In this document: piece after piece, positions 1 to 64,000 of the stretch | Layout of the letters: the number at the start of each line of letters is the position of its first letter | How positions within the stretch are numbered: the stretch's first letter is position 1 | NCBI GenBank assembly: GCA_963575745.1 | Contig: CAUYUJ010021059.1 | Location: 122,501 to 186,500, forward strand | DNA: 64,000 nt | Direction: 5' to 3' | Origin: Prorocentrum cordatum | Lineage: Eukaryota; Sar; Dinophyceae; Prorocentrales; Prorocentraceae | Notes under the pieces: generated by a model | What the model was told of the DNA's origin: nothing | The model's database searches: none | The model's input: the letters and a program-made list of their open reading frames with translations, nothing else | Program-made: the position numbers and the translations under genes

Positions 1-528
1 TATGGAGGAAAACCGCTGGGACGACAACGAGAAGACGACCATGCAGCACCACGCCGAGACCATCATCTGGGTCGTCTTACCTAGGAGGCAGAGGGGCGCG
101 ACCAACCACCCCCAACGGGAGGAATCGCCAAGATCCTCGTTCTTTTGCTCTACATGGAGGAACAACAAGCTCCAGATGCTCAAGCTCTACGCGCTTGTCG
201 CGCTTAGGAACATCCGCGCTGAACTCCCTATTGAGGACTCCTTCAACATGATTGCGCTTGCCAAAGCCAAGATCCAAAACAGCTTCCCCATTTAGCGACC
301 ATATCAAGGCCCGCCATGAATACAGGAATACATTCAAGGACGCACGAAAGGAATTCTGGCAAGTGTGAAAAACACGACTATGCGTGGCTCTAAGGCGAAA
401 GCCACGTTTTGACAACGGCCTGCCCTCAATGGTAAGGACGTCTCAGGTGAAACGCCCGGCCCGCCCTTCCGACTGCCCTCGGGGTGCGACATGGAGGAGT
501 GATTGATAAGGAAATGGAGTGGAGGTGG
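1..528. other. No recognised gene
   Basis: A 97-codon open frame runs from the left edge to 295 on the plus strand, but I recognise no domain in it and cannot exclude chance. Nothing else is seen before the purine tract that begins near 529. Confidence 0.3.
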
Positions 529-766
529 GGGAGGAGAAGGAGGAGGAGGAGGAGGAGGAGGAGGAAGATGAGGAGCAGGAGGAGGAGGAGGAGCAGGAGG
601 AGGGGGAATGAGGGGGGAAGGGAGGGAGGAGCGAGGGTGGGGCTCGCGCCTGCCAAGCCCCAGGGAGTTGGGCCTCGTGGGTGCCGGCCACGCCCAAGGA
701 GCTTTGCGGCAGGCGCCAGCCCCAACCTTGCGCGCGCCAGCAGGAGGAGGAGGAGGAGGAGGCGAG

Positions 767-797
<31 letters not shown>

Positions 798-908
798 ATG
801 AGGAGGAGCAGGAGGAGGAGGAGGAGGAGGAGGAGGAGGCGAGGAGAGGAAGTGGAGGAGGAAGAGGACGAGGAGGATGCGAGGAGGAGGTGGACCAGGA
901 GGAGGACC
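529..908. repeat. (GGA)n purine tracts
   Basis: Two runs of imperfect GGA repeats, about 529-605 and 741-908, flank some 130 bases of GC-rich sequence. All long frames here are repeat-encoded Arg/Glu/Gly or, on the other strand, Ser/Pro/Leu runs and are not genes. Confidence 0.9.
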
Positions 909-1378
909 CATAATACGGTTGGGAACTTTGGGATAGCGTGTTGCTCCGCCGGTTCTGTCCCACCACGCTTCGGCGCGACAGGCTATATAATTTCCCCATT
1001 TCCAGGCGTCAACGTCCTGAGCCTTTTCGAGCCTCCCGCCCTGCGGAGCGGAGCGAAGCGGTATCCGCTCGCAAGGCATCGCGTGTCGCCGTGGCCGACG
1101 TGGCGACACGCTAATGAAACGTTCCCGACCATCTTTAGAAAAACTAGACGTCGGTTCTTCGCCGTTTTCGGTCTTTGGAGGCCCTCGCTGTGCCCCAGGC
1201 CCGTCGAAAAACGACTCAGGATGAAAAGCCAGTCGCCGGGAAAGGGTCTGAACTTCCAGGGGCACCGCTTATAACAATCGACAATCGAAACACCGGATCT
1301 CTGGGGAGGAGGGGGAGGGGCAGGGGCGATTTTTGGGGAAGGCGGAGGGGGAGTGGAACGCGCTTGGCGCGCCCCCGC
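909..1378. other. No recognised gene; one perfect hairpin
   Basis: GC-rich sequence without a supportable gene. A perfect 10-bp inverted repeat with an 11-base loop lies at 1081-1111. Confidence 0.4.
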
Positions 1379-1398
1379 CTTGCTGCCGCTGCCGCCGC

Positions 1399-1431
<33 letters not shown>

Positions 1432-1445
1432 TACCGCCGCCGCCT

Positions 1446-1494
<49 letters not shown>

Positions 1495-1655
1495 AGTCGT
1501 CGTCGTCGTCGTCGTCGCCATTGTCGTCTTCGCCGCCAAGGCCGCCGTCGCTGGCGCCGTCGTCGGCCGTCGTCATCGTCATCGTCATCGCCGTCGTTGT
1601 CGTCGTCGTCGTCGTCGTCTCCGTCGACGTCGTCGTCGTCGTCGTCGAGGCCCGT
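1379..1655. repeat. (CCG)n and (GTC)n trinucleotide repeats
   Basis: A CCG/GCC tract (1379-1445) passes directly into GTC repeats (1446-1520) and, after a short break, into more GTC/ATC repeats to about 1655. Poly-Val, poly-Asp and poly-Arg frames are by-products. Confidence 0.9.
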
Positions 1656-2844
1656 CCTCACGCGCATTCGCCGCATCGCTACTCGCTTTGGTTTCTTTGC
1701 ATGCGGTGCCGCGTAGCGTGTACCAGGGGTTGCGCAGTCGCAGACGAAAGCCGAGTCCCACCCCCAGCGTCCATCACTCCAGACCTGGCAGGGGCTCGCA
1801 TGGTGGGGGTCTTCTTCGCTCGCGCCCCACTGGCAATTTCGCAGCACCTGCTGGCGTCCTGGACCTTCAGACCCAAATCCTCCTCCTTTCCCTATCTTCC
1901 TCCACCTCCTCCTCCTGCACTTTCTCCTCTTTTCAATTTTGGTTCGACAAACTAGCAGATCTAACCATACATAGGTTTCGAGGATGTCGAGGTTCCCGTC
2001 GGATCCTGGAATTTGCGAGAAGGTGCGCCGTCCCACGAAGTTGACGTACTCAGCGAAATGTGTTGACTTGTGGAATCCATATAGTTTACCCGATTCACGC
2101 TTTGCCACGAAATCCACATCCTTCACTTTTTTTGACTTCGCGCCGCCCCCCAAAACTAGCCGGACGAAGGACCCAACCATATGCAGGTGTGTATACCGCA
2201 ATTGTGATTCACTTTTTCGGTGGTGATCCCTATGAGGCAACGAACCGTGCAAGGGGTGTGCCGAAATGAGTGGCGTGGTACACAACGCGAACGAAAGCGA
2301 TTGATCTGAGTACGTAGGGAGACTGAACGCGGGTGAATCTGAGCGCGAGTGCGTCTGACTGCGAATGAATCTGCGTGCGAGCGAGTCTACGTGCATGAAT
2401 GCGAGTATGACAAAGCATGGTGCCATTGTATATGAACGTCAATCGTTTGAGAATGACTGCCTCTGGGCGCTGGGTGTGGGCGCCGCAAGGAGCTTCCCTG
2501 GGACTCCCCGACGGCATCGCCCGCGCGCCGCGACGCCAATGTCGGCGCGCCCCCCTGCGAGGATCGCGCCCGCTTCCTCCCTTGCTTTGAATCTTTCTTT
2601 GCCCGCGCACTCAAAAGTCCAAGGCTGCGGGCGCAGCGCAGCGCGGAGTCCCCGCGACGCGCGCAGGTCGCCCCGGAGGGGTCCCAGCGACGCGCGCGGG
2701 TCGTCCGCTGCGCGGAGCAAAGAGAGCTAACTCGCTGGCTGATAGCGGGCAAGGCTCTTGCCGCTGGGCAGAGCGACGACGGGCGAGCGAGGGATGGGCA
2801 GAACGCAGCACGGAGTCCCCGCGACGCGCCGAGTCCTTGGACAC
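1656..2844. other. No recognised gene; decayed satellite unit
   Basis: No convincing coding signal. At 2238-2276 there is a single decayed copy of part of the 89-bp unit that forms the array starting at 2845. A 25-base segment at 2637-2661 recurs with one change at 2806-2830, just before the array. Confidence 0.45.
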
Positions 2845-4295
2845 GTGTGAGGGGTGGGCCGAAATGAGTGGCGGGGACGCATGCGGACTGTGCCAGTGGG
2901 ACCTTCGGCGGAGCTCCTGTGGGGCCACGAAACGTGTGAGTGGTGTGCCGAAATGAGTGACGGTGACGCGTGCGGACTGTGCCACCGGGACCTTCGGCGG
3001 AGCTCCTGTGGGGCCACGAAACGCGTGAGGGGTGGGCCGAAATGCGTGGCGGGGACAGATGCGGACTGTGCCACTGGGGCCTTCGGCGGAGCTCCTATGG
3101 GGCCACGAAACGTGTGAGGGGTGGGCCGAAATGAGTGGCGGGGACGCATACGGACTGTGCCACTGGGACCTTCGGCGGAGTTCCTATGGGGCCACGAAGC
3201 GTGTGAGGGGTGTGCCGAAATGAGTGGCGGGGACGCATGCGGACTGTGCCATGGGGACCTTCGGCGGAGCTCCTATGGGTCCACGAAACGTGTGAGGGGT
3301 GTGCCGAAATGTGTGGCGGGGACGCATGCGGACTGTGCCATTGAGACGTTCGGCAGAGCTCCTATGGGGCCACGAAGCGTGTGATGGGGTGGGCCGAAAT
3401 GAGTGGCGGGGACGCATACGGACTGTGCCACTGGGACCTTCGGCGGAGCTCCTATGGGGCCACGGAGCGTGTGAGGGGCGTGCCGAAATGAGTGGCGGTG
3501 ACGCGTGCGGACTCTGCCACCGGGACCGTCGGCGGAGCTCCTATGGGGCCACGAAACGTGTGAGGGGTGGGCCGAAATGAGTCGCGGGGACGCATGCGGA
3601 CTGTGCCATTGGGACCATCGGCGGAGCTCCTGTGGGGCCACGAAACGTGTGAGAGGTGGGCCGGAAATAGTGGCGGGGACGCATGCGGACTGACCACTGG
3701 GACCTTCGGCGGAGCCCTCATGGGGCCACGAAACGTGTGAAGGGGTGGGCCGGAATGAATGGTGGGGACGCATGCGGACCGTGCCACTGGGACCGTCGGC
3801 GGAGCTCCTATGGGGCCACGAAGCGTGTGAGGGGTGGGCCGAAATGAGTGGCGGGGACGCATACGGACTGTGCCACTGGGACCTTCGGCGGAGCTCCTAT
3901 GTGGCCAGGAAGCGTGTGAACGGTGGGCCGAAATGAATGGCGGGGACGCGTGCGGACTGTGCCACCGAGGCCGTCGGCGGATCCCTTATGGGGCATCGAA
4001 ACGTGTGAGGGGTGGGCCGAATTGAGTGGCGGGGACGCACGCGGACTGTGCCATCGGGACCGTCGGCGGAGCTCCTGTGGGGCCACGAAACGTGTGAGGG
4101 GTGTGCCGACATGTGTGGCGGGGACGCATGCGGACTGTGCCACTGGGACCTTTGGCTGAGCCCTATATGGGGCCACGAAACGTGTGAGGGGTGGGCCGAA
4201 ATGTGTGGCGGGGACGCATGCGGACTGTGCCACTGGGACCGTCGGCAGAGTTCCTATGGGGCCACGAAGCGCGTGAGGGGTGTGCCGAAATGAGG
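2845..4295. repeat. 89-bp satellite array, about 16 copies
   Basis: Successive units keep an 89-base period; for example the same GGGCCGAAATGAGTGGCGGG core recurs at steps of exactly 89. Copies differ by scattered substitutions and by rare 1-base indels. Because 89 is not a multiple of three, each unit is read in a new frame, so overlapping open frames appear on both strands. These are repeat artefacts. The array passes directly into a GAT repeat at its right end. Confidence 0.95.
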
Positions 4296-4302
4296 GGCGG
4301 GG

Positions 4303-4313
4303 ACGATGATGAC

Positions 4314-4353
<40 letters not shown>

Positions 4354-4506
4354 GTGATGGTGATGATGATGTTGCTGCTGATGATGTTGATGATGCGGAT
4401 GATGGTGTAATGATGATGATGAGGATGCTGCTGATGCTGCTGATGCTGTTGCTGTTGCTGTTGTTGATGATAATGATGATGATGATGATGCTGATGATGA
4501 TGATGG

Positions 4507-4542
<36 letters not shown>

Positions 4543-4545
4543 GAG
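4303..4545. repeat. (GAT)n microsatellite
   Basis: Imperfect GAT/ATG repeats with GTT and GCT variants start immediately after the last 89-bp satellite unit and end in a short GAG/AGG tract near 4590. Confidence 0.95.
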
Positions 4546-4599
4546 GAGGGGAGGAGGGAAGAGGAAGGAGAAGGAGGAGGAGGAAACGCGGGGCGCTGT

Positions 4600-5879
4600 T
4601 TCTTCAAAGCGAGGACCCAACACCACATGATGGTTAGGAAATACGAAGTTCGCGTCGGACTGAACATGGTACACAGTTTCTGCGAACTCCACGGCGGCGC
4701 GCCTTTAACTGCAGAGCAAGAAGGTAGCTCTGTAGTTACATCAGAACACGCTGTCACATCCTCGCGATGCCTGCGCTTTGCCTGCCGGATTCACGAAATT
4801 CACAAACGTTCGTGACAGTTGTGTAATTCGCGTATTCTTTCGTAGCGCGTGAATTCCTTCAACCGCTTTGCGCTATTCCGCCGACCCCCAGACGAGGATA
4901 TGTGCGGCTTCCGATTTCGTGTGTGTGTGTGTGTGCGTGTGTGCTTGTGTGTGCGTGTGCTGTTTGATATTTCCTGTCGTGCTGTCTGCGTGTAGTGGTT
5001 GCTGATTAATCTCCTCTTCCTCAGTATGTGTTGCGGTGCTTCTTGGGGGCCTGCTGGAGGCGTAGGGGGCATCATCTTGGAGTTTCGAGGCTTCCGAGGG
5101 CTTCTGTACCCTCCCTGCTGCCCCCCACCTCTGGGCGGGCCCGGGGGAAGCAGGGCATGGATAGAAGCACGCGGCGCTGGTGGCCAGAATTCTATCCATG
5201 CCCCCGCTCTGGCCTCTCGCTGGGTCGGGACGTGAGCATGGGGCATGGGTAAACTGTCGATCGCCTAGGAGAGAAGGGGGAAAAGGGGAAGAAAGCAGAG
5301 GAAAGGGAGGAGAGGGGATGGATGTACTAAAGCGTTGTGAGTGCATATCCCCATGATCCGAACGACCATTCCTGTCATCGGGCTCCTCCGCCCCTGCCTT
5401 CCTGTGTCGCGGCAAGAGAACACGTCGATCGCCCAGGAGCGAGCGAGTGGACGCCCGCCGCCCCCAGGCGCTGGGCGCCGCCGGGGCCGCCGCCCACGCC
5501 GGGCCGAGCGGCACCGGGGCCGCCAGCCACCGTGGTCACGGCGCCGCCGGCCTCGACGAGGCCGCGCCCGCCCCTGGGGAGCAGGAGGTCCTCATGCCCG
5601 GAGCTTCCTCTGCTCGCTTCGTGGACCGTTCTCTTTGTCTCCCCTCTCTTCTCTTGGTGTTTGTCCTGCCTTTCCCCAGCGCCGGCTCGGGGTGGGTGTT
5701 GAGGGCATCGGGGCGATCGCTAGACACCTTCCGCACCACTGAGCCACCGAGTCCTCATCGCCAGATCTCCAATGACACGATTTTTGCTCCCCAGCCTTGC
5801 GGAGGGGTTCCCGTTGTGTGTCCCCCTGAGGGAGGTCCGGGGGTGTACCCCTCGAATGTTCTTGGCCCCAGGCACGGGC
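4600..5879. other. No recognised gene; (TG)n tract
   Basis: Mixed sequence with a TG dinucleotide tract at 4918-4962. I see no recognisable protein domain or RNA gene. GC-rich open frames between 5340 and 5740 have no supporting motif. Confidence 0.4.
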
Positions 5880-6845
5880 GAGAGAACGGCAGAAGGCGGC
5901 CGAAGACGGTGGAAGTCGGCCACAACTTGCAGTTGCGGCTTCGGGCGAGCTTCCAAGAGGCGGCCCAGGAGGGCCCCAAGACAACCCAGGAGCGCTCACA
6001 GAGCCCCCAAGATTACTTCAAGACGGCCCTGGAGGCCCCCAAGACGCCCCGAGAGGGTTCCAAGAGTGCCCCCAAGAGCCCTCAGCCGTTTCATTCCTTG
6101 AGGTAAACGCGCATGTTTAGAGTATTTGGCTTATGACAGCGTCCAAGAGGACCCAATGCCCACCTAGATCGAATCGCCCCAAGACGACCCACGAGACCTC
6201 CAAGAGGGCCCAAGGAGAGCCCAAGACGCCAGCAGAACCCAGCGGAAGACGGCAGAAAACGACGGAAGATGGCCGTACATTTGCGGTTGCGGCCTCGGGC
6301 GCGCTTCAAGAGGCCTTGGAGAACCCCAAGACTACCAAAAAGCGCTCAAAGAGCCTTCAAGACAGCTTCAAGACGGCCCCAGATGCCCCCCAGATGCCCC
6401 AAGAGGCCCTCAGCAGGACCCCGAAGAGGCGTAAATCATGCCACTCCTTTGGGAAAACGTGTGTTTTTAGCCTGCTCCCCTTATGGTCTTCACAGCGTGC
6501 ACGACGGCTCAAGAGGCCCCCAAGGTCGGCCCAAGACTTCCCAAGAGCCCCAAGGCGAGCCCGCAGACTGTTCACGAGGCCGGCGGACGACTGCAGATGT
6601 CTGCAGAAGATGGCCGTGAATTTGCAGTTGCGGCCTCGGGCGTGCTTCAAGAGGCCCTGGAGAACCCCAAGACGACTCAAGAAGAGTGCTCGAAGAGCCC
6701 TCAAGATAGCTTCAAGACGGCCCGAGATGCCCCCAGAGATGCCCCAAGCGGCTACCAAGAGGACCCCGAAGAGGCGTAAGTCATGCCATTCCTTTGGGAA
6801 AACGTGAGTTTTTAGCCTGCTCTCCTTATGGTCTTCACAGCGTCC
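5880..6845. repeat. Tandem repeat of about 345 bp with intron-like spacers, 3 copies
   Basis: The TTGCRGTTGCGGC core recurs at about 5927, 6281 and 6622, giving periods near 354 and 341. Each unit has a CAAGA-rich part followed by a short spacer. The spacers look like small introns: 6103-6139 (37 nt), 6431-6495 (65 nt) and 6776-6840 (65 nt), each GT...CAG and followed by CGTSC. The third donor is a perfect GTAAGT. Whether the CAAGA-rich parts are translated is unknown. Confidence 0.7.
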
Positions 6846-7200
6846 ACGACGGCTCAAGAGGCTCCCAAGGTCGGCCCAAGACTGCCCAATAGGGCCTCAA
6901 GAGAGCCCGCAGAAAGTCCAAGAGGGCTCGAAGACAGTTTAAGAGAGCCCCAAGACAGCCCAAGAGAGGCCCCAGAGGTCTCCCAAAGGCTCCCAAGAGA
7001 ACCCCAAGATCGGCCCAAGACCGCCCAAGAGGTGCTCAAGAGCCCGAAGACAGTCCAAGAGACTCCAGAGGGCTCCAAAAGGCTCCAAAGAGAACACTGA
7101 GAGCGCCACAGAAGCCCCAGTGAGGGTTCAAGAAATCCCCCAGAGCGCCACAAGACTGCCCCAGCCCCCCAAGATGGCCCACGAGGGCCCTAGGCAGCCC
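6846..7200. repeat. Degenerate CCCAAGAGRGCC repeat
   Basis: Loose tandem repetition of 9-15 base CAAGAG-containing units continues from the 345-bp repeat. Similar sequence is found in either orientation at 17.0, 18.0, 20.7, 60.3, 61.2 and 62.7-63.8 kb. Confidence 0.7.
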
Positions 7201-8024
7201 AGACGGGCCCGAGTCCCTTCTCGTCCTACTTCACTCTCTTTTCTCTCTTCCCCGTCCCGTGCCTCCTTACCCTCTTCAGGAACCCCGTCGAGGCATCAAT
7301 CAGGCAAGGCTTCATGCATGAAGCGGGCAACGCGGGAATGAACATACGACTTCCTGTTTCCAGCTCTGTCATGGCAACCCTCTGTCTCACAAGTCAGGCC
7401 CGCCGTCAGGGAACCCTGAGAAGCCTCACTGGTCTTTCGAGCACCTCCTCCGATGCGTCCGAAGCGCAGCCCACAGGCTCCCCAGAGGCCCCTGAACGGC
7501 CCCACTTCGCACGTGCCCAACGTGCAGTCCAGAAACTCAGCCGCACAGCAAAAAACCTCGGGTGACCACAGCGATTGCACGAGCTTCCAAGACGGCCTTT
7601 CACACAGCAATGAGCGACCTACTTCGGCCCTCGAATCGAATCACACAATGCGGACACGCACATTGCACTAAGGTCGGGGTTCGTGGCCTTATCAGGTGCC
7701 ACAGGTGTTGTTTTCCGCCTATTTTTCTGCCCCCGGGGGCCGTCGGCACACGTGCATCCGGGACGAACAACTCCCATAGGGGGGATTCGGTGGGGACATC
7801 TGGGGCCGCGGATGACACGAAATCATATCGGTGGACGCCAGGGCTCGGGGGACGTCAGCTCGACACACTGATCCTGGGCGGGGCGGTCCTGGGCCCAGGA
7901 TGGGCCTGACCAGGATCTGGGACCAGCGAGGTGGTCAGTTGACGTACCCCGGCTCCTCCTCTTCGTCGCCTTCGGGAGGGGAGTGGGTGGGTGAAAAGAC
8001 CCCTGTCGCTCCTCATCATTCCTC
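7201..8024. other. No recognised gene
   Basis: Unique GC-rich sequence. I could not assign a product to any frame. Confidence 0.35.
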
Positions 8025-8690
8025 CTCCTCCTCCTCCTCCTCCTCCTTCTCCTCTCCCTCCTCCTCCTCCTCCTCCTCCGCCCTCCTCCCTTTTCAGGCT
8101 GGGGCCAGCGGAATCGTAGCATATCTCCGTCCGCGAGGCTCTCGAGACGCACTCGTGAGCCCAGGGGCCGCTTGCTGTCCAGTCCAACCTCCTCTTCCTC
8201 ACGCCCACGTTCGCGCCGTGGCGTCTCTGGTCGCGGCGCAGGAAGGAGGGAGGTCTCCAGCAAAGACTCCGCGCGCCTGGGCCAGTCCGGAGAGAGACCA
8301 CGCCCCTCGTGTCGGACGGGGGACTGGGGCGAGAGTTTATGCCATTCCGTGCTGACGGCGATGCCGGCCTCGTCTTCGTCAGCCTTCTGCCTCCTCCAGC
8401 TTTCTCCTCCGATCTTCTCACGCTCGCTCTTACGCAGTCGTGCCTCTGGTCCGTCTTGGCGGGCCGCGGCCGCGGGGCCAGAACAATAATTCTACTGCGC
8501 GCTCGGCGCGAGTTTTGCCGCGCGTGCTCTCCTCATTCGCCTTCTTCTCCTCCTCCTCATCCTCTGTCGCCTCCTCCTCCTCCTCCTCCTCCTCCTCCTC
8601 GTCCTTCTCCTCCTTCGCCTCCTCCTTCGCCGCCTGCTCTGTCGCCTCGCCCTCTTTCTCAACCTCCTCTGTCGCCTCTTTCGCCTCCTG
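8025..8690. repeat. (CTC)n pyrimidine tracts
   Basis: Short CCT/CTC repeats at about 8025-8095 and 8535-8690 with unassigned sequence between them. Confidence 0.8.
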
Positions 8691-8756
8691 CCGCTTTGGG
8701 GCTTCTGCTTAGGTCAGGACCGATTGCCCAGCGTGCCGCGCCGCCGGTTTTGACCG

Positions 8757-8872
8757 TGAAGCGAGGGGTGGTTTTGCCGGCAGAAGGCTGGCGGAAGGCT
8801 GGCGGAAGTACGCTGAATCGCCGCCCCAAGAGATGACAAGTTTGGAGGTTGAGGGATCGGGCCATATGTAGT
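8757..8872 (+). repeat. Dispersed repeat R2, copy 1
   Basis: A block of about 115 bp shares order and sequence with 14910-15012, including a GGCGGAAGGCTGGCGGAAG-type stretch and the ending GATCGGGCCATATG. Function unknown. Confidence 0.6.
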
Positions 8873-8884
8873 CAGGCGGGGTAG

Positions 8885-9175
8885 CTCATGCCATTGCCGC
8901 CAGGGTTCATGGGTGATTGCGCGCGCCGCACACGCCCGCATTACTGCACGCTCTCGGACAGGTCGCGTGGTATGTGCCGCCGGAAGTCAAAAGCTATCTC
9001 TATCATCACCACTCTTTCTCGTCCACTGCCATCAACAATCTTGCAGTGGACCTATACGGGGCGTTCCAGAAAGGGCCTCGCCTTCGAGAGGTCGAAGAAG
9101 TTGCCTTTTCCTTTTCTGCGGAAGGCGGCGGAAGGCCGGCGGAAGCAGGCGGAAGTAAAACGAAGCCTCGGCGGC
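8885..9175 (+). repeat. Dispersed repeat R1, copy 1
   Basis: About 290 bp closely matches 16102-16405. Shared landmarks are GGTTCATGGGTGA-like sequence, the exact CCACTGCCATCAACAATCTT, GGGGCGTTCCAGAAAGGGCC and a GGCGGAAGGCGGCGG tail. R1 directly follows R2 here, as an R2-like block also precedes the other R1 copy by about 1.1 kb. Confidence 0.8.
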
Positions 9176-9441
9176 TCAGGATCGTTCAGCTCATCAGGTG
9201 AGCTCAGGGTCGCAATTCCCTGACCAGCTTCCTTACGTTAAGCAGCCATGTACCCGTGCGTTCTACTTAGTTGCAATGGCTGCTGAGGAGGGCTCTCGCT
9301 GGCGAGGCGAGCGTTGCGGCGTTGCCCGTCGCCGCAGGACCGCAGACAGACGTTCAAGACGCTTTCTCGCGGGAACAAGGGCGTATGGGGGAGAAGCGCG
9401 CCCTGCGAAGGGCGCTCCGGCGGATTCAAGTTTTCGGGTAG

Positions 9442-12400
9442 GTGTGGTATCGCGGACGTCAGTACACACGTGCTTCAGCAGCCACGCTTGCCCCCCCGTC
9501 TTCATCACAGATTAGCATTCCTCCTCGCACCAGGACCACGCCCTCTGCTTCCTCCCCCTCTGCCCCCGGCTCTCTTCGACAGGCCAGGCAGCGACGACGT
9601 CAGCAACTTATTAAACTTTGGAGCTTCAACGTCGAAAGCTTGCGGTCGTTGGATAGACTCGGACAACTTCTTCGTTTAGCGAAAAGCTCTGGAGTTGCCA
9701 TCTTTTGCATGCAAGGTACCCAATTAGAGAATCCTGGATGTTGGAAATCCGAAGGGTTCCAGGTCGTGTCACTGCCTCGCACGGGTTCTCGGGGACGTGA
9801 CGGCTGTCTTATCGCATTCTGTCTCCGTTCCTTTGCATCAGCGGAGCTCCGGTGCCAACATGTTTGGATGCCTGGCCGCCTATTGGGGATCCGACTGCGC
9901 CGAGCAGGACGCCGAGCTCGAGACATTTACGTGTTATGCGGATATTCGCCCACTAACGAACCCCCTCGCCCGCGAGTCGACCAAGACCCCCAGGAGGTTC
10001 AGGACGCTCACTACCGGGTGCAGGATAGTTTCTGGCTCAACTGCAGCAAGGCCGTCAGCAGTGTCCCTCAGAGGTGTTCTTTAGTGTTGTGCCTCGATGC
10101 GAACGCCACGGTTAGCCCGAACCTTCCCCATGTAGGTGATGCTGGAGTCAAACGGCACGACCGTCGCACCAATGCGAATGGTTTAAAGTTTCTAAATTTG
10201 TTGCAGGAGCACGAGCTTAAAGCCTTGAACACATTTGGAAAGAGGTCACGTTTTTCGGGGACATGGAAACATACGGTAGGAGATGGATGGAATATCTTGG
10301 ATTACGTCTGTACCAGGTTTTCGGGGACTTATGGATTCAGCGCCAAGCCGTTGAAAGAGCTCCCCGTCAACTTAGGTGGCTACCGGGACCATCGCCCTTT
10401 GGAGGCGCGCTTGTATGTAGGTTTACGTTGTCGTCGAATTGTCCCTCCCAGGCCGCTGCGTTGGAATCGAGATTTACTTGCACACGACCTTCGTACCGCT
10501 CGGGACCTGGCTCTCGGAGATGATAGCCGTGCATCGCTTCCTCCTGCTCGCGTTACTGCTTTTCGTGATCGCCTCGGGGCTCTGATTCAGTCCAAAGGTT
10601 TGAACGGCGACTGGTCTGAAATTTGCGGGCCTGGCCTGCGCTATCCTGACACCGATTGTTATTTCAACGCCTTGGAGGGTGTTGTCGTTGATTCGGCCAT
10701 CGATCTCTATGCCACCCCTCCCGACACCGCCCACGCCAGAGCGTACTCAGCCAGTACACTTTCGTTGGTGGCGGCAAAGCAGCAAGTTCAGCGCCAGCTG
10801 GCATCAATTTCCTCCACCACCTCCTGGCTTGGTAAGCACTTACTACACACGTACAATAATTTCGCCACAGTGGCGAAACGAGCGGTCCGCTCGGAGCGCC
10901 GAGCGGAGTTGTCCCGCGTGGCAAGCGAGGCCGAATCTGCTAATTCTCACGGAAACTTGCGACGCTGCTATGCAATTGTCCGTCGTCTCGCCCCGAAGCC
11001 GAACCCGCCGACGGTCAGCGTGTTGAACCCAAGTACTGGTTTACCTAGTTTCGACGACGATGAAGATCAGGAGGTACGAGCCAAGGCTTTGTCTGATATT
11101 TTCCAGGCCGAGGAGGTGCCCCTATCCTTCAAGGCTCAGCCTTACCCCCTGGATGCCCCCGATCTTTCTCGCATCATGGATTTCTCAGCGCTGGAGGTCC
11201 GAAAGGCCATCGCAAAGCTGCCGAATCACAAGAGTGGTCCTGTCTTGAAATGGTCCCCTAACCCCGACCGTGCTGAACCTGAAGGTGCTGTCGCTGAACT
11301 TTGGAAGCTCGGGATGGACTTTGTAGCCGAACCGCTGTGCCAAGTATTTCAGGCTTCGCTTGCCCATGCCCGTTGCCCCCAACGTTTCAAGAACGGGGAG
11401 GTGATCAGTTTACGTAAGCCCAAGGGGGACGGCACGAACGCCCGGGATCATTATCGAACTCTGAACCTCATTGGCCACGCTGGTAAGGTCTATTCGAAAG
11501 TTACGTGCATGCCCGGACTTCGCAGCATCACTCCCAAAGTCTCGCACACGCAGTACGGGGCCATCGCTGGGCGGTCGACTCGTGACGCCATCGCACTTGT
11601 TGATGAAATTCTTCGACGGTTCAACTTGTCTGGCAGACGTACAAGACGCCCCGCTAGACTACTCGTAGCTGTTTTGTTGGATCTTGAAAAGGCCTTCGAT
11701 TTGCTCGACAGGGAGGGGATCTGGATGGCTCTCCAGAGGCTAGCGCTATCTCGAAACATGGCCTTGGCGGTGGAGGAGCTCCACGACTGCACTTGTTATG
11801 TTTTACGGGACACTAAGACTGGTCGTCCGTGTCGTTGCTTGAGGGTCGGGAAGGGCGTTCGTCAAGGCAGTGTTGAAGGACCTGCCCTTTTTATCTGCCT
11901 GTACGACAGCATATTGGCAGACGTCCACACCCACTTCGAGGACTCCGAGTTCCCTGTACTCAGGGCCTTCTTTGACCCAGCATTCGAAGTTTATCGTAAC
12001 GAACACCCTTTCGGAGATGAGGAAGAGGGGGCAAGCTGCATTGACGTTTCCCTGGTTGCTTTTGTCGATGATTTGCTGTCCTTTTCCGTCTTGGAGGATT
12101 TTGGTGCCGTCAATCGTTTCCTTGATGTTCTCGTGCACGAGCTGACGGAAGGCAATCTCACCGTGAACGTGGCCAAAACTGATTTGCTCATTGCTGCCTC
12201 TGGTCAGGGATGCCGGGCTTTGCTTCGGAACATCAAGCAGCAGCATACTGGTGTGGTTCACGGGCACGACGATCAAGCTGTGTCTGTTCATGCTCAACCC
12301 TCTGTTCGGTATCTTGGGGTGCGGCTGCGTGCGGACGGCTCAATGGCTGAAGAGATCTCGAGTCGTTTACGTTCGGCTACTGTTGCTCATGGGCGTCTCT

Positions 12401-14445
12401 CGCAGCGCACTCTGAAGTCTAATATCAGCCACCGTCTCAAAGTACGCTTGTGGCAGTCTTTGGTCAAGTCGGTGGCTCTGTACGCTCTTGAGGTGGCGGT
12501 GCCGTCGAAAACTGACGTCACAAAGCTCGAACGTTGGCAGAACCGTAAACTCAGACACATATTGCGTTGTCCAGCTCACCTGGAGAAGATTAGTAACTTG
12601 GGGGTCCGCCGCAAAGCCAAAGTCTATTCTATTGAATCCACGCTCTTCTATCGACGTTTGCGATGGTGGCAACGCGTCATCGGGCCTGGGGTGGGGAAAG
12701 GAACTGGCGACGATACGACGCTGGCACTCCGTGCAGTTATCTTCGGGCGTCTATCTTTTGAACCTGACGGGCGCACTGAGACCACATGTCGCCTTAGACA
12801 GCTCACCGACGATCTTCGTGGACTGTGGGGCTGTCTGGCGGATGAGGAGCAGGAGGAGGACCGCGCTCAGTTTGGTTTGGGGGAGGGGCCTCCTGAGGTA
12901 TCCCGGAAATGGCTCCTCTGGCTCGCCCAAGTCCGCATGAGTGCGCTAAAGGTCCTTTCGTTTTCTGCGTCCAGCGACCCGCAGGTACACAGGGCTGATC
13001 ACCCCGTGTTGGTATTGGTTCCGTGCGATATTTGTGGTCACCCGTGTAATGGTGCCAAGGGGTTCAAAAACCATCAATTCCGTGTGCATGGGGTCCAAGA
13101 TACTATTGATGATGTGCCACTGGCTTTCTTGGAGAGGAAAGAATGTCCGAAGTGCGGTAAGACATTTACCCGGAAAGATTCGTTGTTTCGCCATGTTCGT
13201 GACCGTTGCCAGGGACTACAGGGTGGTGCCGCGGTTGATGAGGTAGCTGTCCCGGCCCAAGGGGTTGCTGCAGCCGTCCACCCGCCTGCCCCTCCAGCCG
13301 CGCCAGGCGTGGCAGATACCGGCCATGTTCGCACCAATCGCCGAGGCAGGCAAGAAACGGTCCGCGGACGGGGGGGGGCCGACCGGCCCGAGCCCGGAAG
13401 AGGACGTGGGCGCGGCCGTGGTGCCAGCCGACATCCGGCGTTTCCAGAGGGAAATGGCGAAATTGTTGATGCACCACGAAGATTTCTGCCGCTCGGGGTC
13501 GCGCGACGACAACTTCGTGTTGTCACTGGTGACGGGGGCGCCCATCCAGGTGGCGCTCGACAACGGGGCCAAGGATTACGGGAAGACGGGGAAGGAGGCG
13601 AGGGAGGCGGCGCCCGACCTGGCATCGTACAAGGGGCATCCGAAGGGGAAGCGCCCCGATTGTTTTCTGCGCATGGTGTTGTTCCGGATGGGGGAGGCTT
13701 GCGAGGCCAAGTTGGAGCGAGTCCGCGTGGCCATCCAGCAGGGCGAGGACCCCGCGGCAGCCCTGGAGGCGTTGAAGGTGCTCCAGACGTACGCGGGCCG
13801 TGTCCAGGACCCAGCGTTCCACTTCATATCCACGCGGTGCTTCCACGTGCAGGCGACGGAGGGGGAGGAGGGGGAGGAGAAGGAGGTCACGAAGTGGATT
13901 TTTGCATGCAACCATCACCCGGACCTCCGAGGGGCACTTCACACCCTCCGCGTGAACGGCGGCTTGTCCGGAGCCAACCTGGTGCTGACGTACGACCAGG
14001 CGCCGCGTTGCAAGCAAGCCAAGTTGGTGGAGAAGCTGGCTTTCAAGAGCCAGGGCGGCGCGTCCGGGTTGGCAGGCGCGGCCGGGAGGCCCAAGAAGCC
14101 GAAGAAGGCATAGGCGTCGCTGGCTCGACGCAATCGACCGGTCCGTCCCCTTCGGCTTCGGCCAGTTTTGCGATGCGGGGGGCGAGATCGCGGAGCCAGA
14201 GGACCAGAGCGAGTTCGCACGTGGCGTCCGCTCGGACTCAGATAATACCGAGTAGCACGACCCAGATTACACGATCGGGGGCCCTGAGGGCGAGCCCGGG
14301 TGCCACGAGGGCGACTTCCCAAGCTTGTTCTCCTGAGTCTTTCGCTTCTGAGCCTGCGCCTTCCGCCCTCTGTCCTCCCCCTCCTGGCCTCCCCTCCCCC
14401 CCCCCCCGCCCCCGCCCCTCCTCCGAGGCAGCGGCCCCTCACTGA
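9442..14445 (+). CDS. Non-LTR retrotransposon protein: endonuclease, reverse transcriptase, zinc fingers
   Basis: The frame encodes an apurinic-type endonuclease (residues about 57-320), a reverse transcriptase (about 640-950) and two C-terminal Cys/His fingers (from residues 1195 and 1235). Endonuclease landmarks are LDAN near 219, ILDYV and YRDHRP at 314. Reverse transcriptase landmarks are DLEKAFD (catalytic Asp 747), GVRQGSVEGPAL, and FVDD (876-877) in place of the usual YADD. The product should nick DNA and prime reverse transcription at the target. A stop lies just upstream at 9439 and the frame opens without ATG. The first in-frame ATG (9709) is inside the endonuclease, so the 5' end is truncated or reached by splicing; TAG|G at 9439-9442 resembles an acceptor. 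Beyond about 13260 the frame stays open but reads as low complexity, and a different frame there looks like the real protein. Confidence 0.85.
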   Translation: MWYRGRQYTRASAATLAPPSSSQISIPPRTRTTPSASSPSAPGSLRQARQRRRQQLIKLWSFNVESLRSLDRLGQLLRLAKSSGVAIFCMQGTQLENPGCWKSEGFQVVSLPRTGSRGRDGCLIAFCLRSFASAELRCQHVWMPGRLLGIRLRRAGRRARDIYVLCGYSPTNEPPRPRVDQDPQEVQDAHYRVQDSFWLNCSKAVSSVPQRCSLVLCLDANATVSPNLPHVGDAGVKRHDRRTNANGLKFLNLLQEHELKALNTFGKRSRFSGTWKHTVGDGWNILDYVCTRFSGTYGFSAKPLKELPVNLGGYRDHRPLEARLYVGLRCRRIVPPRPLRWNRDLLAHDLRTARDLALGDDSRASLPPARVTAFRDRLGALIQSKGLNGDWSEICGPGLRYPDTDCYFNALEGVVVDSAIDLYATPPDTAHARAYSASTLSLVAAKQQVQRQLASISSTTSWLGKHLLHTYNNFATVAKRAVRSERRAELSRVASEAESANSHGNLRRCYAIVRRLAPKPNPPTVSVLNPSTGLPSFDDDEDQEVRAKALSDIFQAEEVPLSFKAQPYPLDAPDLSRIMDFSALEVRKAIAKLPNHKSGPVLKWSPNPDRAEPEGAVAELWKLGMDFVAEPLCQVFQASLAHARCPQRFKNGEVISLRKPKGDGTNARDHYRTLNLIGHAGKVYSKVTCMPGLRSITPKVSHTQYGAIAGRSTRDAIALVDEILRRFNLSGRRTRRPARLLVAVLLDLEKAFDLLDREGIWMALQRLALSRNMALAVEELHDCTCYVLRDTKTGRPCRCLRVGKGVRQGSVEGPALFICLYDSILADVHTHFEDSEFPVLRAFFDPAFEVYRNEHPFGDEEEGASCIDVSLVAFVDDLLSFSVLEDFGAVNRFLDVLVHELTEGNLTVNVAKTDLLIAASGQGCRALLRNIKQQHTGVVHGHDDQAVSVHAQPSVRYLGVRLRADGSMAEEISSRLRSATVAHGRLSQRTLKSNISHRLKVRLWQSLVKSVALYALEVAVPSKTDVTKLERWQNRKLRHILRCPAHLEKISNLGVRRKAKVYSIESTLFYRRLRWWQRVIGPGVGKGTGDDTTLALRAVIFGRLSFEPDGRTETTCRLRQLTDDLRGLWGCLADEEQEEDRAQFGLGEGPPEVSRKWLLWLAQVRMSALKVLSFSASSDPQVHRADHPVLVLVPCDICGHPCNGAKGFKNHQFRVHGVQDTIDDVPLAFLERKECPKCGKTFTRKDSLFRHVRDRCQGLQGGAAVDEVAVPAQGVAAAVHPPAPPAAPGVADTGHVRTNRRGRQETVRGRGGADRPEPGRGRGRGRGASRHPAFPEGNGEIVDAPRRFLPLGVARRQLRVVTGDGGAHPGGARQRGQGLREDGEGGEGGGARPGIVQGASEGEAPRLFSAHGVVPDGGGLRGQVGASPRGHPAGRGPRGSPGGVEGAPDVRGPCPGPSVPLHIHAVLPRAGDGGGGGGGEGGHEVDFCMQPSPGPPRGTSHPPRERRLVRSQPGADVRPGAALQASQVGGEAGFQEPGRRVRVGRRGREAQEAEEGIGVAGSTQSTGPSPSASASFAMRGARSRSQRTRASSHVASARTQIIPSSTTQITRSGALRASPGATRATSQACSPESFASEPAPSALCPPPPGLPSPPPRPRPSSEAAAPH
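13325..14113 (+). CDS. Second retrotransposon ORF, unknown 262-residue protein
   Basis: This frame lies +1 to the endonuclease-RT frame and inside it. I start it at ATG 13325 (MFAPIAEAGKKRSADGG), although the frame is open from 13265. The sequence reads as ordinary globular protein: mixed helices, few repeats, a Glu-rich turn near the middle, and a basic tail (GRPKKPKKA) suited to nucleic-acid binding or nuclear entry. In the same stretch the other frame is Gly/Arg/Pro noise, so this one is probably translated. A run of nine G at 13370-13378 sits where the two frames exchange. I recognise no family. An accessory or gag-like role is inference from position only. Confidence 0.6.
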   Translation: MFAPIAEAGKKRSADGGGPTGPSPEEDVGAAVVPADIRRFQREMAKLLMHHEDFCRSGSRDDNFVLSLVTGAPIQVALDNGAKDYGKTGKEAREAAPDLASYKGHPKGKRPDCFLRMVLFRMGEACEAKLERVRVAIQQGEDPAAALEALKVLQTYAGRVQDPAFHFISTRCFHVQATEGEEGEEKEVTKWIFACNHHPDLRGALHTLRVNGGLSGANLVLTYDQAPRCKQAKLVEKLAFKSQGGASGLAGAAGRPKKPKKA

Positions 14446-14536
14446 CTTTTTCGGTCGTTCTGATCCCCGGAGGTCTTAGAGGGTTGTTCTGATGGGCCGC
14501 CTTGGGGTCGCGCCTCACGAATGTGTGCCGCCGGAG

Positions 14537-14570
14537 AAAACGACCCATTTCAGCCAAAAGGGGTCGTTTT
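14537..14570 (+). promoter_or_regulatory. Perfect hairpin in the retrotransposon 3' region
   Basis: AAAACGACCC (14537-14546) and GGGTCGTTTT (14561-14570) pair perfectly across a 14-base loop. Non-LTR elements often have a 3' stem-loop recognised by their reverse transcriptase. The role here is inferred. Confidence 0.5.
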
Positions 14571-14909
14571 TCGCAGGGTCCCGCGGCATTGCATTTTCGT
14601 GTCGACTTGTATGTCCGAGCTCACAATATTATTTTCCTTGCGCGTTTCGGTGTGAATGCTTTTCTAGTGGGGAGGCTGTGGCCCCCGCCCTCCTCAGGGG
14701 AGGGGGGGGGGCCGCCCTTACAGAGCCGTCCTCCTGCTGGAGGGCGCGTAGGGGCGGGGCTGGGGCACGAAGATACCCACCTGCCTTTGCTCGCCCTTCG
14801 TCGGGCTTCTGCTTGAGCATAGTGCCTATTCCAGCGCCGTCCACACGGTAGTTTAGAGCCCCTCACTAGACCTCCTGCGCCGACGGATCATTGGGGGTAG
14901 TGCGCGCGT

Positions 14910-15012
14910 GTGGAAGTAAAACGAGGGCAGTTCTGCCAGCGGAAGGCTTGCGAAAGCATCCTCATGATATGACAACGTTTTAGGGGTACAGGGTTTCCGG
15001 ATCGGGCCATAT
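14910..15012 (+). repeat. Dispersed repeat R2, copy 2
   Basis: Diverged match to 8757-8872, keeping the GCGGAAGGCTTGCG-type core and ending in GGATCGGGCCATATGA. Confidence 0.5.
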
Positions 15013-15590
15013 GACAGTAACAAGGGTATTCGGATCACGGAGTGCAGAGGCAGGTGAGACTGGCACAGGGAGCTCGCTCTCACACCCTCGATAAACATCA
15101 ACGGCATCAGCACAACCTTCCAGAGGTCCGCGCGGATTCCTGGGGCGTCGCTGGACCACGCGCCAGTGAAGGGGAGTCTAGCGCCGACCCCGCGAGGTCT
15201 GCGCTGGCCTCCAAACGCTTGTGCTGATGGAGTTTCTCGCCATTCTGCGCCACTGCCTCCCTCAGCAGACAGGGGAGAGGCTCCCCTTTTGCTCTTCTTC
15301 CTCTTCTCGTCTTCCTCCTCCTTCTCCTGCAGTGAAATGAGGAGTATGGGAGGAGCGGGGAAGGAGGAGGAGGAGGATGTGGAGGACCTGGACAAGGAGG
15401 GGGAGGAGGAGGAGCGTGGAGGAGCGATGATGATGATGATGATGACGACTGATGTGGCCACGATGATGGTGACCGTGATTGCGATGGCGGTGGTGATGCC
15501 GCTGGTGGTGACCATGGCGGTGGTGATGCGACCGTGCCTTCAGTGGCGATGACAGCGGTGGTGGTGATGACTGTGACAGCGATCCTCTTC
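15013..15590. other. No recognised gene; short GGA and GAT tracts
   Basis: A GGA tract (about 15360-15425) runs into GAT/GGT repeats (15426-15575). No supportable gene. Confidence 0.4.
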
Positions 15591-15592
15591 AG

Positions 15593-15660
15593 GCGAGGAG
15601 CACCGTCGGCGAGCTGGCGCGGCTGGCCGCCCCTGGCGAGGCCTCGCCCCCCTCCTCCCC
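15593..15660 (+). repeat. Single relative of the exon-like insert family at 22.4-24.2 kb
   Basis: Begins GCGAGGAGCACCGTCGGCGA right after a CTCTTCAG acceptor-like sequence, as the four inserts in the polypyrimidine tract do. Only the first 40 or so bases match clearly. Confidence 0.45.
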
Positions 15661-16101
15661 CCGGCCCGAGGACGGTCGGAGGATATGAGCTTGAAATCGC
15701 TCGGACGTGTGCATATTCTCTCGGCTAGGACCATCGAGGAACATTTGAGGTCATCATCTTGTGAAACATGCACGCACGAAGCCGACAAATGCACGGGGAA
15801 TGGACGTCTGAGCGATGGCGAGTGGTGAGGGGGGGAGGGAGGCTGTGACCCTGCATGGGGAACCCAGGGGCCCATGTGAGCACCCGACGAGAACGGGGCC
15901 GACTGCGCTAACATGGGCATTGGCGTGTAAGCTCCCCGCGTGAGGTCGTGCGTGAGCGCCCTCGTTCTCCACGCGGTGTGCCGCGCTTGCGGCCTGCGTG
16001 AGCCACCGCGTACGGCCACCATGCCATCCCGCGTAAGAGCCGTTTCTCTTCGCAGCTTGTGTGTGCAGTTCCAGAAAGGGTCTCGCCCTCGAGGCGTCTC
16101 A

Positions 16102-16405
16102 TAATACCATTGCCGCTCGAGTTCATGGGTGACTGCGCGCGCCGCGGACAGGTTGCATGGTATGTGCCGCCAGGAGTGAAAATCTATCTCTCTCATCACC
16201 ACGCTATCTCGTCCACTGCCATCAACAATCTTGCAGTGGACCGATAAGGGGCGTTCCAGAAAGGGCCTCGCCTTCTAGGGGTCGAAGGAGTTGGCATTTC
16301 CTCCTCGGCGGAAGGCGGCGGAGGGCCCGTGGAGGCCGGCGGAAGCCGAACGGTGGCGGATCCGTTGGCGGAAGGCGGCGGACGGCGGCGGAAGCAAAAC
16401 CAGCC
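16102..16405 (+). repeat. Dispersed repeat R1, copy 2
   Basis: Second copy of the block at 8885-9175. The GGCGGAAGGCGGCGG motif at its end is expanded here. Confidence 0.8.
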
Positions 16406-16410
16406 CCCCA

Positions 16411-16592
16411 GTCGACTCCTCGCAAGAGTGACCCTTCGCCGGAGTGACCTTTGGTGCGGGCTCACAAGGGTCTTCCCAACAGTGGCCTGCGTGCTTGGAT
16501 TTGCCCCCCCCCCCCCCCGCCCCCCCTGCCCCCTAAAATCGCGCCGCACCAACGGTCACTCTTGCCTAGGGTCATCCTTGCATGTGGTCGAC
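16411..16592 (+). mobile_element. Introner-like inverted-repeat element, copy A
   Basis: The left end has CGCAAGAGTGACCC followed by GGAGTGACCTTTGGTGCGGG. The right end has GCACCAACGGTCACTCTTGC then GGGTCATCCTTGC, the reverse complement of the left. GTCGAC occurs at both borders. The middle is unrelated to the other copies. Its acceptor position reads GTGG instead of GTAG. No coding sequence is evident around this copy. Confidence 0.7.
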
Positions 16593-16599
16593 GAGATGG

Positions 16600-17189
16600 C
16601 AGCAGTGTTAGGTTAAGGGCTTCCGGAACTTACCATGCAACGGCGGGTGATGACATGTGCTCGTGTACACACTCTTGTTTTATCACCTGGAAGGCAGGCT
16701 CCCCTCTCGAAAACCGCCCGCCGCCTCCTCGGATTCCTGGCCCCGGGGAGCCCCTGGTCGCCCGTGCACAGGGATCGCTGGGCCGTCCGGGTCTAGCCAT
16801 CGGGCCCAAAGCGGTCAGGTGGGCGATCAAATGGCCCTGCGAGAGAGAGGATCTTCAAGAGCCCGTCCACATGCAAAAAACATTGATTATCTGACAGTTC
16901 CTGTTTAATTTTTGGATGCTTGGTTCTGCGGTCCTTCTGGCTGTTCGAGATCGCCCAAGGGGCATCGAACATCGTCTCCAAACGACCCACAAGTGCCGGC
17001 AGACAGCCCAAGGGAGCCCCAAGACGGCCCAACAGGGCTCCCAAAGATGGCCCCAAGATGCCCCCCAAAGCATTCCAAATCGGGCCCGGTTGTTGAGGGA
17101 GGCCGTGGTTCGCAGCAAGGTGGTCCGAGGAAGCTCCCAGAGACCTCCTGAAGCCTCCAATATAACTTACAGGTTTCGTGATGCGCCCA
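16600..17189. other. No recognised gene
   Basis: Mixed sequence, with a CCCAAGACGGCCC-type degenerate repeat at about 16960-17070. No gene supported. Confidence 0.35.
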
Positions 17190-17525
17190 GTGTGTGTGTG
17201 TGTGTGTGTGTGTTTTGCATGTGTGCGTGAGAGAGAGGGAAGGGAAACAAACAAGATATCATAACGACGGCGCCGACAACGGCAACAACGAGGTATTTAT
17301 GTTTTTACCTGGTTGCCTCTCTCTCATTGCGTCCGCTGGTTGAAATTGAAGGACCGAGGTACATGGCGCCAAGCGCCAGTGCAGTCTTGACTGTAATCAC
17401 ATTTGGAGATACAGAGAGAGAGAGAGAGTGTGTGACAGAGAGAGGGGATAGATCGAGAGAAAGAGAGAGGGGGAAAGAGAGAGAGAGGGAGGGGCGAGAG
17501 AGAGGAGAGAGAGAGAGGTATATAC
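17190..17525. repeat. (TG)n and (GA)n tracts around a dispersed motif
   Basis: TG repeats at 17190-17215 and GA repeats at 17411-17520 flank one copy of the GGCGCCAAGCGCC...GCAGTCTTG motif (17352-17395), which recurs at 19090-19133 and, inverted, at 59757-59806. Confidence 0.8.
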
Positions 17526-17934
17526 ATATACACCCATACATTCACACACACATATTCTTATTCTTATATTTTTATTACCAGGGACCCCCCCCCACCCCAA
17601 TGAGGCCTCACACCCCTTGCAGTTTCCATCACCGGAACTGCGGGTGTCGAACCAAATCCCCACAAACCTGGCGCCGTACGTGCAGTGCCAGGGGCGGCGG
17701 CCCGTCTTCCCATCTTACCATCATAGGAGGATGCGAAGTCCCTGAAGACGGGACGGGGTGGGCACGAGCGGGCATCATAGCCGGCTCAAAATCAAAAGAG
17801 GCATCATAGCCTCATCAGTCTAGATTGATCCACTCACGGATCCACTGCGATTTATTTCCATTGAATTCATTCCATGCGTAGCATGCTCACCCCCCCCCTA
17901 AACCGGATCCTCCTCCAAGGGACGGCCGGGACGC
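17526..17934. other. No recognised gene
   Basis: Nothing identifiable apart from short C runs. Confidence 0.35.
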
Positions 17935-18545
17935 CCTTTCGGACGGTTCGGGGGTCCCCTGGATGCCCTTGGAAAAGGTTCGCAGGCCTTTCCGGGCCTC
18001 CCAGGGCGCATTGACAGGCCTTGCGAGCAGACTCAAGGCGATTAGAAGGGTCATCGGAGAGGCGCAAAATAGACCCAAGACAGCACACGGGCGCTTCAAG
18101 AGGCCCCCCAAACGCCCCAAAGGCTGTTCAGAGAACCCCAAAGCAGCAAAAAACGTCCAATTCCCTAGGGAAAATAAACATTTGTTGCATACCCGCTTTG
18201 TTGGCCTTTGCAGCGTCCAATTCCGGCCCGATGGGCCACCGATATCGCCCCAAGACGGCTCAAGAGGCGCCCCACATGGCTTCACGACGGCCCACGAGGG
18301 CCCCAAGACTGCCCCAGAAAGTTTCGGACTGCCCACAAAAGACCCAGACGCCCCAAAAAAGCTCCCAAGAGAGACCCAAGAAACCCACGGCAGATCCTCA
18401 GGAAGGCCTTCGGAGGCCCCCAAGAGGCCCAAAATGGCTTCCGAAGACTTCTGGAGGGACCCAGCTACCCACAACGGCCCAAGAAGGCCCCAAGACGGCC
18501 CAGGAAGGCCCCAGGACGGCCCCCCCAAAAACCGAAACACCTAAA
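17935..18545 (+). repeat. Degenerate CCCAAGACGGCCC repeat
   Basis: CAAGA-rich imperfect repeat of the same style as 5.9-7.2 kb. It contains a related spacer (about 18150-18205) that also ends in GCAG followed by CGTCC. Confidence 0.65.
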
Positions 18546-19127
18546 CGCGGTTCTCCTGCGAAGTGCATCGAGCTCACCCGACGCTCTTCGTTCCACGCTT
18601 CAGGCTCGCGGTCCCCATTCCTAGATCGAGAGAGACAGGCAAGGGATACATATTCGAATTTCCACGATCCAAGATTTCCTGAATGTCAGGGAGCGGCCAC
18701 ATCGTTCCGACCTATTGCGAGTTCTTCGGCGTGTCATGGGGAGACTCCTTACTTCCTCAACGGATGAGCTCAACACCCGGAGGAGGCGGAAGAGGAGGTA
18801 AGGAGGACATAATGGGTAGGGAGACCCCTTCGAATTGGCAGATCAACAGCCAAACGCAACTCCTCTCCATACTTCCCCCCATGACTCATGACGGGCGGAA
18901 CACACAGGAGGAGGTCAACGGGGGGAGCTAAGACATGGAACGACGATGAATAGGAAAGCATGCCTGCGCACAAGCGTGCAAGTGCATCGGACGAGGGCGG
19001 TGTCAGCAGGCGCCGGTCGCCCGTGCAGACCCTCAAGTCCCTATGCTACCACAAGCGATGATTGATTGTTTTGCCAGGGAAGCGTCTGGAACAAGGCGCA
19101 TGGCGCGAAGCGCCAATGCAGTCTTGT
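18546..19127. other. No recognised gene
   Basis: No domain or RNA gene seen. A copy of the GGCGCGAAGCGCC...GCAGTCTTG motif is at 19090-19133. Confidence 0.35.
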
Positions 19128-20335
19128 ATATATGAAAGAGCGTGTTCTACCGCTGCTGGCGGAAAACCGGGGGGGGTCACTACCGGTTCGAACCCCTCCC
19201 CCCCCCCCTCCGGAAAACCGGGGGGGGTCACTACCGGTTCGAACCCCTCCCTCCCCCCCCAAGCTCATCATGAAAAGGGGGGGGGGTCACTACCGGTTCG
19301 AACCCCCCACCCCCCCCTCGAAAACCGAGTGGGGGTGCGGACAGTGGTGGGGACGGTGTTGGTGGGGACAGTGGTGAGGGGACAGCGGGACAGTGGTGGG
19401 GACAGTGGGACAGTGGGACAGTGGTGGGGACGGTAGTGGTGGGGACAGTGGTGGGGACAATGGTGGGCACAGGGGGGACAGTGGACAGTGGTGGGGACGG
19501 TGGTGGTGGGGACAGTGGTGTGGGGACAGTGGGAATGAGGTGGAAACAGTGGGACAGTGGAGGGTACAATGGTGGTGGGGACAGTGGTAAAGGCGGTGGC
19601 GAGGACGGCGGTGGGACAATGGGACAGAGGTACAGTGGGGACAGTGGTGGGGACAGTGGTGGGGACAGTGGGGACAGTGGTGGGAACAGTGGGACAGCTC
19701 AGTGGGACAGCGGAGGAGTCAGTGGGACAGTGGGGACAGTGGGGATAGGCAGTGGTTGGGTCCGTGGAGACAGTGGGGAGAGTGGAACCGTGGTGGGAAC
19801 AGTGGTGGGAACAGTGGGGACAGTGCGACAGTGGTGGGGGCACTGGTGGGGACAATAGGGACGGTGGTGGAACCAGTGGGGACAGTGGTGGTGAGGACAG
19901 TGGTGCTGGGAACAACAGTGGGGGATGTGATGCGAGCGGTGGTAGGGACCGGGAGTCGTTTGCTGGCGGTGCGTGAGGCTGGTGTGAGTGGGGGGTGGGT
20001 GGGGAGGCGGTGGTCGAACCGGTAGTGACCCCCTCCGGTTTTCGAGGGGGGGGGGGTTCCAACGGTAGTGACCCCCGGTGTTCGAGGGGGAGGGGGGGGG
20101 GGGGGGGGGGGTTTTCGAAGGTAGTCCCCTCGGTTTTCGAGGGGGAGTGGGGGGGGGGAGGAAGGGGTTAGGGGAGGGGGGGTTTTTGCCGGGGAGGAAG
20201 GGGAGGGGCGGGGGGGGTCCAGCAGGGGGGGGGGATTTTCGGAGAGGGGGGGGAGACCCCCGGGTTCGGAAGAAAAGGTTGGCAATTTTCCACAGTAAAG
20301 CGGCGGTGGATCACGCTCTCTCGTATATATATATA
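19128..20335. mobile_element. Foldback element with inverted-repeat arms and a minisatellite core
   Basis: The outer parts 19135-19175 and 20290-20335 are inverted copies. Inside them, three left copies of a GGTCACTACCGGTTCGAACC unit (19169-19330) face inverted copies at 20010-20140. The centre (about 19335-19960) is a GTGGGGACA-type minisatellite. GGTTCGAACCC matches a pol III B-box, but I find no tRNA fold. Which process made it, and whether it moves, is unknown. Confidence 0.65.
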
Positions 20336-20561
20336 TATATATATATATGCAAATCGAGAAACAGAGAGAGAGAGAGAGACCAGAACGATCGAGCGAGAGA
20401 GAGAGAGAGAAAGGAGAGAGAGAGAGAGTGAGAGGGATACAGAGAGGGACATGTGATTTCTACATGTGTATACATATAGAGAGGGAGAGAGAGAGAGAGA
20501 GAAATATATATATCTCTATATATGGAGAGAGAGAGAGAGAGAGCGAGACAGAGAGAGGAAT

Positions 20562-20593
<32 letters not shown>

Positions 20594-20615
20594 CGAAAGA
20601 GAGAGGCAGGCCTTC
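20324..20615. repeat. (TA)n then (GA)n microsatellites
   Basis: TA repeats at 20324-20348 are followed by long imperfect GA repeats to about 20615, broken by short TATA stretches. Confidence 0.9.
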
Positions 20616-21085
20616 GGCTCAGCCCGTCGCCGTGCCTGGGGCGTGGGCCAGTGGCCTCTCTTAGATGTATCCTGGCGTCTCCAGGGAGGCTTCTCTTGGC
20701 GCCGTCTCGGAGGGCGCTGGTGGGCCTCCCAAGGGTCTCTCGGAGGGATCTCGGGGCCTCTCGGGGGCCTCTAGGGGGGCTTCTTGGGAGCCTCTTGGGG
20801 GCCTCTTGGAGTCTGCTGCGGTCTCGGCTGCCATCTTTGGGAGTCGGGCTCGAGATTTCTGTTCGAAGGCCCCTCTTGGGACCGTGCTGGGAGCTTCTGG
20901 GGCCCTCTTGGAGGTCTCGGGGGCTGTCTTGGGGCGATTTGGGGGCCTCTTTGGCCGTCATGGACGGTCTGAAGACCAAGAACCCGAGTATGTAAGCATC
21001 GTGCCAAACAGACGAACGTATTTCCAATGATTTGACCTCTTGCATTGGCCCCAGGGCTTCAAGACGGCCTATGATGCCTTCCCAA
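20616..21085. repeat. Degenerate CTTGGGGGCCTC repeat
   Basis: Reverse-orientation relative of the CAAGAG repeats. With the GA tract in front, it matches the layout and sequence of 59990-60850. Confidence 0.65.
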
Positions 21086-21104
21086 GGACGACGCCGCTCT
21101 CGCC

Positions 21105-21645
21105 TTAGCGCCGCGCACATTCATGTCAAACAGTTGCAAGAGTTTCACGGATTGAGGGCAGGTGGTTTTCAACATGTGGTTCTCGCATTAGAGCCGCGCA
21201 CATGTGTTTTAAGAACTTGCAAGAGTCTCACGGTTTGAGGGCGGGTGGTTTTCAAGATGTGGCTCTCGCATTAGCGCAGCGCACATTGTTTGTCTGTTCT
21301 TCCGAATTTGCAAGAGCTTCACGGATTGAGGGCGGTTGCTTTCACATGTGGTTCTCGCATTAGCGCCGCGCACATTCGTTTCAAACATTTGCACGAGTTT
21401 CGTTGGTTGAGGGCGGGTCGTTTTCAGGATGTGGCTCTCGCCTCAGCGCCGCGCACATTCGCTGTAAACAATTGCAAGGGCTTCACGGATTAAGGGTGGT
21501 TGCGTTTCAAAATGTGGCTCTCGCCTTGGCGCCGCTCACATTCGTTTTTATCTTTTCAGAATTTGCAAGAGCTTCACGGATTGAGGGCGGTTGCGTTTCA
21601 AAATGTGGTTCTCGCTTTAAGCGCCGCGCACATTCGTTGTAACAG
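21105..21645. repeat. Tandem repeat of about 87 bp, six to seven copies
   Basis: CGCCGCGCACATTC-type starts recur near 21109, 21193, 21276, 21364, 21450, 21530 and 21620. Each unit also has TTGCAAGAGYTTCACGG, TTGAGGGCGG and ATGTGGYTCTCGC. Copies are diverged, and spacing varies between 80 and 90. Confidence 0.85.
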
Positions 21646-21954
21646 TTTGTAATTTTCCACGTATTCCAATGATCAACGTACCAGAAATGGCGTTCTGGAA
21701 GAATTCAGGATTATGCGGGTGCAAGTCCCAAAAATGGCGCTCTGGCACGATTCCAGATCGTCAAGACGCAGCAGTCAGGTTGATACGTGGCGCTGCAATC
21801 CCGAGAACAATGCTTTGGCATGCTTCAGGATCTTCAAACGGTTGTCTTCCAACGCGGCAGTTCCCTCAATTGAAATGAACCGTTGTGGGGCCTATGAAGA
21901 GGCAGCTTGGAGGGAGGGTTAATTCCAACATCGTTGATAATTCTGAGTTTTACA
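21646..21954. other. No recognised gene
   Basis: Short unique stretch with loosely repeated AAATGGCGYTCTGG. No gene supported. Confidence 0.35.
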
Positions 21955-22414
21955 ATGGTCCTCCTCCTCCTCCTCGCTCCTCCTCCTCCTCCTTCTCCTC
22001 TTCTCTTCTTCTCCTCCTCCTCCTCCTCCTCTCCTCCTCCCCTCCTCCTCCCTCCTCCTCCTCCTCCTCCTTCCTCCTCCTCTCCTTCCTCCTCCCCCTC
22101 CTCCTCCTCTCCTCCTTCTCCTCCTCCTCTCCCCTGCTCTCCTCCTCCTCCTCCTCCTCTCCTCCTCCTCTCCTCCTCGCCTCCTCCTCCTCCTACCTCC
22201 TCCTCCCCTTCTCCTCCTCTTCTTCCTCCTTCCTCCTCCTGCTCCTCCTCTCCTCCTCTCCTCCATCTCCTCCTCCTCCTCCTTCCTCCTTCTTCTCTCC
22301 TCCTTCTCCTCCTCCTCCTCCTCCTCCTCCTTCTCCTCCTCCTCCTCCTCCTCCTCCTCCTCCTCCTCCTCCTCCTCCTCTCCTCCTCCTCCTCCTCCCC
22401 CTCCTCCTCCTTAG

Positions 22415-22556
22415 GCGAGGAGCGCCGTGGGCGAGATGGTGCCGCCCGTCCCAGGGGTTGCCCGCGGCGGGCCACGGCACCGGGACTGCCAGCCGCCCCG
22501 TGCCCGCCGGCGCGGCCCGCGACCAGGTCGCTCCTCGCCGCCCCTCGTCATCTCCG
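22415..22556 (+). repeat. Exon-like insert, copy 1
   Basis: Begins GCGAGGAGCGCCGTGGGCGA directly after CTCCTCCTCCTTAG, which looks like a pyrimidine tract plus acceptor. A 2-base deletion relative to copies 2-4 shifts the frame after GEMVPPVP. Confidence 0.7.
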
Positions 22557-22916
22557 TCTCCTCCTCCTCCTCTTCTCCGCCTCCTCGTCGCCTCGCTCCT
22601 CTCGCTCCTCCTCGCGTTCCTGCTCCACGTGCCCCTCATCCTCGCTCCTCCTCCTCTTCTCCTCTCCCCTCTGCTCCTCTCCTCTTACTCCTCCTCCTCC
22701 TCTCCTTCTCCTCTCCTCTCATCCCTCTCTTCCTCCTTTCCTCCTCCTCCTCCTCTCGCTTCTCCTCCTCTCTCCTCGCCTCCTCCTCTCTCCTCTGTCC
22801 TCTCCTCCTCCTCCTCCTTCTCCTCCTGCTCCTCCTGCTCCTCCTCCCCTCCTCCTCCTTCATCTCCTCCTCCTCCTCCTCCTCCTCCTCGTCCTCCTCC
22901 CCCTCCTCCTCCTTAG

Positions 22917-23060
22917 GCGAGGAGCGCCGTCAGCGAGATGGTGCCGCTCGTCCCTGGGGCCGCCCGCGGTGGGCCCAACGGCACCAGGATTGCCAGCCGC
23001 CCCGTGCCCGCCGGCGCGGCCCGCGAGGAGGTCGCTCCTCGCTGCCCCTCGTCATCTCCG
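22917..23060 (+). repeat. Exon-like insert, copy 2
   Basis: Same TTAG|GCGAGGAGC boundary. The plus frame reads GEMVPLVPGAARGGPNGT and continues in register with copies 3 and 4 up to PSSS. Confidence 0.7.
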
Positions 23061-23250
23061 TCTCCTCCTACTCCTCCTCCTTCTCAACTTCGCGTTCTTG
23101 CTCAACGTCGCCTCGCTCCTCCTCGCTCCCCCCTCCTCGTTCCTCCTTTCTCCTTCTCTCTCCTGCTCCTGCTCCTCCTCTCCTCCTCCTCCTCCTCCTC
23201 CCTCCTCCTCCTCCTCCTCCTCCTCCTCCTCCTCCCCCTTCTCCTCCTTA

Positions 23251-23395
23251 GGCGAGGAGCGTCGTCGGCGAGATGGTGCCGCCCGTCCCCAGGGCCGCCC
23301 GCGGCGGGCCTAACGGCACCGGGACTGCCAGCCGCCCCGTGCCCGCCGGCGCGGCCCGCGACCAGGTCGCTCCTTGCTGCCCCTCGTCATCTCCG
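23251..23395 (+). repeat. Exon-like insert, copy 3
   Basis: Same boundary and the same frame (GEMVPPVPRAARGGPNGT). Differences from copy 2 are mostly single substitutions. Confidence 0.7.
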
Positions 23396-24075
23396 TCTCC
23401 TCCTGCTCCTCCTCCTCCTCCTCCTCCTCCTCCTCCTCCTCCTCCTCCTCCTCTCCTCCTCTCCTCTCCCCCTGTTCCTCGCGTTCTTGCTCAACGTCGC
23501 CTCGCTCCTCCTCGCTCCTCCTCGCTTCTCCTCCTCCTCTCTCCTCCTCCTCCTCTCCTCTCGCCTCCTCCTTCTCCTCCTCCTCCTCCTCCTCCTCCTC
23601 CTCCCTCCTCCTCCTCCTCTCCCGTCCTCCTCCTGGTCCCTCCTTGTGGTTCCTCCTCGTTCCTCGCTTGCCCCTCCTTTTGTCCGCCTTCTGCTCCTGC
23701 TTCCTCGCGTTCTTGCTCACGTCGCCTCTCTCCTCCTCGCTTCTCCTCCGTCTCTCCTTCTCCTCCTCCTCCTCTCCTCCTCATCTTCTTGTCCTCCTCC
23801 TCCTCCCTCCTCGGTTCCTGTTCGTCCTCCTCCTCCTGCTCTGCTTCCTCCTCCTCCTCCTCCTCCTCTCCTCCTCCTCCTCCTCCTCTCCTCTCCTCTC
23901 TCCCCCTTCTCCACCCTGCCCATCCCTGTCCTCATCCTCATCCTCCACTTCTTCTCTCCTGCTCCTCCCTCCTCCTCCTCCTTCTCATCCTCCTTCTCCT
24001 CGTGCTCCTCCGCCTCCTCCTTCTCCTCCTCGTCCTCCTCCTCCTCCTCCTCCTCCTCCTCATCCCCCTCCTTAG

Positions 24076-24216
24076 GCGAGGAGCGCCGCTGGCGAGATGG
24101 TGTCGCTCGTCCCCAGGGCCGCCCGCGGCGGGCCCAACGGCACCGGGACTGCCAGCCGCCCCGTGCCCGCCGGCGCGGCCCGCGGCCAGGTCGCTCCTCG
24201 CTGCCCCTCGTCATCT
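24076..24216 (+). repeat. Exon-like insert, copy 4
   Basis: Same boundary and frame (GEMVSLVPRAARGGPNGT). Spacing to copy 3 is 825 bases, against 334 and 502 for the earlier steps, so the unit is not a simple tandem. Confidence 0.7.
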
Positions 24217-24780
24217 GCTCCTCCTCCTTCTCCTGCTTCTTCGCGTTCTTGCTCCCCGTCGCCTCGCTCCTCCTCGATTCTCCTCCTCCTCCTCCTCTCC
24301 TCTCTCCTCGCTCCTCCTCCCCTCCTCCTCCTCCTCTCCTCCTCCTCCTCATCCTCCTCCTCCTCCTCCTCCTCCTCCTCCTCCTCCTCCTCCTCCCTCT
24401 CCTCCTGCTCCTCCTCCTGCTCCTCCTCCTTCTCCTCCTCGTCCTCCTCCTCTTTCTCCCCCTCCTCCGACTGGTCCCTCCTTGTGGTTCCTCCTCGCTC
24501 CTCGCTGCCCCTCCTTTTATCCGCCTTCTCCTCCTGCTTCCACGGTTTCTCGCACCTCTTCGTTCCTCCCTTCTCCTCCTCCTCCTCCTCCTCCTCCTCC
24601 TCCTCCTGTTCTTCCTCCTCCTCTCCTCCTCCTCCTCCTCCATCCTCTTCGCTCCTCCTGCTCCTCTCCTCGCTCTTCTTCCTCCTTCTCCTCCATCTCC
24701 TCCTCTTCCTCCTCTTCCTCCTCCTCCTCCTCCTTCTCGTCCTCCTCCCCCTCCTCCTCCTTCTCCTCCTCCTATTGTTT

Positions 24781-27113
24781 TCAGACCATCGTGCACGGTC
24801 GATCGGGGTGGCTAAGTCGAGGTGATGTGAGTGAAGCGTATTTTGCTGTATTCATGTGTACGTGTCTTCACTGTTTGTACACTATTGTTTTGGGCAGTGG
24901 CAAAACAGGTTGGCTGTATCATTGCATGGAGACGTTCAGCAGTGGTAGCAGGCTGTGTTGCGGTCAGGCGCGATTCGGGTCTCAACGTCCTTTGGTGGGT
25001 GCAGCGGGCCTCACCAACTACATTGCTGGGGCTGGGGTCCGTCATCATCCGCTTCAGTGCTGGTTTCTCGCACTGTCGCGTTGGGAGTTCTATACTGTTT
25101 TCTTATGTACGTCAAGTTGGGCACAGTTTTCGTCAGCTACAATACCTGCATCTCCCATTGCCGCTTGGGGAGTGTCTCTATTTGTGTTGCTGGTGATATT
25201 CCGCAGTTTGTTTGCTGCATGTTTCAATTGCATGTGTGCATTTCTCAGTTCTTGCGTGCGTGAATGTAAGCAGTACTCTCAGGTGCTTTAGTCAGGTGGT
25301 TCGTTCCCTGTGGCCGTGCATATCGCAACGGTAATCAGGCGACTTTCGAGTACAGTTGTTCCGTGCTGTTGTATTTGGTGTTTCAACCGTGGTCAGGCGG
25401 TGCGTGGTTGCTTTCACCTGTCGGCACGGTTGTCGTTCACCTTTCAAGGTGTCTTGCATTCTGGTGGTCAACCTCCCGCGCGGAAAAGAGCCAGGGAACA
25501 TGAGGCTACCCATATACTCACAAAAGTGAAGGCCTTATCAACATTTCCGTCAATACCTTCCAAGTGGTGTATATGTGATGCGCCACGTTTTCTGCTGTTC
25601 GGTGACAATGGTATGTGTGTCACTCAAGTGGGAGGCTTTGGTTTCTCGAGTGGTCGCGCGCGGTATTCGGGATGTTTTGTTCCTCCGCTTCGCGCGCCCC
25701 GTGTTCCTTGGCGTCTGGTGCGTATTCAAGGTCGAGGGGCGTTGGTTTTCCGATATGACATCGTCATGGCGTCCAGTTCAGTCCAGTCCAGCCCTCCTCC
25801 TCCTCTTCCCCCTCCGCCTCCTCTTCCTCGTCGTCGTCCTCCTTCTCCTCCTCCTCTTCCTCCTCCTCCTCTCTCTCCCTCCCCCTCCCCATTCACCTCC
25901 GATGATCACGTGGCCGTCCAAGCTCGCCGCAGACAGAAGTCGTCGGGCCGCAGCCGGTATCCGGTGTGCCCTCTCCCCGATCGGTCCCCGCCCGCTTTCG
26001 CTCTTTCCTCTTAACCATTGTCCCCGGGGGCGGAGCTATCGCCGATGATGAGGACCCGAGGGTTTTATGTTGTTCCTCGTTCCTTTTCTTTTCTCGGCCT
26101 TTTCGCTTCAATTTTCCTCTTCACCGCTCGCTCCTCCTCAAAGGGAGCGGGAGGCTTGGGAGGGAGGGGTGCGGAGCCAGGGTGCCTCCAGGAAACATCC
26201 AGCGGTACGAGCAGCAACCAGTGACGACGCTGGGCAGACCAGTCTTCGCACCGCTCTTCTGCTTCGCGATGTCGTGCCTGGGGCGAAGCAGTCCGCGGCA
26301 GAGGAACCTGGCGAACCGCGCCCGCGCTGGGACGCTGAGGCCCTCGTCCGGGCGGTCGTCAGAGGCATCCATCCCCGTCGGCGCATTCCGCTTTGTCTTT
26401 GGGGGCGGTGGGCCCGGCGGTCGTTGGTACACCAGGGGGATCAGTCGAGCTTGTCATGCAACGTCGCGCTGATTCTCCACGGGCGAGCTGGGGGGTTCGG
26501 CGTGGTGGCTGTCAGCGGGGCTGATCCTCGTTCCCGCAATGGACGTCCCTGCATCCTGGCCTGGCAGAAGAGGCCGCGCTCTCTTCAGCCCTGCACGAGA
26601 CGCCGAACCCCCCCCTCGGCGCGCTCCGCGCGCCGGGCAGGGGGAGCCAGCGCCGACCAAAAATATCCGCGCTGGGCTCCGCAAGCTGATGTTTATGCGT
26701 TGCTTTCCTCTGCAACTGGGCCCAGCTCGGTCTCGCTAGCTGGCAGTCCTGACACGGGACATCTTGAGGCGTTCCGAGCCGGGGGGGGTGGCAGGGGGGG
26801 CGATATGTGGGGAGGTGAAGGAAGGCGCACCTTTTGTGCCCTGAAGGTGCCCCGAAGGGGCCCAAAACGATAACGAAAGGTGCACCTCTCTCCCTCCAGT
26901 TTGTAATTCAGCAACGCCCAACGTCTCGCCCCCCCCCCCCCGCCCCCCCCCCGTGATGACCCCTTTCCCCCCTTGGTGCGAAACCGCGTATGTACCTGTG
27001 CGTGCCCCGCGCGTGCACTATTCCGGCGGGCCCCAGGGGGCAGTCCTCCAGGGCGACCTTTCGGCGTGCCACCGCCACCCCCCTGCGCTGGCCCGTCTGG
27101 GTGGATGGTGCTC
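24781..27113. other. No recognised gene
   Basis: Mostly unique sequence with a CT-rich stretch at 25795-25895. I examined the longer frames (for example 25310-26014 and 26067-26873) and saw no domain, periodicity or motif to support them. Confidence 0.35.
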
Positions 27114-27167
27114 GCAGCTGGGTGGACCTGTCCCGAGGGGCCCCCCTGCTGCACGCAATCAAAACAC
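27114..27167 (-). repeat. 54-bp dispersed repeat, copy 1
   Basis: Matches 28033-28086 at about 48 of 54 positions. On the minus strand it reads CVQQGGPSGQVHPAA; the other copy reads CVKQGGPSVQVHPAA. Confidence 0.6.
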
Positions 27168-27217
27168 CTGTTTGTACCGTCGCGAGGGAGCCCAGGGGCA
27201 AGGTGAGGAAAACGACA

Positions 27218-27312
<95 letters not shown>
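27218..27312. repeat. (GAC)n, about 31 units
   Basis: Essentially uninterrupted GAC repeat. Pure triplet runs of this length are usually recent or unstable. Confidence 0.97.
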
Positions 27313-27313
<1 letters not shown>

Positions 27314-27484
27314 GGCGAGACAGAGCGGGGGAGAGGAGGGCGGGCAGGGGGAGAGCACGGCGGCCGCGCCGCCGCCCCCAGGGCGGTCCCAAAGGCGAGC
27401 CCCCCAGCTCAATCAGGGGCGCCCGGCCGCTCCTGCAGGCAAGCGCGCAGGGCCGCACGCCACGTCCGCTTGCGCGCTCCGCTG

Positions 27485-27950
27485 GCAACAGGGGCAGCAT
27501 GGCTGCCTGCGGCGGCAGCGCGGGGGACCAGCCGCCGTACAGCCGGCTCGCGAACCGCGGCCACCATGGCGCCCAGCAGCTGCACCTCAAGCGTGCGACC
27601 CACCCGGGCCCTGCGCCGCCAAGTGCGGGTGCTAGGCGCCGCCCGCGAACAGCGCCTTCGCCCCTTCACCGCGGCCGCCTGCCCAGCGCGGGGGCGCGCA
27701 GGAGGCGCGACGCCTGCTGGCGGCCCTGGCCGCGCCCGAGCTGCCGGCGCCGCGGCGGCGGCGACGGCCGCGGCGCCCGCCCGCGGCGGTGGGCAGGCGC
27801 CGCCCAGCGTCGCCGCACCCTGGGCCCGCCTGGGCTGGCGCTGCCGTGGTTGACCTTGAGGGCGGCCAGCCTCACGGCAACCGCCACGCGCTGGACCGCC
27901 GCGAGCGCCTCCAGCTGCCGCACGCGCTGCTGGAGACATGCTGGCGGCGG
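27485..27950 (-). other. Possible minus-strand coding stretch
   Basis: On the minus strand one frame reads LQQRVRQLEALAAVQRV, a heptad-like pattern, near 27850-27950. Another frame near 27430-27590 also reads as Ala-rich protein (VAAVREPAVRRLVPRAAAA). A donor-like CTCAAG|GTCAAC lies between them. Base composition alone could produce both, so this is weak. Confidence 0.2.
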
Positions 27951-28032
27951 GAACCGGGCTCTCGTTCCAGCGCCAGCCAGGGTGTTCGCCGCGTCGTTTC
28001 CTTCCCAATCCTCCTCCGAAGTGCCCCGATCG

Positions 28033-28086
28033 GCAGCTGGGTGGACCTGCACCGAGGGACCCCCCTGCTTCACGCAGTCCAAACAC
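28033..28086 (-). repeat. 54-bp dispersed repeat, copy 2
   Basis: See 27114-27167. The two lie 0.9 kb apart in the same orientation. Confidence 0.6.
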
Positions 28087-28239
28087 GCAGTCCCCCCCCT
28101 CCTCCTTCTTCTCATCCTGCGGAGGCGTGCGCCCCCCAGGCCTGCTACCAGGAGTGCGGTCCTGCGACAACTCGCCATTTGTGTACCGCGTCCGTTTCCA
28201 GTGGCTTTGGTCTGCCTCGTGGAGAAAAACATGATTCCT

Positions 28240-28445
28240 CTTCCTCTTACTCTTCCTCTTTCTTCCCCTCCCCCTCCCCCTTTCCCTCCTCCCCTTTTCC
28301 CCCTCCTCCTATCTCCTCCTCCTCCTCGTCCTCCTCCTATCTCCTCCTCCTCCTCCTCCTCCTCCTCCACCTCCTCCTATCTCCTCTTCCTCTTCCTCCT
28401 CCTCCTCCTCTTCCTCCTCCTCCTCCTCTTCCAACTCCAACTCCT
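28240..28445. repeat. (TCC)n tract
   Basis: Imperfect CTC/TCC repeat. Confidence 0.9.
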
Positions 28446-28984
28446 CCTCCCCCCCCGCCCTCTGCTGGGCACGTGGGCGGGGCGGACGCCTCCCTCTCTG
28501 GGCTGGCCCCGCCCCCGCGGGAGGCGGCGGCCCGCGCCGCCGAGGGGGCAGCGCGCCACAACGGGACCCGGCCGACGCAGGGTGCTGAGGGAGGGAGGGA
28601 GGGATGGAGGGGGGGGGGCGGAGAGGGGGAGTTGGGTTCGTTGGGAGGGCGGGGGGGGGAGGGGGAGGGGGAGGAGGAGCAGGAGGAGGAGTTGAAAAGG
28701 TTGTTGGTGGAAAACAATTAAATCAGTGGAAGAGGGGGAATTCAGGAGGTCAAAGAGGTTGCCAAATTTCTGAGATATGGTGCAGGTTTGTACATACGAC
28801 GAACGTATGCGGCCCAAGGATGCCCCATATGAGGAAATCAAGGGTTTGGGGGGAGTGGGGCAACGCTGATTGTTAGGAGCAGCGCGTCCGCGAGGTATCA
28901 CTTGAGTTTGTTGTGTGTCCCGTGGGCCCTCAGCTGAAGCCTCCGCTGATCTCACAGACCGACGTGCTAAGCCACAAATAATAC
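28446..28984. other. No recognised gene
   Basis: GC-rich sequence, a GGA/GGG-rich stretch (28595-28690), then about 290 bases of more ordinary composition with no gene visible. Confidence 0.35.
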
Positions 28985-29330
28985 CCCCCCTTCTCCTCCC
29001 TCCTCCTCCTCCCTCCTTCTCCTCCTTCTCCTCCTCCTCCTCCTTCTCCTCCTCCTCCTCCTCCTCCTCCTCCTCCTCCCTCCTCCTTCTCCTCCTCCTC
29101 CTCATCCCTTATCCTCCTCCTCCCTCCTCCTCCTCCTCCTCCTCCTCCTCCTCCTCCTCCTCCTCCTCCTCCTCCCTTCTCCTCCCTTCTCCTCCTCCTC
29201 CTCCTCCTCCACCTGATCCCCTTCCTCCGCCTCCTCCTGCTCCTCCTCCGTCTCCGTCGCCTCCTCCTCCTCCGCCTCCTCCTCCTCTTCCTCATCCTCC
29301 CTTCTCCTCCTGCTCCTCGCGTTCATCCTC
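28985..29330. repeat. (TCC)n tract
   Basis: Imperfect CTC/TCC repeat, long enough to give a 164-codon Ser/Pro frame that is not a gene. Confidence 0.95.
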
Positions 29331-29913
29331 CTGCTCCTTGTCGCCGTGTGGGAAGTTCACACCAGTCAAGGACTTTAAGACAAGCGCGATGCATGAGGAG
29401 CAGCCGTGAGCGCAGAAGATATCAACATAGAATAATCAGAAGGATGAGTAGCAGGATGAGGCGGAGGGAGAAGATTGGACAGGGGCGGGAAGGGAGAGGG
29501 AGATTAGGATTTTGTCACAACACAAGCGCGCCCAACAAGGTGCCATCGCAATGTGTTCAGGCACGTTCGCCAACACCTCCTCTCACGGTCTTGAGCCTGT
29601 AGCTTCGGGTCCAAATGCGAAGCTAGAATTTGATCAATTTCTAAGCGTTCAGTGCCTGGAGAGCCTCAGAGCCCAAGGTTTCACATTATTTCCTTTCGGT
29701 CCGATCGCCGACGCCGCCACCATTGCATCCTTCCTTCGCCAACCGTTCCGCCTCATGGTTGTTTGTCCCAACCTGACTACAGTCACCCAAATCGCCCCAG
29801 TTGGTTTTCAGAGGCCGTTTTTCTCAGATTGCTCAGGGATGATCCACGTCAAATACTTGAAGCTCCTCTATCTAGCGTTGCATTGCGTTGCATCTTGCGT
29901 TGCATCGTGATCT
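29331..29913 (+). other. Upstream region of the 30-34 kb gene
   Basis: A 132-codon open frame at 29512-29910 ends just before the spliced-leader relic and has no recognisable domain. I take the stretch as upstream flank. Confidence 0.3.
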
Positions 29914-29949
29914 GCGTAATCATTTGGGCTCAAACTGTTTTGGCTCTTT
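29914..29949 (+). other. Tandem relict spliced-leader sequences
   Basis: 29914-29934 matches the 21-nt dinoflagellate spliced leader at 16 of 21 positions. 29935-29949 matches its last 15 nt at 10 positions, including TTTTGGCTC. The second copy starts exactly where the first ends, as expected when a trans-spliced mRNA was retroposed more than once. The leader is known from the literature; the match is by eye. Confidence 0.65.
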
Positions 29950-29991
29950 CGTGATTGAGGCTTCCCTTGCGACCAGGCTCCGCTCGCATGT

Positions 29992-32900
29992 ATGTTTGCA
30001 GGTTTCATCGCGGAGGCCCCTGCTGACGAGCACAATGCAGCGGTGCCGCCAGCTGCTCCTGTTGCTGCGGCTGTCCCGCCGATCGGCGGTGGTCGAGGTC
30101 GAGGGGCACGGGGCGGCGGCGACAGGGGCAGAGGCCGTCGTGGCAGAGGGCGCGGCTTCCAGCACAGCGCCGAGACGAAGGCGAAGATGCAGGCTGCGAA
30201 GTCTTCTCGAAAGGCCGCTCGAGCAGTCGATGCGCTCACTAGTCGGATTCATGGGCACGCAGACCAGTTGGTAGCGACCGTTGGCTTTCAGGAGTGTTCG
30301 AGCCAGAGCTCCAAGCGAACCCTCCAGCACATCCAGACGCAGAGAGGCCAAGTTGTTGCAGTCGCTATCGATCGAGGGTCCTCTCATGAAGCCGATCGCG
30401 ACAGGATCATCGTGAGCCACGCCAGGGCTCAGGCAGACGGCTTGCGCATGTGGCTTCAGGATGACACTTCGTTTTTCTTTCAATTCACGAACACGTTCGA
30501 CGATGCATCTATGTGGATTGCAAAAGAGAGCCCTGGTGACATTGCAGCAGCCATTGAGGAACTGGACGGGCCTTTGAAAAAGAAACTAAAAATGAGAGCT
30601 CCCAAAGGTGGTATGAGGCACACCCCAGTACTCAATGTATGCGAGTCTGTGTTTAAATTATGTGACGTTGGTGCCCTTCCTAGCCATGGTTGTTCGGCAA
30701 CGTCCATCACGAGCCCAGCACAGCCACTACCACAAGCGAACTACTCTACAGTGATGGACAGGTGGAGACGGTGGACGGTGGGAAACGACTCCATCAGACC
30801 AGGGTGCAGCGTGGACCCTGACGGCACCCTCACGGCTGCTGGCGTAATGGATTCGCCGAAATGGAAGAACATCTCCGCTGTCAGGGATTGCTTACAGTTG
30901 AACTCCAATATTGTTGCAAAATGTGAAGATGCGTTTCGCGCCCGAAGGGCGGAACTTCAGGATGATGACCGTGCAGACGGGGTTCCGACTATATTTAGTC
31001 TCAATTGTTGTGGTCACATGTGCGTTCTGGGATTGAAGCCGATTCTGTCATTTTACCCTGGTTTGAATGCTCATGTGGTTCGTTGCGGCCATGTTTGTCA
31101 GTCGTCGAGGCCCGAGGTTTAGCCAGAACCCTCCACCCCCTGGACCCCATCCCCATGCCTCTTCGGTCAATCGAAACCCTGTCATCGTAGAACCCCAACC
31201 CCATAATGGTGGAGCCCATGAGCAGCTCTCAGTGCAAAGATGGGGTCCTGGGGAAGGGGTCTTGGGAGGGTGGATTGACTGGCTAACCCTAGGGGGTCGG
31301 ACTTGTACGAAGCTGCTCTTGATAAGGAGGTCGACCAGTACTTTAGGTATCGCCCTGTTGTCGACTTGCCTGTTGAGTTTCCTGCTTGGAGGGCTCGTGC
31401 TCAGCGTGTGCTTGACATCACGGGCTTCGACATGGCGCAAGAGAGTAAGGATTTCATTTTGATGATGGACAATGGGAACTGGGAAGCCAGCGACGGCAAC
31501 ATGGATATCATCCACTGGTGCCCCTATGACTGCACGTGCGGCCGATCGAGGGAGTCGGCGCTCATCAAGATGAGAGCCGTCATTAAGTTGTCGGTGGGGG
31601 CAAGCTGCCCACTAGCACTGGAGTACAGATGGAAACACATGGAGAAGGCGAACGCGTGGTGCTACAGGGGCCGATCACAACACGATCTGATGGCGAGAGC
31701 GTTTCGCAGGGCATACCCAAGAAAAGCAATCGAGACTGCCCAGGCGGAGGTCGCCGACGCGGCCGCCATCGGCAATCCAGACATCCAGGCGAGTTCCGCC
31801 TCCAAGCAGGCCGTCAAGGTTGGCAAGATTATCTCCTACAACGAGAAGAACCCTGGTGGCATCGCACATCGAAAGGTTCTCGCTCTACAAGCGCCCATGC
31901 AGAAGTTCCTCGACTACGCATTCAAGTGCGAGTCGGCCACGACGGAATTCACGACTGCGGCTTGTGCCTTGCCCGGAGCTATGTCGGACGTTGCCGTTGG
32001 TGCGTTGGCGGCTGCGCGTGTAAAGCAGAACGAAGCATGTCGCCTCAACTTGGCTGTTCTTTCTGGCGATAGGGGCCGCAAGATTTTGTCAGAGCAAGCT
32101 GCTGCTGTTGCGAACTTTGGTCACGCCATGTGGGACGACATTGGCGCATCTCGGAACGAACAGTTTGAGACGTGTCTGAATATACTTAAGAGCATGGGCG
32201 TGACATGGCGTCGCCTGGTATTTTATTTCAATCAGCCGAAGTTCGAGGTACTTCAAGTTTGCGGGGACTTGGTTGGAAATGAGCTCGCCATTGATCGCAT
32301 TGTCACGCCCATCCGCGAGAAGAGTGAGCAGTGTGAGAAGTGCGTGGACGACTATACTAACATATGGTGCCGTCGTTTGCGCTACCCAGAGACAATGTTT
32401 CGAGCGCAGTCTGCACTGCGAGTTCAGGTGGCCTCCACGCCCGTGTGCAGCGTCTCCGTGGAGAAGAAGCACCTCCTCGGCCAGGAGGTCAGGAAGCCAA
32501 AGAGTAGAGGCAGGGCGACGAGAGCTTCGCAGCTGATCAAGAGAACCTACCACAAGCTTGTCCTCAAGACGAATGTCCAGAAGACCACTGACGTGCACCG
32601 CAGGGTCCTGAGGACAGCATCGGAACGCAGAGCATTTGGGAGGCTTGCGGCATCCATGGCTTTGCAGAGGCGCGGTGTCACCAATCGCCATCGAGAGGCG
32701 ACACGGTGCATGAGGCGTCACCGCAGAGGTCCGACAAAGACGTCTGCTTGGGCGACATACAAGCGCGTCAATTGGACCCCTGGGATCAAGCCATGCAAGG
32801 ACGCAGGCAAGGCTGAGTCAGCTCGGCTTAGGCGCGCATTTTTGGCCTTGGCGCCCCCTTCTCGTGAGCATTACAACGCCTTGGCAGAGGTTGGCACGGC

Positions 32901-34281
32901 CGAGAAGGCGAGCGCTTTCGCGGACGCCCAGTCGGCAGATGCTCTCGGACGAGTTGGCGAGGCTGGCGGAGGCGATGCTTCGCGCAGGACGATTCGGAAA
33001 GAACAGTTCCAATCATTACTTGATCGAGTTCATGCGGATCCATCTTGGGAGAGCGGGGCCAAGCTCGACCTCCCCTGGCAGGCCTTGAGGCCTCAGCTGG
33101 TCGACACCTCATCTTCGAGAGAATCTATTTCCACAGCTTCATCTAAGATCTTCCACTACAGCAAGGACTCAGTGCCAAATCCGGCTGGCACTGCGATGCC
33201 TCAGACACCCTGCTGCATCAAGCACGGGGGACTTTGCGAGACAAAGGACAACGTTGCCATGATGAAAACTTTGATTAGGAATTTTCACGTCAAGCTGAGG
33301 CAGCGTCAGTTGCCTGTCTTCGTGCGGGTTGGCGGACCCAAGAACGAGTGCGCAGAGACCCACCTCGTAGTCGACAAATTCGGGCAGGGTGAGTTGCAAG
33401 TGCTTTTTCAATTGAAGGCGTCTGGGCCCGACGCCTACGTGATTGAGGATTGTGGCGTAGGTCTGCCAATCATAGCTTCCACTGCTCATTTAGTGTTTCG
33501 ACGTGTGTTGGAGCGTTCAGCTCGCCTTGCTCACTGCGCTGTTTCAGATTTAGATTGCATGCAACTTCGTGTGTATGGATTTGCAGATGCTGGGATTGCT
33601 GTGTCGCCTGGTTTTTGCATTCGTCCAACCGAAGTAGAGGAATTAGTCCTTTCAGCTGTCATGCAGGAGCCTTTGCGTAAGAAAGCCAAAGGCCAAGGTG
33701 GTGTCGAGGAGCTCCCATTCGGCCTTGGCCCAGTCAGCGTCATCGTTGGTGGTAAGCCAGTCAAGGATCCGTTGCCAGCAAATCCGTCTGATGACGAGGG
33801 GTCGTCGGAGGAAGAATGCGGCGGCCCTGAGAAAGAGGTCGCTGATTCAGAGAGTTGCAGCGATGTGGAGCCCGTAGCTCCAGCTCCTCCTCCTAAACCT
33901 CCTGGGCCCCCTCCTGGGCCTCCTCTTCCGCCTCCCCCAGTGCCTCCGCCCTTCGAGCTCGGCGGAGTTGGGAAAGCTGGCATCTCCGAATTCGAGCTTG
34001 CTACTTCAGGCAGGGCCTGTTGTTTCATTTGCAACTCCAAGGTGCCGAATAACACCTGGAGATTCAGGTATCAGCTTGTCCCGTCGTCTTCGCTCAGGCA
34101 CAACCGCGTCGTGCACGTTGTTTGTGTAGGGTCCCTGCCGCCTGCAACCAGGATTCACGACTGCGATTGTGTGCAGCATTTCCTCGGGAGGCCAGGCCTG
34201 CCTGGCCAAGCCATCGAGGCCCTCGATCGGGCATCTGATATGCTCCGCCCTGCCGTTCCTGGATCAGCTTCTGGGCATTAG
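29992..34281 (+). CDS. Transposase-like dinoflagellate protein with one intron, 1368 residues
   Basis: Exon 1 is 29992-31109 and exon 2 is 31293-34281, joined by a GC-AG intron in phase 2 that restores one frame (VCQSSR then GSDLYEAALDK). ATG 29992 is the first in-frame start after the spliced-leader relic. An RG-rich stretch lies near residues 30-58. The middle has Cys/His clusters (CCGHMC, CGHVC, CPYDCTC) and a very basic region. The C-terminus has an acidic stretch, a PPP-rich linker and a Cys-x2-Cys...His-x2-Cys motif (CFIC...HVVC). I recognise no named family. The Cys/His-rich arrangement resembles transposase-like ORFs common in dinoflagellates, so a mobile-element origin is an inference. 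I see no catalytic triad and no terminal repeats around the gene. Confidence 0.75.
31110..31292 (+). other. GC-AG intron with inverted-repeat ends
   Basis: The junction reads TCGAG|GCCCGAGG ... CTAACCCTAG|GGGG, with 183 bases between. The unspliced frame stops at TAG 31120. The first and last 45 bases are near-inverted copies: GGTTTAGCCAG with TCCACCC and GACCCC blocks at the left face GGGGTC, GGGTGGA and CTGGCTAACC at the right. Confidence 0.75.
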
Positions 34282-35267
34282 GCGGAAGTGTGATGGAAAA
34301 CAAAGATTCCCATGGTTCTAGGTCGTCTTGTGTTCTCTCCAGCTCGCAGTGCAACGCACGTCCACGTCGTCTGCTCTCGACCTCTTTGCTCAGCAGCTTG
34401 ATCAGTCTTCTGAGCCACGATGGCGAGATGAGGAGATGAGGAGGATAGGGGCGGGAAAGGGCGAAGGGCTGGAGGGGGAGTAGGAGGAGGAGGAGGAGGA
34501 GGAGGAGGAGGAGGACGGAGGACGGAGGGAGGAGGAGGGGGACGGAGGATGGAGGCACACGCCCAAGAGGATAGTAGGGATAGCAACCCGTGAGACGGAG
34601 TCAGGATAGCAAGCAGTTAGACTGGGAGGCAGCGTCTCGTTTCATTCCCCCCCCTCGCGCTCGCCGACGGCGCCCTTCGAACGAGCAGGGAAGGCGGCGC
34701 AGGCAGGTCCGAGTTGCCGAATGCCACGTCGTTGGGCACCGCGGCGCCCGCGGGCCGAGGGGGGGGGGCTCCCACTGCTACCTCCTCGACGTCCTCCCTC
34801 CTTCGCATTCCACCCGTCTTCCTTATTCCACTCCTGTTGCCTTTCATTCCTCCTGCCTCCTGTTTTGATTTCGCTCCCCCCGCTTCCGCTCATCCACCGT
34901 GCAACCCTTCGGACCAGCTGCTATCCCCCTGTCATTGAGCTCTCTGCCCCAATGCTAGTGACCTTTCTCGCGCTGCCCTCCAAACCTTGTCATTGTTCCC
35001 GCCGGAGAGATTTTCGCCGTGGTTTGCGCCTTCCGCCCTCCAGGCGTCGTCTTGGAACCTTTTTTTTCGGGCCGTCTTGGAACCAACGGCTCCCGCCTGG
35101 GACTCCTCTCCATTCTCGACCTTGTACTGGCATTCGTTTGTCTCGGAGCTGGCCTCGGCAGCTCGCGGGCTGCTCGAGGATTTCTCGCGAGGTCTCGGCG
35201 GCGTCATCGACGCCGTTACCCTTGATGCCTCATTGGGGATCTCACGGTGGCCTTTGGGGGCAATCTT
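34282..35267. other. No recognised gene; short GGA tract
   Basis: A GGA tract at 34480-34545 and otherwise unassigned GC-rich sequence. Confidence 0.35.
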
Positions 35268-35345
35268 GGATCTTGGGGGCCTTTGGGGGTCTTTGGGCCT
35301 TTGGGGGTCTTTGGGCCTTTGGGAGTCTTTGGGCCTTTGGGTGTC
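35268..35345. repeat. Minisatellite, unit about 21 bp
   Basis: GGGCCTTTGGGGGTCTTT repeats three to four times. Confidence 0.9.
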
Positions 35346-36061
35346 TTCTCGGGCTTCCATGCTATGCGATGGACTTGCTATGCTATGGCATGCTTGTCCC
35401 GTGCGAGACAATGCAGGCCATGCCCTTCAGACAACTAATATGCGCCAAAACGCGCGCGCAGACCGTGGCGCGTTCATGCAAAGCGCGCGCCCTAAGAAGT
35501 GCATGCGCATGCCAACCAAACAATTCCACATGACATTTGCAATGGCCTGTGCGCCGTTATTCATATGGCATGCTACGCAACGCTATGCAGATGCCATGCA
35601 GCGCACATGCGGAGTGCGCGCCAGCCAACCCAATACGCAAGTGTAACACATGCTTTTATACAAGTGCAAATGAAGTTTGTCATTATTAAACAAAGAAACG
35701 GTGACCCCCCAATCGTAAACCAAGCGCACGGCCGCAAAACATCGTCAGAGGTCAGATCAGCGACGGATGGACGGCGCCACCTAAATAATCGGTCACGTGC
35801 GCGCACGCGCGCGCAAGATCTATTGCGCATGGTGCTTCGCACTCATGCTTTACGACGTCGATAGGCTAAAAAAACAAATGGTGACCAGCGTTTCATATCC
35901 CTGCTGGTTCTGAACTCAAGCGGCCTCCATGACATAACAACCGCAGGCGCATGATCACATTGACGCGATGCATCGTCGCGCAGGTTTGCGTTCCCCCGCG
36001 CACGCGAACGATGGACTTTGCAAGTGCCAAGTGTTGCAAGAAAATGCAAAGCCACGTTGCA
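35346..36061. other. No recognised gene
   Basis: Sequence with many ATGC/GCAT words and a GCGCGCACGCGCGCGC stretch near 35800. No coding or RNA signal found. Confidence 0.35.
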
Positions 36062-36073
36062 TCGGAAACGCAA

Positions 36074-36192
36074 GGGTGGGTCACCCAGGTGGGTGGGTCA
36101 CCCAGGTGGGTGGGTCACCCGAGCGGGCGGGTCACCCACGTGGGTGGGTCACCCAGGTGGGTGGGTCACCCAGGTGGGTGGGTCACCCGCGC
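36074..36192. repeat. 17-bp minisatellite, about seven copies
   Basis: GGTGGGTGGGTCACCCA repeated head to tail, directly in front of the larger satellite. Confidence 0.95.
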
Positions 36193-37480
36193 GCGCGCTC
36201 GCGCTCAGGAGCGCGCGTGTATGTGTTTTCATACACTTGTGGTTCATATGACAACCTCTTGCGTCCAGAAACTAAAATTTTACATTGGGTTTTCCCCATT
36301 GGGTTTTCGACTTTAACATCGCCATGGCTCGATAGAAATCAATGCACGACCTGAGCGCGCGCGCGCTCAGGAGCGCGCGTGTATGTGTTTTCATACATTT
36401 GTGGTTGATATGACAGCCTCTTGCATCCAGAAACTAAAATTTTACATTGGGTTTTCACCATTGGGTTTTCGAGTTAACATCGCCATGGCTCTATAGAAGT
36501 CAATACAAAACTGGGGCGCGCGCGCGCGCTCAGGAGCGCGCATGTTTGCGTTTTCATACATTTGTGGTTCATATGGCAACCTCTTGCATCCAGAAACTAA
36601 AGTTTTACATTGGGTTTTCACCATTGGGTTTTCGAGTTAACATCGCCATGGCTCTATAGAAAATACACACAAAAGGACAAAACCTGAGCGCGCGCGCGCG
36701 CGCTCAGGAGCGCGAGCGTATGCGTTTTCATACAGTTGTGGTTGATATGGCAGCCTCTTGCATCCATAAACTAAAATTTTACATTGGGTTTTCACCATTG
36801 GGTTTTCGAGTTAACATCGCCATGGCTCTATAGAAATCAATACAAAACTGGGGCGCGCGCGCGCGCGCGCGCTCAGGAGCGCGCGCGTATGTGTTTTCAT
36901 ACATTTGTGGTTGATATGACAGCCTCTTGCATCCAGAAACTAAAATTTTACATTGGGTTTTCACCATTGGGTTTTCGAGTTAACATCGCCGTGGTTCTAT
37001 TAAGTAATCAATGCAAAACCACCAAATCTCAGCGCGCGCGCGCTCGGGAGCGCGCGTGCATTCGTTTTCATACATGATACATTTGTGGTGGATATGGCTA
37101 CCTCTTGCATCCAGAAACTAAAATTTTACGTTGGGTTTTCCCCATTGGGTTTTCGACTTTAACATCGCCATGGCTCGATAGAAATCAATGCACGACCTGA
37201 GCGCGCGCGCGCGCTCGGGAGCGAGTGCGTATCGGCTTTTATACATTTGTGGTTGATATGGCTACCTCTTGCATCCAGAAACTAAAATATTACATTGGGT
37301 TTTCCCCATTTGGTTCTCGAGTTAACATCGCCTTGGCTCTATAGAAAACTATGCAAGACCTGAGCGCGCGCGCGTGCGTTCTCATGCAGCTGTATACATC
37401 TTTGACTGATATAGCTGCCTGACGGCCATAGACTAAACGTTTACATTTGGGTTTTCACGATTGGGTTTTCCCATTTGCAT
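36193..37480. repeat. Satellite of 162-174 bp with GC hairpins, eight copies
   Basis: The GTATGTGTTTTCATA-type landmark recurs at 36219, 36381, 36544, 36718, 36887, 37058 and 37229, with a shorter last copy near 37372. Each unit has an alternating CG run forming the palindrome GCGCGCTC-AG-GAGCGCGC (AG or GG loop) and a moderately AT-rich part (CATTGGGTTTTC twice, GTTAACATCGCCATGG). The CG run varies in length between copies. Confidence 0.95.
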
Positions 37481-38283
37481 CGCCCAGGTTGTGGTAGACA
37501 CCAATGCCGCATTGCCAATGCCTTTCTGCGCGGCGAGGTCACCATCCCAGCAGAGGGCCCAGGCGGCGGCGCGCGGCGGCCGCGCGCGCGCGCGCCAAGG
37601 CCAGCTGTGCTTCGCGGCTTGGAGGGGCCCATCGGTTCTGCGAAAACGAGCGCGGCCGTCGCCCAAGCAGCATTTCCTGACCTGAATGCTTCCGTTTTCG
37701 ATCGTTCAGGCGGCCCAAAGGGCGGCCCAACGCCTGACCAAACGCGGCGCCCTAGGTCGACGCCCGCCCCCCACCCCCCCTCCCCGCCCTTCGATTGACA
37801 GCGCCACCATCGCCGAACGCCGCCCCGCCCGCGCTGGCGGCCCGCCAGCTGCGCCTGCAGCACCCCATTGAATGCAGACGAATACCACCAACGTTGCCAA
37901 TCCATTTGGCCCACCTCGTAAGCGCCAATGGCCCTAGCCGAGCCCAGCCCGCCATGCAAGCCGTCTGCGGCCCGCGTCTTTCGAACAAGCACATGCGCTG
38001 CGTTACAGCGCAGTGCAAGCTCAGGAGCGGATTCAGCGCGCACCCCCCCTGCGCGGCGGAAGTGCAAGGCATTCCGACGCGCTGCGCCAATGATATGTAT
38101 GATGTGTGCCTATCCCATTTTGGGCAGGGGGAAAGGCGGGCGGGGTGCGGCCCACGCCGTGGACTTCAAATAAGTCGAGCGCAACGCTTCAACTGTTTTG
38201 AAGTGAGATCGCTCGCGCGTAGCAAACACGTAGATTCATTGCGTTTGTTGACGACGTGCGCTATCGTTAGTATTGTATGAACA
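37481..38283. other. No recognised gene
   Basis: GC-rich unique sequence. The longer frames show no domain. Confidence 0.35.
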
Positions 38284-38515
38284 TGCATAGACCTGAATAA
38301 ACCTGAACAGACCTGAATAGACCTGAATAGGCCTGAATCAACCTGAATGGACCTGACTGAACCTGAATAAACCTGAATTGGCCTGAATAAACCTGAATTG
38401 GTCTGAATAAACCTGAATATGGCCTGAATAAACCTGAATTGGCCTGAATAAACCTGATTGTCGCCTGAATCACGCCTGAATTGACCTGAATGACACCTGA
38501 ATCGCACCTGAATTG
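38284..38515. repeat. CCTGAATNNA minisatellite, unit 10-12 bp
   Basis: About 22 copies of a CCTGAAT-centred unit with variable 3-5 base spacers. Confidence 0.95.
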
Positions 38516-39469
38516 GACGTTTTCTTCGAGTTTTTACAACGTCGATAGCGCGACAACCATGCGCGCGACGAGGTGGCGCAGTGGTTGCATGCGCGTCGTT
38601 GAGTATATCCGAAGTCATGTCGCGCGACCTCGGTGCGACTGTTCGCACGGCAATGTGCTGGGCGTGCCTGAAGTGCGCGCTCGATCGCGCTTCGATCGCA
38701 GTGCAAATGCATCTAACCTCGCGATGATTGTTCGGATGCGGCGCAGCGACGCGGGGGGCGAAGTTCTACTCGCGCGGGCCGCGCTCGTTCCTGACCAGCG
38801 ATGCTTCTTGACCTCTAGAAATGTGCATTGGGCAGCGCATCGGCCGCGCAAGTGTTTGGTCGGCAAGCTTCAGATAACGTCCGCCGCGCGACGTCAGCTG
38901 TGCTTCTAAACGCGCGCCTGACAATTGTGGAGCCCTTCGGCGAAGACCGCGCGCCAGCGCGGTCCGCGCGGCTAACGTCGCGCCATCCATCCACGACAGC
39001 GCAACGGACTCCAAGCTCGCCATCTTCGGCGCCGCATGTCAATGCTGCGCAGCTAAAATTCTTGGAAGCAGGAACTTCACGCGGTGCCCCACAGCTGTAG
39101 CGCCGCGACAAATAGTGCGCGTCACGCTTCCAGAACCGCGGCAGAATCGCCGATCGCTCGTCCAGAGTGCGGTTATTTGCGCGGCGCCTTTGGGTCGCTA
39201 CGCGGCCGAGAAGGGCGCGTGCAACCTTGTGCTCGCGCTACCCCTTGCGACTGTAAGGTTGGGCGGCAAGTGCCACCCCGCTGTTGGCCCGCGCGCGCAA
39301 GCTGAGTTCCCATTTCACACATGGGCGTGTCATCATACATTCTCTGAGCATTGCAACCCCGCGACGGCACGTCGCCAGGGCACGTGCGCGGGCTTCCGAG
39401 ACGCTTCTCCGAGCTTCTGGCTTAACGTGCCATATGTTATCATTGGCAACACCTTCTACCAACGCGCGT
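38516..39469. other. No recognised gene
   Basis: GC-rich sequence with CGCGC words. No supportable gene. Confidence 0.35.
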
Positions 39470-41290
39470 TGACTGAACCATGCGCGCATCCGTCCTGACT
39501 TAGCCGCCTGGCCACTCTTCTTCAACTTGCGACCGCCGCCCCAATCTTGGCTGGGCCACTCCCCCACTCTTGTAGACTGAAGCGTCCTAACATTCTCCCA
39601 TCAGGCGCCCTCCGCCCACCTTGCCACTCAGAACAATTCACAACGGCTTCTTGACGGCATGTAGATTTGTTTCACTGCTTGATCCGCCAGACGCAACCGC
39701 TCTTGGTTCATCACGCGCCTTCTTTTGTTGGCTGAGCCAAGAGCTCTCCATGGATGAGCCGCCCGCCACCCTCTGGCTGGGCAACCCAACAGCTCTTCTT
39801 GAGTGGCCGATTCAATACCCCGTCTTGGCCACTCACCAACAAAATCTTCTTGACGGAACCACCAACTCACTCCCCTCTATGAACCAGCTACCGATTCGTC
39901 TTGACTGAACACTCCGATCGCCCACCATTCCTGGCTGAACCATCTGTCCCTGTGGCCTGATTCATGCGCTCGATTGGCTGAGCTATCCATCAACGCTTCT
40001 TGCCTAACCCATGCCCCCTTTCATGGTCGAACCACATGCTTCTTGACTGGGTACTCCAAAGCTCGTTGCGCTTGGCAACGCCATGCGCCCACTCCCTTGA
40101 GCTGAGCCACTCGTTCAAGTTCCTCTCTGGAACCAACGAACGACTCGTCTTAATTGAAGCACCAACCGAGTTGCTGTACTTGAACAATGCAAGTTGCCTT
40201 CGCGCATGAATCGCGCGCTCGCTCTCCCTGACTGGGCCGTTCGCCCAACCTTCTTTGCTGAGCCACGCGCGCGCTCTCATGTCTGCGCCGCCCGCCCGCT
40301 CTCCCTGGATCGATAAACCGCGCGCTCTGCATGACTGGAAGATCCGCCCCATCTCACTTGACGGACACAACCACCCACGCTGCTTGGCTGATGGTCCACT
40401 CGTCTTTGCTATGCCAACCAATCTTCATGACTGAGCCGTCCACTTCCCTTGGTTGAACCATCCACTCTGTTGGACGCATGCCATTCACCCGAGCTTGTGG
40501 CGTCAACTACACACCAACATTTTTCAAACGAACAAGCCAAACAAACACCTGACTGGGCCGTTCACCAGCCTTTCGGGCTAATCCACAACTGAGCCACGCA
40601 CTGCGCCGACTCCTCATGAGAGAACTGTTTACTTGCCAGCTGTGCTCTGTTGGACAACGTGCGTGGTTTGTCTTCTCGATCGAATCACCAGCCTGCCCAT
40701 GTGCGTTGTAGCGTCCACATGTCCTGCTCAATTCAGCCATCTCCCCACTCGTCTTGAAAGATCCATCCAAACGCGCGTCTGCGCTCCTTGGCCCAATAGC
40801 TCATGTCCTCTGCATTCATCTGCATCACTTTAGCAACAAATCTTTGCCTGACCTTGACGGCGCCGCCTGTTCGTCTCCATGGTCCACGACAACATCGCCC
40901 ACCTACTTTCTTTGAGCAATGCCATCCACGGCACTTGCCTGACAACATACCAACCACTCTAGGGCCATTACTTTGCAGTCCACCAACTCTTTTAGCTCAA
41001 ACCTTACAATTCAGCCACGAATCTACTTTCAGCCACGCTTCTTCACACAATCGTTCAACCATTCTGCTTGGCCGAGCAACGCGCGCTCGCCTTGACAGTA
41101 ACATCCACCCACGTATATGTTGAACATGCACCATGTACCAACCCTTTTTTGACTGCACCACCCATGCACACTTCTTGGCGAACTTTCTTCACTGACGCAA
41201 CCATCCACCCACTCGTCTTGACTGCGCCCCCCCCAGCCACTAAACTGACCCACCGAGGCACCAAGCCGCACTTACCTCCCAATGTATTTT
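39470..41290. repeat. Highly degenerate repeat with TTGACTGAGCCA words
   Basis: CTTGACTGAACCA, TTGGCTGAGCCA and CACTCGTCTTGACTG recur every 30-60 bases without a fixed period. It looks like an old, heavily mutated tandem array. Confidence 0.6.
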
Positions 41291-41814
41291 TCACAGTCGA
41301 CGAGCCAAATATGTAATATTCGCAAGGTCAAACGCGAGTAGGTCTAGGGCCACCGCAAACTCTGTGTTTAACGGTTGTTTCGATGTATGTTTACATGGCG
41401 CGCGCCTTCAAATAATTTTGTCGGTAGTGACTCATGACCCATGCTGCTTCTCATTATAATGGATGTCCACTAGGTTTCCTCCGTGCGGTTTCGGGCGTGC
41501 CCCCTGCCAACTGTTGTCCTTACCCCTGTGTCTGGCCCACCCATGTTGCTCTCTGGAACCAAAAGCCCACATCGGAAAGTTGTCGTAATCTTGATAGCAA
41601 TCTTGGGCCGTCTGGGAGCCATATTGAGGCACATTGCGAGAGCTAGCGGCATGGTCGCTACTTTTACATCCCCCGAACCAGACCCAAGGGGGTCGCATAA
41701 GAGTTGTCAGCTTTCCTCGAAAGTGAAGACGGGCGTTGGCGAATAAGGACACCCGTTGGGGAGAGCCAACAACGACAGTGCGTTTCCTTCACGAATTGAG
41801 GGCCAAGAACACGT
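41291..41814. other. No recognised gene; 5' flank
   Basis: Sequence between the degenerate array and the spliced-leader relic. No gene seen. Confidence 0.35.
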
Positions 41815-41836
41815 ATCGTAGCCATTTGGGCCCAAG
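41815..41836 (+). other. Relict spliced leader
   Basis: Matches the 22-nt dinoflagellate leader (including its first variable base) at 18 of 22 positions, with CGTAGCCATTT intact. It lies about 80 bases before the start codon of the next gene. A weaker second match (12 of 16) is at 41858-41873. Confidence 0.75.
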
Positions 41837-41914
41837 CCTTCGTTGGCGATCCTGCCGGCCTTGTTGGCTCCACCGGAGCCGCGCGCCACCCCGAGAGCCC
41901 GTGAGTGGTGAACG

Positions 41915-44656
41915 ATGGGCAAGCCTAAGCGTGGATCTGCTTCTGGCGGACAGCCCCCGAAGAAGGCTGCCAAGAAAGCAACGGAGGAGAAGCCCCAGCC
42001 TCCTGCGAACAAGTGGATCAATGTCAGAGCCGCCACGTGCAATACCTGCCATCAGAACACGCACATGAATGACCGTGATTCTCCAGACGGCGCTCCTTTG
42101 TTTTGGCCGAAGTCAGAAGTACTCAAAAGCGGTGTGAGGGTCCCCATGGGCCACGAGTGCGGCAGCTGCTCGTACACGAGGGGTAAGTATTATCCACGCG
42201 GCACCTCCCAGAAGGACGTGATTGACAAGATCAACAGTTCGGAAGAGGAGGCCACGCGTCACGCTCGCCTGAGGAAAGACAGGGTGAGTGGGGATAACAA
42301 GTGCCAGGATACTGAAGCAGTCAATGTGAAGCACTCCAGCCAGGTCGAAAGTAAGGGCTACAGCGATGCTTACATTGATGGCTACTTCTGCGAGCTGGAC
42401 ACGTTCGCGAAAGATCGCAACTTGCACTTCGCCGATCAGAATGAGCTGGTGCACTATATCACGCATACCATGGGGTTCACCTGCGGTACAGGTAAGACGG
42501 GGAAGTATGGGGTATTCGTTACCGAACTCCCGAGAGGTGCTTCTTACAAGTTCCGAATCGGAGCTCAGGATGCTTCCCGATCTATTGCTACCGAGAGGCA
42601 CGAGTCCAGAGACGATGCAATGAGGCAGCACCTTGAAGACTCCTCGGCTGCCGCGGCTGCTTCTTTGGGTTTACCGTCTTCCTCCTCGCGAAGGTCTGCT
42701 TCGGCAGGGCCGCAGCCGCCCCTCGTACCAGCACCACGTGATCTTCCTGCGGCTCTCGAGGGCGGCTCCGAGGAGGAAGATGAGGACGACGGCCAGTCGG
42801 CGTGTGGGAGTTTGCGGAGCATGGTATCGGCGCAGTCGGTCAATTCGTCTTTACAGAGTTTGCGTTCGGGGGGCATCGGCATCGCTACGCCAGTCCATCC
42901 GAAAGCCCCGAAACGTACGACCGATGAAGTTCAGCCGTCTGCTGCGAAGACGAAGCGGATCAGAGGATGCGGATCGCAGGCCATCGTCAGTGACGGTCGG
43001 GCCCTCCTTGAGGAAGTTGCCAACAATTGGACGGCCGAGACGCTCTGGTCGAAGAAGTACAGGGCGAGGGACTTTGAAAACTTACTGACCCGATTGGCAG
43101 CCAAAGCTTCGAAAGTGGCCTCGGTGATGGGTGAGTCCGAGTCCGCTGAGATATCAGAGCAGTTGTACATGAGCAGCGTGCAGCTTGAGGAAGAACGCAA
43201 TTGCTTGGAAACCTTGAGGAGTGAGCCCCATACCATTGTCCGCAGCGTTCCCAAGCGTCTCCATGATATCTTCAAAAAGCTGCCCGATAACATCAAAGCA
43301 AACATCATGTCGACCACGTCGTACAAGCTCGCAGCACATCCAGCTCCTGAGGTCCAGGCTATGGCACTGGATGTCGCCAAGTTCGATTCGCGAGAGGGGG
43401 TCCTGTCTGTGGCCATGCTCGGGGACAACACTGCCGAGTTCGTGACGAGCTGCCAGCGGAACATGGTCCAGGCCTTCATCGACAGGGTCGTTAGGAAGAG
43501 CTCCCAGTCCGACTTCACCTCGGTCGTGAAGCACTGCGGCGACGCGATCGGGACGCACTCCGACTTCACGACCGTGGACACCATGAGCGAGCAGATAGAC
43601 ACGAAGACTGGTTGGAATCCGTCTTGCTTTGCCGACTTGATGGCCCTTCGGTTCTTCGGCGCGACCGCAGAGATCGACGTGCGTGAGAGGCTCCCGAGGG
43701 AGCTTCGTGTCATTGGGGTTCAACTGCACAACCACAAAGACAAGCTGTCCAACCGTCTTCGTTGCCACACTCGCGTGAGCACAGGCACCGCGAACTGGGC
43801 CAAGGCGGGCTGGGATAGGATCTCGGTAGGTGGTGACGGGGATGCTGAGCTTTGCAGTCTCGCCGCAGATGTCTTCAACAAGGTGAAGGTGTTCGCGAAG
43901 TCGATCGATGACCGCGTCTCGGCGCTGAATGATACCGACAACCTCGAAGAGGAGGACGGGAGGATGAACGAGCTCTGGGGGTTACTTGGGACTGCTGCTG
44001 CGGATGTTCAGTTTCGCGACGCGTTGGATAAGTTCTGCAAGTACATAGATAGCATCGACGACGCCGACGGCTCCATTACCGACGACACCAAGGACGCTAT
44101 CTCGGTGAAAGACAAGCTCGTGAAGGCAATGTGCTCGGCGGCCGCCCGCATAGGCTCTCACTTCGATTACTTCTCGGCTGACTTCCACGCCGTCTACCAC
44201 GAGGGGTACGGGGAGGACGACGTGGATCCGATCAAAGTGCTCTACTTCGTAGCCCAAGCCATCTTGAATTTCGAGATCGGTCTGCCCGAGAGATCCACCA
44301 TCAAGGAGACTTTGACCCGCTGTGAGATTGCCTTGAAAGTGAACGTGATCAAAAGCCGCGCAGACATCAATTCAGAGAAGACGATCCTTGTGTGGAGTGA
44401 CGCTTGGCAGACTGAGACCGCCATGAAGCTAGCGCCCCAACTGGCGGACGACAGCATCGCGATGCCCTTTCAGCAGTTCAACGGCAAGATATCTTCCTTT
44501 ACCGTCGGCCATCCGATCATTCAGGTGGCCGTGGATGTCTCAGATGCCACTCGCACCATTCTTAGTGTTTGGGATCTCCGCCATATGAAACTTCCAGGAG
44601 GCAATCGATCGACGTCGGAGGAGAGCAAGGAAAGGATGAGCAGGGATGTGACGTGA
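41915..44656 (+). CDS. Long intronless lineage-specific protein, N-terminal part (913 residues)
   Basis: ATG 41915 is followed by a basic Lys/Pro-rich N-terminus, a probable zinc ribbon (Cys42-x2-Cys45 and Cys82-x2-Cys85), a Ser/Ala/Pro-rich linker near 235-310 and then a long, probably alpha-helical globular region. I do not recognise a family. Paired CxxC motifs at the N-terminus are seen in many dinoflagellate hypothetical proteins. There is no intron and a spliced-leader relic lies upstream, so the gene was probably copied from mRNA. The frame stops at TGA 44654, but 334 further codons of protein-like sequence follow in the same frame. The stop may be a CGA-to-TGA change, a sequencing error or a readthrough site. 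Confidence 0.8.
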   Translation: MGKPKRGSASGGQPPKKAAKKATEEKPQPPANKWINVRAATCNTCHQNTHMNDRDSPDGAPLFWPKSEVLKSGVRVPMGHECGSCSYTRGKYYPRGTSQKDVIDKINSSEEEATRHARLRKDRVSGDNKCQDTEAVNVKHSSQVESKGYSDAYIDGYFCELDTFAKDRNLHFADQNELVHYITHTMGFTCGTGKTGKYGVFVTELPRGASYKFRIGAQDASRSIATERHESRDDAMRQHLEDSSAAAAASLGLPSSSSRRSASAGPQPPLVPAPRDLPAALEGGSEEEDEDDGQSACGSLRSMVSAQSVNSSLQSLRSGGIGIATPVHPKAPKRTTDEVQPSAAKTKRIRGCGSQAIVSDGRALLEEVANNWTAETLWSKKYRARDFENLLTRLAAKASKVASVMGESESAEISEQLYMSSVQLEEERNCLETLRSEPHTIVRSVPKRLHDIFKKLPDNIKANIMSTTSYKLAAHPAPEVQAMALDVAKFDSREGVLSVAMLGDNTAEFVTSCQRNMVQAFIDRVVRKSSQSDFTSVVKHCGDAIGTHSDFTTVDTMSEQIDTKTGWNPSCFADLMALRFFGATAEIDVRERLPRELRVIGVQLHNHKDKLSNRLRCHTRVSTGTANWAKAGWDRISVGGDGDAELCSLAADVFNKVKVFAKSIDDRVSALNDTDNLEEEDGRMNELWGLLGTAAADVQFRDALDKFCKYIDSIDDADGSITDDTKDAISVKDKLVKAMCSAAARIGSHFDYFSADFHAVYHEGYGEDDVDPIKVLYFVAQAILNFEIGLPERSTIKETLTRCEIALKVNVIKSRADINSEKTILVWSDAWQTETAMKLAPQLADDSIAMPFQQFNGKISSFTVGHPIIQVAVDVSDATRTILSVWDLRHMKLPGGNRSTSEESKERMSRDVT

Positions 44657-45661
44657 CGAGGGCCCAGGGATCCAGGACTTCGAGGGAGCAGCGAGTGGCT
44701 GGGAGACATCCGTTCGAAGGTTGTGTGTGGAGTGGTCTCTTCCGAGGGCTGCAGCTTGGCCACTCCCCAGTACATGCAGACGGTCTTGGATATTTGCGGT
44801 GCGCTCCCTCCAGAGATCAAGCCGCTGATCTCCTCTGCGCAGAACTACCACTTGATGAAGAAGACGGTCGATACGATGGTAAGTGGGAACGTCGTGGGAT
44901 GCATCCAGCTGACGACGGCGCTGAAGGCTCACGGGAGCATGCAGGAACCAGTGGTCAGCAAGCCCGAGGTGAAGGAGTGGGTGACGCGTCTCACTGAGAC
45001 GTGGGGCACGTTGTTTGATTCTACGGTTGGTGTCTTCGAGACCTCCGAGGTGCAGAAGTTCATGGACAAGTACGGCGAGAAGGGCGAGAACATCTTGGAG
45101 CTCATCAAGGGCTGGTCGTTCGACACAGGTGGCGGATGGCTTGGTGCAACGACCAGGGATGTCAACCGCGAACGCGACATGAAGATCGCGCAGGACTTCG
45201 TGCTCTCCTTCAGCTCGGTGGAGCGCGTGGTTCGGGAGCTTGTGTCTTCCATGGCATCGCTGACCTGGTTGTCCGACAAGCAGCGCGTGAAGCTGGACCA
45301 GTGCGCGGAGGAGCTCAAGGACGTGAAGATGCTCCACGCTAAGTGTGGCATCATGCTTGGGAGCATCATCCTGACGAATGCGACGCTCACTGGACAGGCC
45401 AGGGACTCGAGTCGGCGCTACGTGTTCGAGAAGCTGCAGGTACGGCAGCAGGACCTCCCGAGCAAGCTCGTGGAGATGATGACCTGCAAGATCGAGGAGC
45501 CCGCGGCGGCGGCCGCCGCCGCCTCCGAGCTTGAGGCCTCCAAGGCCGAGACGGCTGAGCCCCCCGCCGAGGAGGCGGCAGCTGCCAAGGCGCCGACGCT
45601 AAAGGCGCCTCGCAAGGCCAAGGCAGCTGCAGCAGCTGCGAAGGAGGCTGAGGAGAAGTAG
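44657..45661 (+). CDS. C-terminal continuation of the same protein after the in-frame stop
   Basis: The frame of the preceding gene continues without shift for 334 codons, reading SSEWLGDIRSKVVCGVV soon after the stop, then a helical region (SWSFDTGGGWLG lies within it as KGWSFDTGGGWLG) and an Ala/Glu/Lys-rich tail ending KAAAAAAKEAEEK. There is no convincing separate start before GTG 44723. I read it as one 1248-codon gene interrupted once rather than two genes. It could be translated if the stop is read through or polymorphic. Confidence 0.65.
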   Translation, partial: RGPRDPGLRGSSEWLGDIRSKVVCGVVSSEGCSLATPQYMQTVLDICGALPPEIKPLISSAQNYHLMKKTVDTMVSGNVVGCIQLTTALKAHGSMQEPVVSKPEVKEWVTRLTETWGTLFDSTVGVFETSEVQKFMDKYGEKGENILELIKGWSFDTGGGWLGATTRDVNRERDMKIAQDFVLSFSSVERVVRELVSSMASLTWLSDKQRVKLDQCAEELKDVKMLHAKCGIMLGSIILTNATLTGQARDSSRRYVFEKLQVRQQDLPSKLVEMMTCKIEEPAAAAAAASELEASKAETAEPPAEEAAAAKAPTLKAPRKAKAAAAAAKEAEEK

Positions 45662-46739
45662 AGGTCCTCTCCTCGATTTTTGTTTGCGGCCCGTCTCTCT
45701 CTCTCTCTCTCCCTAGTTCCCTTTAACATTTTACCAACCCTCGTTCCCCAAGCTACCCATTCATCCATATTGCATCCACCTCCTCCTCCCTCCTGTGATT
45801 CGTCTGTCAACTGGAGTCATCTGAGAGCACCCTGGGCCCCTTCAACTCCCTCTCGTCCTTCAGGACCTGTCTACCTCAACGTTTCGCTCGCTCCATCCGT
45901 TGCCGAGTAGATGAGCGCCCCGATAGTCAGACGCCGAAACGATTGAGATTCCCCTTGGGGACCGTGCCTTTTGCTTTCGGGCAGCGTCAATCTTATGCCT
46001 ACTCGTGGCAGTGTTTTGCCGACCGTGCGTGGGCGCGGTGTTGAGTGGTGCGGCGAGCCCCACGGGGTGTTGGAATGCTCGCCTGATGCGCTAAGCTTGC
46101 ACGAAGGGGGATCTCGAATAGGAAATCGAAGTTCTATTTGGGGGGCTTGGTAGGGGAAGCGTATCCCGAGTAGACAACCCGAACGGCCTCTTGCTGCCAC
46201 CAGAGAGATCATATGACACAGCGGGGTCAGGGCATCTGACGTTGAGGTGCGGCTGCTATCTCAGACGATCGAGCGTGAACGGTGCCGCCAGTTTGATACA
46301 TGAGTCGAGCGACATCCTCCCTTCTCGCGTCATCGTCCATCGCGTCACCTTTTGCAATCAGTCGAACGCATGGCTTGAGGAGTGAACAGCGGCAACGGGG
46401 AAGAGGACGGGGTGGAGGGCTGAGGAGTAGGAGTAGGAGGAGGAGAGGGGAGGGAGGAGGTAGGAGAGCGCGGGGACAGGGATGAGGAGGAGGGAGACAA
46501 TGGGATGAGGTGTGAAGGTCGTGATGCGCATGAGCATGAGAAGGGTTTGATTTGCGAGCTTGGCCGAATATCGATAGCAACGCCTCCCGACGTGTACGCC
46601 CAAACCTACAGCTGCACAGAAATCAACAAAAACAACCAGAATCTTGTAACCCATTACATATCGGAAATGCATATGGCAGCACTGCGGGCCGCATGTGTGG
46701 CTCACCCTGTGGCCATTTAATTGTTTTCCAACAGCAAGC
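45662..46739. other. 3' flank, no recognised gene
   Basis: A short TC repeat (45692-45712) follows the gene. A GGA-rich tract lies at 46415-46490. No poly(A) run marks the end of the retroposed copy. Confidence 0.35.
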
Positions 46740-46875
46740 TTTTCAAAGGAGGAGGAGGAGGAACAATACTAATGCTAATAATACTAATAATAGTACTAGA
46801 TATATTACAGCTAATAATACTATGAACAATATTTTCGTACTAATAGCAGTAATAATACGACGACTGTTGCTAACT

Positions 46876-46968
<93 letters not shown>

Positions 46969-47000
46969 ATAGTAGGAGAAAAGTGCCAACATAACCGACG
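46740..47000. repeat. AT-rich trinucleotide tract with (TAC)n
   Basis: Imperfect AAT/ACT repeats lead into a nearly pure TAC run at 46880-46968. Confidence 0.9.
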
Positions 47001-47064
47001 TAATAACATTTCCCCAGTGCGACCCTACCTAGAAGTTGGAGCCCCTAGAAAAGCAGCATTAGTT

Positions 47065-47520
47065 GCCATGATATGCTATGCTATGCTACGCCATGCTATG
47101 CTGCGCTATGCTATGCTATGCTATGTTGTGCTGCGCTATGCTATGCTATGCTATGCTAAGCTATGCTATGCTATGCCATGCTGCGCTGTACTATGCTAAG
47201 CGATGATATGATATGGTATGATATGCTATGCTAAGCTGCGCTATGCTATGACATGCTATACTATGCTATGCTATGCTATGCTATGCTATGCTATGCTGCG
47301 CTATGCTATGCTATGCTATGCTGGGCTATGATATGATATGCTATGCTGCGCTATGCTATGCTACGCAATGCTATGCTATGCTGTGCTCTGATATGCTAAA
47401 GCTCAGCGAAGCTAAGATGAAGGTAAGCTAAGCTAAGATACAACTGAGGTAAGATGAAGCTAAGCTAAGGTAAGATGAAATAAGCTAAGCTACGATGAGA
47501 TAAGCAACGCTAAGCTAAGG
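47065..47520. repeat. (CTATG)n then (CTAAG)n pentamer arrays
   Basis: CTATG-type pentamers with GCTGCG variants fill 47065-47400. CTAAG/GATAAG-type units continue to about 47520. Confidence 0.9.
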
Positions 47521-48150
47521 GAACGTCACTGGGGGAACCGCGGGGCGGATCCTGGGGGAACCGCCCGGGGCGGGTTACACTGCCCGGCCCCTTTAAGCCT
47601 CCGAGTAAGAACCCTTCTAGGCAGAGCCCAGGTAGGGAACTAGTAGTAATATGAAACAGAAACATGAGATCATTGCTCAGAAGAAGAATCGTAGTGCGAG
47701 TGAGAGGTAGAATATCTCAACATGGGAAGAATACGAATCATCATAAGGAGACGACGAATCACAGTAATACTACATGGAAAAATAATGAAGCCTTTTTTCA
47801 AATGCTAAGAAGAAGACGACTCATACGAACATTAAATCACATAGTACATAACAATACGATTAATAGCGTGTGCCGTACTACTCGTAACGCGAATGCTAAT
47901 ACTACGGTGAATAATAAGCGTATTAATCATGCGTGTTGAAATAACCCTAGTCAGAATAATACTAATAATAATGCTATAGATAATGAGACTTGATTATCAT
48001 ACTAATCATTTAATGATATCCATAACACGAATAATCAGATTCAGAAGAATAGCAATACTACTATTAATAATACTACTAGGAACGTAAAACTACGAATAAT
48101 GAACATCCTAAGAACATGCGGATTATTTCGGCACTAGTCTTCAGAAAGGT
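47521..48150. repeat. AT-rich decayed trinucleotide region
   Basis: After about 100 GC-rich bases holding two GGGGGAACCGC words, the sequence is unusually AT-rich with AATACT and GAAGAAG words, much like 46740-46870. It is probably an eroded triplet array. Confidence 0.6.
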
Positions 48151-48400
48151 ATTAAGAAGGGGAGGAGGAGGAGGAGGAGGAGGAGGAGGAGGAGGAGGAG
48201 GAGGAGGAGGAGGAGGAGGAAGCGGAGGAAGAGGAGAGAGGGAGGGGAGGGGGAGGAAGCCGCAAAAGGCATGGGGGAGGGGGAGGAGGAAGGAGGAGCA
48301 GGAGGAGGGGGAGGAGGAGGAGGAGGAGGACGAGGAGGAGGAGGACGAGGAAGAGGACGAGGAAGAGGACGAGGAAGAGGACGAGGAGGGAGGCTTCGTC
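48151..48400. repeat. (GGA)n tract
   Basis: GGA repeats at 48158-48225 and GGA/CGA repeats at 48270-48395. Confidence 0.95.
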
Positions 48401-48610
48401 TGTACGACCATGTAGCCGACAGGAATCAGGAATCAGGAGGAGGATGAAGCGGGAGGAGGGGGGAGGCTTGCCAATTGGAGTGCCGAAGTAAAGGAGTGCC
48501 CCTCGGGGCTTTTACCGCCGACGCTGCCAACGCTGCCACCAGAAGAGGAGGGTGGAGGGAGGTTGGGGGAGGATGAAGGACGAGCGAGGAGGAGGCAACG
48601 TGATAGGGGA

Positions 48611-48672
48611 GCAGGCAGGGCAGCGATACCAAGAAGACCGAGAAAGAGGAATGGGGATGATGATGACGATGC
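48611..48672 (+). repeat. 62-bp direct repeat, copy 1
   Basis: GCAGGCAGGGCAGCGATACC and the following 40 bases recur at 50007-50070, each time immediately in front of a GAT array. Confidence 0.8.
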
Positions 48673-49220
48673 TGATGACGCTGATGATGCTGATCATGAT
48701 GCTGCTGATGATGCTGATGATGACAATGATACAAGTACTGACGATGATGGTGGTGATGGTGATGGTGTTGTTGATGGTGATGGTGATGATGATGACGATG
48801 ACGATGACGATGACGATGCTGATGCTGATGATGATGATGATGCTGATGATGATGATGATGATGAATACGATGATGGTTGTGGTGGTGGTGGTTGTGGTGG
48901 TGGTTGTGTTGGTGTTGACTGTGATGGTGCTGTTGATGATGATGCTGCGGAGGATGATGATGACGATGACGATGCTGATGCTGAAGATCAGCTGATGATA
49001 GTGATGATCCTGACGATGCTGATGATGATGACGATGATGATGATGATGATGGTGGTGGGAGTGGTGGTGGTTATGATTACGATCATGGCGAGGATGGCTG
49101 CGGTTGTGGTGATGGTGATGTTGATGATGCTGATGATTATGATGTTCATGTTGATGATGCTTATGATGCTGATGATGATGATGGTGGTGGTAATGATGAT
49201 GATGATGATGATGATGATGC

Positions 49221-49261
<41 letters not shown>

Positions 49262-49270
49262 TTGTTGTTT
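48655..49270. repeat. (GAT)n array 1
   Basis: Imperfect GAT/GCT/GGT triplets for about 600 bases. Confidence 0.95.
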
Positions 49271-49539
49271 AACGGGGTCGAGGGCGGATGGGGGGAGAAG
49301 TGGAGGAGGGAGATCGAAGGGGGTGCAAGTGCAGGAACACAGAGGATGAGGAAGGAGGGATAATGAAGAGGCAGAGGAGGATCAGACGGACCTGGCCTGC
49401 TGAATTCAAGGGCTCGGCGGCTGGGCGGATTTGGCCATCAATACAAAAGGTCGATGCAGCATGGAGGGGATACTCGTATATCGTGCCAGCGAATCAGAAG
49501 TGGGATGATGGGGGCAGTGAAGAAAGACGTCAATGTATG

Positions 49540-50242
49540 TCTGTGATGGTGAAAGTGATGGCTATGGCGATGGTGGTGGTGGTGATGATGATGGTGATGG
49601 CGATGACGAGGACGATTACAATTGTGACTGTGATGACGATGGTGATTGCGGCGGCGATGGCGACGACGGCGACGACGACGATAATACTGATGAGGACGGT
49701 GACGACGGCTGTGATGATGACGGTGGTGTTTCTGCTATTGCTGATGGTGTTGATGTTGATGTCGATGCCGATGGTAATGATACGGATGATGCTGGCGATG
49801 ATGATATTGATGATGCTGATGATGGTGATGATGATGATGATCATCGTATTACGTATTGATTTTATTGTTATTATTGTTATTATCAGTATGCTGATGTTGA
49901 TGTTGCTGATGCTAATGGTCGTGAGTGTACTGATGATGGTGACGCTGATGATGATGATGATGATGCTGATGATGATGATCATGATAGTGATGCTGATGAT
50001 TGGGAAGCAGGCAGAGCAGCGATATCAAGAGGACCGAACAAGGGGAATGGGAATGATGATGATGACGATGCTGATGATGCTGATGCTGATGACAACGGTT
50101 GTGATGATGATGGTGATGATAATGACGATGACGATGCCGATGTTTGTTATTGCTTTTTTTCATCAGTCTGATGGTGGTGATGATGATGGTGATAGCCGTG
50201 AGTGTACTATTGATGGTGATGTTGCTGATGTTGATGATGATC

Positions 50243-50280
<38 letters not shown>

Positions 50281-50340
50281 CATTATGCTGATGATGGTGA
50301 TGATGATGATGCTGTTTTGCTCCTGTTGATGGTGATGATA
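49540..50340. repeat. (GAT)n array 2
   Basis: Imperfect GAT triplets. The 62-bp direct repeat copy 2 lies inside at 50007-50070. Confidence 0.95.
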
Positions 50341-50549
50341 CTTCGGCGGGACGAATGGTATGACTATTCGAACATCTCTAATTCACGACTACAGAGGCCC
50401 AGGACCCAAGGGCCTATTTCCCGCCAGTGATAGGGGCCCGAAAAAGCTCTTCTTGATAGGATTATGCGGAGGGTGAAGGGGATGATACCCTTTTTACAAG
50501 TCCTCGGCCCATGAAGCATCAGATGAACTTTTGTCCGGCCGCTGTAAGA

Positions 50550-51132
50550 GTGAGGATCATGACGATGAGGAGGACGGGGGGAGGATGATGCTGCTGTTGG
50601 TGGTGATGATGATAACGATAATGACGGTGGCGATGATGATGGTAATGATGATGATTGCGCTGATGACGATGAAAGTGATGACTGTTGATAAGGCGTGTGA
50701 GTATGGAGAGGATCAGGACACGAATGATGATCATATAATGATCGCGGTGGTGGTGGTGATTGTGATGATGATGATGCTGATGACGATGATGATGGTAATC
50801 ATAATGATGAGGATGATGATGCTGGTGATGACGGTGATGATGCGGATGATGCTGATGCTGATGCTGATGAGGGGAATGTTGATGATGATGGTGATGATGC
50901 TGATGATGGTGATGACGATGATGACGATGATCATGATGATGATGATGCTGATGCTGCTGACGACGATGATGATGATGCTGATAATGCCGCTGCTGATGAT
51001 GGTGACGATGATGCTGCTGCTGATGATGATGCTGCTGATGATGCTGCTGCTGACGATGACGACGGGGGTGTTAATGATGAGGATGATGATGGTGATGATG
51101 ATGGTGATGATGATGATGATGATGTTGATGAT

Positions 51133-51179
<47 letters not shown>

Positions 51180-51240
51180 GGTTGTTGTTGATGATGCGGA
51201 TCAAGTTGAGGATGACTGTGGTGATGAGGATGAGGAAGAT
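50550..51240. repeat. (GAT)n array 3
   Basis: Imperfect GAT/GCT triplets for nearly 700 bases. Poly-Met, poly-Asp and poly-Ile frames here are artefacts. Confidence 0.95.
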
Positions 51241-51409
51241 GGGGGAGGGGGAGGAGGAGAAGGAGGACAGGAAGCAAGGGCTTGAGTGAAGGTTGTGCTG
51301 CGATGCGTAGGGAGCAGCAGTGGCAGTCCCTCCTGCCTCGTCTCTGCCTCTCCTCGCCCCCTCCCGCTCCCCTGCCTTCCCCAGTCCAGGAAGGCTCTAC
51401 AGGGACTTG

Positions 51410-52080
51410 GCGGGAATCGCGTCTGGAGGATGTCGAGACCTCGCCGTGAGGACCTCACCGTGGCCTCAACGTGCCCCAACGTGCGTCGCGAATTCTGGAG
51501 GGCTGAAGGGATCGCGTCGGTGGGAAGTCGAGGCCTCACCAGAAGGGGCTCAACGCGGCCCCGACATGGCTCATCGCGTTTGCGCTATTCGGGGATCTCG
51601 TCTAGGAGGCTGCTCGGGGATCTCGACTGGGACGTTGTTGACGTTCTCGCCATGAGGGCTTCGACAAAGCCTCGTCATGGGCCACCAACCCTTTAGGGAC
51701 ATCTTGGGTCACATGTGCGGGACGCGGGGGGCCCTCGCCGCGAGAGGCCCCAACGCGGCCTCCACATGACCTCAACTTGGGCCGGAAGCCATTCAGGGCT
51801 GCTCGGGATTCACGTATGTGTGGGATGCGGAGGTGTTTGCCCCGAAGACCTGAATGTGGCCTCAGCCTGTTTTGAACAGGTATCGCTAACCCATCATGAC
51901 TACCAGGGGATCGCGTACGGGGGCGGGGGCTCAGACCTTGCCTCATCATGACCTCAACATGGATCAGAACCCTTGCGGGCGATCTGGGGGCCTCGTTTAT
52001 GCGATGTCGCTGACCTGAGGGTCTCCAGCCTGGACTCGGCGCGGCTTCAACGCGGGCCAGAAGTCTCCCAGGCAGCGGCA
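51410..52080. repeat. Degenerate tandem repeat, unit roughly 100 bp
   Basis: Words such as GGGATCKCGT, CTCGCCRTGAGG, CCTCAACRTG and GCCTCRYCATG recur in the same order several times with heavy divergence. Confidence 0.5.
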
Positions 52081-52276
52081 GCATCTGAGTGACAGCTTGA
52101 GACTGGACTCGGAAGACGGCTGCATACGCAACGGAAGATGAAGAGGTCGGCGCAAGAGCAGGAGCCATATGGAGCATGTCAGCCGAGTCGGTAGGTTGTG
52201 CATGCCCCACAGGGCACAGAGTTGGAAACAACCCACCCAGACAATGTGCAAAACGTCTGGCCGCTTGGATGCGTGC

Positions 52277-52305
52277 ATGTGTGTGTGTGTGTGCGTGTGT
52301 GTGTG

Positions 52306-52352
<47 letters not shown>

Positions 52353-52380
52353 TTGTGTGTTTGTGTGTGTGTGTGTCTGT

Positions 52381-52421
<41 letters not shown>

Positions 52422-52472
52422 TGTGTCTGTGTCTGTGTCTGTATGTGTGCGCGTGTGTGTGTCTGTGTGTGT
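52277..52472. repeat. (TG)n microsatellite
   Basis: About 195 bases of TG with CG, TC and TT variants. It produces Cys/Val frames that are not genes. Confidence 0.97.
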
Positions 52473-52489
52473 ACGGGTTGGTCTGTTTG

Positions 52490-53059
52490 CGCTTCTCTCC
52501 ACTTGCTCAGCCGCTTCGCGCGGTGTTGCCGTTCCAACAGCTTGCCGCTGTATCTGTCTCATCCTGGCGCCTGCCTTGCCCCAGGTCCTCGTGTGCCTGC
52601 CGGCTTTCCCTCTCTCGGCCCGTCTGTGCGGCCCGTTATTGCACCCCGTTGCGCGCAGATCCAAGGAATCCGCGCGGACCTCCGAACGTTTATGTTTATG
52701 TTGTTCGTTGTTCGTCTATGGGTGGCGGGGAGCATTGGCAGGACGCGGACGATTCGGACGTCCGAGGTCACCCGCGAGGGGACAGCAGGGGTCGCTGCGC
52801 ATGAGCTCACGGATGCGTCAGCGTTCGTTCGCGTGCACCGCTGCCTCTTCCGACTGCAGACCTCGCTGGGCTTGCCGAGCCAAGTGCGCAGCGTGGGCCG
52901 CGCCCGCGCGGGAGCGCACTTCTTGGGACAAGAGCAGTGCGGCGCTCCCGACGAGAGCAGCATCTTGCACTCTCGCGCTGCCCCCCTGGCCGCTACCCGT
53001 GCGGAGGCGCAACCTTCCCATAACCATTTGCGCGGCCTGCGTAGAGACCAAGAGGAGAG
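52490..53059. other. No recognised gene
   Basis: GC-rich sequence without a supportable product. Confidence 0.35.
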
Positions 53060-53190
53060 GAAGGTGGAGGAGGAGGAGGCGGAGGAGGAGAAGGAGGAGG
53101 AGGAGGAAGATGAAGAGGAGGAGGAAGAGGAAGAGGAGGAGGAGGAGGAGGAGGAGGAGGAGGAGGAGGAGGAGGAGGAGGAGGGCAGAA
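53060..53190. repeat. (GGA)n tract
   Basis: GGA/GAA repeat of about 130 bases. Confidence 0.95.
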
Positions 53191-53989
53191 CCATGAGGGA
53201 GGGGGAAAGGGGGATGGAACGGACGAGGGCGGCCCGCCGCAGCAGGACCTCTGAGGAGAGGGTGGCCCACCGCTCGAAGCTGAAAGCGCACCACCACCAC
53301 CGGGCAAAGAAGGCGGGGCGCCGCAAGCCGAGCCTGGCGGGGGAGGGTCCAGGGTCCGCGACATCTTCGTGGATCTTGAGCTGTCTCCAAGCATCCGTTT
53401 GCTCGGAGCCCAAGTGCAGGCCTGGGTGGAACCACGTTTTCAGTGGTCACTGCCGTGCCAGGACGAGCTACTCACGCCTGAGGTTCTGCAGATGGCCTGG
53501 CAAGTGCAGACGAAACAGACCTTTGTCTCGGACCGTCCCTGGAGCATCGTATCGGGGAGCATTGGGGTCATGCTGCTCTCCGTCAAATGGCCTCATGTGG
53601 GCCACCTCCTCTGCTTTCTGTTTCCGTACCGACGCCGGGGATGCCTTGGGTTTTCGAACTCCCGTTCCGTCTACGATCACAGAGTTAGCCAAAGCAGCTG
53701 CCCTGCGACTGCTTCGGGTGTCTTGGGCTACTCGACCTAATCGTGCTGACGACGTATCCATGGCCCCCAACCAGCCTCTCGAGTACTGGACTGGGTCCAT
53801 CATTGTTCTCTCCAAATGGTATCAACCGGAGGATTCGGATGAGGAGGGTGGTGACGCAGGTGGTCAGGAGGAGGGAAGAAAAGTTGAGCGGCAGCGACGG
53901 GGTGCAGCGTGGACTCCTGCGGTCAATGAGGCGGCTATGCTGGGAGCCTTGCTGGGGTCATGTGGTGACCAACGCGACTTCAGTATTGC

Positions 53990-55800
53990 CACCACAAGTT
54001 GAGTGCCAAGTGTTTTGAGTGTCCGTCGGAGGATTGCAGCTCGCAGCACCTGGCGTCGACATGCCCTGGTAACAATGATACACGGCTGGCGGAGCTGGGC
54101 TCATTGGATGATCGTGGGTTGCTGCCAAAGCAAGCTGGCTCGTGGTTCTGGGGCAGAGGACTGTGCCCGAGGGGTTGCTTCCCGTCCTTGCCAAGAAAGG
54201 ATAACTCGGGAAGGTGGCCTGTCAGATGTGGCTCAGTTGGTTCTATATCAGGAGCGGTGTGCACCGACGGTGCCTGAAAGCGTTTCTGGCACTGGCCCGA
54301 GGCAGCCAGCGCAGGCTGGAAGCTTGTTAAACGCGTGGATGGGAGGATCGATGTGATGGCGTACGGAGTTCTTCCTGGATTCTTTCAATTCTCCCGGTCT
54401 TCTCCGATATTGAAGGCCTCATTGAAGGGCTCGACTGGGGCCCTCAAGGGTGCTGCCATCCTTCTGGGCCTAATGATGACCAGGTCCATCAGGTAGAAGA
54501 TCCAGGACCTTGGTGGCCTTTCAAAGGCCCTGCAGTTGATGCGCTTTAGAGGACATCCGAGGGGAGCTGACACGCATGTGAAGGGGGATCGCTGGGCAGA
54601 TGTCGCTGCGACGGCGCGACCTTCACTCCGTTCTAGTCAGCATGCCAAGTTCATACGAGGATAGCGCTCAGGTCTGTTCGGCAGGTCCTCAAGTGGCAAG
54701 TGCAGGCTTATGTGATTTTCGCTGCCCGTGGCAGAGTTGGCACGTTCCAGAGGCGCAGGCGGCAGAGGTCCAAGGCTCCTCGCCACAGCTCGGATCCGCA
54801 GCCGATCCTGGCGGCCTGGCGCCACCTGCGTATAGGCGCACGTTCTCTCAGGTTCGTGTGAAGTCTTTCTGGAGGCGTTCCTTCTGCAGCAAGGGGGCCG
54901 AGACCCAGCTTCAGGCTCAGCTCTTCTCTCGGATGGCGTGCTTTGCTCGAGCTGTGGCCGCCACGGTTGCTGCCCGTGACAATAGACGAGGGTGGTCCTC
55001 TCACCTGTTGTCCTCCGTCCGCTCTTCCCTCCCAGGGGGACGGCGGCACCTCGGGGAGTCCTGTCGAGCCTCAGAGTGGTTTTGCGGATCCGTCCGGGTT
55101 CGGGTTTGGTCTCAGGACGGCCGAGCCTTCTTCTCGTGACGCTGCCAGTTCGACTACACGTAAGAGTGACCTTTCGCCAGAGTGACCTTTGGTGCGGGCC
55201 CAATTGGGCCCCCCCGATCGCTGAATGTGATGTGATAGCAGCGCCTTGCGCGCCTGGTGGTGTCCCCACAGGGCCCCCCCTGGCCGCGGACTAACGGTCA
55301 CTCTTGCCTAGGGTCACTCTTGCGTGTAGCCGAGCAGTCGGCATGAAAGAGATCACCTGAAGCGACATCCTGATGTGCTGGTTTCTGAGGCTCTGGAGGC
55401 TCTGAGGGATGAGGGGCAGGAGCGTTCGGTCAGACCTCAGTTTCTTTCCGATCACGCAGGTTTCCACGCCTCACGCAGACGAGCTCACTCGTGCCCTAGC
55501 CCCTAGCAAGTATCAGGAGCAGGCCCTAGTGGAGGACGATCGGGAGGCCTCCCTTGGCCGCCACCACCGTCCTTGCCGCGCCGCTGCCCGCGTCTGGTAT
55601 TGTGGAACATCTCAGTGCTCGTGTCCACCGCTGGTGGGTCTCTCCTGGCCAGACCGTTCCTTGCATCATATGTGGTTTCTTCAGCACTGGAGATGCAGGG
55701 CATTTGCCTATAGATTGTGAGCTTCCGCCCACTCTCTCAGAACGGGCTGCTCGCAACCGTATGTTGTTTCTTGAGGGCTGCACCCCGCTGGCGAGGCCCG
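53990..55800 (+). pseudogene. Decayed retrotransposon 3' end with RNase H
   Basis: Pieces of a retroelement polyprotein appear in changing frames. WFWGRGLCPRG near 54150 resembles the segment before RNase H. VCTDGA (54259-54276) fits the RNase H start, and GDRWADVAATA (54584-54616) fits its end motif with GN-x-AD-x-AA spacing about 113 codons later. Further on, CIICGFFSTGDAGHLPIDC (near 55656-55712) resembles the Cys/His tail of such elements. Stops and frame changes separate these pieces, so no intact product is expected. Introner-like copy B lies inside. Family assignment is by motif only. Confidence 0.45.
55152..55334 (+). mobile_element. Introner-like inverted-repeat element, copy B
   Basis: Left end TCGACTACACGTAAGAGTGA; right end GGTCACTCTTGCGTGTAGCC, its inverted copy. 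The left end carries a good donor (C|GTAAGAG) and the right end GTGTAG. Flanks CCAGT and GCAGT suggest a 4-5 bp target duplication. Protein-like sequence lies on both sides in the same frame (GFADPSGFGFGLRTAEPSS before; HERDHLKRHPDVLVSEAL after). Confidence 0.75.
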
Positions 55801-56880
55801 TGTTAGGGGGGTCGTGTTCATCCTACCCCCCGCTCCCTTTGCCTCTGGCCCCGAGGTCGCCTGGCTTCGCTTGATGGTGGTATGGCCCCTATAGCCCAAT
55901 ATGTGCCATTCTTCTCACATGCACTTTCTGCTGGGCTGTCGTGATGGATCCGCTGCCGTGCGCGCGCGGCCCGCGCGTGCCGCGGCTGTTCATGTTCACC
56001 CGCCTGCCCGCGCCGCCGCCCAGCCTCTCCCTGTGCTGCCCGAACCCCGCCCACCCCAACGGCCGCCCGCAGACCCGCCAGAGGGATCGCGGGGGGCCCT
56101 CGTGGGACCCCTCCCCCCCCCTGCGCTCAGGTGTGCGTCGAAGCGCTTCGCGCGACGTCCCCCTCGCAGCGTCGTCTCCTGATCCTGCGCCTGCTCCCCC
56201 CCGTCCCCTTCTCCCTCGCATGATCTTGCCCCTGGCTCCTCCTGCGGCTCCTGCGTCGTCGCTGTTTCTCCGTCCCGTCCGCAGGCACATTCTGGCCCAG
56301 GCCATTTTGGCCGCTGCGGCGAGCGCTCGTGGAGAGGGCTTCCCTCGCTCGTGCCCAGGCATCCGACGATGTGATTTCTCCAATCCCAGGCCCCAGAGCT
56401 CCCGAGCCGGATCCGTTGTTTGATGGTCTTTTTGCTTTGCTGTCGGGTTTGGTCAGTACGTCGACCCTTCTAGATCCAGGGTGCCCTTGTGTCCTATGTG
56501 TTCGCGTCCAGTGTTCTCCTTTTTCCTGGGGAAGTGTGGCCCTTGTAAGGATCTTGTGTCCTCTCGCGTGTCCTCTCCAATCAAACTCGACTGTACCACT
56601 GGGGTCCCCGGCGTCGCATTTTTTCCCACTGGGCGTCCCCCCCTCGAGAAATGAGGCAGAAAGATGGGGTTCACAGTCAACATCCATTGTAAGAATGCGC
56701 TGCTTCATCAGGGCTACCCCTGCATCCCTGCTTTCTCGGCCCATGCTGAGCCGATGTTGACGTCCAAGGGGCTCCAAATGGCAAATGCGAATGCAAATGC
56801 GGCTTCAAGGGTCTTGCATCCTCACCTTGCACCCTTACTACAGATCTTGTCTGTAGGGCTCCAGGCCGTGTTTCCCCACG
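55801..56880. other. No recognised gene
   Basis: GC-rich sequence with long open frames on both strands but no motif that selects one. It may hold upstream exons of the lectin gene. Confidence 0.3.
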
Positions 56881-59239
56881 ATGCGGCACTTCTCTCGCGA
56901 CGCCGGATCTCAGGTGCTGAGCGCGCACACCGTCGTAGCTCTGGGCTCGCAGCCCCGCTCACTCCCCCGGGGCATGCAGGCGGCGCCGGAGCCCTGGGAG
57001 GGCGCCGGACCCATCTGGAGCGCGGCAGAGAGGGTGGCGAGGGAGACCCAGAGGCGCCGCGTCGAGCTCCTCCGCGCACAGGGCGCCTCCGCCGCGGGTT
57101 CTGGCGGCCGCGGCGAGGCCAGCTGCGCCGGGCAGGAGGAGGCCCTGCGCGCGCGCCCCGCGCCGCAGGAGGCGGCGAGGCGCCCCCATCGGCCACGCGC
57201 AAGAGCGACCCTTCGCTGGAGTGGCTCCTTGCGCGGGGCCCGCACGGGGTCCCGCCAGCACCTGGCTGTCGCGCTCACAGGTTGCTGGGGGGTTTGGCCT
57301 GCCCAGCGGCCCCCAGAAGCGTGGCCCTTGCCCAGGGTCGCTCAGGGTGCCACTCCTGGGAGGTTCGATTCAGCATCGCCGCTGGTCTGGTAGAGCCATG
57401 GTCGCAAGCAGGGAACCTCCAGCAGAATCCCGTGGGCTTAATCTGGGCTGTCTGGCTTTGTGGCCCCTTCATCGGGCTTGCTGTCCTTCTCGTTCTTACA
57501 AAGACCTCCGACCTCCCAGGAGTTGCCTCCGAATGTCGCTCTGCTTGCGCGTAGCCGACCTCAGCAGCCTGGCCTTCAGCAGCTGGGCCCCGCCAGGCGG
57601 CAGGAGGAGGCTCCGCGCGCGTGCCCTGCTGTCCAGGAGGCGGCGGAGCAGGCCGGCGCCGCGGCGGAGTCGGGCGCCTCTGGGCGTGCCACCTCCGGCT
57701 CGCAGGGCAGGCCCGGGTGCTCGCGGAGCACGCCGGGAGCCCCGCCGACAGCGCTGGGTTTCGTCTGCCGGAGCGCGCGCGTCTCTGCGCCACCAGGGCG
57801 TCGCCCCGACGGCCCAGGCACGCCACACTCGCCGCCGGCGCCGTGCGGGCTTCCCCAGCACGCCAGGGGCGCGCAGTCGCAGAAGACAGACCGCCTCTTC
57901 GTGGCCCCGTCTTCTTGCGCGGCGAAGCCGCACGGCGACCAGGGCTGCCCGCAGTCGGAGAGGGGGGTGGGCACATGTGGCATCAGCGAGGAGCTGGTCT
58001 TCGACGAGTCGGAGCTCGTGGGTCCCACGCGCAGCCTGGCGGAGCGTGCGGCAGCCGTCGTTCTGAGGAACCCGCTGTTGGTCGCGGCCGTGCTGGTGGC
58101 AGCAGGCCTGGCCGGGGCCGTGGCCAGCGCCCGCAGCGCCTTCTGCGATCCGGCGGGGTCCCTCGCGACGGCGAGGCACGCCATGGCAGCCGCGATTCCG
58201 CGAGTCGTGGTGCAGGGGGAAATCCAATGGGGTGGCAACCCGGACATGTGTGTGCTAGTGGAGGGCGAGCCCGCGAAAGTTGGTTATTCACTCGTTGTGC
58301 TGCCCTGTCGGGGCAAGCCCTTCGACTGGACAGCGCACGCCGTCGAGGAGAGTCTGGTCCTGAGGCCCGTGCTGTACCCCGAGCTGTGTATGGACAACCC
58401 GCACGGGTCGGTGCTGCAGCTTTGGCCTTGCTCGGAGGAGCCCGACGCGATGGAGAACATGAAGTTCGGGCTCCACGCCGCTGGCAGCGACGCGACCAGG
58501 GGCACCATCCGCCCAGCGAAGAACGCCTCGCTGTGCGTGAGCGTTCCCGCCAACCAGCAGGGCGTCCATTTAGGGGTCTGGCCCTGCGTGCAGGGCTCCC
58601 CCAGCGGCACGTTCATGTTCGTGGGCGCTGGCGGCCCTGCAAACGACACGCCACTCACCGCTGCCGGAGGCGGCGGTGACGCAGCGCCCCTTGCCGCCCA
58701 GGCCGAGGCCGAAGCCGCCGGGCTCGGGCCCAGCGTCTGGGGGGGCCGGGCTTCGGCCAGGGCGGGGCCCGAACCGGTGAAGGCCGCCCGCGCCGCGGGC
58801 GCAGAGGCCGCGGAGAGGGCCACTGCTGGCAAGGCCTGGCAAGCCAGCGAGGGCGCGCCGACAGACGCCGCGGAGGGCCAGGCCCAGGAGGACTCGGCGA
58901 CACGTGGGAGTGATCCTTTGCTGGAGTGACCTTCGGTGCGGGCCTGCAAGGCGCAAGGGTGCCTGGAAGACTTGGCCTCCCGCGGCCCGCGCCCTCCCAG
59001 AGCCGCGCGCCGAACGTCGCTCTTGCCCAGGGTCACTCTTGCGCGCGGTGTAGCCCGAGGACGCGGGGGCGGCCCAGGAGGCCAGCCGCGTCCCAGACTG
59101 GACCCAGGAGGCCGACGCTCCCCGGCTCAGGAGGCAGCGGCGCGCAGCGGCGGCAGCGGTGCAGCGGCCCGAGGCGCGCGCGGAGGCGAGACTGCGGGGG
59201 CTCGAGGCAGAGGGCGGCCAGGCCAGCACGGTCGGGTGA
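56881..59239 (+). CDS. Membrane-anchored ricin-B-type lectin, three-exon model
   Basis: Proposed exons are 56881-57179, 57555-58890 and 59060-59239, giving 604 residues in one frame. The N-terminal third is Ala/Glu/Gln/Arg-rich and probably helical. One membrane segment (about residues 268-293, NPLLVAAVLVAAGLAGAVAS) precedes a beta-trefoil (about 314-455) with the repeating VLPC, QLWPC and GVWPC pattern of ricin-B lectin domains, which bind sugars. There is no catalytic toxin domain. The layout suggests a signal-anchor protein with the lectin outside the cytosol. Both introns coincide with introner-like elements. The second exon alone is open to a TGA at 58927 supplied by the element. Start codon and further upstream exons are uncertain. 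The lectin part (57970-58700) is the firm part. Confidence 0.55.
57189..57554 (+). mobile_element. Introner-like element, copy D
   Basis: Left end TCGGCCACGCGCAAGAGCGA; right end GTCGCTCTGCTTGCGCGTAG followed by CCGA. At about 365 bases it is longer than the others, with an internal partial right end near 57330-57352. A GC donor just outside (CGAG|GCGCCC at 57180) and TAG|C at 57554 join the exons in frame. Confidence 0.65.
58894..59057 (+). mobile_element. Introner-like element, copy C
   Basis: Left end TCGGCGACACGTGGGAGTGA; right end GGGTCACTCTTGCGCGCGGT then GTAGCCCGA. GAGGAC is present at both borders (58888-58893 and 59057-59062). Splicing at AG|GA ... AG|GA (58891-59059) joins the lectin exon to a 60-codon exon in frame. 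Confidence 0.75.
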
Positions 59240-59756
59240 GCCGCCGCTGCGGGGTCGCGGCCGCGCGCGCTCTGCGCACGAAGGTCCCGCTGCCGAGTGG
59301 TCCGCCGGCCGGCACATCCTGACAGTGCCCGCGGGCGCTCGGATTCGTCACTCACGAGGTTTCGTCGCCCACGCCTCGACTGCGAGTATTGAGTTGCAGC
59401 GATCTCCCGGCAGGCGCCACGAGTGTCCTTGCCAAGCGCACGCGCCCTGGATGCATGACGTTCTTTCTTGTCTACTACGTTCTCACGAGCTCGCTCCTGC
59501 CCCCCCTCCCGTAGAGAGCAGGTAGCCCCGTCGACCTAGTTAATTACTTCAGAGACAGCCATTAGGGTTATTTCGTTGTTCGGGGACGTTGTGCCGGATT
59601 GCCCGGCTGAGCTGATGATATAGCGACCCCAACCATATAGCTAGATTGGCATGCTTTCCACACCTGTACCATACTCACGCTTCTTAATCTACTATTTGCC
59701 CATGCACCTTCCTGTCCATACCGCCATGTGGCTACACGTGTATGCGTATTAGGTAT
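59240..59756. other. No recognised gene
   Basis: Ordinary unique sequence after the lectin gene. No domain or RNA gene seen. Confidence 0.35.
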
Positions 59757-59806
59757 ACAAGACTGCATTGACGCTTCGCGCCATGGACCTTGGGTCTCTG
59801 AAGTCC
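59757..59806 (-). repeat. Dispersed GGCGCGAAGCGYC motif, inverted copy
   Basis: The reverse complement of this segment reads CCATGGCGCGAAGCGTCAAT then GCAGTCTTGTATA, as at 19090-19133 and, less exactly, 17352-17395. Confidence 0.7.
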
Positions 59807-59984
59807 GCGCGCAGGCGGAATGGTAGAGATGGAGGGAGGGAGGAAACGAGGAAGATTGATAGAAGGAGAGAGGTGGAGAGACAGGGGGAGAGACACTTAC
59901 TCGTACCTATGTGCATATCTAAATGTAGAGAATTGTGTGTATACACGTTTGCATATACATATCTGTACAGATGTAGAGAGGGGG

Positions 59985-60850
59985 AGCGAGAGAGAGGGGG
60001 AGAGAGAGTAATTAAGGGAGAGAGAGGGGGAATATATATATATATATATATATAGATCTCTCTCTATAAATATAAAAGCAATCAAAGAAAGCGAGAGAGA
60101 CTGAACGATATGACCGTACACACATCATACACAATAATGCATCTTTTTATGCATACGCAAAGCTGTATGTATATGTTTTGATATGTACAGATATCTGATG
60201 GCCTGCGGACCATCCCGCCACCGTGCCTTGGTTGTGGGTCAGAGTCCTCATGTATGCTTCTTGGTGTCTCTTCGGAGGTCTCTCGGGAGCCTCTGGGGGG
60301 CAGTTTTGAAGCCTCTTGGGAGCGTCTTGGGGGCAACTTGGGGACTTCGTGGGGCTTCCTAGGGGCCTCTTGGGGGCCTCTTGGCGGCTTCTTGGGGCCT
60401 CCTGGGGCCTCCTGGGGCGGGGAACTCGAACAGTTTGTTCGTGTCTGGGCGCCTTCTTGGGGCCCTCGGGGGCGGTCTTGGGCGTCTGCTGGGCTGTCGT
60501 GGGACCCTCTTGGACTGTCCTGGAGCCCTGTTTGGGGGCCTCTTGGGACGATCTTTGAGGCCTCGAGGGCTGCCTGGGACTTTGTGAAGCCCGGCGGAAC
60601 GAATCTGCTAAATTGTACGTCTTCCAAAGGGGTTGAAAGGATCCTTGGCCTCTCGGGGCTCTCTTCGGAGCGCTCTTGGTGTTCACTAGAACCTTTTTCG
60701 AGGCCTCTTCGGACGTCTTGATAACATCTTGGGAGTCTGGGGCGATCTTGAGACGACTCGAGGCTCTCTTGGGCCGTCTTGGCGGCCTCTTCGGTCTCTC
60801 CTGGCCAGCTTTCGGAACGCCTGGCTTCCAGAGAACGCGCGCGACACACC
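59985..60850. repeat. Composite repeat: (GA)n, (TA)n, then CTTGGGGGCCTC units
   Basis: GA repeats, a TA run (60030-60053), a CCGTGCCTTGG-containing link and then degenerate CTTGGGGGCCTC repeats, in the same order as 20355-21085. Confidence 0.7.
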
Positions 60851-61130
60851 CCAAGAGCTCCTGGAAATTATTGGAAGTTTCCCAGACCCGTTGGGAAACT
60901 GGGGGCTGGGGTCTTTACGAATCTCTAGGAACGCTATGTCCTCCACCCGTCAGAACAGCAGGAGCCTTCGGGCACTCCACTACGTGTTGAAGGCACGGTG
61001 ACGGATACGCATTCGTAGTTGATGAAAAGTAGACTGTTGCCCTCGTTCTTGCTCTCTTCGTTATCTTCGTTTTCCTACTTCTCGTTTTCTTCTCCAGTCC
61101 CCGTCCTCGTCGGTGTTTTCGCGGAGGTTA
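60851..61130. other. No recognised gene
   Basis: Short unique stretch. Confidence 0.35.
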
Positions 61131-61460
61131 CTCCTTGGGGGGTCTCTTCGGGGCATATCTAATGCTTATTGGGGGCCTCTTGGGGGCCTCTGAGGCCTCC
61201 CGGGAGCCTTTTGGGAGCCTCTGGGAGCTTCTTGGAATCATCATGCTGCCAACATCGATTGCTCTCAACGACCAGGTCCCGATGCGGAGTGCTTTTTTAA
61301 AAGGCGTCTGGGGGACATCTTGGGCTGTCATTGGGCTTTCTTGTGCCCGTCTTGGCCCTGTTGGGCCGTTTCGGAGCTCCTGTGGGCCGTGTTGAGGCTG
61401 GCCTTTCTTGGGGCGGTCTTGGGCCTCCTGGGTGGCCTCGGACGCACGGAACCCCTGAAG
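61131..61460. repeat. Degenerate GGGGCCTCTTGGG repeat
   Basis: Same repeat family as 60.2-60.9 kb, with an ordinary-composition spacer at about 61235-61310. Confidence 0.6.
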
Positions 61461-61599
61461 AAGTGGGGATCCCAAAACCGTGCAACAAATCCCAGGGGGG
61501 CCCAGGGATCCAGGATTTAGGTCTCACTGGGGCGGGGGGTCTGGCAGCGAATAGAACCACGGAGCCTGGCTCTGTACACACATCCTATATCTCCAACCC

Positions 61600-61750
61600 G
61601 CGAAACGAACCACAGAGCAACCACGGAACAAGCCACAGGACCACCACGGCGCAACCACGGGAGAAGCCACGGGACAACCACGGGGCAACCACGGGACAAC
61701 CACGGAACATCCACGGGACAGTTTGCGAAACAATTCACGGAACAACCCGT
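61600..61750. repeat. CCACGGGACAA minisatellite
   Basis: About 12 copies of an 11-12 base unit. A few more copies lie at 61975-62015 beyond about 220 bases of unrelated sequence. Confidence 0.9.
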
Positions 61751-61759
61751 GAAGCCACG

Positions 61760-62699
61760 CCCATACAGAGGGGGCGTTCGGCAAGGAGTGTGCCCAGAAG
61801 GCCTCAGACCCTGGAGGATTCCTTCTCTAGCGAGGGCGGAGGGTGATGTCCAGGGCCATTCCACAATTGGACTTACACCGGCTCTGAGACCGTGGAATCT
61901 TTTTCGAAGGCTTCCTTACCCAATGCCCTCGCCGTAACAAACATGTTGCAATCCACGAAGTAAGCACGTGGCGACATCGGGACAGCCACAGGACAACCCA
62001 CGGGACAACCACGGAGCCGCGCCCCGAGACGGGAACGGGAACATTATCTTTGACTTGGCCCCATTTGTGGCCGGCACGTCATCTCTCAGGGGCAGTTCGC
62101 ACGCGGGACACGAAGCGAAATTGAAACCGATTTCATGTTGTGGATTCTCTGTTCCATGTCCATCTATCCGCCAGCTTCGCTTCGACTAATGTCGACGAGT
62201 GGTCTGCGCGCTCTTCTGTGGCAGTTTCGTGCAAAGGCGAGCATCTCTGGCCGAGTCGACTCGCCCGTCACGTTTTTGTCGTGTTCCCTCTTGGATTTTG
62301 GACAAACGTTTTCCCCCGAAGGGGGAAGAGGGGCCCTCCGCAAGGCCGGCGCGCGTAACATCGTCCGCCCCCTTTGCTGCCGAGGATGCGCCTCAAATAG
62401 GTCCACATTCCATACAGGGTGCGTCACTCAAGTGAATGTGCAAAGATGCACTGATGGCACGGCCTTCCATTCAAGTTGTTCGGTCAGTTTTTTGTGGATT
62501 GAGGGAACCTCCTCAACCGCTCGTAGTCGGTATCGCAGGTGCCTCTGGCGAGTAGTCACCGCCGTCCCCTGCCTTCTGCAAAAGCCTGTGTGGTTGAAAG
62601 CTGCGCGTCAGTGCAGCAATGCTAGCGGTCGGTGTGTTCCCCGAGATGTCAGAGATCCACTGGGAGAGCGCGTGAGAGGGGTCCTTTTGCGGGCCTGCT
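61760..62699. other. No recognised gene
   Basis: Unique sequence with no supportable product on either strand. Confidence 0.35.
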
Positions 62700-63765
62700 A
62701 AGGGCTCCTTGGGGCCTGTTGGGGAACTCTTACGGGGTTCTCGGGGCAGCTTGAGGCCTATCGGGGGCCTCCTTGGACTCTTTCGGGCCATCTTGGGGCT
62801 ATCCAGGGCCGTCTCAAAGCACTCTTGGCCCGTCTAGCGCCTTCGGATGCCGTCTGGAAAGCATCTCTGCTCCGTCATGGGGCCCTCTTGAGGCTCTTGA
62901 GGGCCGACTTGGGAGTCTCTTCGGCCGTCTTGGGCACTTGAGGGCCATCTTGAGCCGTCTGGCGCCTGCGGAGGCCGTCTGGAAAGCCTCTCTGTTCCGT
63001 CTTGGGGCCCTATTGAGGCCCTTGAGGGCCGACTTGGCAGTCTCCACGGCCGTCTTGGGCCCCCATTGAGGGCCGTCTTGGGCCGTCTTGGGGCCCTCTT
63101 GAGTCATTTGGAGTCCCTCTTGTGCCGCCTTCGGGCCCTCTTGGAGGCCTCTTGGGCCGGTATTGGCGGTATTTCAGGCATGTTGGGTCGTCTTGGGCTG
63201 TCGGAGGCCCGACAAGGGGAGGTCGTGGATCTCTTTCAAACGCCAATGGGAAATCAATGATTTTGTCCTTCGGGCCCTCTGGAAGCCTTCTTGGGGCGTC
63301 TTGAGGCGGTCTTGAGCCTTGGGTGGCTTTGGGCCTATTTTTAGGCGTCTTGGAGCCGCCTCGGGCCAGCGTGGAGGCCTCTTCGGACCCTCTTGGATCT
63401 TGCGCGATTGTGGCCCTGTTGGAGGCGGCTCGGGCAAGCACAGGGGGCGGCGGACCTAGTGGCATTCGGCCCCTCCGCCACTGAGCCTGGGGCTTGCCTC
63501 TTGGGAGGCCTCTTGGGAATAGTTAGTGGAGGCCTTTTGGGGGCATCTTAGGGGCCTTTGGTGTCTTCTTGGGGCCCCTTTGGTCGGGGGCCCTCGTGGT
63601 ATGAGGGTCCTTTGGATGGCAGGTCGAGTTCCTCGATTGGGGCCCCTCTTTGGGGCCTCTTGGACCCCTCTCGGGGGCCTCTTGGGCCCCTCCCTCTTCA
63701 AGGCCTTCTTGGGGCTCTCTTGGGTGCCAGTTGGGCCTTCTTAGAAGCCCTGAAGACCGAAAAGA
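62700..63765. repeat. Degenerate CTTGGGGCCNTC repeat
   Basis: Loose repetition of GGGCCNTCTTG units over about 1 kb, including two near-copies of a CGTCTGGAAAGC[AC]TCTCTG segment about 120 bases apart (near 62848 and 62969). Confidence 0.7.
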
Positions 63766-64000
63766 GACGTATGCGAAAGTCACACACGCACAGCTTAGTC
63801 GTGGGCTGGCGCCCAGGGCTTTCAAAATAGCCCAAATCAGGCCCCATTAGAGCCACAGTGCCGCCCCACGGGTCCATCTTAGGACACGTGGTATGCATGG
63901 GCCCCTTCCTTCCACGCTCTTGCCATTATTTCTGATTGTTCCGTTGCGGGGAGTCTTCCGCGGGTCACTCGGTATGCCTCTGGCGCACGGGCGTGGCAGG
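63766..64000. other. Right edge, nothing recognised
   Basis: No gene or repeat assigned. Confidence 0.3.

Follow-up and report, generated by a model that had tools for sequence, protein, structure and literature searches.

A MITE family of Prorocentrum cordatum that is probably spliced out of exons through its target duplication

The window analysed here, 64,000 nucleotides of the genome of the red-tide dinoflagellate Prorocentrum cordatum, contains four divergent members (A, B, D and C) of one inverted-repeat element of about 184 bp, and the family to which they belong is a MITE-type transposon. Judging from sequence, it is quite likely that this is a non-autonomous cut-and-paste MITE that is spliced out by way of an AGG in its target duplication when it lies forward in an exon at AGGA or AGGC. 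We infer both the removal at the RNA level and the exact splice bases.

Four members of an abundant inverted-repeat family

The four copies claimed in the first-pass annotation of this DNA are present, with slightly shifted limits, all given here on the forward strand. Copy A (16412 to 16591, 180 bp) is flanked by CCCAG and CGAGA, which form no recognisable duplication. Copy B (55150 to 55333, 184 bp) is the nearest of the four to the family consensus and lies between CCAGT (55145 to 55149) and GCAGT (55334 to 55338). Copy D (57189 to 57558, 370 bp) lies between CCCCA (57184 to 57188) and CCTCA (57559 to 57563), and copy C (58894 to 59057, 164 bp) is located within the coding sequence of a lectin-domain gene. 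D is longer than the other copies because a second inverted-repeat element of 191 bp (57344 to 57534, no strand assigned; repeats GCCACTCCTGGGAGGT and GCAACTCCTGGGAGGT) is nested inside it, leaving 172 bp as the outer, family part. This inner element is itself flanked by GTCGCTC at 57337 to 57343 and 57535 to 57541.

The 50-nt arms of the four copies match at 34 to 39 positions. For A, B and D the alignment score exceeds that of every one of 500 shuffles, and for C it equals the best shuffle. The window holds four occurrences of the 18-mer GAGTGACCTTTGGTGCGG at up to 3 mismatches, two of them in A and one each in B and C, against an expectation of 0.06. The centres of the copies had been described as unrelated, which does not hold: each copy aligns end to end with a 184-bp consensus (identities over aligned positions of 139/162 for A, 163/183 for B, 129/155 for C and 129/162 for the outer part of D), with scores of 174 to 300 where 200 shuffles of each reached at most 110.

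A genome-wide search for the 20-base end, suggested alongside the original claim, was run with the right-end 20-mer at up to 3 mismatches and returned 14,837 matches (7276 + 7561) against 112 (60 + 52) for the reversed pattern. Full-length copies that could be aligned were found at unrelated loci, so that related copies occur at many positions. Rfam gave zero matches in the window at the gathering score. The end motif GCAAGAGTGACCCTWSGC was found in no stretch of viral contigs and in 5 stretches of bacterial contigs, which were taken as chance.

A short transposon with a 5-bp target duplication

These data bear out the original view of a transposon-like inverted-repeat family. The consensus arms align with each other over about 60 bp as terminal inverted repeats, and the element is short and present in high copy number, with no coding capacity and no transposase seen within its approximately 184 bp. 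The predicted fold of the consensus is one long hairpin (−124.6 kcal/mol).

The length of the target duplication is constant at 5 bp. In 40 elements, flank identity per position was 0.55 to 0.65 at length 5 and 0.12 to 0.40 at lengths 3, 4 and 6 to 9. Among 38 sampled copies, 18 matched at 4 or more of the 5 duplication positions (shuffled mean 1.06, maximum 5 in 2000 shuffles); the other 20 matched at 3 or fewer, as old or truncated copies would. Flanking target duplications of 4 to 5 bp had been suggested as a check; in the window they are seen as 5 bp at C (AGGAC on both sides), B and D, and none can be recognised at A. A 5-bp duplication does not by itself settle the transposon superfamily.

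Copies C and D in a lectin-domain gene

Three coding stretches on the forward strand surround D and C. The first, upstream of D (56881 to 57188), has an uncertain start and is similar at 56992 to 57141 to residues 25 to 77 of the protein P0002. The second, between D and C (57564 to 58890), encodes a lectin-domain protein (Pfam Ricin_B_lectin), and the last, after C (59060 to 59239), ends with a stop codon at 59237 to 59239. A public protein, P0001, is otherwise identical to the genome and is missing exactly C and one AGGAC. Copy C and one duplication would thus form a putative 169-nt GA-AG intron (58891 to 59059), with its candidate donor, AG|GAC, in the left duplication (58889 to 58893) and its candidate acceptor, AG|GAC, in the right (59058 to 59062). 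P0001 gives the length of the missing segment, and the exact bases within the 5-bp repeat are placed by the AG|G rule.

The frame of the lectin-domain gene is also kept when D and one of its duplications are left out. When proteins were searched for a product that extends across D, only P0002 (44%) and P0001 were returned, the latter not covering D, and no gene identical to P0002 was found in the P. cordatum assembly. The duplication of D has no AGG, and the AGG rule does not explain this copy.

A second case with a known protein

In a SulP gene on contig C1207, the deposited P. cordatum protein P0003 lacks exactly one element and one AGGAC, and is 100% identical over 100% of the query to the sequence joined at net zero. 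A protein from a transcript assembly, P0004 (EukProt, 47%), aligns through the region of this junction. P0003 is a deposited prediction.

Since P0001 and P0003 each lack exactly the element and one duplication, the junction would lie within the duplication AGGAC (AG|GAC...AG|GAC). This runs against the original proposal that the ends of the element are themselves splice sites, with a GYAAGAG donor in the left repeat and a GTAG acceptor in the right. Many copies do read GTAAGAG or GCAAGAG on the left and GTGTAG on the right, and the copies in coding sequences face forward, which speaks for such sites. In D, and only there, a junction between GCAAGAG and the first AG past the element (CCTCAG) would, by arithmetic, add 9 nt and keep the frame. 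Used as a pair, however, the end-borne sites would leave 19 nt behind and disrupt the reading frame at C, D and the C1207 copy. They are contradicted by the segments missing from P0001 and P0003, and are rejected for C and the C1207 copy. As a general account of the family we regard them as extremely improbable. In both cases for which a protein is available, the splice sites proposed by eye are not the ones used.

These two proteins could also be read without any splicing, if the element were an ordinary MITE, P0001 derived from an insertion-free allele, P0003 reflected gene-prediction software, and the coding cases were polymorphic insertions. P0001 comes from a 1703-bp contig that could be genomic DNA of a strain lacking C; a genomic origin is compatible with its start codon and length. 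The published annotation pipeline was altered to accept GA donors (PMC10666404) and could have bridged a stop codon unaided. On the other side, the authors of the genome report that introns are enriched in inverted-repeat introners, and the coding copies described below all face forward, carry AGG on the sense strand and restore the frame at net zero only, for which an accident at the DNA level gives no reason. We consider an unspliced MITE unlikely.

Coding-frame survey of other copies

A two-sided coding test was applied to 58 distinct copies chosen for AGGA, AGGC or AGGT flanks, with thresholds that were set once the first clear cases were known. In six of the 58, an apparent coding frame on the AGG strand is interrupted and kept at net zero; at +1 and at +2 there are none. 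In all six the left and right duplications are identical, and the borders fit AG|GA or AG|GC, these being copies selected for AGG. None of 35 unselected copies passed the same test, a difference from the selected set that is only suggestive (0.053) and a result that lends some weight to the reading without splicing. The antisense controls were not empty, with one locus at net 0 and one at +1; both loci pass in sense as well. An earlier, untuned count of open frames around 43 elements gave no clear excess at net zero (39 versus 31 and 36).

Domain matches extend across the junction at two of the six loci. At L086, an S1 domain match (residues 12 to 77) spans the junction at residue 69, and at L089 a match to the light-harvesting protein PCPI-12 (residues 89 to 195) spans the junction at residue 101, the right border having been shifted by one base to fit the duplication. 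Pfam searches of L111, L113 and L120 gave no convincing match, and the right end of L113 is poor (15/22). In a broader Pfam search of 134 open frames around the first loci, 11 families were found at E ≤ 0.01, each with one member, among them GOST_TM (4.4e-10). When 20 of the 134 frames were scanned one by one, a topoisomerase frame could be assigned to L047, the single unselected copy placed in a recognisable gene, where it apparently lies within a larger intron.

Exact coincidence of an element with a missing segment is thus seen for P0003 and P0001, and the 6 of 58 loci are supported by coding frame. The introner reading of the first-pass annotation survives in part: coding copies are apparently removed as introns (C, the C1207 copy with its protein, and five further frame cases), but the data support neither end-borne splice sites nor an intron at every landing. 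That reading was to fall if copies lay almost only in intergenic DNA. This is partly the case, as none of the 35 unselected copies passed the coding test and L047 appears to sit inside a larger intron.

Orientation relative to the gene

By alignment with the consensus, all six coding-frame copies are forward relative to the gene, and C and D are forward as well, so that all eight copies seen in coding sequences face the same way. Of the other AGG copies with at least 4 of 5 duplication positions matching, 13 are forward and 16 reverse; with the margins fixed, the contrast with the six coding-frame copies has a probability of 0.017. An earlier assignment by a two-letter mark had placed coding copies in both orientations and was wrong. 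The bias slightly raises our confidence in splicing and lowers that in an unspliced MITE, and it is consistent with an effect on RNA. Because the coding copies are all forward, the element would contribute something besides the target, though not the splice sites considered above.

Orientation also bears on whether the hairpin and direct repeat, rather than AG|G, set the site of excision, as for nonconventional introns in euglenids and non-canonical ones in Amoebophrya. Introns with a hairpin and direct repeats are described in Amoebophrya (PMC7789003) and in euglenids (PMC6221363, PMC4770533); the consensus here folds into one long hairpin, and D keeps the frame when removed with one duplication that has no AGG. 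Yet a hairpin with such nearly palindromic arms would not by itself favor either orientation, and the six coding-frame copies, though selected for AGG, all fit AG|GA or AG|GC. The comparison with the nonconventional introns of Euglenozoa, which have no conserved borders and ends paired by RNA structure, sets a predicted hairpin and the AGG-less D beside these six borders, and we assign structure-guided excision a very small probability.

Proposed mechanism

In our preferred reading, removal through an AGG-containing duplication, the element would be a non-autonomous cut-and-paste DNA transposon, a MITE of about 184 bp with near-palindromic arms of about 60 bp that makes a 5-bp duplication and is presumably mobilised by a transposase from elsewhere. 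Where a copy inserts into exonic AGGA or AGGC, the duplicated target would leave AG|GA (or AG|GC) on the left of the element and AG|G on its right. GA, GC and GT donors are all tolerated by the host, whose acceptors are mostly AGG, so the element with one duplication would be removed, restoring the mRNA with nothing gained or lost. The element would carry neither splice site and yet must face forward. It probably supplies an orientation-dependent aid, perhaps a branch point or a pyrimidine-rich 3′ half, and its hairpin could bring the two duplications together.

Relation to known introners

The published donors of P. cordatum introns are 24.7% GT, 51.4% GC and 23.8% GA, with AGG acceptors at 79.7% (PMC10666404). 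Passages of the same paper report an enrichment of introns with inverted repeats of 8 to 20 nt and direct repeats of 3 to 5 nt within 30 bases of their ends; these introner elements are from the same species but were found by a generic pattern, and the passages do not name a family, give a consensus or copy number, or state how splicing works. Introner families are described whose two splice sites derive, in full or in part, from the target-site duplication (TSD) or adjoining exon (Gozashti et al. 2022, PMC9860276); they share non-autonomous DNA-transposon features and mostly zero net change in mRNA length. Those of Symbiodinium microadriaticum have 4-bp TSDs, terminal inverted repeats and a 5′ site from the TSD (PMC9860276), whereas the P. 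cordatum family, compared by description, has a 5-bp duplication that would serve for both sites, the donor being GA or GC. Large-scale gain of introns from transposable elements is likewise described for Polarella and other dinoflagellates (PMC11453091), with 12,253 such introns in Polarella glacialis and 15 families of at least 100 (Roy et al. 2023, as cited there). Amoebophrya introner elements (PMC7789003) also have inverted repeats capable of forming hairpins and direct repeats of 3 to 5 nt overlapping the exon borders; they differ in having non-canonical borders and no family-specific repeats, where P. cordatum has one recognisable family with borders that fit the GA/GC-AG introns of the host. 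A search of literature listings, with Roy et al. 2023 covered through that review, showed no description of the 184-bp family.

Implications for dinoflagellate introns

It is possible, as a tentative proposal, that this transposon acts as an introner because its host tolerates GA and GC donors. A forward copy would bring the orientation-dependent splicing aid and the hairpin, and at any exonic AGGA, AGGC or AGGT the duplication would suffice to create donor and acceptor. A large part of the GA-donor introns of P. cordatum (24%) might then be fossils of short target duplications left by this family and others like it, and not modified GT introns.

With a family defined by sequence, the birth of an intron can be traced base by base. 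In non-coding DNA the element is found in both orientations and at arbitrary targets of 5 bp, and the copies found in coding sequences are all forward and mostly at AGGA or AGGC (D excepted). Because of this contrast, it can be tested directly how the unusual GA and GC donors of dinoflagellates arose, and the family separates a transposon that carries splice sites from one whose target duplication provides them, with the rest coming from the transposon.

A diverged family of inverted-repeat elements

All 4 copies of the inverted-repeat element reported by the first-pass annotation are present in the window: A (16412–16591), B (55150–55333), D (57189–57558), and C (58894–59057). Their centers had been described as unrelated, but each copy aligns along its full length with a 184-bp consensus, built from 43 aligned rows, with some palindromic copies represented on both strands. 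Median pairwise identity among these rows is 71% of positions, showing the copies to be well diverged. The inverted arms of the consensus align over approximately 60 bp, and the element RNA would be predicted to fold into a single long hairpin. The consensus left repeat is GTAAGAG and the right repeat, reversed, is GCAAGAG; single copies vary.

A search of the genome (4,128,499,153 bp, 21,875 contigs) for a 20-nt segment of the right end, allowing up to 3 mismatches, returned 14,837 matches versus 112 for the reversed pattern, bearing out the suggestion of a family. Four loci (L027, L034, L035, and L053) have the same ends in longer or tandem/nested arrangements of 336 to 688 bp and are candidates for larger relatives. 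Three similar segments approximately 40 kb apart on contig C392 (L017, L018, and L019) carry the same insertion and left flank, apparently through segmental duplication after the insertion. Identical flanks occur on 2 contigs for L002 and L032, L070 and L100, and L067 and L098; to judge by sequence, these pairs are either haplotypes or duplicates of recent origin within the assembly, and could serve to look for insertion polymorphism. An element of another sort occupies 9442–14445 (+): a long open frame that matches reverse transcriptase (RVT_1) and, weakly and slightly below cut-off, a C2H2 zinc finger. It is a retroelement, to all appearance of the non-LTR type.

The suggested target duplications of 4 to 5 bp were examined in 40 full elements from the window and from a general sample of 48 loci, which followed contig order among the exact right-end matches listed. 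Flank identity appeared only at a length of 5 bp. With duplicate loci removed, 4 or 5 positions match in 18 of 38 elements; re-paired flanks (2000 trials) gave a mean of 1.06 such elements and a maximum of 5.

Copies C and D in a lectin-domain gene

The open reading frame interrupted by C has a product bearing a ricin-type beta-trefoil lectin domain. A protein search found P0001 (source jgi, 1703-bp contig), whose whole sequence occurs without mismatch in the translation when C and one AGGAC duplication are omitted, and this places the junction inside AGGAC. The natural reading would be AG/GAC...AG/GAC (slashes, splice sites), a GA-AG intron of 169 nt at 58891–59059. The source contig of P0001 would be either cDNA or an allele without C. 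Donor and acceptor sites within the element ends, as first proposed, would at C retain 19 nt and shift the frame. Diverged relatives of the gene occur elsewhere in the genome (L055 to L058, contigs C15150 and C19389), with runs of N inside L055 and L056.

The lectin-domain gene also contains copy D, 5′ of C, and the reading frame is intact when D and one duplication copy are omitted. P0002, a relative, matches coding stretches on either side of D; no gene identical to P0002 was found in this assembly, and the protein search found no identical protein covering D. Since the duplication at D (CCCCA/CCTCA) lacks AGG, D would be spliced otherwise, be guided by the hairpin, or not be spliced; one example of an alternative splice, GCAAGAG to CCTCAG, would by arithmetic leave a net +9 nt. 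D is longer than the other copies because nested inside it is a different inverted-repeat element, 191 bp long (57344–57534) and flanked by the 7-bp repeat GTCGCTC, possibly representing another introner family.

Coding sequence around AGG-flanked copies

Genome-wide, AGGNN with an exact outer end immediately after it gave 167 matches versus 0 for the reversed control. We fetched 60 of 100 listed places (167 in total), all with AGGA, AGGC, or AGGT and none with AGGG; 2 repeat others, leaving 58 distinct copies. Our coding test required both sides to be coding in one frame with the element and one duplication omitted, at 120 nt open on each side plus GC bias at the third codon position. Under these thresholds, which were set only once L070, L086, and further loci were known, 6 of 58 copies passed on the AGG strand at net zero (L070, L086, L089, L111, L113, and L120), and none passed with one or two bases added. 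On the opposite strand L111 passed at net zero and L120 at +1, both of which also pass in sense. None of 35 unselected elements passed on either strand in any frame (6/58 versus 0/35, one-sided probability 0.053, the samples being drawn by different patterns). Within the window, C passed at net zero only, and A, B, and D did not pass the two-sided test.

The duplications are identical on both sides in all 6 passing copies: AGGAC in L070, AGGAG in L086 and L113, AGGAA in L089 (right border shifted one base to fit) and L120, and AGGCA in L111. GCAAGAG stands on the left in 3 of the 6.

One host gene, L070/L080, encodes a SulP-type transporter (Sulfate_transp 1.1e-10, STAS 8.2e-7). P0003, a deposited P. 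cordatum protein, is 100% identical to the entire query of 540 residues, in which the two sides were joined at net zero; its deposited gene model therefore omits exactly the element and one duplication. A EukProt transcript-assembly protein, P0004, aligns through the junction region with small gaps. L086 encodes an S1-domain protein (residues 12–77, 22.5 bits versus a cut-off of 22) with its junction at residue 69, within the domain match. L089 encodes a light-harvesting protein (2.4e-17, residues 110–200, downstream of the junction), and its match to PCPI-12 (residues 89–195) spans the junction at 101. The coding status of L111, L113, and L120 is based on codon bias alone. At L047 (1182–2586), a family element begins approximately 120 bp past a DNA topoisomerase exon (PF00521) and apparently lies within a larger intron.

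Orientation relative to the gene

Alignment with the consensus shows that all 6 coding copies, and C and D as well, face forward with respect to the gene. The remaining AGG-flanked copies whose duplications agree at 4 or more of 5 bases comprise 13 forward and 16 reverse. Copies were not selected for orientation, and the probability of 6/6 forward is 0.017 given the margins. A bias relative to the gene strand points to an effect on RNA, with the element contributing a feature that is active in a single direction. The 3′ half of the element has a slightly higher pyrimidine fraction forward (0.59) than reversed (0.50), measured over 80 nt of the consensus, which is at most a weak hint.

A proposed mechanism and its place among introners

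According to PMC10666404, P. cordatum intron donors are GT (24.7%), GC (51.4%), and GA (23.8%), and AGG makes up 79.7% of acceptors. Given the host machinery, a 5-bp duplication with AG followed by GA, GC, or GT would by itself provide a donor to the left of the element and an acceptor to its right; splicing at these sites would restore the original sequence. The element itself would need to carry no splice site, but the orientation bias indicates that it probably contributes an aid. We infer that element removal occurs at the RNA level.

Inverted repeats close to intron ends have already been reported in P. cordatum, with no families given in the same passages (PMC10666404). A literature search, with the key dinoflagellate paper outside its scope, found no description of the approximately 184-bp family. 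Among known introners are transposons that take both splice sites from the target duplication (PMC9860276), and the P. cordatum element would belong with them.
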